Positions 1 through 64,000 of a stretch of DNA of 64,000 bases are shown in pieces. The DNA comes from Galaxea fascicularis. Taxonomy: Eukaryota; Cnidaria; Anthozoa; Scleractinia; Euphylliidae. The stretch covers positions 21,750,640 through 21,814,639 of the forward strand of contig OX419338.1 in the NCBI GenBank assembly GCA_948470475.1, read 5' to 3'. The translations under genes were made by a program, and so were the position numbers. Within the stretch, counting starts at the first letter, position 1; every line of letters begins with the position of its first letter. The notes beneath the pieces were generated by a model. It did no database searches and was not told the origin of the DNA. It saw only the letters and a list, made by a program, of their open reading frames with translations.

Positions 1-61
1 GACCCACTCCGAATAGGCCAATTTTCCTATAACCTTCTCTCGGCAACACAACATCCCGGCA

Positions 62-960
62 GATATTGTTGACAGCAAATTAGCTAAAGAAGTGCTTGCA
101 GGCAGGATAAGGGGCCCTTCTGCACAGCACCCATTGGATAACTTAAACGTTCTCGTTTAGGAGTCATTCTGAAAAAAACAGCCTGGAGAATATAGAATGA
201 TACATCACCTTTCGTTTCCCCATGGGGGCTCTGCAAACGATTATTTTTATTCCATCTGATTTCTGTTCGGTGCACTACGCTTCGGGTGATGATGCCATTC
301 CGATTATTAAGAAACTAGGGCGAGGTTGTACTTTGGCCAAGACTGATGTTAGGAGTGCTTTTTGCCTTATCTTAGTACACCCTAAAGATTATCATTTATT
401 AGCGATACAGTGGAAGGGCAATTACTATGTAGATTGTGCTTTGCCGATATGGTTGGCTAGTTCTTGCAGAAGTTTTGAAAAGCTAAGCACTGCCGTGGAA
501 TGGGTGGCTCGTACCAAACTAAATATACCACATATCATTCACATTAGGTAATTTTCTCGTTGCGGCCGATTCCCTAGGTATGTACAGTGTCAGCCTTCAA
601 AATTTCTTGAATTATTGTGACGACATAGGGGTCCCTATGGCTCCTTAAAAAATAGAAGATCCTACTCAAGTCTTGACTTTCGCTAGCATAGAGTTTGATT
701 GTGCTCGATTTGAGGTTAGGCTTCCCATTGAAAAAGTTACCAAATGTTTAACAGCCATCTGCAACCTGCTGCGCAGGAAAAAAGGTTACACTGAAAGAGC
801 TCCAGTCTGTTTTAGGCTTGTTGAACTTCGCTTCCTCTGTGATCACACCAGGTAGTGGTTTCTTCGTAGGCTGATCAACTTCACCATTGGCGTCAGATAT
901 TCACATCACTTTATTCGCTTGTCACACGAAACTATAAAGGATTTGCAAATTTGGGACATT
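62..960 (+). pseudogene. DIRS-type reverse transcriptase fragment
   Basis: The stretch 222-551 carries the RT core in one frame, including KKLGRG, LAKTDVRSAF and HPKDYHLL, which is typical of DIRS/PAT RTs. The part before it (about 69-220) continues the homology only across frameshifts. Where the catalytic LDD box should follow HI near 540, the frame reads a different sequence and stops. The thumb region resumes at 673-855 in another frame, with IEFDCARFEVRLP and LLRRKK. This is a non-functional RT. The family assignment rests on motif order recognised from DIRS elements. Confidence 0.78.
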
Positions 961-993
961 TTTCCTAGCGGAAGGCTGGACTTCATCCCATAG

Positions 994-1500
994 CCTTTGT
1001 TTTACACTGATGCGGCTCAATCAAGTGGTTATGATCTCATTTTTGGTAACCAGTGGGCATATAGTAGATGGCCAGAGTCCTGGAAAAAGTACAGTATTAG
1101 TTTTCTTGACTTTTTTCCATTGTTTTAGGCATCAGCCGTTGGTGTACTGAAGAATAAGCGAGTTATCTTTTTCACAGACAATAAAAGCATTGTTTACGTT
1201 GTTAACAAGCAAACAGCAAAAGATTCCTAATTGCTCAAGTTGCTACGCACCTTGGTGTCTTTTTGTCTGCAAAATAACGTTTCGTTTAGGGCACGCCATA
1301 TCGAAGGGGCAAGGAACATCCTAGCTGAGTCTCTCTCCTTTGCAGGTAGAAAAGTTCCAGACCCTGGCTCCTGGATACAAATTAACTCAGTTACTTGAAG
1401 CTAGTTTGAGTTCAACATCATTAAGTACCTACCGTAGGACATGGCAGCTTTTTCGTGAAAATTGTTCAGAAAGGTTACACCTTGCGAGCCCAATTTTTCC
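994..1500 (+). pseudogene. DIRS RNase H and recombinase stub
   Basis: From 1000 the sequence reads FYTDAAQSSGYD, then FFTDNKSIVYVVNKQT near 1168, then a RARHIEGARN block near 1290. These are the acidic and histidine motifs of a retroelement RNase H. In-frame stops interrupt it. Near 1420 STYRRTWQLF resembles the N-terminal start of DIRS tyrosine recombinases, but the homology then ends and the catalytic R-H-R-Y region is absent. It is decayed. Confidence 0.72.
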
Positions 1501-1652
1501 AATTTCTCTCTAGGATTCAGGCTTGCAGCTGTTAAGCAGGGGCCAACAGTTTTCAAGCTGTAATTATGGATCATGGTTTTAGGTAATTGTATGTTAATGG
1601 GGGCCCCAAGGTTGTGGATTCGTGGTTTGTTGTTATGTAACGGATAATTCTA

Positions 1653-1888
1653 ATTATGTACCATGTGTGCAGGGGCCACTTGGCTACGTTTCCTATACGT
1701 TTTCTATGTACTTATGTCCCCGGAGCTAGGGTTACGGTGTTAATGTTATTATATCCCTTGTACCATATCTATAGGGTCATTTGCATTATGTACCATGTGT
1801 GCAGGGGCCACTTGCATTGGTTATTGTTTCATTGCTATAGTTGTTCCTGTTATTATGTTCCAGGGGTGTCGGTGCCACTTGGTTAAAT
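1653..1888. repeat. Short direct repeats
   Basis: A roughly 30-bp sequence containing ATGTACCATGTGTGCAGGGG and ending GCCACTTG occurs at 1653 and again at 1785, 132 bp apart. A third, degenerate copy starts near 1853. The copies are a few bases apart in identity. No coding signal is convincing here. Confidence 0.7.
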
Positions 1889-1909
1889 CACTCGCGTTAA
1901 TATATATAT

Positions 1910-4068
1910 TTAGGCAAACCTAAAAGCGGAGCTCCACAGTTCTTTTTTTATTGTATGGCATTTACCGATAAAATAAAATCAATGCCAGGACTCGAGCCAG
2001 GACTCTAGCAAGGACTTCTGCATTGTGATTATAGTTTTTATTGTTTTGCTGCAGAGCCACAGCCACCATTCAAACATGTGCTAACGTCATTTTCGATTTA
2101 TCATCGGCTTTACCACGTTGGATCAAGGGACTACATAACCAGAGCATAAACGATTTTAGTTCATCACAGTTTAATTACATCCGATTACATTTCAATACAA
2201 ATGGTGTAAATCTCTAAACTACAGGTTAACAGTCCCAGTGTCTCACTTTTAAATCCAACATCACAACCGGTTATGTGCTTTGGCTAAGTCACAAATTTTC
2301 TAACATGTATCGTTGACATTTTAACCTCAACAAACCGAAATATTCCACAACAAAACAAAATGGTAAAACCCCAAAGTGGGTACTCTTCGACACCACCCAA
2401 AAAAGAAGAAAAGTACTTTGTTCGCCTTGTTTTGACTATTTTATGGCGTCATTTTTGTGAGCTATAAGAGTAAAGACGATAGAAAAGTGCCGTCTGTGTC
2501 CTTTGTACAATAGCACCGAAAAACATTAAGCGAAAATGACTTTAACCTAACTTTTCGTTGTGAAAAGTGGCTGCGGCACGATAAGCCATGAATCAACTCA
2601 GGTGATCAACTACAAATGGTTGAGAATGGTTTTATTCTTGACTTCCATCAACTACAAATATTGCAAACTACAAACGCTGACTGCGAGTCGTGGGCGGTAT
2701 TATTTTTTACATCACTGTTAATGATAACATCTGATTGGCAATGACAACAGACAATCAAATCGGTTTCAGAAAATCATTTGTCAATAAAAATTGAGTTAAA
2801 GACGAAGTTTTTACTGCAATTATCCCGTTAAGTCTACGATTTTTTAACTAACAACGAGAATTGCTGTGAGGGACAACATATTGCTGGCATTTCGACTGCT
2901 AAAGCTGTTAAAAATCGTGTTTACTTTTGGCAAGGAGTTGTCGCTCTTTGCGAGAGTTTTCCAAATGTCAATCCGGTTCTTGTTCCTAACAAAGCGGAGC
3001 CGAGGATTTAAACCGTCCGAACTTCGCTTGGCTTTTCTTCAACCAATTTTGTGCCCAAAAATGAGCGACAGCAGGGAAAACGAAGAGTTTTAGGACCCAC
3101 TAATGAAATATTGGATAGTAAACATTTGGGAAAAACACGAGCATTTTTTAGTCCAGACCAATTTGAGATAAAATTAGCGTGAAAACAACAAAACGTAAGA
3201 AAACAAAACAATGTTTCTTCGGCGTTTTGGCGTTTCTTGGAAAAATAAGACAAGTAACAAACATAACTCGTGAGCAACCTAGGCAAATCGCTAGTCCGAG
3301 TGTTCTTGACATAAGTATCCGTATAAAAAACAAAACAGGAATTCTAACCTGCCGATACGGACAGTTTAGGTCAGTCAATAATCACTCCGAACACAGAGCT
3401 GACATAATAGCCGTCATTTCACACAAAATCATTGCTTTGCTACGAATTGCTGCGGGGGACAACATATTGCTGGCATTTCCAATGCGAGAGTTTTCCAAAT
3501 GTCAAACTTATCAAACGGGGCCGAGGTTATAAACCGTCCGGACTTCGCTTGGCTTTTCTTCAACAAATTTTGTGCCCTAAAATGAGCGACAGCAGGAAAA
3601 AACAAAACGTTGTAGGATCCAAGATGAAATATTGGATAGAAAACATTTGGGGCAATAGTCAAAACCAATTTGAGATGGAAGCGTGAAAACAACAAAACGT
3701 AAGAAAAAAAAACCTGATGCGATTGTCTCTTCGACTTTTCTCGTAGAAATCGGAAAAAATAAGACAAGTAACAAACCGACACAAATCGCTATTCAATTTT
3801 CTTGGCATAAACTGTCCATATAAAAGACAAAAGAGGAGTACTAACCTGCACACAGTTTAAGTCAGTCAACAATCACTCCGAACGCAGAGCTTAAGCAGAA
3901 GCGGTCATTTCACACAAAAGTACCCCGGTAAGTCTTATTACTTCTCATGCCTAGGAAGCTTCTTCAATTAAGGATTTTAGCGGCAAAACCGTCCACTTTA
4001 ATACACAGCAAGGTCCGAAGACAGCGCATAATTACTGAAACCTTGCCAGAACAAACGATCTTTTCTCT
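1910..4068 (+). mobile_element. Dispersed repeat of unknown class, copy 1
   Basis: This block is collinear with 32054-35153. Both begin with TTA(A)GGCAA(G)CCTAAAA next to an AT tract, share the gagyCAGGAYWCGAGCC-like and CTGCAGAGYCACAGC region, and end with an AAGCTTCTTCAATTA block followed by TTTTCTCT. Copy 1 lacks an insertion of about 0.8 kb present in copy 2. No protein is recognisable and no terminal repeats were found, so the class is undetermined. Short ORFs on both strands look spurious. Confidence 0.75.
2871..3910 (+). repeat. 586-bp internal tandem duplication
   Basis: Inside dispersed-repeat copy 1, GGACAACATATTGCTGGCAT recurs at 2871 and 3457. It is followed both times by the AAACCGTCCG..CTTCGCTTGG block, GAGCGACAGCAGG, and a stretch ending near the CAGTTTAGGTCAGTCAA-type sequence. 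The second unit is partly deleted. The related copy at 34269-34950 shows a shorter and differently arranged duplication. Confidence 0.7.
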
Positions 4069-5425
4069 TCATGCAAGCTTCTGCAGGCAAACACGAGGAA
4101 AAGCTGAAACTCCCTGCTCTCTTTTTCGCTGTTCCTCACTATAAGTCGTCTCTTTTTCGAGCTTTTTGTTGTTCTTTCTCCCGTTGCTCGTCAGAAATAT
4201 ACCTAGCTCTGTTTGCGCGTTAGAGGAATTACTTTCCTTTATTGCAGCTGAGATTACCAAAGTTTGTTAATTTTGTTTGCTTGTATTGAACCTATAAGTG
4301 TTAGATCTAACCCCCGACGATGAATTAAATTGTATATGCCCGTTGCTACAGGCTTTAAATTAAACAATGTTAATTTTACAAGTGGAATGGCTATACTAGC
4401 CAGCAGAGATGGTAGTATGGCATTGAGTAAAATATTTAGTATTTTCCAGTTAACTCAAGTACATTACAAGGTAGCTTAGGGATCATGTTCTACAATTTTT
4501 AGCAACAGCGGGACAACCATGAAGATGTGATCAATGTTCGGTGTAAAGAGCGAAGTCACACTTCCCATAGTCCTAATTACCAAATCTCTATTTGGGAATG
4601 AAAGGACGTTTTTGAGAAGATCAAAAGTTACCGCGGCTGTGGATAACTTGTTCAGCACATTTCATTTCCTTACTCCTATAACTTCTAATCCTCTAGTCTT
4701 TCTTCATTTACTCGGTGCTTGATTTTGATTTCCCTTTCTAAGTGTTGATAGCATTTACCTGAGAGACGTTTTAGGAGACCAATAGTTAAAGGGTGGGTGG
4801 AGCTGAGTTTTGAGTTTCTGTTTCAAGCAATTGTTTATCGATTTCACAAAATGCTTATTGCCATGTATCCCACTATCATGCCGTAATGTCTCAACTAGTC
4901 TCGTCTAGTAAGATAACACCCTAGTCTGCGTTTTTAGCGCAAATCTTCACCAGGTACAGGCAATGCTTTGACCAGCTGTAGCAGGAAGAGGCTCAACGTT
5001 TCAGTTACCAAATAGAACACACAGCCCTGTTTCAGTAGAATAGTACTAAAGCGCACTTTATTCATTACAATGAACAGCTACTGCTATTCCTGTCGATTTG
5101 TGTGTAGATATTTCTCGTGCTCTTATTTACAATAAACTGTTCGTATTTGAAAAAGGTATGGCAGAAAGCAGGGCTTAAAGCGACCACCTCAAACACACTG
5201 TCGTGAAGAATACTCATCAATAACTTGGAAATACATCCTTGAAAAACGATCTTTCACTATAACGATGTCTATACCAAATGCAAACGCTGGTCATCACGAC
5301 AATTCTAAGTCATCTTTTACTGTGTTTACATTAAATACGCATAAATAAATACATATCACATCGTGTAACGTCACTTATATTAACGTTGATGACCAGTATG
5401 TTAAGTAACAGAATGCATGAGAGGA
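4069..5425. other. No gene recognised; 3' flank of gene A
   Basis: No credible coding exon or RNA gene seen. On the minus strand, downstream of gene A, an AATAAA hexamer (TTTATT on plus at 5056-5061) lies about 365 bp past the stop and could be its poly(A) signal. That is weak evidence. Confidence 0.35.
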
Positions 5426-7753
5426 CTAATAAAATATTTTCAAAAATACGCAGGCTAATGTGCTTAAAAGTATAGGGAAACGTCCGGAGTTCAATCCTAA
5501 TCCACCAGATGACATCATGTTCTCAAATCCCATGGCGCTTTGCAGGTCACCTTCTTTCATAACTCGGTCAATATAGTTAGACGCATCATTGTTAGCAGCA
5601 TCACTGTTGGCATCGTCCCTGTCGTCTCCGTCATCGGTGCCATTCTCATTACTATCATCACTGCCATCCTCACCGCTGTCATCGCTGCCATCCTCATCAC
5701 TGCCATCCTCACCGCTGTCATCACTGCCATCCTCACCGCTGTCATCACTGCCATTATCTCCACTGTCATCACTGCCATCATCTCCACTGTCATCACTGCC
5801 ATCATTACCGCTGTCATCACTGCCATCATCTCCACTGTCATCACCGCCATCGTCACCACTCTCATCACCGCCATCTTCAACACCGTCATCGCTGACATCA
5901 TTGCCGCTATCATCACTGCCATCGTCACCGCTGTCATCACTGCCATCGTCACCGCTGTCATCACTGCCATCATCACCACTGTCATCACTGCCATCGTCAC
6001 CGCTGTCATCACTGCCATCATCACCACTGTCATCACTGCCATCGTCACCGCTGTCATCACTGCCATCATCACCGTTGTCATCACTGCTATCATCACCGTT
6101 GTCATCACTGCTATCATCACTGCCTTCATCGCCGCTGTCATTACTACCATCGTCACCGCTGTCATCACTACCATCATCACCGCTGTCATCACCATCATTA
6201 TCACCACTCTCGTCACCGCTGTCACCACTGTCATCATCACCGCTATCTTCTACAGTTTCGTCACCTCCGTCTCCACTTTCACCGCTTTCGCCACCTTTAT
6301 TCAAATAAATTAAAAATAAATATTTTTACTTGTCTGAATTTTTGCCAAAATAGCGAGAAGCCCCTCCCATAAAGTTTCACGGGAATTAAAAGTGCAATCA
6401 GATATGATCGCATTTATTTCGCCGAAATGATCTTGGCTCCACTTTTTCATGCCAACATCAGGGACAAAATAGTGATCCGGTATATAACACAAATTCATAA
6501 TTTACCGTAAGACGTCTTCGTTGCGAGGGACAGATAAAAAATGATGTCCAATTCTAGGCGTGCACAGTGTACTCGCATTAAATGACGTATTTGTGCTGGC
6601 GGTAAACAATTCCCTATTCATGCCTCTTAGCAAGGGATGCGACATTTTTACTCCCAACTTCTTCGAGGGTCACTAGCTAGACTAGGATTAGGAGTAAACA
6701 ATGAAGAACGGAAATATTTTACTAGCACTACCTTCATCAGCACTTCCTGATTCCACACTTTCATTATCATCTTGTCCATTATCTCCTCCTTCGTCAGCCA
6801 GTACGCTTGCAGCATCGTCTTTTGAAACTGTTGATAAATTGTCGCATAATTAGCATGCATAAAGTAAAATATTCGCTTCCATTGGTGGACGTCATACTCA
6901 GGTTCAAGTGAAAGCCCTTTTTGATTGTTCTTTTGACAGCCCCTTGACAACCTTAGGTCAGCAAAATGCCAATCAAAATGCGACAGCTGCATGCGTAAGA
7001 CAAGAGTTAATCACGTGTGGGCGATTCCGCCCCTCTTCTGACAGTTTAAACGAAAGCCCTTTGGAAGTATTAAAAAATGTAACAAAAATATGATGCACAT
7101 AGTATTGGTGTGTCTCGCAGTGCTGTCCAAATTAACACATGTCAGGGGTGCAACACCAATATGTTATATACTTCCTATAAGAGCTACTTAGTTAATTTTA
7201 AGTTCAGTGTGGTAATCAACTGAAACAGGAGCTGTATCATGCATGTCCACAAGGCTCAGAAGTAATTTTTAAACAGATTCATTCTCAGTAGTCATTAAAC
7301 TAATAACCTCTTTGGAAGGGAATTCTTAGGAGATGAGTATCACATTAAATGATTTGAGAACGATTTAGAACACTTTTCGCTTGACCTGTTTACGTTCTTT
7401 TTAACGATAAGAAAGTCGCTTCCCTAGCAACAGAAAACATCAAAGTAGCAATTGGAACACAACTTAAAGAGAACGAAGAACTCTCTGGGTGTAATTCTAA
7501 GATGTTACAAGACTTTTTTCAGTAGTTTAGGATTCTGCATTTGTATCAAAGCGTGTGCCACTGTTTTAAACTCCGTCGGCCCTTGGTTCTGCTTTTAACC
7601 GGTCCGTAAGCCCTTAAATCATTTCGATAACTTCATGCATACCGCGGAGAAAGGATGTAAGTGTTACTCACCAGATTGCATCGGCAGAGGTAAACTCAGG
7701 ATTGATGAGACCAAGGATGTTAGACAAAGAAGAAACAAGGTTTTCGAAGACAT
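5426..7753 (-). CDS. Secreted Asp-rich acidic protein, gene A (2 exons)
   Basis: Exon 1 runs 7753-7672 (82 bp) and exon 2 runs 6294-5426. The donor is CTG|GTGAGT and the acceptor AAAG|GTGGC, phase 1, giving 316 aa. Residues 1-20 form a signal peptide, with SLPLP just after the likely cleavage site. Residues from about 29 to 245 are repeats of the DDSGDDGS type. The C-terminus loses the repeat (IDRVMKEGDLQSAMGF) and ends in small residues followed by FPILLSTLACVFLKIFY, which resembles a GPI-anchor signal or membrane tail. Exon length, phase and signal peptide match genes B and C. The likely class is coral acid-rich/secreted acidic matrix proteins, which bind calcium at the mineralizing surface; this role is inferred. 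The TATA box is at 7833. The antisense ORFs are artefacts of the 12/24-nt repeat. Confidence 0.85.
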
Positions 7754-7832
7754 TTTCTCTTCAAATAGGTCTTAGAAGCTTCCTCTGCGGTCTTCTCGGG
7801 TTAATGATGTTTTCTGTTTCTGCTTTTCGGAG

Positions 7833-7839
7833 TATATAT
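7833..7839 (-). promoter_or_regulatory. TATA box of gene A
   Basis: On the minus strand the sequence reads GGATATATACTCC, about 80 bp before the gene A ATG. The spacing is like that of the TATA box of gene B, which supports the start codon at 7753. The start site itself is not determined. Confidence 0.55.
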
Positions 7840-7840
7840 C

Positions 7841-10800
7841 CTTTTAGGATAGGAAGAGAATATTCGAGCCACTTAAATGTTTGAGATGTTGCTATGTTTG
7901 TTAAAGTAGTCGGAAGAATAATATTGAACATTATTGAGCCCAATTTAGACGCAACAATATTGTGTAGAGAAGTCGTTTCAATTTCTATAAGCCTTCAAAG
8001 TCAATCAAAGCAAAACTTCTTTTATTTGGTTGCCTTAAAGTATCTATTGACATTTTCATTGCCAGCCTAGTCTTTGTTGCCTGAAACGTTTAAAAGATGA
8101 AGCTGTATTCTGTCGTTTCAATACCTTATCCCAAATATTAGAGTTTGAAAAGTTCCTATAGCAACTGTTTTTGCACAATATATGGGGCATTTTTCAAATA
8201 TTCGCTTTCACGTTACCATGGTGTAACAAAATATTTCCATTTTGTGAAGTTTTTTTTTATCTTAAATCGATTTCACCCTCCACGTTGGAAATCCATTATC
8301 GTTTGTGGTCAAAGTGGTGAACCATTTAGAAAATGTTAGTTACCTTTTACTGCTGCACAACCAGAACTGTGGCACTCTAAGCTCTCAAATAAATTCAGCT
8401 TTTCTTTAATTCACAGAACGAGAATTTCCGCTCCTACTTTTGTATCTGGAAGTCGCTTTTCATCCCGCTAACAAATATTTTCGACAGAGCGAGGAAGCTC
8501 AATCTCACCCACGTTCTCTCGCATGATATTACGCAACAACGCAGAAGAACGAGCATATAAAACAGCCTACCTAATGGCAGTTAGAAAATCTTAGCAATAG
8601 CTAAATTTAATCAATCATGGTCACAGAAATGCTTTGAAGTTTATCTTTTTATAAACAATCGCATTTTGTGGTTGTTTTTACGGCAGTGTATCCAAGGGAA
8701 GTAAACAACTTAACATGCAAATTCTGTTGCCACTTCCTTTAATACACCTCTGTTTTTTGTTATGTCGCTAGGTACCACAGTAAAATAAATGGAAACTAAT
8801 TGAAGACGTTAAATTTAAATTAATCCTTACAACCTAAGTGATTTCCATGAGTAAAAATAAATATATTACTTGTTATATTATATAATATATATAACAGAAG
8901 ATTTAAACCGTGCTGCTTCTGAAAACAATATTAAAGCAATAGTGATTTTCCATTCATTTTAATAGTTCAGTATCAAACAGCATTAAGTCGAGCACTTTTT
9001 GATAAGTCTTCAGCTTGAGCAAACTCCTAACGAAGTGTTTTATGCCACTTGCTTTCCCAACATGAAGGGCGGAAGACGGAAATCGAGGGCAACATCCTGA
9101 TCGGACAAACATCCAACCCTGTGGAAAAATGTACGGAACCTAGAGCATGCACCATACGTGTGTAAAAAGGAAAAGAATGAGTATTCCGAGTATCGGGAGG
9201 AACTGGTATCAGAAAGGAATGCTTGAAGTTCTCGGACATAAAACTTAGAATATTTTTGTTTTTATCACTTTTTGCTTGCGCAGTGCATGCTACTGAACTT
9301 AACCGTACCTGAAAGAAGCCCAGAGTCAAACTCAAACCTCATTTTCAAAATTTCAAGTGGCTTGCGCTGCACTTGACCGCTGCGAAGTAAAGGCTTTTTG
9401 CCAACAGACAGAAAAAACAGAACAAAATAGTACTATGGGGTAGACCAAAATCCAAGAGAATGAACTGTCTTACTTAAAAATGTTCCCCTGAGTATCAAAT
9501 GACGTCTACAGTCTACAGTCTTCTTCGCAAAACCAAAAACACATTTGTCAGGTCAGAGAGCCACATTCCATAACCAACATCACATGATTAATCCAAGGAA
9601 ACGCCACAGTGTTTCCAACGTTCTCGAGGGATTGGCCACTCAAATCTATGTCCATGATACTGAAAATCCGTCGCGTTATTTTCAATCGTTCACAGCGTGC
9701 GTCCTTGACCAAAGGACTCAGCATTTTGGTTTTGTCTCCCACGGAGTTTCGGGCTATGTCAATTAGCCCAAAAAAATCATTTCTATAAACTGAAAATTTA
9801 GTTTTCAGCTCTCACTTTCATATATGAAGTTCAACCACAAAGAAAATAACATTACAACCGTACGTTCAGCTGAGCCAGTGTTGTTAAGACACTGAAATTA
9901 GGGTGCATTATTTGGTGTACAAAGATGAACCCCGAACCCTCCCCCCCAATGGCCAACAAGGCAGCTTGTTTATCACGCGCCATCTCTAACATTTTATTCT
10001 TATTTCGGGCCAAACTAGCTCAGTTTCACGACATCAGTTGGTAAAGAAAGATTTTAAGTGGTCCACGGATTACTCACTCGCACCACTTATGCCCGTTCAA
10101 GTATTACTATATTGCGGCTTGGTCAAAAGGAACTAAGTGAGCGTTGGCAGTCATCCTTTGATTTAGAGGGTTTTTTTAGAATGTGCCAAAACGTATAGCT
10201 AACTGTAGTGACCTAGTTTTGGTGTAAGTTGTTTCTCTGCAAAGCACTGACCTTGGTAATATACATGGAAGGTATCCCTTATACAGGCTCCCCAAATATC
10301 GGCAAACAATAAGTGCACCCAAAATATCTAAGCAGTAATCCTTTCATACTCAACAAAGGCTTCGTTCAGTCTAGAGGTTTTAACTAATTACATGTGCAGG
10401 AGTAAGAAAGCTATCTTACTCTTGGACAGTAAAGATATTGCAAATACGTCTTGGCGTTAAAAGTGACTTCAAGCATAGCGGCATTCGCGAAAAGGTATAA
10501 AAATACGAAACTAATAATGAGAAATAAAAACCAAATCAATTCAAAACGACGAAACATGCTCATACTGGAGAGAAAGAAACATTTTATTACGAAATGGTCA
10601 TAATCCAGACCAAAGGCCTCATTGAGTACACGATTAAATATCATTAAAAACGATTACTGTGGAAAAAAATTTTGACATGTCCAGGGCGTATACAAACATA
10701 CATGGCTAATAAAAACATTATTCTACATAAAAAAAGTGTAAAGTACACAAGAAGAAAAGAAGAAATTATTTTTGTGTATATAATTCAAACTTATAATTAT

Positions 10801-10867
10801 CCCGTCCCGCTTGTGAGCATAAATTATTATCAATATCTACATTATAATTAGTTCAGGGATCCAGTAC
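7841..10867. other. No gene recognised
   Basis: This is the upstream flank of gene A on the minus strand. Small ORFs at 9027-9335 (minus) and 9545-9766 (plus) show no known motif and overlap other ORFs. An AT-rich palindromic TATA stretch lies at 8870-8900. Nothing here can be assigned. Confidence 0.4.
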
Positions 10868-11764
10868 CAACAACAACAACAACAATACTTATTATTTGAC
10901 AATGAATCCATATTCCCCTGGCTCCGCACATAGCAGTGCTAATAGAGGCGGGCCAGGATAATCAGTAAAAGAAAGGGAAAATACACACAATCAAAACTAC
11001 AAATAAATAAATAGATGGTAAATACGAAGACAGATTAAGTCTACAGAAACAACTATGTAATTAATTCAAGTTGGCAACGCATTATGTTGTGAGAGGTGAA
11101 TAAATAAGACAAAATGGGTAAGGTAGCGAGACAAAGGTGATAGCTACTAAGAGTATTTTCTAACTTTTGAAATTATCGATTCTAAGTCTTCGTAGGAGTC
11201 TTCAGGTTCTAATATATTGAACTAGATCGTCCGAATTTCCCTTTTAAAGATGAGTTTTGGTTGTGTTCGGAGCTTGGATGGTATCTCATTCCACAGTTTT
11301 GCACCAATTCTTGAAAACGATTTACGTTCAATTTCAAGATTTGAGTTTTTAATATAAAAGTTGTTGGAAGCTGAAGATCGCGTATTATATGAATGAGTTT
11401 TTGCGGTAGGGATGAACAAATCCTTCAATTGTGAAGGGATAACATCATTATTTACATTATGCATTGTCTCAGCTAGCAATTTATAATACACAAAGTGAAT
11501 AGGTAAAGTATTTGCATGAAGGAACAAAGGAAGGGCGTGATCACACCTGTCAGCGAATTTTATGAAACGGAGAGTACGTTTTTGGAGGATCAAAAGCTTA
11601 TTTAATTGAGTTTTGCCAGCTTGTCCCCATGCAATTAAGCCGTATCGTAAGTAAGGAACAACAAGGCAGTTGTATATACTAACAAGAGTATGGAAGGGAA
11701 CAAAATGCCTTATCTTAGACAATAATCCAATGGTTTTGCTAAGTTTCAATATTACAGAGGGCAA
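10868..11764 (-). mobile_element. 5'-truncated CR1/L2/jockey-type LINE
   Basis: The minus strand 11764-11222 encodes about 180 residues typical of the C-terminus that follows the RT in non-LTR elements: LVSIYNCLVVPYLRYGLIAWG, LLILQKRTLRFI and a final GAKLWNEIPSKL block. A stop precedes the homology, so the RT itself is missing (5' truncation). The 3' UTR ends in a TTG microsatellite (CAA repeats on plus, 10868-10885), as in CR1/L2-like elements. The reading frame over the fragment is intact, so the insertion is not very old. Confidence 0.8.
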
Positions 11765-12129
11765 GATTTCCGCAGAGCCCTAACATTAATTATGCATTGA
11801 GTTATTGTTCAATGACAACAATGGTGTTAACAATAGAATACCTCTGAGACTAGTACTCTTTGTTTTTAAAGTCCAGATTTTTTTCTAAGCGTTTTTTGAA
11901 ATAGGGTAAATTTGGGGCGTTTTGGCTTTGGAAAACGAAAACGTGAAGTCATTTTAGGATGACCTACTTAAAAGGCTTTATAAGGAAGATGCATTAAAAG
12001 AAAGTGACTAATTTGGGATCGCTAAAATTACATTTGCCCAAAAGTGACTAAGATGGGGTCTAGAATTGGAATCAGAATAGAATATAATGGGCTAGGGTTC
12101 TGAGAGGCCAGTGGCACATACCCAGAAAA

Positions 12130-12171
12130 AATTGACCTGAAGAAAATTGTTAAATTTTCTTCAGGTCAATT
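12130..12171. repeat. Perfect short hairpin
   Basis: AATTGACCTGAAGAAAATT is followed within three bases by its reverse complement, giving a 19-bp perfect stem with a very short loop and then an A-run. It sits just outside the B2 end of the DIRS-order element at 12336. Its role is unknown. Confidence 0.75.
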
Positions 12172-12335
12172 AAAAAAAAAATGACCCGGGAGGGCTATTT
12201 TTAAGCTTGTATTGCAGCTGTTAATTGTCCCTACATTTTTGTAAACCAAGCTGTTTGGGGTAAATTCGCTCTTAAAAATGTTTGTCCGGACTGGGAAAAG
12301 AGAAACGAATGACAATGAGGCATGCAACATTGAAA

Positions 12336-12417
12336 AGTATAATATTCTGCCCTGGGTATTGTTATTTATGACATGTAAATAAGGTATGGGAAATCGCTCT
12401 GGCTTGGGACAAGCCCA
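12336..12417 (-). repeat. Terminal repeat B2
   Basis: This is a copy of 12609-12690, with about three substitutions up to TCTGGCTT and a few more at the end. It shares AGTATAATATTCTGCCCTG and the TTATGACATGTAAATAAG block. It forms the outer 3' end of the DIRS-order element. Confidence 0.8.
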
Positions 12418-12482
12418 AACCAGACGAAGAGCCTGGAGGATGCGCTCCAAAAACCCGGATTCCTCGCGGGGTGGAAGGGCGG

Positions 12483-12611
12483 GTCGCTAGATCTGATCTA
12501 AACGGCGGCCTAGAGTAGAGTGCAAGGGGCGGGTCCAACACGGACCTTTGTATTTATAATTTACAAGTCCCCAGGGCATATTATTAACATATGCAAATGA
12601 CTTAGCATAGT
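12483..12611 (-). repeat. Terminal repeat A2
   Basis: Identical to 17233-17353 except for an extra 8 bp (TAGAGTAG-like) after ACGGCGGCC. The near identity shows recent shared descent of the two ends. Its right end overlaps B1 by three bases. Confidence 0.88.
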
Positions 12612-12690
12612 ATAATATTCTGCCCTGAGTATTGTTATTTATGACATGTAAATAAGTCATGGGAAATCGCTCTGGCTTTCCCCAAGCCCG
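12609..12690 (-). repeat. Terminal repeat B1
   Basis: This is the partner of B2 (12336-12417) in direct orientation. It lies between the recombinase gene and A2, as expected for split direct repeats. Confidence 0.8.
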
Positions 12691-12987
12691 GCGCTGACTT
12701 TTGCAACAGTCAGACCAAGCATACACCCAGTACAAAAATATCGTCGTTAACTCTGAAAGACATCTGCTATATTAGAGCAAGTAGACAACAACTTAACTAC
12801 CAATCATGCCACCTTTATTCTTTGTCAAGGAAAAGTTATTAAGATCTAACTCCATCTATTAGCCTCTCTTCCAATCCTTATCCAAAACACCGGAAACAAA
12901 ATTTAATTATACTGCTACAGGGAACCTACTTCCGGCCCAAGCCATTAAATAAATCAGATACGTAAGAAAGAGAACTTGATTTAAGTA

Positions 12988-13564
12988 CTAGAATACTGGA
13001 AAGAACCCCTCCAGATTATTAAGACGCATGTAGGTTTTACCAATGTCATAATCCAAATCTGCCAGTTTGGCTGCAGCTCCTGCTGGACTCACAACCTGTT
13101 TTAGCTTATAATGTAGAGCTGTCCTGCCATTTTTCCAGCCAACATGATCCATAATGTCATGTAAGGAGACCCTAGGAAGAGCTAACGAAATCGCCTCTCC
13201 GCTTCGCAAGCCATGAAGAGTATAACTATCACTGGTTAATCTAACACGAACAGGTTCTGCATTTGTATACTCATTCAATCAAGCCTGGGCTGCCTGTGGC
13301 TCTAAAGCCTTAAAAGAAATTTTCCCTCTTTCGTTACAAAACGAAAGAGATACCCTGGTTGTAATTCTATTCTGAGGAGCCTACAAATATTGAAATACAT
13401 TTCCAGACCTTTAACAAGGCATATAACTGCATTCTCACCCCTTCTAAAAGCAAAACTGCGACATTAACATCGCCTGATGTTAAGGATTTAGTCCCAATAT
13501 GGTTGAGCAAAAATGCTGAATTGTCTGGAAAACGCAGGACATCAACCGTTTTCAAGCTTAACAA
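12988..13564 (-). pseudogene. DIRS-type tyrosine recombinase, broken
   Basis: The C-terminal part (13278-12988) carries HGLRSGEA (the H-x-x-R box), then DHVGWKNGRTALHYKLKQ with a tyrosine in the expected nucleophile position, so the catalytic end is readable. The N-terminal part (13564-13367) is in a different frame. A short stretch between them, with stops, breaks the gene. Recombinases of this type integrate the circular cDNA of DIRS elements without an integrase. Confidence 0.75.
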
Positions 13565-13639
13565 ATCGGCAGCCCGATCAGCTGCAAAAAACAGGGACTT
13601 GAAGACGGCTTGATCCCTCGCGAGGATATAAATCTTAGA

Positions 13640-14310
13640 TGGCTCGCTACTTGGACACTCTCGAATCCACTAAGGCCTCTATTTTCCGACGAGGAACAAT
13701 GAATGCTTGCTTTAGAAAATCGACTGTTAACCCCAGGTACTCCACACTGGTGGACGGATACAGCACAGATTTAGTAATGCCGATAGTGTATCAACTAGGA
13801 GCGACAGAACACAATAGATAGCTAGTACAGCTGTACTGAATCTGTATTCCTGGCCTTTGTTCTGGCAAAACCAACCAGGGTCCCTGACATGTGAGAAGTT
13901 CCCCATTCAGCCGGTCATCAGTATACAAAGAGCATGGTATCCCACAAGCGCGAAGATAGCCCGATGCTACCAGGCCAATGGTATGGTATATATACGGGGA
14001 AATTTTCCACCCAGAAGGTAATGTAGCACAAACAAACCAGAATCCATTCTACTGGAAGCCAACATAAGTCTGAGAGAATGGTGATAGGGAAAACGTGATC
14101 GTAACCAGATTTGATAAACATACCGAGGAACATCAGCAAGTCGATTAAATGAGAAAGGTACGTCGGTCATCCATAAATTTAAAAACCTACCATGTAAACA
14201 GAGCCTAGGTTTGGTTGGCTCTACGGTCAATGGGAGAACCAGATAGGGCGGAGAGTCATCACCGACTCTTCCCCATACTCTGAGCGCACCGGTCGTTAAG
14301 GGTTTCAAAA
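13640..14310 (-). pseudogene. DIRS-type reverse transcriptase, broken
   Basis: The minus strand near 14260-14150 reads VEPTKPRLC, FLNLWMTDVPFSF and LADVPRYVYQ. It continues in another frame with KSGYDHVF near 14100 and reaches SLYTDD near 13930, a typical [FY]xDD catalytic box that is still intact. EYLGLTVDFLKQAF follows. Soon after this the sequence jumps to the recombinase, so the RNase H domain seems deleted. Several frameshifts make it non-coding. Confidence 0.78.
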
Positions 14311-15129
14311 TCTCCTTAGAAAGAAAATCCGAAAACGCTTTACAAGAGACGTGGTTACTAAACTGCTTAGACGGCGGGAAATTTGAACAATAGTGTTGAC
14401 CCTTAAAAGAGCCCTTGAAATGTGGAGTAAATTTTGAAATTTCAATCTTGTTTCGAACCCAGTCCCCGATTGTATGCTTCTAGGGTGGTCTAGCAATATC
14501 ATATCCCAAGCTTGTGGAGCCCACCCGCAACAAACTGGTCCGGATCTCTGAGGCGAATGTTTTGCAGGTCGGGTTTCCCTTCGGAGTATAGGACATCTTT
14601 CCAACTGCTAATGAGTCGCATTTCCCCCTGAATGGGAATCCCATTTATATCAACCCAGTTTTTTACAGGTTCTAGGATGCAAAGTTGCGTAGCGAACAAA
14701 TTATAATTATTTCCCTGGGACTGAAGGACTCTTTTTTCTTTCTTGCAAGGCCGTACATAAGAACAGAAAAACATTGAAGGCCAATTAGCCTCTTTGTACA
14801 AAACCGAGAAAAACTGTAATTGAAGAAAAAATGGGATTCCCAATCAGGAGGGAGCAACTTCACAACCCCTGGATCAGAAGGTCTACTGGTCACCGAGAAA
14901 AACGGCAAACCAATAGGAGTCACTCACCCTCAATTGGAAATTAAAGTATAAAAAGAAACCAAACAGAGCAAATTTAAACCCAAAAAGATGGTTTACTTGT
15001 GAAATGCGGCACGAATTCTACTATAGAAACCATGACACAGACTTCAATGAAAGAAAAACAAGGACATCTATGCCGGCAACGTCTCTTCATTCCAAATTGA
15101 CAAGTCTCCGATTGAATATCAACAATTAT
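14311..15129 (-). other. Internal part of DIRS-order element, weakly readable
   Basis: Upstream of the RT, short minus-strand frames (about 14843-14305) give linker-like sequence without a recognised domain. By position it is pol N-terminal or gag C-terminal region. Nothing here argues for a separate gene. Confidence 0.45.
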
Positions 15130-15700
15130 TCACCTTCGTCTTGGGCAGACCCCTGCCAAACTGACCGCCACGAGTTCCCCTTCTGAAGGAAGGATTTGGG
15201 CGACGAGAAGGGGGGTTCCACTCGTAACGCCTCCTAAATGGACAGGTTGCTTAGAAATGGCCATAGCCACCACAGCCATAACAGCGACGCCCACTAACGC
15301 TCCGGTTCGGCCTTGAATTCGGCATCGCCTTTTCAGCATTAGACATAAACTTCATAACTTTCTCATCATCCTTCAGTGTTTCCAAGGAGAACCTCCAGCT
15401 ATTGTTTGAAGTCATCATCCGGGATGGCAGCTTTCTCAGACATTCCTTGAAGTACAGAACTATAGAAACCCGCTTTGCGTGGTTCCTTTCCTTGGAGATC
15501 AGCTTTAACGACAGTAAAACTATCTATAATCTGGCCCTCACTGAAGTTTGGAGACTTCAACAGCACTCGCACGTTCTGGAATAATGTTTCGACCGTAGCC
15601 TGCTGGGCTTCTTCCAGTTTTTTAAACCTGTCCAGTGCAGCAACCCAGTCACCGTATGGCCAAGAGAGAAATCACCGTGTAACTTGGACATAGCACACGA
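15130..15700 (-). pseudogene. gag-like ORF of DIRS-order element, broken
   Basis: The minus strand from about 15690 reads a helical segment (ALDRFKKLEEAQQATVETLF, then GQIIDSFTVVKADLQGKEPR). After stop codons it reads RRCYGCGGYGHF-stop-ATC, a CCHC zinc knuckle interrupted by a stop. It ends in an Arg/Gly-rich tail. The start of the same gene lies at 17190, separated from it by the satellite block. Confidence 0.65.
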
Positions 15701-15966
15701 GGAGGTTGTATGCATTTAATCTCTAATTCCCACTATTATTCAATTTCATCTTGGCCAACAGCCACCAAGAACCAACAATTCCACACTGCGAGACCGGTAT
15801 ATTTCTACAGATCCATTTATTTCTCATTCATTTGAACTTTATTTATTTATGTATCTATTTACTTATTCATTTACTTTTTGGCAACACAAGGCTCATTCCA
15901 AGAACTGCAGCCGCAAAGGCCTATCACGCTTTATTTTTCTTTTCTTTTGGTCTTTTATCAAAGAAG

Positions 15967-16730
15967 ATGAAAATGTGCAAAAACCTCGCCTGCCTTGCCA
16001 CACCGGTCTATTTCTCACACAGTCCTCCCTCTCACTGTTTTGTTTTTTTCGGCCAGGGAAGATGAAAATGTTGCATACGCCACTTTCCACACAGGCCTAA
16101 TCGCCACACAAGTCTTATCACCACCCAGGACTAATTCCACTAGGACTACTGCCTTGCCACACAGGTCTATTTCTCACACAGTCCTCTGTCTCACTCTTTA
16201 AATGTTTTTTTATTCTCGGCCAGAGAAGATGAAAATGTTGCATACGTCACTTGCCACACAGGCCTAATCGCCACACAGGTCTTATCACCACCCAGGGCTA
16301 ATGCCACTAGGACTACTGCCTTGCCACACAGGTCTATTTCTCACACAGTCCTCTGTCTCACTCTTTAAATGTTTTTTATTCTCGGCCAGGGAAGATGAAA
16401 ATGTTGCATACGCCACTTGCCACACAGGCCTAATCGTCACACAGGTCTTATCACCACCCAAGACTAATGCCACTAGGACTACCGCCTTGCCACACAAGTC
16501 CATTTCTCACACAGTCCTCTGTCTCACTCTTTAAATGTTTTTTATTCTCGGCCAGGGAAGATGAAAATGTCACATACGCCACTTACCACAGGCCTAATCG
16601 CCACACAGGTCTTATCACCACCCAGGACTATTTTCACAGGTCTATTTTGTCACAAGTTTATACGTCATATAGGACCATTGTATGCATTGTTACCACACAG
16701 GACTATTTCATTCAAAGATACCAAGGACAA
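15967..16730. repeat. 166-bp satellite inside the retroelement
   Basis: GATGAAAATG marks unit starts at 15967 (short unit), 16061, 16228, 16394 and 16560, so the period is 166-167 bp over about four units. Each unit repeats CACACAGGCCTAATCG, CACACAGGTCT and a TCTCGGCCAGGGAAG segment. The array separates the two parts of the gag-like ORF. The short ORFs along it follow the tandem period and are not genes. Confidence 0.85.
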
Positions 16731-17031
16731 AGTATGCAAGCTTATGCACGCCTCATCTGCGTCAAAAGACTCTCTTCCACATAGGATTATTGCATGCTTT
16801 ATGGCCACACTGGACTTAACAAAGCGCTAACGAGCCACAAAGGTGAGAACAAACCCGAGCATAACAGAAACTACTACCGCCATGAGCACCGATGCGAAAT
16901 GAACCGTGACGACCAAAATAAAGTAAACACCGATAAGAAAACCACGAAAGAAAAGGAACACGTGTACTCAACCAACTAAAAAACAGGCTAGGGATTAAAA
17001 CATTCGGAACAGCTACCTCAGGTGGTGCGTT

Positions 17032-17190
17032 CTAGGCAACGTTGTCGGCGGCTGCGGGAGGCCGGTTTTCTACCTGAGCTACAGGAGCTGCAAAGACAGG
17101 CTCCGGAGCTGGAATTGCTGGAGCTAGAGCGACATCAATAACATCTTGAACCTGGTTTTGCAGCGGAGCAGCAGGCACTTGTTCAGCCAT
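17032..17190 (-). pseudogene. Start of gag-like ORF
   Basis: ATG at 17190 opens a 52-residue Ala/Pro-rich frame (begins MAEQVPAAPLQNQV) that ends at a TAG at 17032. It sits just inside the A1 repeat, where DIRS ORF1 is expected to start. Its continuation is displaced by the satellite block. Confidence 0.6.
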
Positions 17191-17232
17191 AAAAAAGAAC
17201 GGGAAAAAACGGGTTTTTGGAGCGCCGGTTAA

Positions 17233-17353
17233 GTCGCTAGATCTGATCTAAACGGCGGCCAGTGCAAGGGGCGGGTCCAACACGGACCTTTGTATTTATA
17301 ATTTACAAGTCCCCAGGGCATATTATTAACATATGCAAATGACTTAGCATAGT
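17233..17353 (-). repeat. Terminal repeat A1
   Basis: This 121-bp sequence matches 12483-12611 without a substitution; only an 8-bp indel differs. On its inner side CGGGTTTTTGGAGCGC (17205) appears, while A2 is flanked by the same sequence in inverted orientation near 12445-12460, a further link between the ends. Confidence 0.88.
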
Positions 17354-17669
17354 GAAAAGGAATTTCTTGCTTGGCGACCAGCAACATTGAACTAACAAAG
17401 TATCCTAGTTAAGTGCACTATTGCGTCATCCCTCACAAGCCACATTTCAGAGGTCTTGTAAAACGTACTACAGACCGATTTCCTGAGTACAAAGACCATC
17501 AAATATCGCAAAGTGGATATTAGCAAGGATTTCAAGTGGTGCTTCGCCGCAATTGAACGACCGTGCTTCTAATCATATCAACATTGTCTTTTTGTAATCA
17601 TGGAGTAAAAAAAGGTTTCCGTCAGATCATTGCTATGGAGTGAGTGTAGAGGAAGACCTTTTAACCGCC

Positions 17670-17850
17670 GACCGGTTAGCTCAGTTGGTAGAGTTTCGGA
17701 CTAACGTGCGGGAGGTCTTGGGTTCAAACCCCAACACTCAGAGTCTTTAAATAACTGAGGAGAAAGTGCTTCCTTTGCAATGACATCTGCAAATGGTTAG
17801 ACTTTCTAGTCTTCTTGGATAAGCTACGATAAGATACGATGCGACAATTC
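17670..17850 (+). mobile_element. tRNA-derived SINE
   Basis: A tRNA-like head contains a Pol III box A (TAGCTCAGTTGG, 17677-17688) and box B (GGTTCAAACCC, 17721-17731). It is followed by a non-tRNA body starting AACACTCAGAGTCTTTAAAT. The acceptor stem and anticodon stem do not pair, so this is not a functional tRNA. I recognise the head and body as a repeat found in stony corals; this is from memory and would need a library search. Confidence 0.75.
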
Positions 17851-17879
17851 GTCTCTTTATCCTTTCTTTAGTATTGTAG

Positions 17880-18072
17880 CTTCATAGAAAGCTATCAGGC
17901 AACACTGCAATTGAGCGCTAAAATCCGCTCTAATTACGGCTGTGTTTGTGTCATCGTTTGCGGCCGAAGAATAAAAGCAATCGCTGTCCCCGGGCAGATT
18001 GAATGCCACTTCAAAACCTAGATTAATTAGTTTCTTTTCCATACGTGACACTGTAGTTGGAGAAAGCTGTAA
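17880..18072 (-). pseudogene. OTU-like protease fragment
   Basis: The minus strand reads LSPTTVSRMEKKLINLGFEV, then NLPGDSDCFYSSAA. The GDxDCF box resembles the catalytic D-x-D-C of OTU-domain cysteine proteases. The fragment stops soon after and the His-containing C-terminal half is missing. OTU domains occur in host genes and in some transposons; which applies is not decidable. It abuts the SINE at 17670. Confidence 0.45.
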
Positions 18073-18119
18073 AAAAATCAGACAAGATGCAAAAAACAAG
18101 TAGTATTTAAAAGTAGAAA

Positions 18120-18178
18120 AAATCGACCGTCGACATTATACCCTCGACTCTCGACATTTTATCCTCGACCCTCGACAA
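18120..18178. repeat. Short CTCGAC-rich tandem repeat
   Basis: Units of about 20-23 bp of the form CTCGACYCTCGACATTWTA repeat about 2.5 times. It is low-complexity; nothing else is visible. Confidence 0.6.
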
Positions 18179-18683
18179 AAACCTACACTCGCCCGAAAAC
18201 CTTTTTACTCGCCAAATACCACCCCCGCCCCACCCAAGTAGTTTTTCTCAAATCATTTCTTCTGTCATCTCGGCATCTCACAGTCAGACACCACTCCCCC
18301 GTCATCATCTCTGACGTCGCCAGCCTTTTCGCATCGAAGGCGACTTCCTCTTCGGCCTCCTCCTCTTGTTCAGGAGACAAAGACTCTCACTTTCAATTCT
18401 TAAGTCAAAAAAATAAACATAGCTTACAATTCTTACTTTAAAAGTAAAAGTCTTCGTGATTGTGACGGTGCCGTGAGTTGTTGTCGCTATCGTCGCCATC
18501 AAATCTTGTTCTCAGCGGCGCGGTTTGTTAATGATCAGCAGTATCATGACTACGATTAGATACCTCATGTAATAGCTTCAAAAGAAGCTATAAGATTTTA
18601 GATATTTACGAAGCGGGAAATATGGGTGTATTTATGCCGGGTTTCTAAATAGTTCAAAATTGTTGTGTCCTGCTACGAATTAG

Positions 18684-18776
18684 CCTGCGAGTGCAGACGT
18701 ACTTCCGGTTGTCTCTTCTCTCCGCCCGACAAGTAAGAGAAGCGACAACCGGAAATACGTCTGCGCTTGCAAGCTA
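18684..18776. mobile_element. Small fold-back element with 9-12 bp target duplication
   Basis: The two halves (GTGCAGACGTACTTCCGGTT... and ...AACCGGAAATACGTCTGCGC) form inverted arms of about 30 bp. The element is flanked by exact direct copies of GCTACGAATTAG at 18672-18683 and 18777-18788. A long flanking duplication of this kind is typical of Mutator-like elements (9 bp) rather than TA- or TAA-targeting families. No coding capacity. Confidence 0.65.
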
Positions 18777-18788
18777 GCTACGAATTAG

Positions 18789-19555
18789 ATATGCGCCTTT
18801 TTCAGTAGCGTGTCTTTGGACAAGCGTGTTGTGTTAATAGCCTGGCTGTTTTGACCTTGCTATCACCTTTGTTACTGAAATCATATAGAGGGTCACATTT
18901 AATAATTCGCCCATGGGCAGGGTAGAAGACACATTGGACAAACCAACTTGAAGGAATGAGTGTCGTCTTGGATGAATATTGTGGAAAGCCGGATCGTTCC
19001 AGAATAGTTTTAAGCTAATTTGTGTAAAGAATGCTAGGTGCTATACATAATTTTCTTGCTTTGAATCAGCCATCACGCGATAGAAATCTCGAGCTCACAA
19101 TCTAATTGTCAAATAGAATGCAAAATGGTACTTCCAGAGCTACTCCATCCATCTCAAGTTTGAGCCAATCTCTTTTTTAATGACAAGCAATTTAAATTAC
19201 TAAATAGCTTGTAAGACTTCGTTTGTTAGCCAGTCCCAAGGATGCATTTCCGGGTACTAGATTATTCAACTTACAATATTCAGGCTTAGAAACGTGAAGG
19301 CAAGGAAAGAAATGTTATATAAACATGAAGAGAATCACATAGCAACAAAAGTTAATAAAGACTGGATTACTTTCGGTGAAAACATCGCCCATAAATTATA
19401 CCAGGCATCCTAAAGTGCCAGTTTTAGTATTCTCTTTGAGTTAGGCAGTATCTGTTTCGGCGTGAAACCGGCAGCGTTGCGTTTTTAACTATAAAATTGT
19501 TCCCGCCACTAGACTTGTCTAACTAACTTAATTCATTATTTACCAAATTTTGCAA

Positions 19556-19604
<49 letters not shown>

Positions 19605-20119
19605 TTATTTGCAATTAACTGTCATTGAACTAAGGTAGAAATTGTGAACGATTTAAACTAAAAGAGTTATTAAAGTTTCGCTGTATCAGTTAGCACTCTG
19701 GCAAACCTGTTCAAATCTTTCGTTTCTCTACCTCTGTACTTGGGTTGGGAGGGAGCTCAGATGTTGAGGACGTTTCAAGCCTCAGGTTACATCGATAACA
19801 GAAATGATTCGTCAGTAGAGAAAAAAATGTATTTTATAAAGTCGCGTGCGTAGCGACGTAGTGGAGAAGCAAACCAAGGACGTTTGTTGATAAAAGCAGT
19901 GAGATAGCGAGAATTTTGAAACTCAGACGAACCAATGGAGATCAAATTCGTAACTCAAGAAGTGACCTGATGATAGTTAAACAGCTACTTAAATAACAAT
20001 CCTATCCTACGAATAATTTTTGATGAATATCTATTGGTTGAGCGCAGTTAAATTATACTACCATTGGCAGTTTTCTCAAACTAAAAAGGCCTCGGGAAAG
20101 GCTCGGTTAAGATCAATAA
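18789..20119. other. No gene recognised
   Basis: AT-rich sequence with a TAA/ATA trinucleotide microsatellite at 19556-19601. No exon, RNA gene or retroelement motif seen. Confidence 0.4.
19556..19601. repeat. (ATA)n microsatellite
   Basis: About fifteen uninterrupted AAT/ATA units. Confidence 0.95.
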
Positions 20120-21330
20120 CAGCATGATCAGAATTACAATTGTCTTCCGTTGAACTATTAGACTATCAATGTTCAGTGGCTATGCCGAATGACTACATAT
20201 GATTTACAAGATACTGAGTGTCATTAGTCTTCGATGAACACGAAATGACTAACTCTAATTACCCTCAGTTAATTTACAGTAAATTGTAATATTGTTATTC
20301 ATTTTATTTTAATAAACCTCTCATATATTGCCCCATATCATATTACAGTAATATGTGATCATCTCGGTGACTGTCGCCAATAAATATTTTTGCAGAATGT
20401 GAGTTTAAATGAACAATTACAGTAGTTATCCTGTTGATGCATTAAGGGTGATCTCTGTTGGGTGAAATCGTATTCAGTGCACGATCCTTCACAATTTCAT
20501 TTGTTTTAGAAAAGTTGTCAGAGCACATTTTTATGAATGTTTAACTTTTCGTCTCGGTACGTAGCAACAGAATATTAGGTTATTTCCTGAACAACTAGGC
20601 GTGGGATCACACTTTAAAAATCACACATGCAAGCTGATATAAAGCTCCCGATACCTCCCAAGACGGGTCTTTATGAACAGCTAACTTACAATTATTTCGA
20701 TCTAGTAGGTCTATGAGTGAGGTACTGATCATCCGTTAAATCATTGACTGCAGCTAATGTCTAGCTCCTAGTACCTTCCAAGAGGGGTCTTTCTTAGCAA
20801 TATAGTATATATTGTTCAATCCTTGAAATCAGTGACGTAAATGTCTGGCATTCTACCGATGTCTTAATTGATTAAGATCTAATGTTGTTCTTTCTGCTTG
20901 GTTTTACCTCAAGCGGTGTAAAAAGATCATTCCTTAGCTTACAGTTAATTGTCCACCCATATTTATGACACAACAAAAAACACGTAACTTACTTAACTAA
21001 GAATCGAGAATAAATGTCAGACAGTATTACTTCCAAAAAAATTGCCAGTATTCTTAGTTATGTTCTAAGTTCAATAATGAATTTTTGGAGGTTGAATTTG
21101 GTAAGTATAAGTATCTGATGTCAGCAATCCATACTCATATGAATCGCATGCGAATTTGTTTCCAGTGAGTGGTTGACGGAATATCGGTGATGTGCGCACA
21201 TTATTGCGGTCAGTTACGTGGATTTGTTATGTCATCTTTGCTTGCCCAGGGAATGTTACCATTGAAATATTTCGTATTTGAAAGTATTCTACCCAGTTTG
21301 TGTTCTTGCTCTACAAAGCCGAAGGATAAT
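20120..21330. repeat. Segmental duplication, copy 1
   Basis: Collinear but diverged match to about 24785-26010. Landmarks in the same order in both: an ACAATTGTC...CAACTAT block, AAATGAACAATT followed by TATCCT, a GCGTGGGATCA block, CTCCCA(A/G)...GGTCTTT/GGTCTGT, a CAGT(A/G)..GGTTGA..TATCGGT block, and TGTCATCTTTGCTTGCC. Copy 2 ends about 0.5 kb before the start of gene B. Copy 1 has no acidic exon after it. Inside copy 1 the TCCCAAGA(C/G)GGGTCTTT segment is itself doubled (20655 and 20770). Confidence 0.65.
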
Positions 21331-21658
21331 TTTCTCTTATGAAAAAAGACATGATTCCCGACAGAATTCTGAACAATACCTAAACAATACTAAATGAGAC
21401 CAACGAGAGCGAGTGTAAACAACAACAACAAGCTTTATCTGCATAACCGTAAAATAATGCAGTATTGCTAAAGCAAATAAATGGGTTAAGATAACAAGGA
21501 ACAAATATAACATATATGCAACCGCTAAAAAGTACCATTCACGTTTCCCGTGACGAGACTTTTACGTTTCCCCTTTTGTGTCATCTACATCGCTTCACCA
21601 TGGCCGTCTTTAATTTTGATAAGCAAACCCCGACATAACCAAGAATTGGACTTTCGTG

Positions 21659-21792
21659 AATGATATATATGAAATAAATCATATATGTAATACGGTAATG
21701 TAATCAAATAAAGTATGATCCTCGCAGTTGTGAACTCAATTTATGAAACTGCGTAAAGAAACCAGAAAAAAAATTCAGGACTTCAGTGGGGT
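21659..21792. mobile_element. Truncated copy of the palindromic tRNA repeat
   Basis: The order ATATATGAAATAAATCATAT, then a GATC-TCGCAGT block, then CAGGACTTCAGTGGGG matches 23120-23245, up to the point where the tRNA-like part begins. The tRNA part itself is missing. Confidence 0.6.
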
Positions 21793-23107
21793 TGAATGTA
21801 TTTTCATCGTTTTCCCACTCCCTTGGCTCATTTTAGGTTTCCCCCCTTCCTTTTTCTCTTGACACCATCCCAACTCATATCCTTGTTACAAAAATCACAG
21901 CAGGTAGATTATCATACTTACTATGGGGCCCAGCACGCGCGTTGTAGCTTACAGAGAAAAGTGTATTGCCGCGTTGAACATTTTTCTCCAGATACCTATT
22001 TAATTTGATCGGATTTTGGGATTTAATCGAAAGATGTGGAGCTGATAGTGAGCCTTTATTTGTACTCAAAATTGCAAAATTGAAACTTCTATATCAAGAG
22101 AAAAGTAATACTGAATTTGAGCATAGTCATTTTTTTTAAAGTTTAAATTAGACAAGTCGAGTTTTCTTGGCGATATTGAATTAGATATTAGTGAATTTAA
22201 TCCTAAGTGGCGCACCAAATAAAGTTCGTTTAGAATATTGAAACAAAACTTGCAAAAGGCTTATGAAAACACGCGGTAATAAATAAAACGAGTATAATTT
22301 CATGGCTTTCTTATTATTCTTTTTCCATGAACAATGACATCAATACACCACATAATATTCATACACAGCTTTCAATAACATTTACTTTACACGCATTATT
22401 GCGGAGCGGTTTATCAATTCCTCATTCGTTCTTTCGATATTACTCCTTGCCTTTATCTTGACCTTCCTTTAACTCACCGGCTTTGCTAGGACTTACACAC
22501 AAAACCACTTTTTATAGCAATAAACTTGAAAAATAATACGATATTCGACAGTAATCAAATATCACCGCTATATTTCTGCCAACTAACGTTTTTCCTTGTT
22601 TTAACGCACAATATACTTTCCGAGCTCATAGTGGCTCCTGCGTCTTGGTTGCGTGGTCAACGAAAATTCGTCTGAGCCGATTAAAATGAAACGTTCTCAC
22701 TATGACTCGACAATTTGCCATCGACATCATTCAGTTATTATTTGTCTTTAACTGAATTGATCCATAATAACTCTATAACCACCGAAATGTATCTTTTCAA
22801 TTCACTCAGAACGATCCAGTCGTTTAAGTGGGTGAACTCATCCCGGGATGAATTTTTCCTCAGTGTCTGGTTATTTACGTCTTGGTGTGAAATTATTCCT
22901 CCCGTGATAATTTCAACCCGTTCCTCAGCACTGTAATGAAAGTTTATCCCGGTGTGAAACATGGCCAACAATTTTATGTCAACAGTCTTCTTGGGTTCGT
23001 ATAAGCTTTTGTTACGTCCCAGGGCAAAACGTTTATTAAGCTTCCGTTTCATCCCGGGGAAAAACTGTTTTCGTACGCTCCCATCTGAAACCATACCTGT
23101 AAACAGC
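21793..23107. other. No gene recognised
   Basis: A minus-strand ORF at 22738-23109 (123 codons) spans a region with several CCCGGGATGAA / TTTCATCCCGGG-like segments. These look like internal inverted repeats of a mobile element, not a protein gene. No domain recognised. Confidence 0.4.
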
Positions 23108-23164
23108 ATTCAATCTGTGAAGTATATATGAAATAATTCATATTTGTACTGCGGTTGTAGATGC

Positions 23165-23207
<43 letters not shown>

Positions 23208-23234
23208 CTGGAGAGAAGAAGCCTGAAAAAATCA

Positions 23235-23235
<1 letters not shown>

Positions 23236-23268
<33 letters not shown>

Positions 23269-23307
23269 GATACCGGTGCGATGCTCTACCAACTGAGCTA
23301 TGAAGCC
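23236..23307 (-). tRNA. tRNA-like gene (GGT by position), repeat-associated
   Basis: 72 nt with a perfect acceptor stem except a G-T pair, D arm, and a T arm with TTCGAAT loop. Box A and box B are intact. Counting from the conserved arms, anticodon positions 34-36 read GGT (Thr), but position 33 is C instead of U and pair 31-39 is A-C. These defects and the repeat context suggest a tRNA-derived repeat head, not a working tRNA. Identical to the copy at 23480. Confidence 0.5.
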
Positions 23308-23333
23308 ACACATTGGGAGCGAGGTCAATTAAA

Positions 23334-23364
<31 letters not shown>

Positions 23365-23479
23365 ACTTGCATCTACAACCGCAGTACAAAATTTAATATG
23401 AATTATTTCATATATACTTCACATCACTTCACTGTGCGGGAAAATATGAACTCAATAACTGACCTCGCTCCCAATGTGT

Positions 23480-23518
23480 GGCTTCATAGCTCAGTTGGTA
23501 GAGCATCGCACCGGTATC

Positions 23519-23551
<33 letters not shown>
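23480..23551 (+). tRNA. tRNA-like gene (GGT by position), repeat-associated
   Basis: Identical in all 72 positions to the minus-strand copy at 23236-23307, in inverted orientation. It has the same C33 and A31-C39 flaws. A short TTTTTT run inside the hairpin just after it could end Pol III transcription. Confidence 0.5.
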
Positions 23552-23552
<1 letters not shown>

Positions 23553-23587
23553 TGATTTTTTCAGGCTTCTTCTCTCCAGTTGCTTAA

Positions 23588-23618
<31 letters not shown>

Positions 23619-23625
23619 ACTTGCA

Positions 23626-24784
23626 GCATTTAATCTCCTGGATAAACGTCAACCCCGTATGAACTTATCCTAACTTTCATTTAAATGCTGCTTTAGATCA
23701 AACCTATTTAATACTCGTTACCTCTCCAAGTGCAATAGAACGCTGCACCAATGTCGCACTTCATCGATATGTGACAGGTGATGTACACCTTTTACTTATA
23801 TACCATCGCAAGTCTTGGTCATTAAGACGTGAAGACTACCTTGCTCAATTAAAAATGAGACTTGCTGATACCCTGGGGTACATTTGTAAAGTTCTGTGTG
23901 AAATCATTGCAAGACTAAGCGCAGTTTTAGCAAACTGTAGTTTATATTTTATTCTGTCGATAAGAATAGCATCAACAAATATTTACACTACTTCAAGCTT
24001 TGGCCGTTAAAGAAGCTTCTCTAAGCCCGACGATGAAACTACTATTAGCATTGTTAATCAAGATTGGTAGCTTTCAAAACTTTCTGCTAAAAATTTCCTG
24101 TAGCATTGAAGAACGACTATCCTTGGGCTTATTTTCGGATACGATATGACATATTTCCGCTGTCATCATTGTTTGTGGCGTGTCAAAACAAATGAAAGAA
24201 CGAATAAGAAAGAAAGACTACTGTGTGCCCTTAGACAAATTAAATTAAATTGTCAAAAATTCTCCTGCCTTCTTTTAAGTAATGCCGGTCTGATGAGAAA
24301 CAGAAACGCTAAGAGGTCTTTAAAAGTTTGAATTAATTAACATATAAGAAAGGGGTTATGACGAACTCACTTTGTTGAGGTTGATATTAAGGTTTAGAAA
24401 AAAAAAACACGTCTAAGATTATTTCTTCGGCCTCACCCTTATTTATTTTCGATGCAATTGGAAAAAAAGTAAAGAGATGAAAAAAGACAAAAAGAGACAC
24501 TTGCACACCTGCCCGGCTTTGGTTCTTGTTAATACTGTAAGCAGTGTTAACACTGTTTTGGGTTTGTTTGTTGGTCCCAGTATACGTACTAATGGCCCAT
24601 AAAGTCACATCTAACCAGTACAATTGGAAATTGTATTGATACAGTATTGGCACATTTCCCGCACAAGCTGATTCACTTGACGGTATTCCTTAGAGGTCTA
24701 AAAGCAGACTTCCGCCGAAATTCTAACCCAGAAAACAATCGCTAAGCAAATAAATGAGGTAATGCTTGGACAGCGACGGTTACG
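23626..24784. other. No gene recognised
   Basis: AT-rich sequence with only short ORFs (for example 23771-24010 plus) that lack motifs or splice context. Nothing assigned. Confidence 0.4.
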
Positions 24785-26010
24785 GACAATTGTCCCTGCC
24801 GAACGTCGATCAACTATACAATTGCCAAATCTATTTTAGTTACGTGGAACCTGTTCATCCTTTATCAGTAGAAAACCCCCAGGAAAAATTGGTCGTAGAG
24901 TACTTGAGTGTTAATGGCTTCATCACGAATCAGAGTTAGTGAGCCCCAGCCCAAGACCAAGACTAAGAACCAACGATTGACAAATTAAAGACAAATCGAA
25001 CCAGTTATTCCGTGGAAAGCCTTCTGATAGTTTCTCCTGAATGGCAATTGTATTGTATTGTATGTGGTGATCTAGGTGGATCTCGTCAATTTTTCCAAAA
25101 TGGAAACCTTTGTGTTCAAATGAACAATTGCTAGCTATCCTTTCTCGGTCTGAACCGAAGATGGATCTTACATGATCGCAAATAAACTATTATATATATT
25201 GTTCCAAACCTCCCTAGTCCCCTCAACAGCCAATAACAAAATACTTTTGCTAAACATGTTATTTCGTTGGGCCTGTGAAATGTTTGCTCACCGCTTACAA
25301 TTACTTTCCTTTATACCGTAACGTTTGATACAGAGCAACTTAACATTTCATCTAGGTGCGTTCAAAACAGATTATTAGTTCATTTCCTAAACAAGCGTGC
25401 GTGGGATCATACATTAATTATGATTTACGTACTCCAGTTTTTTGCCACCGATTCCTCCCAGGGCCGGTCTGTCTGAACTGACTTAATACTTGAGCTATTT
25501 TTTAGAACAATGAGTGGGGTATTACACATTCTTGTCGGTGACGCAGGTGTCTGGCCTGTGACAGGTGTTTTATCTGCTCCAAACCTTTCCAGTATTACTT
25601 TATTTTTGTATCAGATTTTAGCAAATACATGATGAAATTTACATCAAATGAACATTAAAAAACGAAATAAAATCTAGAAGGTTTATTAGACTGAATCTAG
25701 ATTTAAATATTACTTCTGCGCCACTCTAAATTAAATTATGCTCTGTTTCCGTTTTGTTTCAACTTTACTTAGCAATTTTTTTTAATTAAATGAGCTCGAA
25801 CGCCATTCAACAAATAATAAGTGCTTGAATATTATTTTACTCCCTTTAACGTATATTTTTAGAAAACCTTTACTAAATTTAAATCTCTGTTAAAATATCT
25901 CACACGCAGAACGTCTTTCCAGTATGCGGTTGAGGGTATATCGGTAATGTACATTGCATCATTCTTGGATTTCTCGTGTCATCTGTGCTGTCATCTTTGC
26001 TTGCCGACTT
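24785..26010. repeat. Segmental duplication, copy 2 (upstream of gene B)
   Basis: Diverged partner of 20120-21330 in the same orientation (landmarks listed there). TGCTGTCATCTTTGCTTGCC and an adjacent CTGCTTGCCGACTTAATG duplication at 25990-26035 mark its right end. It lies about 0.5 kb before the gene B TATA box, so it may be an old duplication of gene B flanking DNA. Confidence 0.65.
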
Positions 26011-26450
26011 AATGTCTGCTTGCCGACTTAATGCCAGAGATCAAAGTTTCCTTTATTAAACAAAACAATAACCATGGTGACAAACAATAAATATTTCCTC
26101 TATGGGTAGTATACTGCCAAGTTGATATGTTTGGAGTTCACTATGAGGCGCAAAGTAAACTTGTTTGAGAATGTAACATGTTAGGACTCATCAACGCTAG
26201 AGCTTCTGACCAAACTGTCACAGTTTATATAGTTGGCTTCACAAACTGAGACTTCGTTCTGTCGGCATCTTATGAAGCTCCGGCTTCAGAAGGGTATCCA
26301 AAATAGAAGTGATTTCTGTTCTAGAATATTGCTGATTTTTAAAATAATTCGCAAGTGTTGTTTTGTGTTTCCGTAAGTACGCATTGCGTAAAAGCCATTA
26401 TCTGAGTTCTCAGTACTTTTATAAACGACTTTTGTCATTCTACCTGAGCC

Positions 26451-26457
26451 TATAAAT
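26451..26457 (+). promoter_or_regulatory. TATA box of gene B
   Basis: CCTATAAATTGCGGA, 77 bp before the ATG at 26534. Gene C has the near-identical CGTATAAATTGCAGA, so TATAAATTGC is conserved between the two promoters. A start site about 30 bp downstream would leave a 5' UTR of about 50 nt. Confidence 0.7.
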
Positions 26458-26533
26458 TGCGGAGGAGTGCACGACTAAATCATTTAAAGTCGAAGAAGCT
26501 TGCAGGAATAGTCTTAACAGAAAATATCCTAAA

Positions 26534-29500
26534 ATGGCTTCTAGAATATTGCTTTTTCTTTGTCTTGTTGCTCTGTTGAGACCACTTTGGAGTTTGCCTC
26601 TGCCATTATCAGATGGTAAGATTTAACTTCTTTAACATTTGCGAACTTTCTTCTTCAATAATTGCCCGATATCGAATTAAGGGCAACGGTTTTTTTCTCG
26701 AAAGTTCAACTGATTAATATTCTAAACGTGAGAAGGAACTTATCACTTTGATTTGTTGACTGTTAATTGTAATTTAGCGTGAACATTGTTGTAGTTTAGC
26801 ATTACTATATAAGTACTGGTATTTTCTTTCCCTTCAGCGTCACTTATAGGATTCAAAACAATCTATCTCTTCCTTTCAAACGTCCGAGTCGTTTAGGACA
26901 GGGGATACGCCACTGTTACTTCACTTTTGGATCAGTCTGCATTGTTCCAATGATATGCAACTCTTTCCATGTCCGATAATTTTCCTAGTGTTATTTGAAT
27001 GGCTTAGAAGATCACTTACTCCAGTCGTTACGTATTTATGACAGCTTTCATCCCGGTTACAGGAATTATTGAACTGGTATCATACCATCTTTCGCAGCTT
27101 GTAATTAGAGTACTTTAACCAGAACTATAGCGTCTTTGTTTGCCTCGGAGCAGTTTCACTATTTGCCAGAACACGGTGCTATACAATGCAAAGTTTAAGA
27201 ACCTTAACGTTTCGCCAATACGTGTGGTTAGGAATATTGTTCCAGAGTTGATTCCTCAGTTTGACTTTTTTGTTCAGGTTCTAACTATTGTGCAGCAATA
27301 AAACAGTTACTCCACTCAAGGTTGCTGCAGACCCCGTACCAAACAAAGCTTTACGGGCCACGTTTGCCATTTACATTTGATATCCATTGCGCCCCTGTCG
27401 AACAATTCCTAAATGCAGATAAATGATATTAGGACATCCCTTTGCAACCAGGTACATTCTGTAGTATCGAGGTTAAGGCTGAGTTCACACTTGGTGCCCG
27501 GACACGATTCCGGAGTACGGTACTCAATGGGCACTAATGTGAACACACTCTTTTTTCAAGTACCCATGCCAGAATTTGCGCTCGGAACCAGTACCTGAGT
27601 ATAAGGTCGAGACCTTGTATTAAAGAAATAAAGTGGGCGCCGGTTTCCTGTACACATAATCCACCCATTTTCATTTTTTTCGGGACACGCTGTGAGCGAC
27701 GTATGGATTCTTCTTGATAAATTTTATATGTATGTTCACAATTTCGTTCGGGGAAAAACGACTGATTTTCACAGCACGAAAAAGCAACTTATTTTCCTGT
27801 AAAGCCAACGTAATGTTACCGTAATTCCTTACTTTAAGTAAATTAACGCAACTGTCCTAAAATGTAAACTTGAACTTTACGCTCCTTTACGTTGCAACGT
27901 AAGTCCTAATAAGTGTCTCCCTTTACGGAACTTTAATGTTACGTAAAGCTGTGTTATATTTACAGATTTACACTGGTTTTACACAGTCTAAAGTTTGCCT
28001 TTAAAAAGCTTTACAGAACTCCATAAAGCTGTTAATGGTCCCATCTACCGCGGGTTACTGTTGAGTAAAGCTGCTGTAATGAAGCCATTTTTTCGTTTTC
28101 ACGTGATTACGAAAATTTATCTAGCTCATGGCGAAATGCGCGTTCCCGCCGTAAAGCTCGCTCGCAGAACAAAATGGCTGCCCCTATATGACTTTGAATT
28201 TGTGTTAAAATAGGAGATCTTCATCAATATGTCTGTTCTCCTAAGTTATACCTTAGGAGGCTTTTAGGGCTGAAGATTCCCTCGTGAATCCGGCCTCAGG
28301 ATAAGGACATTCCTGGTTACTAACCTACCCCGCTATCTTTCAATTACTGCTTAATAGGGAAAGACAATACGAAAGGCGGGGACGATAAAGGAGATGACAG
28401 TGGTGATGGCGATGACAGTGTTAGTGACACTGCTGATGACGGCGGTCGTGATAGTGGTGATGACAGCGGTGACGATAATGAGAAAGATGACGACAAAAAT
28501 GATGACAGTGGTGATGATAGCAGTGATGAAGGGGTTGATGACAGTGGTGATGACAAAAAAGACGACAAAGATGAAGACGGTGGTGAAGACAGAGGTGACG
28601 ACAGTGGTAATGGCAGTGATGATGACAAGAATGACGACAGTGGTGATGGCAAACATGACGACAAAGATGGTGACAGTGGTGATGACGAAGATGGCGAGAG
28701 TGGTGATAACAAAGATGGCAAGAGTAGTGATGACAGTGGTGATGACAAAGATGATGACAAGGATTATGACAGTAGTGGTGACAAAGATGACGACAAAGAT
28801 GGAGATAGTGGTGATGACAGTGGTGACGAGAGTGGTGATGACAAATATGATGACAGTGGTGATGACAGTGTTGATGACAAAGATGAAAACAAGGATGAAG
28901 ACCGTGGTGATGACAGTAGTGACGACATTGGTGATGACAGCGGTGATGACAGTGGTGACGATAGTGGTGATGGCGGTGGTGATGACAAAGAAGAAAAGAG
29001 TAGTGATGACAGTGTTGGTGACAGTGGTGATGACAGCGGTGCCGACAGTGGTGACGATAGTGGTGATGACAAAGAAGAAAAGAGTAGTGATGACAGTGTT
29101 GGTGACAGTGGTGATGACAGGGGTGACGACAGTGGTGACGATAGTGGTGATGGCAGTGGTGATGACAATGATGAAAAGAGTAGTGATGACAGTGGTGATG
29201 ATAAAGAAGATGACAAGGATGATGACAGTGGTGATGACGAAGATGACGACAGTGGTGATGAGAGCGGTGACGACAATGGTAATGATAGTGGTGATGACAA
29301 AGATGACAGGAGTAGTGATGACAGTGGTGATGATAAAGAAGAAAAGAGTAGTGATGACAGTGTTGGTGACAGTGGTGATGACAGCGGTGACGACAGTGGT
29401 GATGGCAGTGGTGATGACAAAGACGAAAAGAGTAGTGATGACAGCGGTGACGATAGAGGTGATGGTAGTGGTGATGACAATGATGAAAAGAGTAGTGATG

Positions 29501-30849
29501 ACAGTGGTGATGATAAAGATGATGACAAGTATGATGACAGTGTTGATGACGACAGTGGTGATGAGAGCGGTGACGACAATGGTAATGATAGTGGTGATGA
29601 CAAAGATGACAGGAGTAGTGATGACAGTGGTGATGATAAAGATGATGACAAGGCTGATGACAGTGGTGATGACAGAGATGACGATAGTGGTGATGACAAC
29701 GGTGACGACAGTGGTAATGATAGTGGTGATGACAGTGGTGGTGACAAAGATGACGACAAAGATGACGACAGTGGTGATGACAGCGGTGACGAAAGTGGTG
29801 ATGACAAATATGGCGACAGTGGTGATGACAGTGTTGATGACAACAAGGATGAAGACAGTGGTGATGACAGCAGTGACAACAGTGATGATGACAGTGGTGA
29901 TAACGGTGGCGATGACAAAGATGACGAGAATGATGATGACGGTGGCTATGACAAAGGTGACGTCAAGGATGATGACAGTGGCGATGACAGTGGTGATGAC
30001 AAAGATGGGTCCAGTGGTGATCAAAGGGGTGATAACAGTGGTGAGGACAGTGGTAATGACAGAGGTGATGACACAGATGGGGACAGCAGTGATGACAGTG
30101 GTGACGACAAAGATAACGACAAATATGACGACAAGGATGGTGACAGTGGTGATGACAAAAATGATGGCAAAGATGGTGACAGTGGTGATTACAGCGGTGA
30201 GGACAGTGGTGATCGCAAAGCTGACGACAAAGATGGGGACAGTGGCAATGACGGTGATCACAAAGATGACGATAAAGATGGGGACAGTGGTGATCAAAAT
30301 GTTAATGACACTGGCGACAACAGTGGTGATGACGAAGATGACGACAAAGATGGGAACAGTGGTGACGACAGTGGTGACGACAAGGATGATGACAAAGATC
30401 ATAACGGTGGTGATGAGAGGCATGGGGATAGTGGTGATGAAAGCGGTGATGACAGCGGTGAGGACAGTGGTAATGACAAAGAGGACGGCACAGATGGGGA
30501 CAGCGGTGATGACAGTGGTGATGACAAAGATGATGACAAAGGTAATGATAGTGGTGATGATAGTGGTGATGACAGTGGCGATAATAGTGGTGATAGCATT
30601 GGCGATAACAGTGGTGATGAAAAAGAAGATTTCAGCGCCGATGACAGTGGTGACGACAGTGGTGATGACAGAGGTGATAATAGTGGAGGCGAGAGTGGTG
30701 ACATTGACGATCAAGTTTTATTCCTGAATAGTGCCGAAGGAGATCACTTGATTTCATCTGGTGTATCAACATTTAATGGACAATGTGCTAGCGTGTGTAT
30801 GAGTATAATAACATGCTTTTTGTGCAGCTTAATATATTGCGTCATTTAA
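26534..30849 (+). CDS. Secreted Asp-rich acidic protein, gene B (2 exons)
   Basis: Exon 1 is 26534-26615 (82 bp), donor GATG|GTAAGA. Exon 2 is 28358-30849, acceptor TTAATAG|GGAAAG after a pyrimidine-rich run. The join is phase 1 and the frame is open to TAA at 30847, giving 857 aa; I read every codon. Residues 1-20 are a signal peptide followed by SLPLP. About 780 residues follow of DDSGDD, DDKDDDK and SSDDS repeats; 89 of the first 200 repeat residues counted are Asp. Seven RGD tripeptides occur. The tail leaves the repeat (VLFLNSAEGDHLISSG) and ends in a Cys-rich hydrophobic segment, consistent with a GPI signal or membrane anchor. Exon 2 has no in-frame ATG before 30799, so only splicing gives a start. 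Likely an extracellular calcium-binding matrix protein of the coral acid-rich class (inferred). A possible poly(A) signal is at 31308. Confidence 0.88.
28381..30700 (+). repeat. Coding minisatellite of gene B
   Basis: Imperfect GATGACAGTGGT-type 12-nt units are organised into higher-order repeats. An 84-bp unit (28981 and 29065, GATGACAAAGAAGAAAAGAG) and a 312-bp unit (29161 and 29473, GATGACAATGATGAAAAGAG) are both multiples of three and keep the frame. Serine codons are almost all AGT/AGC, as expected from expansion by slippage or unequal exchange. Confidence 0.9.
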
Positions 30850-31989
30850 GTCGTGAAATTGGGGCAAATTTAGGATATACTCATACGAAAACTTGAAGAC
30901 TGTCTGATTTTAAGACTTTGCTAAGTTTGAGCTGGCTTCAAATTCAAAGTTTTTATGATTTGATATGTTGGAACAGAATTTATGTTACTTTCATAACTAC
31001 TTATTACTGCCTATTAATGGCATACATTTCACAACCCAGAGGAGTCACGGAGTATTTATTCCTAATTGTGTATTATAATTACGAGCCCACAAAATGACCA
31101 GTTCCTGAGTTGGTAGAGTACTGCACCGGTATCGAAATGGTCATGTGTTCGACTCCCGTACAAGCCTGAACAATTTCAGGCTTTATCTTCACTACCGCTC
31201 AAGAAGTGTTCATGACTGCGATGGTCAAATACATCTTCAGTAAGTTATTCGGTTAATGGAAAAGAAAATATGTTATTTTTCCAATTATTGATGGAATCAA
31301 AATGTTAATAAATATGATATTTTTCTTTAAAGACTATTTGAAATTTTAATCTATTTTACAATGACTTTTCATGGCAATATAGAAACATTTCCCTGACTAA
31401 GTCAAACTATATATTTTCGGATGTTATATTTTGCACAAGTAGTGATCTCTCAAACTTGAAGACTATTGCTTAATCGGCAGTACATGTTGTGTTTAGTAGC
31501 GTGTTCCAAACTCCTTCCGGGATTTTTCCTTCTACATAGCTTTGCCTACGCTTGCTGTCTCAGTCTCCCTTCCACGGCCGAAATTAAAGCTTTTATGGAA
31601 CTATTGCCTCCAGCGCCTACGACTGTATGTGATGACGATCACCTACGAACGCCTTGGGCTACCAAAGTCTTGAACTGTGAGAGGGTAATATGGAGTACCA
31701 ACGGGGGGGAAGCATCATCCCCCATTTCGCACATTTTAAACTCGTTCTCAGCCCCCGCAGCAACCTTATCTACATACTCTACTACAACTGCTCCATAATG
31801 CCAAAGAAAAGAAAAGCTGCATTTACCCTTCTTCCTTTTTTTTTTTTTTTACAAAACTAACTCAGTCTCCTCGGTGAAACGTTACGCAGCTTGGCTAAAC
31901 ATGTTATTCCAAGGCTGCACGAGTCCTTGGAAGGGCCATCGAAAGTCACTATTCTGCCAAATGTTTTCCTTCATGACATATTTGCTATG

Positions 31990-31990
<1 letters not shown>
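30850..31990. other. 3' flank of gene B; no further gene
   Basis: AATAAA at 31308-31313 is a possible poly(A) signal. A plus-strand ORF at 31466-31798 has no recognisable domain. A poly-T run lies at 31836-31850. Confidence 0.4.
31090..31166 (+). pseudogene. Decayed tRNA-like repeat
   Basis: CTGAGTTGGTAGAGTACTGC, then CACCGGTATCG and TGTTCGACTCCCG match the tRNA-like sequences at 23236/23480. It is followed by CAAGCCTGAACAATTTCAGG, the same hairpin flank. The acceptor stem is lost. Confidence 0.7.

Positions 31991-31991
<1 letters not shown>

Positions 31992-32054
<63 letters not shown>
31992..32054. repeat. (AT)n microsatellite
   Basis: About 31 uninterrupted AT units abut the left end of dispersed-repeat copy 2. 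Copy 1 also starts beside a short AT run (1900-1909). Confidence 0.95.
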
Positions 32055-32057
<3 letters not shown>

Positions 32058-35000
32058 GGCAAGCCTAAAACCCGAAGCATTTAAAGATATACTAATATCA
32101 ATGCCAGGATACGAGCCACGACTCCAGTAAAGACTTCTCTATTGTGATTATATTTTTTTTACTATTTTGCTGCAGAGTCACAGCTACTACCAAATCAAGT
32201 TGAAACGTACATTTTCGAAATATCATCAGCCTTTGTGGGTCAAGATACATGACTATGAGCATAAACGATTAACAAACTTTTGCTTCATCACAGTTTAACA
32301 AATACGTCTGAACAGTTCAAATGGCGTAAATCACAAAATGGTGTAAGTCACTAAACTAGATCAACTGTCCCAGTGTCCAACTTTTAAGTCCAACATCACA
32401 ACCGGTTATGTGCTTTTGCTGAGTCCTATATTTTCTAACATATGCATGTATCGGTGGCAGTTTAACCTGTCAAACCGAAATATTCCACAAAAAACAAAAT
32501 CATTATGGTAAAACCCGAAATTGGGTTCTCTTGGACACCACCCCTGATAAAAGAAGAAAAATACTTTGTTTGCCTTGTTTTGCACTGGGTTCATTTAAAT
32601 GACGTTTAGCAACATTAAACTACCATTAAATCAAAGACGCAATTTGTCATGTTTCAACATACTTAATCTGTCCCAAATGGGTATTGACATCTAATGATAA
32701 TTTAAAATCACGTAAAGGTATCGTAAATTTATGTCCTAATTTAAGGCTCGTTTAAACAGTCAGAAATATGCAATATTAAATAAATTAAGAAACTAAGTCG
32801 CCTTTAGTCACCTTGAATATACAAAACAAAAATGACTTTTCATGCCCGAAAAGTTGTCAAGTGTTTTGATTTCTCAAAGTCCCTAAACTTTCGAAGATAT
32901 TTCAAATGCCACAAATCCCTATTTTCTCCAAAGTTAAATGCTTCAAAGCATTAAACTTTCCAAGTAGTCTTAAAACCATGTTGAAAGATCAACTTTTTAG
33001 AAAAAGCAGATTGTGATTTCAACAATGATAAACTAGAAGGATTTTGCTCTAGCTGTGTAAAGACGATAGGAAACTGCCGGGAATGTCCTTTTTACCATGT
33101 CATCGAAAACATTGAGCGAAATGGACTTAACTTTTTTTTGAGAAAGGTGACTGTGACAGACTGATCAAACACAAGCCATAAATCAACTCAGGTGACCAAC
33201 TGCAAATCTCATAAGGTTGAGAATAAAATCCTTGCCTGCGAATAGAATTTTTGTGCTTTTCCTCGTTTGTATTTCGTTAATGTTATGTTGTGTTACTCTC
33301 ACTGATGGCGTGACAACAACCGGGTGAATGCTGAGGGGGTCATGAATAATTCAATGAGACTATACAGAAAAAAACCCGCGTATAAGAACCTGGATTTTTT
33401 AATTTAGCCTAAGCAGGTTCTTATATCAATTAATGGTACTTAAAGCAAATTTAGGCTACCAAGGTTCTTAAAATAGGTTCTTATATTTTCATAGGAGTTT
33501 CATTTAGATATATTATAAATATCACCTCATAATACATATCATTTATAACATAATACCTAAGGGCAGTACAGTGCAGATATGTCCTTAACAAAACATGTGT
33601 TCAAACAAACTCAGTCATAAATATAATCAGATGATGACCTTAATTCAGCAGTTTCTACCTATACACTTTTACAACAACTTCACTGATAAGAACCTAACTT
33701 AAAATTTTAGCCTAACAGGTTCTTAAAACCCAGGTTCTTATACAGGGGCTTTTGCTTTTCCCCTTACTGATGGTTTGATACACTGTTTTATCTTATACAA
33801 TCAAGGCATTCACTTCTGTTACTCATAGTGGTAAGAAGTGATTTTTCATCTCTCCCGTTCCATCCCTTTCTTCTGGGCATTCACTTTAGGCGTGTTTTGG
33901 GCCCTTGCCTTTTCTGGGCCTGGAAAAGTTTTCCAGTGGAAGTTTAAGTTAGGTTGGCCCAGTAAAACAAGCTTCAGGATATGCAGCACTATTTGTTTTA
34001 AGAAGTTGCGGTGTTCAAATGGGGGAAAAGCATAAATGATTTTATATATTCTTGACTTTCGATAAATTGTAAATATTGCAAACTACAAACTTTGACTACA
34101 AGTCGTGGCTGGTACTATTTTTGATATCATTGTTAATGATAACATCTGATTGGCAATAAAAACAGACAACAGATTTCTGAAAAACATTTGTCAGCCGTAA
34201 ACCTTGAACTAAAGAAGTAAACGTGTTTACTACAATTAGCCTTGAAAGTCTGCAATTTTTTACTGAGGGGACAACATATTGCTGGCATTTCCAATGCTAC
34301 AGTAGTTAAAAGTCGTGTTTACTTTTGATCTTTGCAAGAGATTTCCAACGGATTTCAAACGGAGTCGAGGAACTAAACCGTCCGGACTTCGCTTCGCGTC
34401 TCTGCTCAAAAAATGAGCGACAGCAGGAAAAACGAAGAGTTCTTGGATCCAAAATGAAATATTGGTTAGCAAACATTTGGAAAAAACACGAGCAGTTTTG
34501 AGTCCAAGCCAGTTTCCGATGAAAGCGAGAAAACGATGCCAAAGACAAGTAATAGCAACCAATTTTGTGCTCAAAAAAACTGAGCGAAAGCGGGAAAAGG
34601 AAGAGGTTTAGGATACAAAACGTTTGGAAAAGACACAGTCATTTATGAGTCCAAACCAATTTCAGATTAAAGCGCGATTAAAACAACAAAAGAAAGCAAA
34701 GAAAACAAAGAATGATGCGAATGCTTCTTCGACGTTTCTTGTAGTCAGAAATATAATTGGAAAAACAAGACAAATAACAAACATAACTCATGGCAACCAA
34801 GACAAACCGCTAATGATTTTCTTGACAGAAATGTCATATTATAAAAGACAGACAGGAGTACTAACCTGCGGACAGTTTAAGTCAGTCAGCAATCATTCGA
34901 TTCCGAACGCAGAACTTAAGCAGAAGCCGTCATTTCACACAAAAGCTAGTATTGCTTTGCTAAGCAGATAGAAACCTTAGGGGCCTTGATAGTTTTTCAC

Positions 35001-35153
35001 TGTTACCCTGTGTTACTTCCAATGTCTACCACTGAAGGAAGCTTCTTCAATTAGGGATTTTTAGGGGCAAAACCGTCCAGTTTAATACACAGCAACGTCT
35101 GATGACAGCACCTGAATGATTAAAACCTTGCCAAACCACACAATGTTTTCTCT
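32054..35153 (+). mobile_element. Dispersed repeat of unknown class, copy 2
   Basis: Second copy of 1910-4068, same orientation, same start and end landmarks. It is longer because about 0.8 kb (roughly 33236-34058, including a TIR element) is inserted relative to copy 1. Its right end is followed within about 10 bp by the LTR of the Gypsy element. No protein motif seen. Confidence 0.75.
33362..33759. mobile_element. TIR element related to 41187-41715
   Basis: Left end ACCCGCGTATAAGAACCTGG and right end CCCAGGTTCTTATACAGGGG are imperfect inverted repeats. Internal TAGCCTAA...GGTTCTTA segments recur. The same AAGAACCT-type ends bound 41187-41715. It is absent from dispersed-repeat copy 1, so it was inserted later. 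Non-autonomous; superfamily unknown. Confidence 0.7.
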
Positions 35154-35163
35154 CGCAGACCCG

Positions 35164-35279
35164 TGTGGTGTCAAGCCAACTGAAAGTAAACACAACGCCA
35201 TGCTTGCGTTCCAGTGATTTTACTAGCTCACGTGTTTTTTAATACATGCGCATAATTATGACTGATTAACGACATTACA
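35164..35279 (-). repeat. 3' LTR of the Gypsy element
   Basis: On plus it starts TGTGGTGT and ends GACATTACA. It aligns to 46869-46976 with small indels, best over AGCCAACTGAAAGTAAACAC. The purine-rich AAGAAGAGGAGGGA (minus) lies directly before its start, as a polypurine tract should. Confidence 0.8.
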
Positions 35280-35431
35280 TCCCTCCTCTTCTTGGGATGG
35301 AAACAAGCTTACTTCAACACTCAACAGTGTAGCATGCTTATCAAAACAAAAACATGTTCGCCTGAAAAACAGTTCCTTGAATATCAACACTTAGAAATCT
35401 ATTTAGGCAGAGTGAACTAGTTTTCTTTAAA

Positions 35432-36330
35432 CTATTTCAAGTAGAGTGTTTGCACATAATCAGAGAATCTGACGGGAGGTCTGATCTGCCTTTGCGAACG
35501 CGTCAAAGGAATGTTCTCTTTAGCTTCTGCTGGTTTTGGTTGCACCACAGGTGTATCTGAAACACCTTTTCTTCCAGATTCGTGTTGACCATTCATGAGA
35601 TGTTTAGGAACAACTTTAAACTGTGACGAATTTCTTGTGATAATCTGAGATCCATTTCGCACTGTAACCATTGAACCTTTCTTCTCTTCCAGAACAAAAG
35701 GTTTTGGATTGTACGGTGTACTCAGTTTATTCTGTTTGGGTTGTTTCATAAGCACAATGTTTCCAGGAGTGATTTGTGTCTCTTGGGCACTTGTCTTGTG
35801 GTCAGCGTAAATCTTCATCTTCTGTTTCTGTAACGCATCTCTTTCAGAGAAGTTTGCTGATGAATCTTGTCTGAATTGGATGAGTTCGGGGACTGTGGTC
35901 TTCAGTTTTCGTTTGTTCAAAGCCTCACTTGGTGACACGTTGGTGGTGGAATGAGGTGTGGCACGGTACTGACGTAAGAACTTGTATAGCTCTTGTTTCC
36001 AATTTTTGCCTTCCAAATGGGCTATGCGAATGTTTTTTTCAAGAGTCTGGACTAAACGTTCTACTTCACCATTGGCTTTGAGCCAGTAAGGTGTGATCCT
36101 TCTGCGGTTGAATCCTAAGAAGTCAGCAAAAATTTTAAACTCTGACCCGTTAAATGGAGGACCATTGTCACTCTTGAGAACGTCGGGTATGCCTTGTCTT
36201 GCAAATATGGCATCTAACTTAGGGATCACAGCTCTGGCTGAAACTGAAGTGAGCATTTCTACTTCTACCACCATTATGTAATCATCCGATGGAAATGGTC
36301 CGGCAAAGTCAACTGCAACTTCGCTTTACG
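35432..36330 (-). pseudogene. Gypsy integrase, one internal stop
   Basis: VDFAGPF (first catalytic Asp, near 36309), KSDNGPPF (second Asp) and ANGEVERL (Glu) give the DD-E triad. They are followed by NWKQELYKFLRQYRATPHST and a C-terminal region with GNIVLMKQPKQNKL. The catalytic part is intact. Just upstream a TAA replaces the expected Trp in the TAP-x-SEVAVDF motif, and the gene is cut off from its RT. The frame ends at 35432. Confidence 0.85.
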
Positions 36331-36369
36331 GTGCAGTGGGAAGTGGAGTCATTCGCAGAGGTTCTGGTG

Positions 36370-36775
36370 GTGGTGACTTCACTGTGGAAGCTTGACACGA
36401 GAGACAGTTCTTCACTTTCTCCTCCACAAGGTTATCTATTCCTGGGAACCACACTTTTCAGTTTCAACTGCTTTAACTACCGCTTGCAACTCTACATCTT
36501 CTTTGGTTGCTTGCTTAATTTCTTCGACTGTCATTGCTTTTGGAACAGAATTGTTGCAAACAAAATGGGCGTAATCTTCGGGGACATTCTGTTCCGCTGG
36601 TTTTGAAATGGGATGCCGGCTCATGAAATCAGCAGGGTTTTCTGCATCTCTTCCAGGTTAAAAAAAACAAGTTTACAGTCATAAGGCATCAAGCGAAGTT
36701 TCCACCTTTCAATCCGTGCTGAGGCTTGCTTGTGGTTACTAAAGATACCAATGAGTGGCTTACACTGGACGAAAA
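36370..36775 (-). pseudogene. Gypsy RNase H tail and zinc-binding linker
   Basis: From 36775 the minus strand reads KPLIGIFSNHKQASARIERW and LRLMPYDCKLV, then after a frameshift NPADFMSRHP (RNase H C-terminal part). WFPGIDNLVEE and CLSCQ of the integrase zinc finger follow near 36430; the HH half is deleted. The homology starts abruptly at about 36775, the edge of the inserted segment. Confidence 0.75.
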
Positions 36776-36924
36776 TACGGATTTACGAATGTTTGCAAGT
36801 TGAGCAAATGTGTTGTAAATCTGGGGCTCTAAATTTGGATTAAATTTGCATCGACAGGTAAAGTGAGCAAACTTGCATATTTGTTTCCTTTATGGAAGTG
36901 TCTAGATACCCGGCAGCCGGGAAG

Positions 36925-37080
36925 TGTTTTCAAAAAACTAGATACCCGGCAGTCAGAAATTTTGACCAGTTTTCTCGAAATAGCTCATTCAATTCCTCTA
37001 CTGAACATAACATATTTGTTTAGGAATCTCAAGCGATTATAAATATTCCGACTGCCGGGCACCTAGTATTTTGAAAACCG
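36925..37080. repeat. Inverted repeat (ACCCGGCAGTC)
   Basis: TTTTCAAAAAACTAGATACCCGGCAGTC-type sequence (36928-36955) is mirrored by GACTGCCGGGCACCTAG...TTTTGAAAA (37052-37079). An extra partial copy, GATACCCGGCAGCCGGG, lies at 36905. Possibly a small fold-back element. Confidence 0.65.
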
Positions 37081-38451
37081 CGTACCCGTGAGTCAAGATT
37101 CTAAATAATATGCTTAATGCAAGCTCGGAGAATTTGTCCACAACAATACGAAACCTTTATTTAGAATCGCTTGGCATTTCTGAACAAACACTAAATACTC
37201 TGGCGAGGTTTCGTTGATAATTTCTGTGGATATTCATCGGCAAAGGGGACATTAGCTGAGCACATCTTCCATTACTTGATTATTTAAAGCCAATGATCGC
37301 ACAATGGGCTGGGTTGCTCAAGTACTAAAACTAGAAGTTTCAAAGGAGAAATTTGACTTAAGTTAAAGTGAACAGACCTAAGCAATTCTACTGGACAAAG
37401 GTCCAGTAGTCAGATCATTGACTGTATTTTCATCCATATTAAATTCACACCAACAGTTTGCACATTTCTTATCCACATAAAAACCTGCATACTAGCATGG
37501 ATAACTGTCAGACAACTGTGTTTCCATCTACAGTATAATTTGTTGCTGACAAGTTGGATTAGGATGCCTTACTTCAGCCACTTTGTCGCTGATAAATAAA
37601 GTTGTAAAATAATACATGTATCCTGTAGATTTCACAAAATCAGGGTTGCAATACATCGTATAGAATGATTTTCAAAACAAGAATCTTCTGGACATGACTG
37701 TCAATTTTCAGTTGTTGTAGTTTTCACTGCCCACCTAAAGATGACCACATCTTGATGGTGGGCTTCCGAAAAATGACCACATTTTGAAAACCCAACAGCG
37801 AATGCTACAACAACTGAAGAATCTGTGTTGTTTTTGTTAAATTTGAGCATAGCCACTCAACAAACTAATGAATGAATAATTTTTTGTTGCTCTTTACAAC
37901 CCTGATTTTGTTTTTTATTTTAACAACTTGACCAACAGGAGACTTTTACCAGCCAACTACAAAAAAAAAAGAAACTGAATTGCAACATAGTGTGGAATGT
38001 TAACTTCAAGCCTAGCTGTTCTGACTTTTGTAGTTTACATTTCATGTTAGAACTGGTCCCTACACAACCCCCAACGTTTATACTTTACCCGTGAGAATTT
38101 TTTACCTTGGTTTTCATAGAAACTTTTAATTATTGATTCAGTTGAAGAATTCGTGCATAGATAATCTTTTCATTGGTTTTCCTTTCTAAACAGAAAATTG
38201 ATATTATTCTTTGAACATAAAAGAGTTGATAGTTACTGTTGGTAAAGTTACACACTTGTTTTCAGCTGTGAGAGAAGGTATGAAACAGTACACCTTAACT
38301 TTGGATCTCATTGCAGGCATTTTCTTTGTCCTTCCTGAAAAATAACTTTCCATTTAAACTTTGCCACTGACATCTGCCATGACTGTCCCAAATGAAAACA
38401 TGGCCAAAGAAAAAGATGGTGGCTGGCCAAGAACTATTTCTGGGCTATATG
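37081..38451. other. No gene recognised
   Basis: AT-rich; no exon or repeat motif that I can name. It lies between the inverted repeat and the kinase pseudogene. Confidence 0.35.
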
Positions 38452-39025
38452 TCAGTGTTTTTTTCTGTACTCTCCTTGCTCGTGAGCAGTCAAGGATTTC
38501 TTTTTTGAAGGAGCATCAGACAGCCAAATAGCCTTTCCAAAATCGATGAGCATTGGATGGTACATATTGTTTACCACTGTAAGAAGAATGTTGGCACCCT
38601 TTATATCTCTATGGAAAAGCCTTTTTGACTCTAAACGTTCCAAAGCTTCACACAGTTTTAGTACAATCTTTCCTGCAGAGGACTTTGAAAGAGACATGGA
38701 TTTACTGGGAAGGGCAAAGTACAAAGTATAAGGAGAATTGCCAAAACCATAAAAATAGGACACAAGAAAGATCAGGTTTGTAGTGAAATTTATACCAAAC
38801 ACATGAGGTATTGATACATCAGAGCATTGTGCTATAGTGGTGGCTTCATTTCTGACATCCTGAGATGCCAGCCACTGGAATGCCCTTGCAATACTTCTTT
38901 ACACACTGACCAAATACCCGTTGTCCAAGTTGAAACCTCTATTTCATGGCCCTCGTTATGTTTTGGAGACATCAAGTGATGCCACTCAATTTCAGAAAGA
39001 TTAGAAGAAACTCCTCCTGAGCCTC
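38452..39025 (-). pseudogene. Protein kinase catalytic-domain pseudogene
   Basis: Minus-strand pieces in order: FQLGQRVFGQ (glycine-loop-like), GIPVA (start of the VAVK motif, the Lys is lost), SQDVRNEATTIAQCSDVSIP (alpha-C region), then the long frame with KIVLKLCEALERLESKRLFH, RDIKGANILL (catalytic loop HRDxKxxN) and MLIDFGKAIWL (DFG). At least two frameshifts break the N-lobe, and the C-lobe ends after about 25 residues. The catalytic loop is intact but the invariant Lys is gone. Host origin is likely; the kinase subfamily is unknown. Confidence 0.72.
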
Positions 39026-39320
39026 ATATGATGGAATGCGAATGTTATTGGTTACGTACCGCTTACCTACCCTTTGAGGCATTTTAAACTCTATTCCCAA
39101 CGCTTCACATCCAAAAGATATGAAACTGAATTAATTCCCTGTAAATAGTTTTGAAATGTTACACTTTGTGACGTCTTACTTGAATAAATGGAAAACGTAA
39201 ACAAATTCTTTAGAGTCCGCACCACGGACTGGACATCACCTTTACCTTTGTCCGCGTCCCAAATCGAGAGGCAGATAGTAGTTGTCTACTTTTCTCTAGA
39301 AGTAATAAGTCTTTGTTTAC

Positions 39321-39444
39321 CTTTCATTTTAAATATAGTACTTCCGTCCAAGGAAAAGCAGTCGCTGTTTTTGCTTCGTTTCTTTCCGCAATCGTTCGGC
39401 GAGACGCTCGATGACTGCATTCGCTTTGAGCTCATACTCGTCAT
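39321..39444 (-). CDS. Possible 5' coding exon upstream of the kinase
   Basis: ATG at 39444 opens a 41-codon basic, Ser-rich frame (begins MTSMSSKRMQ) ending at a donor, AAAG|GTAAAC, at 39321. It lies on the same strand upstream of the kinase pseudogene in a locally GC-richer stretch. It could be the old first exon of that gene or a chance ORF. Confidence 0.2.
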
Positions 39445-40388
39445 TGCTTTCCCCTTCTTTCTTTGATTTCTCACACGACGACGCTCACTAGCGGTATTCT
39501 CTCTCCATTTAAACGGGTTTCCGTCTGTTTGTGCCTTCCATGAAATAATACAAGTTAAGGAACGAGCTTTGACCAAGACACTCAACTCTTTCCCGCCGAA
39601 ACAAAGTAAAGTGCGCCAAAATTAAGGTGGGGTGTCGTGTATGGGGTCATAATGTACCCCACATGTATGTCGACCGCTGGTTAACGACGTCAGACTGTTT
39701 CAGCTAATGATCGTTCTGGAGTTTATTCACAGTTTTGTAAACTCATTACTGGTTTACGCGGGATAATGCATAATGATAACTAATGCTTAAATCTAATGAC
39801 CTTGTGTTTCACTGAATCTTTAAAGTATCTTTAGTTGTTGGATTCATAATGATAATGAAAGGTGAAACTCGTGTACGTATCAACGCCCCGCAATTACTGC
39901 CAGTCAGCGGCAGTGCAGTGACAGGCCAGGCCTGCGCGACTCTCACGGACTCTCACGTGGAAAACGTTTTGACCTTGCATTGGCTCAAGCTGAAAGTGTT
40001 GACAGAGAAACGGATAACTGTTGCTTTTGGATTCACGCGGATGGCTAGTTCGTCCTTTCTCTCGTTCGCCTGGTTCTTCGAAAACCCACTTTAGTTACGT
40101 ACGTTTAATACATCGAAAATGGTACGACTGGCTTCCAATAAGCCTAGTAAGCATCGTATTAAAGCAGAATTCTAAATTTAATCGGACGTCCAGCAACCAA
40201 TCAGGTATTACAGAACGAGCTGTAGGTCGCTTTTATTCCTCGAAATCCTTGGTGGAGAGTGACCATGAAGAGCTGGAAATGGACAGAACATCCACATCAT
40301 TTACTGCTGGAACGTTACGCGAGAATCGCCGATTAACTAAAGCTACTCCTCCTCCTCTGTCGAATTGCAGTAATTTTAAAACTTTATG
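39445..40388. other. No firm gene; locally GC-richer DNA
   Basis: Several ORFs (for example plus 40021-40416) lack recognisable motifs. Higher GC than the flanks and many CG dinucleotides could mark an old promoter region between a minus-strand kinase and a plus-strand gene; this is a guess. Confidence 0.25.
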
Positions 40389-40850
40389 GACCATGCTGAG
40401 TGACCACAACTTATAACATTGAACCAAATTGCAGGCAGTAGTTTTCATAAAAATAATACAACAGTTCTACTTGAACATTATCATTGTGAGATCTCAGTTT
40501 GGGGCATATTGTGAGTGATGGCCTTTGCCCGATCTTTAATGGACCATGCTGTGTGACCACAATTTATCATTGAACCAAATTGCAGGCAGTAATTTACATG
40601 AAAATAATTCAGCAGTTTTACCTGAACTTTTAATTGTGAGATCTTAATTTGGTGCATATTGTGAGTAATGGCCTTTGTCTGATCTTTAAACTTTAGAGAC
40701 CATGCTGAGTGACCACGATTAATATTGCTGAACCAAATTGCAGGCAGTAGTTTTCACGAAAATAGTTCAGCAGTTTTACTTCACATTGTACATTTTAAGT
40801 TTGAGGTCTTAAGGGTCTTAGGATAGTGCTTGTGATCAGCTTTAATGTAG
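40389..40850 (+). repeat. 153-bp tandem repeat, about 2.7 units
   Basis: GACCATGCTG(A/T)GTGACCAC begins units at 40389, 40542 and 40698. Each contains AACCAAATTGCAGGCAGTA and a GTGAG...GGCCTTTG(C/T)C segment. Periods are 153 and 156 bp. Confidence 0.85.
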
Positions 40851-41186
40851 ACATAAATGGATGACAAGTGTATAATACTGTGTTTATAAACAGACAATAA
40901 CTCAAACTCTTAAAATAATATTGTAATATTATTTTCTTTTGTTATTTTCCGGCTTTGCTGATCCAATAATTAACAAAGCTGTCAACTTTGCACTTCTTAA
41001 TGGTGTCCGTAGTATGGACCCTGCCAAGACACCTACCAACACCATAAAGGGTGTGTAGTAAGTTGTAACCTTACTTGATAACATTTGTTAAATCTTCATT
41101 GACCATACAATGTAATGTGAATGACTGGAAGCATTCATTGATGACCTTGGCACAGAATTGGCTAAAAACTGTAAAATGCTCATGAA

Positions 41187-41715
41187 TTACAGTAAACACC
41201 CGTGTATAAGAACCTAGTGATTTGAGAACCTACAGGCTGAAATTGGGCATTTTAGTACCCAAATATATAAGAACCTACATTTATTTAGGCTGGCAAAGAA
41301 CAATACACTGTAGGTTCTTATACAAAAAAACATTCTTATTAGTAGTAGCCAAAGTACTGGATTTTAATTGATAGAAATTGTGAAATTTCTGAGAAACACC
41401 ATGAAAATTATTTGTTTAATTGAAAATCTTATAAATACAGAGTATAGAATACTGTATAAAATTATACTGGTGAATTTATTATTGTTTAAAAAATAAGGCT
41501 TGGCATTTTTGCTGTTTAAAATAAAAATGTTCAACCATTATGACATACTAGTACTACAGTAGTTCTCTGAATGGTGTCACTATGACAACTCCTACAAATA
41601 AGAACCTACTAAGAACCTAATCAGCCTGAGTTCGGAAAAAATACCCCAAAATATAAGAACCCATTCAGCCTGAACCCAAAAATTCTAGGTTCTTATACGC
41701 GGGTGTTTACTGTAA
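41187..41715. mobile_element. 529-bp TIR element (MITE-like)
   Basis: The two ends, TTACAGTAAACACCCGTGTA... and ...TACGCGGGTGTTTACTGTAA, are inverted for 31 bp with one mismatch. Internal AAGAACCTA/TAGGTTCTTA motifs repeat, including near 41280-41320 and 41600-41660. No coding potential. A diverged relative lies at 33362. The target duplication is unclear because TTA/TAA at the ends is part of the palindrome. Confidence 0.85.
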
Positions 41716-42400
41716 CCCCTTTAAGCTATGCCTTGAAAAAATCAAGTACAGTATGAGGTCAAAGTTGTGTATAAATGTTCTCCCAAAACTGTTTTGACAG
41801 CATTTATTGAAGCTGCATAAATAAATATTGAGAATTAGGAAAGTAACTTGTATTAGACTGTTGACGCCTTACTGGACTTTTTACATTCTTCACACACATC
41901 CCAGTTGATCTAAATTTCTACAGAATATTCAATGAGAATGTTTTGATTTTTTTCCTGTCTCACACAGCTATGAATGTACATGTATGAAAGACAGCCATCC
42001 AGGGTGGTACAAAATATATGTACCAGTGCAGTTCAGCTGGTCAGCAGTTCTAATTGGGGGAAAACTTCTCTTACATGAAATAATTACCAGATGACAAATT
42101 TTGCTTTTTACTTGATGAAAAATGGCCTAAGAGTGTTGACCATTAATAAAAGCTTTGTACCTTTCTAGCTACTCTCATTCCAAAAGATTTTAAAAAGGTG
42201 CTGCAAAATCATGTACAAATCCATTGCATGGTGTTATTCTGTTAATAACATTTTATTCATTAAGTACATGCACACAAAACTTAGATTCTCAAGCTTAGAC
42301 TATGACTCAATTCCAAACAAATCTTATTGTTGTAAATATCTGTGACTTTCAGTTTTCTTGTATGTTTAATTTGCCTTTTTTCTTTTTGTTTTTTACACAG

Positions 42401-42490
42401 AAAGGAAACCAGAGAGTCAAGGCCTTAAACGTCTCTATTTCCTTCACCGCAGAAGAGAAAGAGCAGTACAAGGATTTTTCGAGCAAATAA
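42401..42490 (+). CDS. Possible terminal coding exon
   Basis: A strong acceptor (TTTTTTCTTTTTGTTTTTTACACAG) precedes 29 codons reading KGNQRVKALNVSISFTAEEK and then a short acidic/basic end, with TAA at 42488. ATTAAA at 42609 could serve as poly(A) signal. The amino-acid composition is protein-like, but no upstream exon is certain and no family is recognised. Confidence 0.3.
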   Translation, partial: KGNQRVKALNVSISFTAEEKEQYKDFSSK

Positions 42491-42984
42491 TTCAGCTTTA
42501 CATTTCCACTTCAAATTCCATTTCAATCTGCAATATTATTATTGTGATAATGGCAGTGTGACAATGCTGAAAATGTGTAATGTCGTTTTTTGAAATTGCG
42601 TATTCAGATTATTAAAGTTGCTCAGTTTAATTTATTATTTGACATTTATTTTATTTTAATGTACAAGGGTATGACCGTGTCCATCACAATGAAATAATGT
42701 TACGGGAACTGAAAGGTGATTATCAGGTCACCTAAGAAAAACGAGGGAAATTCATTGTTATGTTATTCATAACTTCTATTCCAAGGAAAACTGTCATTTT
42801 GAATATCTTTGCTATCTTGGCAAATGTCATATTTTAAATCACATTTGCCATGCATCTTAAGCCAAAACTTTTGTCATATTTGACCCCATTAGCTTTATTT
42901 AGAAAACATGAACAATGTAAATAGTTTGCACACCTTGGCTATCCTGGGCAAAACTGTCTAAATATTGTAGTTTGATCGACTTTG

Positions 42985-44310
42985 CTGTACAAAGCAAATA
43001 TGCGCAAAAATACTTGTTGGCACACTTTTGCTCTCCTAAACAAACGTGCGCAAAACTAGGTGTTTACGCGCCTGTGCTACCCTCGGCACGCCTTTGTTAT
43101 TAGAGACTTTAAGCACTGGCACCGGCAACGGCAACGGCAACGTGGATACCGAGGAAAAGACTGGGGAGACAACGCGGTTGAAAGGCGAAATTGTAAAAAA
43201 TTAAGCACTTGCCAAAACCACAGCGGCGACGGCAACTTTTCTAGGTTGTCGATTAGCTTCCATTTCATCATTGCCTTCTTTAAAGGCGGCCAGAAATCAC
43301 CTTTTCATTAGTCATTACGAAGGCGGGTGATAGATAACGAAGAATTTTTACTGTTATGACATAACTAAGTGATCAAATCCCGACAACGAATGTCTGTCGG
43401 AATTTCGTTTCCATAAACAAAATATGCCATTCCTTGCTGAGGTATATCAGTTTATTAATTTTTAAGTTAGAATACATGAAGAGAAAGATCAGAATAACAT
43501 GAAATAAAGTCCCAATTTGACGCTGTTGTTGCTTCGGAACTCGACCCAAACAGCGAACATATACATTAAAGAGTACTGAATTTTCTTGTCAAATTATCAG
43601 TTCCGATGAAGTGATAACTGCGTACTTTATCTGCGTACTGAATAAAACTTAAGTTGTGAAAATAAGATCAGACGTCCTTTACCTTTAGAAACGGTTGAAG
43701 GCGACAGGGAATTTCATACAAAGCAGCCCGATCATTTCGCTTCAGCCTTGATTTATATATTTCGCTCTACAGCAGGCAAAATAGAGCTTAATTCCTAAAT
43801 GTCTGCAAACAAGAATAACTGTAAGCAACCTTTAGGCTCTAATTAAGGTTAATGCGTTATCAAATACAAAGATTTTCGAAAAAAAGCCGAGGAAAATGGG
43901 ATTTTCAGACTCACGTTTTCACAAGACGGCAAAATCTTACTTCTCACGTTGCGACGTGACGGCAACGTCAAGATAGACATGCGCATTAGATGAATTGGGT
44001 TTTCCCAGTGACCTCTGCCGTCGCCGTCGCCGTCGCCGTTCCCGTTGTCGGTGCTTAAAGTCTCTATTGTTAACAAATATGCGCTGAAGCACTTGTTTGC
44101 ACGCCTTTGCCACCCTAACCAAATGTGGACAAAAATACGTGTTTGTACGCCTACGCTTTCCCAAGCAAAATCATGCAAAAGTACTTTTTTGCACGTCTCT
44201 GCCGTCGCAAGCAAATATGCGCAAAATACCAGTTTGCACGCCTTTGCTATCCTTAGCAAATCAGCGCAAAGATACTTGGTGGCATGCTTTTGCGTTCCTT
44301 AGTAAACAGT
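42985..44310 (+). repeat. 46-bp minisatellite, split by a TIR element
   Basis: Units of the form GCAAATATGCGCAAAAATAC followed by TTGTTTGCACGCCTTTGCTA occur before 43098 and again from 44070. Unit marks ACGCCTTTGC-like at 44101, 44147, 44193, 44238 and 44284 give a 45-46 bp period. The 43103-44064 element interrupts the array. Confidence 0.8.
43103..44064. mobile_element. 962-bp TIR element with TA target site
   Basis: Ends GAGACTTTAAGCAC... and ...GTGCTTAAAGTCTC are inverted, followed inward by GGCAACGG / CCGTCGCC-rich repeats. TA flanks both sides (43101-43102 and 44065-44066), as for Tc1/mariner-type elements. No transposase; probably non-autonomous. It sits in the 46-bp minisatellite. 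Confidence 0.7.
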
Positions 44311-44600
44311 CGGCAAGCAACATTTTTTACCCTCGTTTGATGCCTTCGTAAACATGATCAAAGGTCAAAGTTTTGACCTAGTTTACAACAGAAAGCAATG
44401 TAGTCGCAAATTTTTCATTTTGGTATCATATTTACTATCCAGCAAATGCATAGAAAATTAACATGTTATCTGTACGTTTTCCCACTGTTGCAAATTTAAG
44501 GCAAATGCGGCATTTACCAGCTTTGCCCCAAATGTAAATGTGTGGCGAATTTCATCTTTGATTTTCAGAAAACTTGAGCAAATGTGAGTAAATGTGGCGG

Positions 44601-45540
44601 TTACGACATATCTGCTTCTAACTCTTCTAATGCTCTCTGCTGTCCTTGTTCCCATTTCCAGGGTGTGTCTTGTCTTGTCAGCAGACGAAGTGGGGCTGTG
44701 ATCGTGGCATAGTTCGGAATGAAACGTGGTATATAGTGAGTTATTCCAAGCAAAGACTTGACTTCATTGGGATTCTTCGGAGGACTTGCTGTTTGGATTG
44801 CCTCGACCTTCAAAGGATCTGGTCTGATGCCACTGGAGCTGAATATGTGCCCATAAAACTTGATTTCGGTTTTGGAGACCTCACACTTGTCCTCGTTGAG
44901 ACAGAGGTTTTTTCCTTGGAGTCGTTGAAGAACACCACGAAGGTTCATGTCATGCTCTTCTTGGCTTTTCCCGAACACAATAATGTCATTGGAAATGTTC
45001 TTACATCCCTGTAAGCCGGTAAGGAGCTCTCTGATTCCTTCTTGGAAAATTTCGGATGCTGCATTGATTCCGAAAGGCACGCTTGTGTCGTCGTAAGCCA
45101 ATATGGGTGCTGAAAGTGGTGACATTGCGACTTTCCGGTGCAAGTTCAAGTTGGTGATACCCTGAAGACAGATCTAATGTGCTAAAATGGGTTGCTCCAT
45201 TGAAATCAGCAATAAGGTCATCTATGGTTGGCATTAGGTGTTTTTCTCTCTTGATTGCTTTTTGTACTTCACGCATATCAACACAGATTCGGACAGCTCC
45301 TGATTTCTTTGGTACGACGACAATGGGACTAATCCATGGAGTGGGACCATCAACTTGTTCGATGATATCAAGCTCTTCTAACCTTTCAAGCTCTTTCTCC
45401 ACGGCATCTCGAACATGAAAAGGAATTCTACGGTGTGGTTGTTGTCTGGGGATCACCTCAGGATCGACATGTAACTTAATCATCTTGATGGGTACCTTTA
45501 CTACACCTCCAAACAAAGACTTGAACTCTTCCTTGAGGCA
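44601..45540 (-). pseudogene. Gypsy reverse transcriptase, inactive
   Basis: Two frames. 45516-45001 carries LEELDIIEQVDGPTPWISPI, VVVPKKSGAVRICVDMRE and HFSTLDLSSGYHQLELAPES. 45149-44601 carries GINAASEIFQ, then NISNDIIVFG, where the YxDD catalytic box has become N-I-S-N-D, then KFYGHIFSSSGIRPDP and a thumb with SLLGITHYIPRFIPNY. The loss of catalytic Asp and the frameshift make it inactive. It ends at the edge of the inserted segment. Confidence 0.88.
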
Positions 45541-46190
45541 GTCAAGGCTGTTCTCTCTCTTCTCAGCTCAGTTCTTCTCTGCTCAGGTGGCAGTGTTAAC
45601 AGACATCACAATCAAGCCAAGCTTCTGTGCAGTGTTGTAGCTGAGGAGATTTCCAGTCGTACCCTTCACAACATGCAACTGAGTAGAAGTGGTGACGGTA
45701 TTAGATTTTATAGATGCTGTGAAAGTTCTTAGCACAGGGAGAGGGTTTCCTGATCCATACGAATAAATCTTGTTCTAAGAAGGCTGTAGCAGTTGGTTAC
45801 CAGAATTGCTCATTCTTCGAAATGTTGATTCATCTAAAAGGTTGACAGATGCAGCTGTATCAATCATCATCTCCACAAAAGTTCCATTTATTTCTACTCG
45901 ACACATTGGAGGCTTCTTGCTCTCTAGATAATTTACTCTGTATGCGCACTCGTATTCTTCATCGGACTGTTGGCGAGGGTTCACATACGCCAGGGTTCGC
46001 GGTTTTGATCTGCAAACATGAGCAAAATGACCAACTTTACCACAAGCTCTGCATGATTTACCACGAGCTGGACATGGATTCCTATGATGAGCATAGCCAC
46101 CACAATTACCGCATTTGTCGGGAGCTCTAGTTTGCTTGTTTGTGGAATGACAATGGCGTGACTGTGACTGGGTTGAACGTGACGGCAAGG
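45541..46190 (-). pseudogene. Gypsy nucleocapsid and protease
   Basis: Frame 46188-45775 has two intact CCHC zinc knuckles ([14 protein letters not shown] and [14 protein letters not shown]), then [20 protein letters not shown] with the retropepsin D-T-A active site. The frame stops at 45775; further protease-to-RT linker is readable with interruptions down to 45541. Confidence 0.82.
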
Positions 46191-46727
46191 AGTTTGTGCT
46201 TCGCGGCCGGGAACAACGATCGCTTCCCGTGCTCTTGATTCTGTGAACATCGAGTCGGTTTTTTCCACTTGCTTGGCTTGTTTTTCGCTTAGTTCTAACG
46301 CTCGTCCCAACTTTAAGAGGTTTTCTAGCGAAAGGTGTTCACGAAGCGCACGGCGTCGTAGAGAACTTGAAGTGCACTTGAGAATTTTGTGCTCCTTGAT
46401 TTCTTTATTGATGTCGGAAAATTTACAGGTTTTCGCAAGCTGCCGCAGTCGAGTATGAAAGCTATCCAGCGACTCATCATCGTTTTGTTTTGACTGTCGA
46501 AAATTGAAGACTTCATAGGCTATGTTCGTCTGTGGCGAGAAGTACTCGTTAAGTTTGGCGACCGCGGTGTCAAAATCGTTGTCGTCTCCAGTGTCGGGCA
46601 AAGTGTCAAACATTTTATCGACCCCTTGACCAGCATAATGAAGTAAAAGCGCTCGCTTTCGTTTGGGAGGTGTGATATTCATTTCAGTGAGCAGGCGCTC
46701 TAGTCTGCCAAGGACCTGCGTTGCCAT
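46190..46727 (-). pseudogene. Gypsy gag (capsid region)
   Basis: ATG at 46727 starts MATQVLGRLERLLTEMNI, followed by KRKRALLLHYAGQGVDKMFD, FRQSKQNDDESLDSFHTRLR and LAKTCKF, the usual capsid order of Gypsy gag proteins. The frame drifts near 46190, where the zinc-knuckle region continues in another frame; this may be mutation or a former frameshift site. Confidence 0.82.
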
Positions 46728-46868
46728 CTGCATGAACGTCAAAGACTGGAAAATTTGGTAACTATTCTGAGAAAAACGCCGTCGGATCTCCACGACAATC
46801 GTTTGGGGGCTACTAATGCATAACTTAAGTGGTTTAACTGTGAAGATTGCTAAATCCTCGTCGCCAGA

Positions 46869-46976
46869 TGTGGTGTTGAGCCAACTGAAAGTAAACACAA
46901 CGCCATGCTTGTGTTCCAGTGATTTTACTAGCTCACATGTGTTTGAATACATGCCCATAATTGACTGTAAACTACA
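46869..46976 (-). repeat. 5' LTR of the Gypsy element
   Basis: 108 bp, TGTGGTGT at the left and ACTACA at the right on plus. Aligns with 35164-35279 except for three small indels near its right end. Next to it (46868 leftward) is the primer-site-like TGGCGACGAGGA on minus. Confidence 0.78.
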
Positions 46977-49178
46977 AGATAGCAACGGCCAGCCAATCTA
47001 TTTTGCTGCTCTTTAAAACATCGAAACACTGATTGCATTCTCACCGGTTGAACCAAAAAAATAAAAATAAAATGAAAAAAAAACTGAGGAGTAGTCAAGG
47101 TAGGCGGCGAATGTTGTTTACGGTCTTGATCAATGAGGCGTACGCGTGACATTTCCTTGACAGCTTTGTGACAACTTTCTGTCAGATTTTGAGACATGCA
47201 CATGCAATTGATGGGCTTTTTTCCTTGAGTATGGGTTTCTGTCGTCAATTAAAGGGACAGTGTCCCGATTCTGCGCAGGCGCGAGATGCCATCTGTTATG
47301 TCTCAAAGAAACAATAGAACTGTCAAATTGAGGTGGCAAGATTTTCCTCCTGCGTGTTTTGCGTGTATTTGCATAAATCAAGTTTGGTCAAGATCAGCAA
47401 AAATACTTACAATGCGCAGTAGATAATAAGGAATTGAAGTCTTTTTTAATAAATTAAGTTCTAAAACGGAAATTCTTAAGAAAACATTTTCTCATATCAA
47501 AGGCTTTGGTTGTCCATCAAGGAATGGCAAAAAGACATCTTGAAGGCAGAAATTGCAAAAATTTTACTTACGTTAACCGCTGATATACTAATATGCAAAT
47601 TAGTCGATGTCAACACAACTTCGCTTTCTAGAGGCAACTATGAATTACCGAAGACAAAATAAAAAAAAAAAAGGTTTTTTCAGCCAAAATTTTTATTGGA
47701 ATCATCAATTATTTTAATGTTAGGAGAGAAAAGCTTTCGATTTCCTTGCGAGCGTGGACACAAACACGCTGTCTTCACCCATGCTTCGCCTCTGTTGAAA
47801 GCCATCACCTTATCGTAAATAACACGACTTTCTAAGCCATAAACAACCGTTACACTATTTCAGCTCAAATGGTCAGTCAAGCAGTCTCAAAAAGAAAATC
47901 GAAATTCAAAAACACGATTTACCGTCTGCGATTCGACTTCAATCTTTTCCATGTATCGTGGATCTCTTTCTTTACATATATTTTTCTGCGCTTTGAATTC
48001 CACGACGTGCCTCTTCTGAGCCAAGTTTTCGGAGCTTTTCTGAAAGCTACCGGGAGAAAGTAGCCTTCAACTAGCGTCATAGCGCTTTCCTCCTCGGGAA
48101 GGTCCGTCCAACGGCATTGAAAATAATCCCAAAAGAAAATGATTTCAAAAACAATTCAAACTAAATCGGAGCGAAATATAATCTAACAATAAAATTTCAA
48201 TCGTTTGAGCAAATGGAGATGTAAAATAACAGCGATAGAGACGGATTTCACGCCAGAAGCACCATCGCTCGCATCGTTTGATTTCGCGACAGGATGAACA
48301 AAAATCAAAATTTTGAGCGTGCACACCATCGGGATACTGTTCGTTTAAAGGCTCTTAAAGAAAGAACGTGACAGCTGTACCAATAAAAAGTCATAACACT
48401 GTTCTCTTGTTGTCTTCAGCTTTTATTTTATTTTCCCGCCAAAACACGCGGCTTACCCACATCTCAAGTGGCAGTTTTCACCTTTGCTTATATCGAGCGG
48501 GTTGACGGACATACTTACGGACGTACGGTGATGTCATAACCAAAATTTCTCGGATCGATGGGTTACCATATTTTCTTACCAATGTGGCTCCGTGCGCGCG
48601 CCGAACTCTTATGGAGTACAACGTTAATGTTATGATTTGCTAAAAGAGAGTCTCAAAGTTTGACCGAAATAACTCCTAATCGCCAAGTGAAACAGAGTTT
48701 TCTTGCATTTGGATATAGCACACGGGCCACTAAAGCAGGTTAATGTTAACTAATTCTGAGGAAACAAGGACCAGTGCGTTCTGCCGACATACCACTGGGC
48801 TCTGAGATCTACAATATATCTAAAATAGACAGCCAGACAGTCAAGGCACGAGCCAGTGAACATGAACAGGTGCCTCAAATCAGCGCCTTGAAGTCACTGT
48901 TAAATTAGAGATATCCTCAAGTTCAAATTTGCATTTGAATTTGTCCCTTTCAGGCAAGTATTCCAATACAGACGGAAATTAAAGAATGGTACAAGTCTTT
49001 AAACAACTTATATACTGCATAGCCAATAGTCAGATAAATACTGTATCCTTGGGGAATTTTGTTCGCATGAAGCAAGCAAGAGTACAGTGGTAAAGTTGCA
49101 TCTGAGAGAACATGGGGCAGGCCAGGGATGGAAAAATGCCGTAAAAAACAGTTGCTTTTTAGTCCGAAAAGCGTGTCA
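46977..49178. other. No gene recognised
   Basis: AT-rich with A-runs (47660). Small ORFs (46928-47381 minus, 47869-48063 plus) have no recognisable domains. No RNA gene seen. Confidence 0.4.
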
Positions 49179-49249
49179 TGGCAGCGGTGGGATTCAAACC
49201 TACGCTTCCGAAGAGACTGATGCCTTAAAATAACACTCAGCACGCTACC
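49179..49249 (-). pseudogene. tRNA-Leu(AAG) pseudogene
   Basis: Minus strand starts GGTAGCGTG and ends AATCCCACCGCTGCCA, the acceptor stem and T arm of a class II tRNA-Leu. The variable arm TCTCTTCGGAAGC is present and TTAAGG marks an AAG anticodon. About 11 nt between the D arm and the anticodon stem are deleted, so it cannot fold properly. Confidence 0.75.
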
Positions 49250-49619
49250 TGATTCTGAAATAGAGCGAAGTTTGACAAGTTGATAATCAACGATAATTTT
49301 GTTTTTCGGTTATTATCAAGGACAAAATCATTTCAGACCTTTCATTGCTTTTCAAAAACGATTTCGTAAGACATACCCTGTACCCCCTTGGGATCATCAG
49401 CAGCAGCCGGAGCCAAGTTCACCAAGAAAAAAATCAATGAGTAAGTCCATCAAAATTATTCTACGTACATACGTCTCCAAAATCTCCAACGAAGTAGCTG
49501 CTGCCCTTACGCTTTATTTAAGTTTTTCTTAATAAATTCACACTGTTTAAAATTGCCACTTTCAAAATTCTTTAAAATTGTTTCATCCAAGGCAGTTCCT
49601 TAAAATCGCCATGTCATTT

Positions 49620-49930
49620 CTTTGTACAGGTAATCGCATGGGGCCAAGTGAAATTAAGGATCAATATTACGCGTGTTTTCAGAAGTTGCTGAAATTGCTC
49701 ATGCCGGCAGTAACGAGGGCAATTTCAGCAATTTCTAAAAGGGCAACTGATATTAATCCATTTACGAGGACCCACTGCGAGTACCTGTTGATAACATAGT
49801 TATTGAGTTGAATGAAATTCCGTCCGCTATGTTATTAGTATAGGTAATTGCATGGGACAAAGTAAAATCAAGTATTGATATCACGCAAGCTTTCAGAAGT
49901 ACTTAGAAGTTGCTGAGATTGCCTGAGATG
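49620..49930 (+). repeat. Imperfect duplication, about 213-bp period
   Basis: AGGTAATCGCATGGGGCCAA...TTTTCAGAAGTTGCTGA at 49628 recurs as AGGTAATTGCATGGGACAAA...CTTTCAGAAGTACTTAGAAG at 49842. It lies directly 5' of the LINE remnant. Confidence 0.65.
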
Positions 49931-50041
49931 CGCGTCCTTGACATGTTCAATCATTTTGTTTCTCAACCACGCAATCCTGCTTCGCCGGCCGCCACGCAAG
50001 TACATCGATCTAAGCTTTAAGCTTTTCACGGGAAAAATCTT

Positions 50042-51229
50042 TTGCTACGATCTTTTCAAAACAATAAATCCCCCGGCAACGATGGCCTTACACGAACAGT
50101 CGAGTTTTATACTCGGCTGCGTTTTGGGAAAGTCTCGGTGAACTCCTCGTGGATAGTCTCGTGGATAGTCTCATTTGATCATGGTGAATTATCCAGCTCA
50201 CAAAAACAAGCAATAATAACTTTAATAGAAAAGAAAGATAAAGATAAACGAAAAATTTCGAATTGGAGACCGATCGATTTCTTTGATCAATGTAGATGTC
50301 AAGCTATTGCCTTGAGACTGAAGGCTGTCCTACCTAAAATAATTTATCATAATCTGCATGCGTACCTAAGAGGTGTAACAAACAACGATGCAATAAGGAC
50401 TATTGATGATAAACTCGAATATACAGAAAGATGTGGAATCAATGGTAAGATGTTAGCAGTAGACTTTTGATTCTGTAAATAGGAAATTTTTTTGTATAGT
50501 ACGCTGGCTGTTTTTAATTTTGGCCCTTCGTTCATCCAGTGGATACATGCTTTTTATCAAAATATTACAAGCAGTGTCAGTAGATAAACTATTGTTCAGA
50601 ACGGTTCTGAAAAAAAGATTATCTACTGGACCTTTTGAGTTACAAAGAGGTGTGAGACAAGGAGGCAATTTGCGTCAGTTGGAGTTTTCTCGAAGAGACG
50701 TCTTTGATCTGACGTCCTTAATAGACGCTACCCCTGCACCTTGGCGACAATCCCTTAGAATAAATGGTTACGTGGACAAAAGTTTTTTTGTTCTTTAGGA
50801 CCACATTCAACTTGTCTTAGGTAACCAGAACGTCTTGATAACTGAGGTGACATCTAAAAGGGTCTATTGCACATTAATTTCTGAACTTGTGGCTCAACCG
50901 ACAGCTCAATTATATTGAAGTATAATGAAACCTTTAATGATGTCTGTTTGGAATGGAAGGAAATGTATAGTTTGCCCTCCAAAGTCGCTTTGGACACAAA
51001 AACACGAGAATTTCAATATAAGATTATGAATAGATATCTAGTGATAAATACCTTTCTAAAGAAAATGTGTAAAACAGATTCGTTAGCCTTTTCCTTCTGT
51101 GGTGTGATGGAGGAATCCCTCGGACATCCTCTCGTGACTTGCCATTTCACCGCAACGCTGTGGAAAGAACTTTTAGTCTGGTATGGCAAGCCAAATGTAG
51201 CAAAATTCAATATCACCATATTCATTTAA
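50042..51229 (+). pseudogene. L1/Tx1-type LINE reverse transcriptase remnant
   Basis: NNKSPGNDGL starts the RT; KQAIITLIEKKDKDKRKISN then WRPIDF follow, and the frame ends at the AVDF box, where the FDSLEW-type motif should follow. FELQRGVRQGGNL near 50640 is the next RT motif. After a deletion with no YxDD box, 50915-51229 encodes the C-terminal domain WKEMYSLPSKVALDTKTREF, with a C-x2-C...H...C zinc motif (FSFCGVMEESLGHPLVTCHF). Inactive. Confidence 0.82.
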
Positions 51230-51259
51230 TTTAATCCTTATATGTATTTAAAATTTTCA

Positions 51260-51824
51260 TATTCATTCAATAATTTCTTTGAGCATGATTTAAACAGGAT
51301 AGAGGAAATTCTTAACCATAGCTCAACTACAAGCAATGAGCTGCAGCACTCTGAGATTATTTTTTGTAGATCTCCTGGAGAGAACGGTAAATTAACAGGT
51401 CAGTTGGCAAGGATAGTTACGGAAGAAACTGATTTGAAGACGTTGGACGATTTATGACTGATGTTTTCCCGAATTACTTGAGAACTTTCTTCAACATTTT
51501 GAAAACAATGCATCAAGGCCATTTCAAGTTACGTCTGTTCCCCGTCAAGTGGTGAAGAATGGAGGTCCAGGACGACCCTCGGTTCACGTTCCGCCCGAGG
51601 TACTAGAGGAGTTGGGAGGGCTTGGCTTTACGTGGAAAAAGATTGCTATTACATTTAGACTGTCCCGCTGGACAATCTTGAGTCGAGTTCGTTTATTTGA
51701 ACTCAAACATTTATCTCTGTTCAGTAGCATCACCTATGAACAAATAGACGATATAACTCGTGATTTCAGTTCATGCCACTTGACAAGGAACATATTTAAT
51801 AAGCCTTTAAAGGACCATCTTTAA
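51260..51824 (+). pseudogene. Integrase-type transposase fragment with helix-turn-helix
   Basis: NNFFEHDLNRIEEIL and an ARIVTEETDLKTLDDL stretch lead, across a frameshift near 51455, into GGPGRPSVHVPPEVLEELGG, FTWKKIAITFRLSRWTILSR and SSITYEQIDDITRDF. The last part is an HTH that I recognise as the N-terminus of a family of animal integrase-core proteins. The catalytic core is missing. It could be an exon relic or transposon debris. Confidence 0.5.
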
Positions 51825-51829
51825 AGGTG

Positions 51830-52257
51830 CTTAAATAGTTCGTTACTTGCTTTAAGTGACTGACGCAAAGAATCGAGAAAGAAACATTTAAAGTTTTTTA
51901 TGTAAACTTAAAAAAATAGAAAATTATTCTTTACTGCATCATTAAGATATTTAAGCCGGCTTCCATTTCATCCTGTGGTGCTTGTTATGTTGTCAAAGGT
52001 CCCTCTAGGTTTTGGCTCACTCCAGGCGGTTTTTTAAATTATGAAGTGTGACTCTTTCAATGTAATCCTTCCAATGGTGTCGTCTCAAGTACAATGCGGG
52101 ATAAGTTGGCATTCATCGCCCAGGATGTGGCGACGTATCCGGGAATTTTGTGCGTGCTCCGCGCGAACCTCAAACTCCATTAAAGATGTGAGACAGACAA
52201 AAAAGGGAAAATGGGCCCGAACTGCCTACCAGTGCGCGCACGTTGGGTGCGTGGCAA
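51830..52257. other. No gene recognised
   Basis: Between the HTH fragment and a TIR element. Nothing assigned. Confidence 0.35.
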
Positions 52258-52644
52258 AGCCCCGGCTAAAACTATCAAACATTTTCATCCAATGCAACAT
52301 AGTGTTGAACGACCATGTTTGACCGTTTAGCCGCCTCTCTTAACATTGCATTTGAATGGCTTCCAATGTTTGATCTCATTTAACATTTTGCTTCACGAGC
52401 AAATGTTTGACCGTTTAGCCCCTCTTCAGACAAAGCAAGCTCGAGCGGGAAAAAGCAACCAATCAGAAAGTGCATCTGCCAACTTGCATGTCATAATTCC
52501 AGCGGTAATACACAGAAAGCGTAATGTGGGCTAACTTTGTTCGATGTTTGATCAAACATTGTTTGCTCTTTAAGCCACCCCAACTGAGTTGTGTGCAACA
52601 AAGACGATGTTGGATGAAAAATGTTTGATCTTTCAGCCGGGGCT
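52258..52644. mobile_element. 387-bp TIR element
   Basis: Left end AGCCCCGGCTAAAACTATCA and right end TGATCTTTCAGCCGGGGCT are inverted with a few mismatches over about 40 bp, including the CAAACATTTTCATCCAA / TTGGATGAAAAATGTTTG part. Flanks are CAA and TAA, close to the 3-bp TWA duplication of PIF/Harbinger elements. Internal GTTTGACCGTTTAGCC occurs twice (52315 and 52405). Confidence 0.7.
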
Positions 52645-52782
52645 TAAACCGCTTTGTTTTGTAAAGTACGAAGGAAAAGAAATTTTGTAAAGTCAAATAA
52701 AAAATACAGACAGCATGAGCGCGGACTTTCAATAAGAGGAACAACGCATTTTAAAATTTCACTGAGACAACGCGTATAGATG

Positions 52783-52787
52783 TAAAA

Positions 52788-52857
<70 letters not shown>
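52783..52857. repeat. Poly(A) plus (AT)n tract
   Basis: An A-run of about 22 bp followed by about 25 AT units. Confidence 0.95.
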
Positions 52858-52859
<2 letters not shown>

Positions 52860-55800
52860 TGCACACGAATTCGTCAACAAAATCCTTCAGTTGTAAGATC
52901 ACGGCCCGCCTTAATAGAGCGCTATTGTTAACTATTTCACCTCTGATGGCACCTCTAGATTACTTCACACATTCTAGCGTTTGATTGACAGGAGTTGGAA
53001 TTTGCGTAGAGAGTCAGGTATTCCTAAAGCTGAGTCTGTCAGCCAAATACAGCCGCAAGTTGTTATGCTACCCTTTGAAAAATTGGCCACTGTACATGTC
53101 ACAAAAGACAATATAGCATTCCCGGCGGTATTATTCGCTAGGTGGACAAGACCCCGATACTGTGACCACTTAAAAACAATAAGATTCAGCAGTACGTTTT
53201 GCGGACAGTCCGTGCATTGTTCTCAGTATGAGGTGGAGGTTATAATTATCAATATTATTGGAAATAGCAACATTCGTTATTTACCTGCTATACATGCAGG
53301 GAACAAAGGAGAATCCATTACTAAAATATAAAATGCGGTGTTGTCGAGTGTTGCTTATGTAAGGCGATTTGGAATACTTTTATCACGATGAGGCTCTTAA
53401 CTCCCAGTTGCAAGATTGTGCAAAACTTTGTCAACTAGCAATGGCTGTACAATTTTACCGAGGTCTTGATCTCATAAAAGCCAACATACTATTACAAATA
53501 AACGAATCGTGATATCGTACAGATTCAACGAACTCAGTAAAAACTATACAATTTGACCACAAATTTGGGGTCAAATAAGTCCAAACTTCAGGCAACCTCA
53601 GCAAAAATTCTTGTCCTCAAAAGGAGGGAAGCCTGCTTCGCTCCTTTTAATCCGGGACAATACATTGTTTCAGCAGCGTATTGTTTCATGCATGAGCCTT
53701 GTGTTCTTGATGTGGGAATTAGTAAAACACAGTCATATATAACCCTTGAAAATTGAGCTCCACTCCAGCTGCTCGAGAATGTGCTGCAAAAGTGTTCAAT
53801 AAAGTGAAAATTAAGTTCAGAAAGTGTAAGAGAATTTTGTACGGGAAATTGCACCACCTAATGCAATTTGTGATTAATAGGTGTGAATGAGTGATTGCGT
53901 ATGCCCTTAGGCAAAACTTTGAGTATTTATTACAAATTGTCTTAGAAGGTGGCGCACTCTTCTTTAAGTATATTGGACATCATTACGCAAAACGATTCAA
54001 GAGAATCGCAAATACAGTTTGTATGCATTAAAATTTGCCACGTCTGGCTGAAATCATGCTCTGGTACTGTTATGTGAACTACAATTTGGTAAATAACTGG
54101 ACTGCTCTCGGTCAATTACAATTTAGAATTTTGTTGAGTGAACTTTTAGGCCATGAATCAACGCACTCTTAGCAAAGATTAAGAGTCCGACCTCCTGGTT
54201 CTATGTCGCAGCATACAGCCTGTAAAACTGTCAATTCTCAGTTAAATAAACACAGTTATCAAACCGTTCCAAAACGTTCGGCCTGTACTTTTCTGAGGTT
54301 CTAGTTTCATATTTACAGCTGTACTTAGGCCTAGCATTTTGGCTCTGCCTAATCGGAAACCCAGAATTCTTTCACCTCACAATAGCATTGAACATAGTCA
54401 ACTTGAGGTTTTTAAGGACTGGAAAAGTCTCCTTTTTTAGCTCATGGATAAACGCTCGATTGCAAATATGATATTGTTTAGAAAGGCTATATCCCTTGGC
54501 TTAAACGATCAGTATAACACTTTGTCAACATTTGACAAAAACACAAGGACCACAAGCATGCAAATATTTTTCTCTGTGAGGATATAATTTGGTCTGACTT
54601 GTAAGCAGCTATAACAGCTAATCTGTTCGAACAACAAAATATTTGGAAAGTCAAGTTAATTGTAGCACAAAGCATAAATAGATGGATTCAATATCTCACC
54701 TTACAGAGCAAAAGTTTTGTGCCGGACCCCCAATCGCTCAAAAACATTGTCTGTAAAGCGTCACTTATGTCCAGAAATGCACCTAACTGGGACCTTGGGT
54801 ATTTCATATTACACACAATTAATTGTAATTTCCATATGTCTTCATGTTTGACAGAATTGCCTGCTTTATGGTGAGGATTAGAGCTAGGAAACACTTTGTG
54901 ATGTCTATCATAAAGAGCATGAATCTCATTAGTGGGCATTTCTGGACATATCTCTAAAGCGTGACTAATTTCCCTCAGGGCTTTCACAAAATATGTTATT
55001 ATCTGGATGTTATCTCGCATTCAGAATAGTCGGAAATTTTATTACGACCAAAAACGTTTATAAAACTAACTTGAAATGAGCCGTCGACCAGTAAGAAACT
55101 TTAACTTGCCTGTTACACTTCTTAACAAAGCGATCACATTTGAATATTATTTTTATAGTCCGTGTACAAATTTGCATATTTGTGCTCCATTGGCGGTTCA
55201 AATTACTTACGTCTGTCAATTTCGTCTAATGTAATGCTTCTGGCGCCTATCAATCAACTGCGTAATTTTACGGAAAATATTAGCGCGTAAACGGTTCTTT
55301 TACCAAGAGATGTATCTGGAAAGGATGTTCTCCCACAAAACACAAACGAATGTACAGGTTTCTTGCACATATCTTTTTAGAAAATAAAGTTGTTGTAAAT
55401 TCAAAGTATTGTTATGCTCCCCATCCATGAGCTGGCTCATAGGAGGCTTTGATTTCTAAAAGAAAACCCTTTATTTCTACTTTCAAATCTTACAACATTA
55501 TATCCAGTAAATAAGACCAAGTCCACGATCAGAAAAAAAAACACATTATTATGATAAAATTGTAGATTTACAATGAACCCTCAAAGACCGTGTTTATAAC
55601 TAACTCTTTACAGACAACTGAAATTCGTTTTAAGGAAAAATAGACACAAAAACGTTAATATTCCACTAAAACCCAAATGACAAAAATGGTCCTTGTTGTT
55701 GCTTAAAAATTAACTGATGAAATAACTTTATTCGTGTACGTAAGATCCAATTTGGGTATCAGTGCCCGGTCATCTGTGACTTGCAAATTAATTTGAGCTT

Positions 55801-55955
55801 ACTTTCATTCTGTCAAATAAACCCTCATCAAATGGAAAAAACGACACTACAATCAGATTGGAAATAATGGTATTAATGGGAGTTGTCAATCAAGATAGCT
55901 AGTAGTGGTTTTAGTTGTTTCCAAATCGTTGGAAGTGGAATTGAGCTTACTGTAA
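52858..55955. other. No gene recognised
   Basis: Frames at 52981-53331 (plus) and 54688-55020 (minus) are over 100 codons but show no known motif, signal peptide or clear splice context. They are left unassigned. Confidence 0.4.
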
Positions 55956-56249
55956 AGCCTGGTTTTCACTAGCGACGCAAGCATAAGCGCAAACATAACA
56001 GCTCTTATTTCACCGTGAAAACGACCTCAAAGCAAGCATAAACACAAGCGCAAGCACAAGCACAAGAATCAAAATTTTTCCTTTTCTTGTGCTTGCGCTT
56101 GTGCTTGTGTCCGTAGTGAAAACCAGACTATACAAAATAAGTGGGTTCGTTCCCCTTATGTTTCTGCTTATGCTTATGTTGCTGCTGTTTTCACTTGCGC
56201 TTGTGATCATGTTTGCGCTTATGCTTGCGTCGCTAGTGAAAACCAGGCT
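55956..56249. mobile_element. 294-bp TIR element with TAA target duplication
   Basis: The ends are perfect inverted repeats for 41 bp, starting AGCCTGGTTTTCACTAGCGA. TAA flanks both sides (55953-55955 and 56250-56252), as for PIF/Harbinger-type MITEs. The interior is made of CTTGTGCTT / AAGCACAAG-type inverted segments. It lies about 110 bp past the stop of gene C, probably in its 3' UTR or flank. Confidence 0.88.
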
Positions 56250-56362
56250 TAAGGTCTTTTAACTACGTCCCACCAAACAGTATTTTAGTTGGCTTTCTCT
56301 TCCACTGTTCTGTTTTGGCAACCACACTAACTGTACGGCTTTCTTGTAATATAAGAGGGAAG

Positions 56363-56462
56363 CTATTTCCTGTCATTGTCGTCGTCGTCATCATCACCAC
56401 CATCATCATCGTCGTGGTCATCATCGTCATCATTATTGTCATCACCATCCTTGTCGTCGTCG

Positions 56463-56493
<31 letters not shown>

Positions 56494-57844
56494 TGTCATC
56501 ATTGTTGTCATCATCATTGTCATCATCATTGTCATCATCATCCTTCTTGTCGTCATCATTGTCATCATCGTCATCATCATCATCGTCGTCATCGTCGTCG
56601 TCGTCGCTGTCGTCGCCGTCGTCGTCGCCGTCATCATCATCTTGGCGATCGTCGTCATCATCTCTTTTATCATCACGCCACTCATCATGCCAGTCGTAGT
56701 CGTCTTTGGTAATGAAACGAGGCAAATATATTTAGTGGATTTAAAGCGTTATACGATTAGTAGATTTTACATTGGGCCAGAGCGTTCATTACAGTGGACC
56801 TAATCTAAAAATATTTCTTTCGTTAAAAGAATCTTTGCACCTGATTGGAACGCGTTGCAACTTTGTATTTCCTTTTTTATTTTTTTTTATTTTTACCAAA
56901 TCTTGCCTTTTTATAGGCTTCAAAACTTACGAAAAGCTTAGCATCATTTGTTTCACGACCGAGTCAACAGAAGGCACGTGGGTCTATTCCTGATTTGTAG
57001 TCACAATCTACTTTGTAAACATAGACTTAATGCGATGCAAATCAGTTTGTGGCGTCAGACTTGCAGGAATAGATCCACACCCCTTCTGAAGGCTAAGGTC
57101 GTGAAAAAATGATGCTATAAAAAGTTCAGATTTCGTAAAAAAGGAAAGCAAACCCGCAAAGCGTTTCGAACAGGTGCAAAGATTTTTTTGGCGAAAAATA
57201 TTTTGGGTTTAGGTGCACTTCAAATACTTTGTTAATCTTTATAGGTCCAAGGCTACTCTAAAACACATGACGATAGTTTTTCCTTTTAAGATTGGAATAA
57301 ATTTACAAAAACCGCGTCAAGTAAAATGAACAGATTTCATTATGTTAAACTGAGAGGATGACCACAAGAAATACCATTCAACAGAGATACCATGGCCCAG
57401 TCGCACAAAGCAGGATTAAGCTAAACCAAAGTTGTTGTACACCTCAAATGCGATTTGATTAAGTACCAATCGATAAATATGTTGTCTTAGACGTTTTGAA
57501 CAAACAACATTTACGTATGCCACAAAAAAAAAAAAAACATTTCAACAAAATAATTAAATGAAAACTTTCGGTTGCTCTGAGTCTCCTTGATTATGGTTGT
57601 TCAACGTTCGAACCTCCGAGCCCTGAGTGGTAAGTATCATTCAAAAATGCTAACATTCTAGCAATGCATATTTTTGTGCTGTTAACTGAGTTAAGCAATA
57701 ATTTAATTCGCTCTTACAGCACAAAGGCTCGTTAAATGATACAACTCATAAAGTTATCTCACCATCAGGCAATGGCAAAGGCAAACTCCAGATTGGTGTT
57801 ATCAACGCAACAAGACAAAGAACAAGCAAGAACTTCGAAGCCAT
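56363..57844 (-). CDS. Secreted poly-Asp protein, gene C (2 exons)
   Basis: Exon 1 is 57844-57763 (82 bp), donor GATG|GTGAGA. Exon 2 is 56703-56363, acceptor ACCAAAG|ACGAC, phase 1, giving 140 aa. Residues 1-20 are a signal peptide followed by SLPLP, aligned without gaps to genes A and B. Exon 1 matches that of gene B at 65 of 82 bases. The mature start (DDYDWHDEWRDDKR) carries Trp, Tyr and Arg. Then come about 100 residues of nearly pure Asp with scattered Asn, Gly, Lys and His, ending in NDRK and a stop. It has no hydrophobic tail, so it should be freely secreted, unlike A and B. Strong calcium binding and a matrix role are inferred. The exon 2 sequence is a (GAY)n repeat, so length and frame may vary between alleles. 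The plus-strand ORFs here are shadows. Confidence 0.78.
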
Positions 57845-57893
57845 TTTTTAGAGAGGCTTGTTGGTTTGTGAAGCATTCGTTGCTTGTTCTGCA

Positions 57894-57900
57894 ATTTATA
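57894..57900 (-). promoter_or_regulatory. TATA box of gene C
   Basis: CGTATAAATTGCAGA on the minus strand, 50 bp before the ATG at 57844, nearly identical to the TATA region of gene B (CCTATAAATTGCGGA). Confidence 0.68.
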
Positions 57901-60900
57901 CGTTGGCTATCCAGCCATAAAATACTCATATTAAGCTTAAGACTTAGATATTATCACTTTTACGAACTCTTTCAAAGTTGCCAGGAAGCTAAGATCCTGA
58001 GTGTAATTTGGCATCATTAAATGTTAATGAATATTGTTTTAAACCTTTTTCTGTGTTTTTACTGCCCGATTTGGCGCTAGTGATCTTTAATCAGGTGGTA
58101 TTGCATCTTGTCTCTTGGACTTTTCTGAAAATAGCGTCGTTTCCTAGGAAGCTAAGAGGGTCTTCTCTTGTCAAAGAATTAGAAGTTTCATGTTGCGAGG
58201 TGAATGTTTTTTGCCCGTTGCTGTGGAAACTAAAATCAAAATAGACCTCTATGGACACCAAGTTTGCCGGCCATACATATTTTTTTGTTTTTAACCATGT
58301 TTACCTTAATAAATTTCAGTTATGGTGCAATTATTTGAATTGTTAAGACGGGTTTATCATAGTTCAGCTATCACTCGGTGATACACGGTATATTTGATAA
58401 CCTTTTAGTACTAGACGGCGAATATAATTATCGTTGCCAAGTTAGCAGAGGCGAAAATAGATGAAGATACTATACCGACGAAACGGTGTTAATCGCCAAT
58501 ATCTTGGACATCATTATAATATTGGATTTAATGAAGTGGCTTTTTTATTTAAACACGTAATCTTTCTTAAATAAAGTAAAAAATTACCAACTTCTGTTTT
58601 TATCATTGCACAAAGTATCAAAGAAACCGAAGCGCGAAAAAGAAACATCGTGAATAACATACGTACACAGCAAAGATTCCAAAAGGAAACATTTTGCAAC
58701 TGGGGATTACGGGGAAAGAAATAGTAACAGTTACAAGTTTTTTCAAGTAGTGCAGCAGGCGGAGAAAACTGAACTTTAAGCAGCAGGGTGCATGAGCAAT
58801 ATTGCCCGTGAATTCAGTGTATTGTTTCATGGAACGGACGGTATAAGTAATGTGTCAATAGCTTCTTTAGTGCCCAAAATAGAGAAAGAAACAATTGCTT
58901 CAGAAATGGCAGTGCTGGTTACTTATTCCAATAATTCGTCGAGCTTATTGGATGGAACTCTGGAAAACTTGAAGACAACTTAATTTTATACAACTGAGGG
59001 ACCTACAAGCATATTCTAAGAGTGAGATGAATCTATGAAATGCGTTTGTAATTAACAATATTAATGTTATCAAATGTTTGCCTACACTTGACGACAAGTA
59101 TAAGAGGAAAGTGTTGGATCGATGTGCGAACGGCACCGAAACCCGTAACAAGAGAAAACGGGCATCTTCAAGCCCACTGTTCAGGCACCAGCGGAAGGAA
59201 ACATGAAAGTCACGAATTTGGTCGAAATGTGAAAGGCCCCTTGAGCCAGATCGCACTAAGCTGCTGTCCAATAGGATGAATTACATGGTTGTAATCGACT
59301 TTGTAAGGTGCACAGAGATTACTAGGAATCCCTGTATTACTACAACACAGTCCGTCTTAGGTAAGGCCGTCCTAATAACGCCAATCAATTATCTCAATGT
59401 TGAATCTGTCCCTATGTCTTATTTATACCGCCTCATGATAATGAAATCTTAAAAAAGCACTGAAAAGACGATGCAGGCTGTAGTAAGTTTCCAAACACCA
59501 GCCATTGCATGGAGAACCTGAACTTGATTTGTGATGATCGTAAAATGGTTATGTTAAAGCTATATCTTTGTCTTGAGGCCAAACTTCTCATAGAGAGCGA
59601 TTTTCATACTCAAAATATATGGCTCCAAGAGAGTGGTTCTAGAGGAGGAAAAACAAATTAAGGGCTACAATGGTTACTACTTGGCAAGAGGGAAAAACTT
59701 GAAAAGTGGCGGCCTCACTCTTTTTTAAAGGTGCAATCCGCTTCCGTCTCACTCGTTGCTAATGAGGCTTATTTATAACTTCACTGCACACCTCGTGTGT
59801 CACAGTTATATCGCCCCTCAAACCTCATGACAGTTTAGATCTTTTGGTGAGAGAAACTGTATTGATTTATGATGTCTGTGGCTAAGATCATGAGAACTTC
59901 AACTCATTCATCTTTTTATGGTTAGTAACCAGGTAAATATTGCTAACTAGGATATTTGTACTTTCATATACTCGTGAAAATTTGGGTCTCAAATTAATTG
60001 TCTAATTACGCCGTGCAAGTACCTTGTCAATGAAGATTTGCTAAAATATATAACGGCAAAAACAAACAATAAAATCCGACAATGGAGTTATCACTACTCC
60101 GAGGTGTCGGATTTTGCGAGCATCTTGACATTCTGAAAAAGCAAGGATATGAATTATTATTCAAGTTGAAGTCTAACCGAATCCCGACGCTACCAGTTTT
60201 TCTGACAAAACATTGGGCCATTTTGCGACGAACAACAAAATCAGCGGCACTTATAAATACATAGATCTCGTTTTCATTGTAATGAACGAGAAAGTAGCAT
60301 TGACTAAGGTGATAACATCTTTAATTCATGTTGTTTATCTGTGACAACACTCCACACCGGCACAAAAAAGCGAACAAGTCGTGTATTTGTAAGAATGATG
60401 AAAGTCAGGCGTAAAAGCGGTAAGAAAACCCCGAGGGGTTGGACACCTAGAGTGTCGTCGAGCGCACGTGAGAGGAACGAGTGTGTGCTTTTTGCCGAGA
60501 TTACGTAATGTTTTGTGTTGGTTGTTGTAAAAGATATTCGAGGATACACAGTTTATTACCAAATAGAAGTACGACTTGGGAGAAAACAAATGCATTGAAT
60601 TTGTCATCTTTTGCATTGCGTGCAACATATTAGTCAGAAAAATATAAATAGTTTGCTCGTTTGAATACATTTTTACTTATATTGTACAAGTACTTTGATG
60701 CAATTGTAGATGTCAATCGTGTAGCATCAACACTGTGATCTCCCTGTAATGGCTGGTCTGTGAAGTTTTGTTAGAGTGTATTTTCGTGTAGTTAATGTCT
60801 ATCCTTCTCTGAATTTAAGGAACGTTTCGACATCAAACCAAACTTCCTCGTTTTTATGGTCTTATATCTGCCCGGCTAAAATCGGCGAAAAAGTACAGTA

Positions 60901-61469
60901 AAAGACAAACTCCGGCCAAAAGGAAATCACGACAACTCTGTTGACGTTTTTTGAGAACTAAAAAGCCAATAGAATAGCTTATCAGAAGCTTGTCGGCTCG
61001 AAACAGACCAGCCCCAAAAAAGCCCAAAACAAATGGGTTGCTGACTGCGACATGCTCCGCTCTGATTTAATCAACTGCAAGGCTGCACACAAACTTCCCT
61101 TTCGCTGTACCAAAATATATCCAAATTAATAATTTTCCAGTTTAAACTGCTTCATAGACGATTGCCAACAATGATTTTTTGCAAAAATTAGTTTCAGACA
61201 AATGATCTTTGCACTTTCTGTAAGGACGAAAAGGAATCCCTTATAGCTATAACAGCTCGATTTCTCCGGCCTTAGTCCTTAGCCTAAAAACAAATTCCAT
61301 CTCTAACACACAGCAGTACTTTTACTTTCTAGTCGGCAGATATTATATTTGGATTTGTAAAATACAAGAAGCAATTACCAAGATTGAATGGTTCTCAATT
61401 TTCCTATCTTCTCTCAATGGTTCCGCAAAAAAAACCCCAAAACCCTCCGCACCCCCCTTAAACGAAATA
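57901..61469. other. Upstream flank of gene C; no gene recognised
   Basis: Only short frames without motifs. A hairpin lies at 60071-60115. No shared block with the upstream regions of genes A or B beyond the TATA box was noticed. Confidence 0.4.
60071..60115. repeat. Nested hairpin
   Basis: AAAATCCGACA pairs with TGTCGGATTTT (11 bp), and inside it GGAGT pairs with ACTCC. The total span is 45 bp. Confidence 0.7.
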
Positions 61470-61919
61470 GGGAGTTTAAGATTCTACGACGGCAACGGCA
61501 ACGAAAACGTCATTTCAAAATACAAATTCTCGTTTGTGTAACTCTTTCGCGATTATTCCAATTTGCTTAACATGAAAAATGCTGGTGAGCTGTCCAGGGC
61601 CTAAATTACTATGAACGATGTTAAAGCAAAGAAAGAGAAAGAAAAACTTGTCACCATACACTCACGTTCTCGAGAAAACCCCAAATTTGGTCATTTCACG
61701 TTCTTGTTTCGCAGAGGACGGCAAAGAAATGTACCAAAATGTTTTTTCTTCCTCTTTCTTTGCTTCAACATCGTTCATAGTAATTTAGGCCCTGGCCAGC
61801 TCGCCAGCATTTTTCATGTTAAACAAATTGGAATAATCGCAAAAGAGTTACACAAACGAGAAGTTGTATTTTGAAATGACCTTTTCGTTGCCGTTGCCGT
61901 CGTAGAATCTTAAACTCCC
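61470..61919. mobile_element. 450-bp fold-back element with TA target site
   Basis: Arms of about 175 bp are inverted. The left starts GGGAGTTTAAGATTCTACGA and the right ends with its complement; both then share CGGCAACGGCAACG, GCTTAACATGAAAAATGCTG and GGGCCTAAATTACTATGAAC. TA lies on both sides (61468-61469 and 61920-61921). It resembles 43103-44064 in its TTTAAG ends and GGCAACGG repeats, so both may belong to one non-autonomous Tc1/mariner-like family. Confidence 0.85.
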
Positions 61920-62504
61920 TAATGATCTGAACGTAACGGATAAAGACAAGTCATGTGGCATTCGTTTATTGACTAGCCTTTTAGTTTCGATCTGACGGGC
62001 TTTCGTTCCAATATAAATGTTGATTATTATTATTACAAGTGAAACCGGAAATAACAATATATAATTATATATCCCTTAAAAAGGTAGATATAAGGCCAAG
62101 AAACAAAATGATGGCCGAAAAGGGTAACCTTTAATGCCATATATTACGGCGAGACATGACTAACCTTCTTCAGGGGCAACACTGAAGCAAAGTAAAAATG
62201 GAGAAAACGGTTAAATTACAGAAATAGAAATAAAAAGAGAGAGAGTGAGAGAGATGCTCTGAAAACACACCTATCCACTCTTGTTCTGACAGTTTTTTTA
62301 GTTCACGATAGACCAAAAAATAAATGTTTTGCAATTTTTTTCTTTGGTTAAAATTACGAAGGAAGACATTGCCCTATGTCTATGTTTGTCATCGAATCGT
62401 AGATTCTCCACACCTCGCGATCCACACGTCATTTTGTTTAACCAATCACAGAAAGTGAATCGACCTTTTGAAACGAAGCGACGGTTTGCTTGCGACAGCG
62501 CTGT

Positions 62505-62970
62505 AGCTGTGGTGAAAGTGGTATTTGCGGTCAAGTTTAACAAAGTAATAGGAAATTTCTAGTCCGAAGGTTAACTACATTCAAAACGGTGAAACGATTT
62601 TGAAATTTGGTTGATCCTGTCTCATAAAACTTTAGACCAAGTCAGTGGATTAACGAGCACATGAACGTCGTGCGATATCTCGTTCGACTCTCTGGTTCCG
62701 CCACTTCGACTAGGTCACCTGAAGATGTGTTAGACTGTGAAAGATTTGTGTGGTGAAAGAGCTGTGGTGAAAAGCTGAAATGGTCGCCAAAATGGGAAAT
62801 TTGCCGTCAAATTCAACCAAGTAATGGAAAATTTCTAGTCCGAAGCATAAAACTTTAGATCAAGTCCGTGGATTAACGACGTCCACGTCAACGCTGTGCG
62901 ATACCTCGTTCGACTCGACTCTCCGTCCGCCACTTCGACTAAGTCACGTGAAGATGTGTTAGACTGTGAA
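62505..62970 (+). repeat. About 230-250 bp tandem duplication
   Basis: AGCTGTGGTGAAA, GGAAATTTCTAGTCCGAAG, CATAAAACTTTAGA(C/T)CAAGTC and GAAGATGTGTTAGACTGTGA occur in order twice (about 62508-62741 and 62759-62968). The second unit lacks about 45 bp in the middle. Confidence 0.8.
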
Positions 62971-64000
62971 AATATTTTTAACTGGCCACTCTGACTTGAT
63001 GGACGGCTTTGTGGATGTATCTAAAGCGTTGTGAAAGGGATTGTATTCGCGCCGCGACTGCATTCGACAACACATAAATTTTCCCGCCCTGCTTGGAGCA
63101 TGACTAAATTAAGACGAAGGATGTGTGATTTACGCAGTGGCCCGATGTAGCCTTTTCGACGATTGGAGAAGGTATTTACCGTTGACCTTTTATTTAGTCG
63201 TTTTCTTCAAAAAACTCGGTCAACAGATAAGCCAGATAAGCGTTGTCTTTATGTGCCCAACGCTAGGCAAGAAGTTAAGCCTACTCTCAAATTTGGTTTT
63301 CAAGTTTATCGTCAGTTTGTTTGTGAAGAAGGTTTTCAGGATTTCTGTGTTGGACCCATTCTTATAGCAAATTACATTTTAATTTCCCCTCAATTTAAAA
63401 AATAGATTCAAATGAAATTTACATTGTTGTAAGAAGGTTTTTCTTCAGACTATCATTTGTAAATAGGTGCCACAAACCAGAAGCGTAACACTTTGTAAAA
63501 CTGCCAAACCTATTAAAACAATTATTTGCTAATCTTTCTTTGTTTTTTCGACTGGTTCTTGGTCGGTTTTGACATAAACTTAAGTACTTGACGTCTTCAA
63601 AGTTATTAATCTTAGGTACTTTCTGCGTTTAGCGCGCACGTACACGAACTCGCACAAACAGCCGTGATTTTAAAACTTTTCTCTGTTTCTGCTGAATCTT
63701 TGACATACAATTTTTAGCTTTATAAAAATTGAATTAAATTATGTGAACCCCCATGCATTACAACCTCTGTGAAAACGTTTTTTGTAGTACAGTAATTTTC
63801 AGATACAACAAAAGGTTTCGCCACTCAAATTAAACTTGGGGTAATCCATTTGAAAGCACGAACTGTTCCAGTATTTGTTTATGCGCAACTATTTTTCTTA
63901 GGCCAATACTTTGAATAATGGATTTATTGTACACTTTGTTATAAATGTAATAGGGAATTTAGTTCATGGACAGTATAAAATAAAGTTTTGATGTCTGTGT
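62971..64000. other. No gene recognised
   Basis: Two overlapping short plus-strand frames (63125-63405) in different phases have no motif. Nothing assigned up to the window edge. Confidence 0.4.

Follow-up and report, generated by a model that had tools for sequence, protein, structure and literature searches.

Asp-rich secreted proteins are among the most abundant proteins of coral skeletons, and in Acropora digitifera the highest spectral counts were reported for Adi-SAP2 and Adi-SAARP1 (PMC4890752). For three acidic skeletal proteins of A. millepora, GPI sites are predicted and a release from the calcifying epithelium is assumed (PMC4043741), and acid-rich secreted proteins of Stylophora are enriched in polyp calicoblasts (PMC8162421). 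The SAPs were first reported from Acropora only and later also from Dendrophylliidae and Agariciidae (PMC6824150), and a SAP2-like peptide, 40% identical, has been described from Heliopora (PMC5976621). The CARPs/SAARPs are secreted, acidic skeletal proteins grown by duplication (PMC8382919, PMC6824150) which, as described, keep a conserved non-acidic part (PMC6824150, PMC4890752) with relatives in non-calcifiers, while Amgalaxin-like 1 and 2 have a signal peptide with an acidic domain after it (PMC2726143) and run on into Cys-rich repeats. In vertebrates, the SCPP genes form a tandem cluster of secreted genes, with acidic members, which grew by duplication and serves mineralised tissue (PMC13367325). 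Calcification genes are often tandem in coral genomes (PMC10236652), and the laminin-G/EGF and USOMP-1 skeletal genes of A. digitifera are tandem too (PMC4890752), which lowers the novelty of a tandem arrangement as such.

A single locus that goes on producing acidic proteins would help explain why the skeletal sets differ among coral species, and would provide a defined joint set of candidates for the acidic proteins that start or shape aragonite. The locus considered here is from Galaxea fascicularis. The window, i.e. the whole stretch of 64,000 nucleotides that was analysed (C4:21750640-21814639, contig OX419338.1), had been said in a preliminary description to contain a cluster of three genes (A, B and C) for secreted Asp-rich proteins that by composition looked to be of the CARP/SAP class. 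In the titles and abstracts searched no description of the cluster was found, although an earlier one in full texts or supplements is possible; a literature search with the letters of the repeats gave a sole match, which by its title concerns maize imaging.

Gene models in the window

The exons and promoter elements of the three genes are as follows.

7753-7672, minus strand: gene A exon 1, 82 bp, signal peptide MSSKTLFLLCLTSLVSSILSLPLPMQS, phase-1 donor
6827-6732, minus strand: gene A likely exon 2, 96 bp, phase 1 on both sides, proper borders
6294-5426, minus strand: gene A exon 3, Asp-Ser-Gly repeats, hydrophobic C-terminal tail, stop
7833-7838, minus strand: gene A TATA-like box (TATATA), 85 bp before the ATG
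26534-26615, plus strand: gene B exon 1, 82 bp, signal peptide MASRILLFLCLVALLRPLWSLPLPLSD, phase-1 donor
28358-30849, plus strand: gene B exon 2, long Asp/Ser/Gly/Lys repeats, hydrophobic C-terminal tail, stop
26451-26457, plus strand: gene B TATA box (TATAAAT), 83 bp before the ATG
57844-57763, minus strand: gene C exon 1, 82 bp, signal peptide MASKFLLVLCLVALITPIWSLPLPLPD, phase-1 donor
56703-56363, minus strand: gene C exon 2, near-pure poly-Asp, without tail, stop
57900-57894, minus strand: gene C TATA box (TATAAAT), 56 bp before the ATG

The 82-bp signal-peptide exon said to be common to A, B and C is borne out by ungapped comparison (51/82 identical bases for A-B, 56/82 for A-C and 65/82 for B-C), the top 82-mer match to any of the three elsewhere in the window, on both strands, being 43/82. 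Each of the three first exons stops at a GT donor, and the signal peptides they encode are similar and all finish in SLPLP. This feature and the phase-1 intron can both be seen in the rebuilt exons. The predicted products have 348 (A), 857 (B) and 140 (C) residues, with Asp making up 33%, 40% and 69%, respectively, of the sequence past residue 20. An Asp-rich second exon, as previously described, is present in B and C, whereas in A the Asp-rich exon is the third, owing to the likely 96-bp exon. Gene A most likely has three exons. Dropping the 96-bp exon leaves the frame intact, and a two-exon gene is also allowed; the exon has a partial counterpart in the neighbouring copy A2 (see below), where it is broken by an insertion and the model uses a shorter exon.

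Other features of the window include an ORF on the minus strand (38452-38898) with a protein kinase domain match (PF00069, E 6.9e-12), and minus-strand ORFs at 35432-36325, 44601-46997 and 11222-11779 which by eye resemble pieces of retrotransposons. A Pfam scan of the ORFs at 35432-36325 and 45981-46997 gave no match.

Extent of the array

The signal peptides of genes C and G were used as queries against the whole genome (416.6-Mb assembly, 170 contigs, E<=10). The search with C gave 8 matches (8 candidates, 8 scored) and the one with G gave 4 (4 candidates, 4 scored). Pooled, they mark 10 distinct places, all 10 on C4 between 21602149 and 21808483 (206 kb). The E-values of the weaker matches reach 0.5, and neither search picked up F, K or L, so distant copies elsewhere are possible. 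A profile made of 8 signal peptides was then run over 324 kb (85,267 of it N) and two further pieces, and found 13 signal exons at E<=2.1e-4, with the next-ranked hit at 0.037. Eight of these 13 exons had gone into the profile; the ones new to it are A2, G, J, K and L, A2 being almost identical to A. In one more DNA piece the profile gave nothing below E 0.27, and no additional signal exon was found in the readable part of the 130 kb to the right of the window. The exons are listed below in window-style coordinates (C4 position minus 21750639), all as located by the profile.

-148490, plus strand: signal exon I
-140276, plus strand: signal exon H
-90479, plus strand: signal exon G
-83975, plus strand: signal exon J
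-52450, plus strand: signal exon L
-47778, plus strand: signal exon K
-39790, minus strand: signal exon E
-35283, minus strand: signal exon F
-23812, minus strand: signal exon D
-17728, minus strand: signal exon A2
7753, minus strand: signal exon A (in the window)
26534, plus strand: signal exon B (in the window)
57844, minus strand: signal exon C (in the window)

The DNA read starts at C4:21600649, and within the span 35 kb in five stretches are N and 8.7 kb (C4:21611944-21620639) are unread, so 13 is a lower bound. The relatedness of A, B and C stands, but the cluster has more members than the three first described and extends leftwards for about 148 kb beyond the window. Growth by duplication of secreted acidic genes at one locus, which had been proposed from the window, is strongly supported beyond it by an array of at least 13 signal exons.

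Two further comparisons concern the relatedness of the members. Of the 78 possible pairs of signal peptides, 74 beat their shuffled versions at p<0.01; the signal peptide of F is the weakest, being significant in 8 of its 12 pairs. Twelve of the 13 genes (all but I) have a TATA-like box at a distance of 56-97 bp from the ATG, on its upstream side, and in 8 of 13 it is the strict TATAAAT. In equivalent windows ahead of 8146 ATGs from the region, the proportions are 7.0% and 0.66%, respectively.

Predicted products

Twelve of the 13 genes could be completed by hand from splice borders, gene J having no identified second exon. All 16 introns across the 12 models are of phase 1. The predicted products are acidic in all 12 cases (computed pI 4.05 in 11 and 4.33 in F), although borders were picked with acidity in view, so that acidity is no independent test of single borders. 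They fall into an Asp-Ser-Gly repeat type (A, A2, B and I), a near-pure Asp type (C, D and H), a type mixing Asp and Glu (E and G) and a Glu-rich repeat type (K and L, the acidic exons of which both open with EVEET), while the product of F is acidic and non-repetitive.

Low-complexity arrays of this kind, with several frames open, raise the question of whether the acidic exons might be artefacts of microsatellites, with trinucleotide and 12-bp repeats being open by chance beside unrelated signal-like exons. The array periods in A and B are indeed mostly multiples of 12 bp. As a control, all AG acceptors of the 324 kb were scored as read in phase 1, and acid-rich stretches of at least 50 residues were counted, which leaves out E (exons too short) as well as H and I (outside the 324 kb). 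Nine of the 13 stretches found sit, in the correct orientation, in genes of the family (A, A2, B, C, D, F, G, K and L), which argues against artefacts; three of the remainder are Arg-Glu simple repeats and one is unassigned. Codons one repeat unit (12 or 24 bases) apart were also compared in A, A2, B, C, D, H, I, K and L. In A, A2, B, C and I, 42-54% of the mismatches fall on third positions, where 33% would be expected, while D, H, K and L have no significant excess, as artefacts would allow; the tests assume independent sites, and their p-values are optimistic. Also speaking against artefacts, in C, D, H and I the longest runs of Asp use both GAT and GAC, and E and F are acidic without simple repeats. 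For exon 2 of F, other sequence sets contain two relatives, which match about two thirds of F at 90% and 61% identity and keep the acidic part and the tail. Taken together, we consider a microsatellite origin extremely improbable.

Tandem small secreted products with one signal exon in common are typical of defence-peptide and toxin families, and the acidic part could in that case be the pro-region of a prepropeptide. Cys is however scarce past residue 20 (none in eight products, one each in F, A2 and A, and five in B), dibasic sites number 0-3 per protein, and inspection of the 12 products revealed no basic or Cys-rich mature part. A Pfam scan of 10 members or exon pieces found a domain in none of them. 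This makes an origin as prepropeptides very unlikely.

That the products are secreted, as first described, agrees with signal-like N-termini in all 13 exons, but requires a qualifier, as 4 of the 12 products (A and B and their two neighbours A2 and F) have a hydrophobic C-terminal stretch. The best 15-residue Kyte-Doolittle mean within their last 30 residues is 2.11-2.43, compared with <=0.06 in the other eight products (C, D, E, G, H, I, K and L). From their sequence, the tails look like GPI signals or membrane anchors.

Two candidates were set aside. The product of B contains 7 RGD against 0.96 in shuffles, but 7 of its 13 Arg are in RGD and 73 of its 132 Ser in SGD, an equal share, so that the motif is explained by Ser-to-Arg changes within the repeat rather than by selection for RGD. 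An acidic ORF on the plus strand of C4 (window-style -15360 to -15183), 2.4 kb upstream of A2 and with a hydrophobic C-terminal end, was not counted as a member because no signal exon was found for it.

Comparison of A and A2

Genes A and A2 are identical in 247/247 bases before the ATG and in 81/82 of exon 1, and 58 of their last 61 residues agree; the tail they share has no other occurrence in the genome at E<=10. When gaps are disregarded, the two genes are 98.5% identical across 8000-7449 (promoter, exon 1 and the first part of intron 1; about -17480 to -18030 in A2, window-style on C4) and 88.8-90.8% identical in the five other reported blocks. This step in sequence identity suggests that the promoter and signal exon have recently undergone gene conversion, constraint being an alternative cause. 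The 24-bp unit of the array in exon 3 of A (5694-6244) is present in 23 copies, against about 4 (by eye) in A2, which makes repeat gain or loss a visible mode of change.

Comparison with known acidic proteins

By composition, and by putative signal length and tail, the nearest coral proteins are SAP1 (B3EWZ0, B3EWZ1) and SAP2 (B3EWZ4) of Acropora, which were compared through their published description. SAP1 is described with a 20-residue signal peptide, a predicted GPI/transmembrane tail and RGD (as in B), and both have Asp-rich repeats with Gly and Ser (PMC4043741). Unlike the SAPs, none of the 12 products contains G-D7-S (SAP1) or S-G-D6-G-D (SAP2), gene I being nearest with one G-D6-S and 11 S-G-D(2-8)-G-D, and membership is for this reason not claimed. 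Such repeats can change quickly, so the absence of the motifs is compatible with common descent. A protein search with the N-terminal part of A yielded 842 candidates, none at E<=10, and one with its tail gave no match.

Of the class assignment made earlier, the CARP part is probably wrong, as a conserved non-acidic part would be expected from the descriptions; none is evident in the cluster products, which are acidic nearly throughout save for the signal and tail, and the 10 pieces scanned lack a Pfam domain. The SAP part is nearer in make-up, short of the motifs. What is common to the CARPs/SAARPs and the cluster is being secreted, acidic and grown by duplication. The order of signal peptide and acidic domain is that of the Amgalaxin-like proteins, but 0 of 12 products run on into Cys-rich repeats. 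The poly-Asp of C and H is like that of a Stylophora peptide of the coral matrix (PMC2726143).

In its layout the locus resembles the vertebrate SCPP cluster, with tandem secreted genes, acidic members and a common signal-peptide exon (here 13 signal exons in 206 kb). The phase-1 introns set it apart from the vertebrate genes, the introns of which are generally described as phase 0 only. A descent from SPARC/SPARCL1 is a further mark of the vertebrate family. We propose that the two clusters are convergent. The coral cluster is built like one of SCPP type and likely works like one, and we file it under none of SAP, CARP/SAARP and SCPP. The parallel with the bone and tooth cluster, if true, would mean that genomes have come independently to a similar organisation for mineralised tissue.

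Proposed role and detectability

The shared signal exon, the phase-1 introns, the TATA-like box in 12 of 13 genes, the Asp- or Glu-rich predictions and their position at one locus are read directly from the sequence. A skeletal role of the predicted products is what we infer from the analogies above, and a part in calcification is the best reading of them. We think it probable that A, B and C belong to one array of at least 13 related signal exons, 12 of which have predicted strongly acidic, secreted or membrane-tethered products whose likely job would be to bind calcium and guide the deposition of aragonite in the skeleton. The array has probably grown by tandem duplication of a small module of promoter, signal exon and acidic exon, the acidic exons then diverging fast through gain and loss of repeats. 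Calicoblastic (skeleton-forming) cells would release these disordered polyanions into the calcifying space; the tailed members (A, A2, B and F) would first be on the cell surface, and those without a tail (C, D, E, G, H, I, K and L) would pass into the matrix, where calcium or amorphous carbonate would be their target.

The sequence holds nothing that points to the skeleton as such, and acidity together with a signal peptide would suit any calcium-rich secretory compartment. The products could then have a non-skeletal job, such as calcium storage or packing in secretory granules or cnidocytes, or a place in mucus/glycocalyx or egg coats. The proteins closest in composition among those described, the coral SAPs, are however skeletal (PMC4890752, PMC4043741), and poly-Asp as in C and H is known from coral skeletal matrix (PMC2726143, citing earlier work). 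We therefore regard a non-skeletal job as rather unlikely, and retain a skeletal one.

Past residue 20, eight of the 12 products (I, H, G, L, K, E, D and A2) contain no predicted tryptic peptide of 7-30 residues, so that proteomes may undercount the products of the cluster. Four such peptides are predicted for A (20% covered), two for C (37%), 45 for B and 10 for F (80% covered each). Standard trypsin proteomics would thus likely see B and F best and overlook most of the others. A wider conjecture, which we put forward tentatively at somewhat less than even chances, is that stony corals have an SCPP-like locus of their own, in which a module of promoter and signal exon was copied at least 13 times and combined with rapidly changing polymers of Asp, Asp-Ser or Glu. 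It would be the source of the lineage's highly acidic skeletal proteins (perhaps including SAP1 and SAP2), largely missed by skeletal proteomics because most products are without usable trypsin sites.

A separate observation in the same genome concerns the GFP family, with 46 exon matches here and none in 14 control genomes, in keeping with an anthozoan and, together with the gene content, probably a stony coral. The 46 matches are on C4, C5, C9, C10 and C12, many of them in local groups, for example at 15.19-15.45 Mb of C10.
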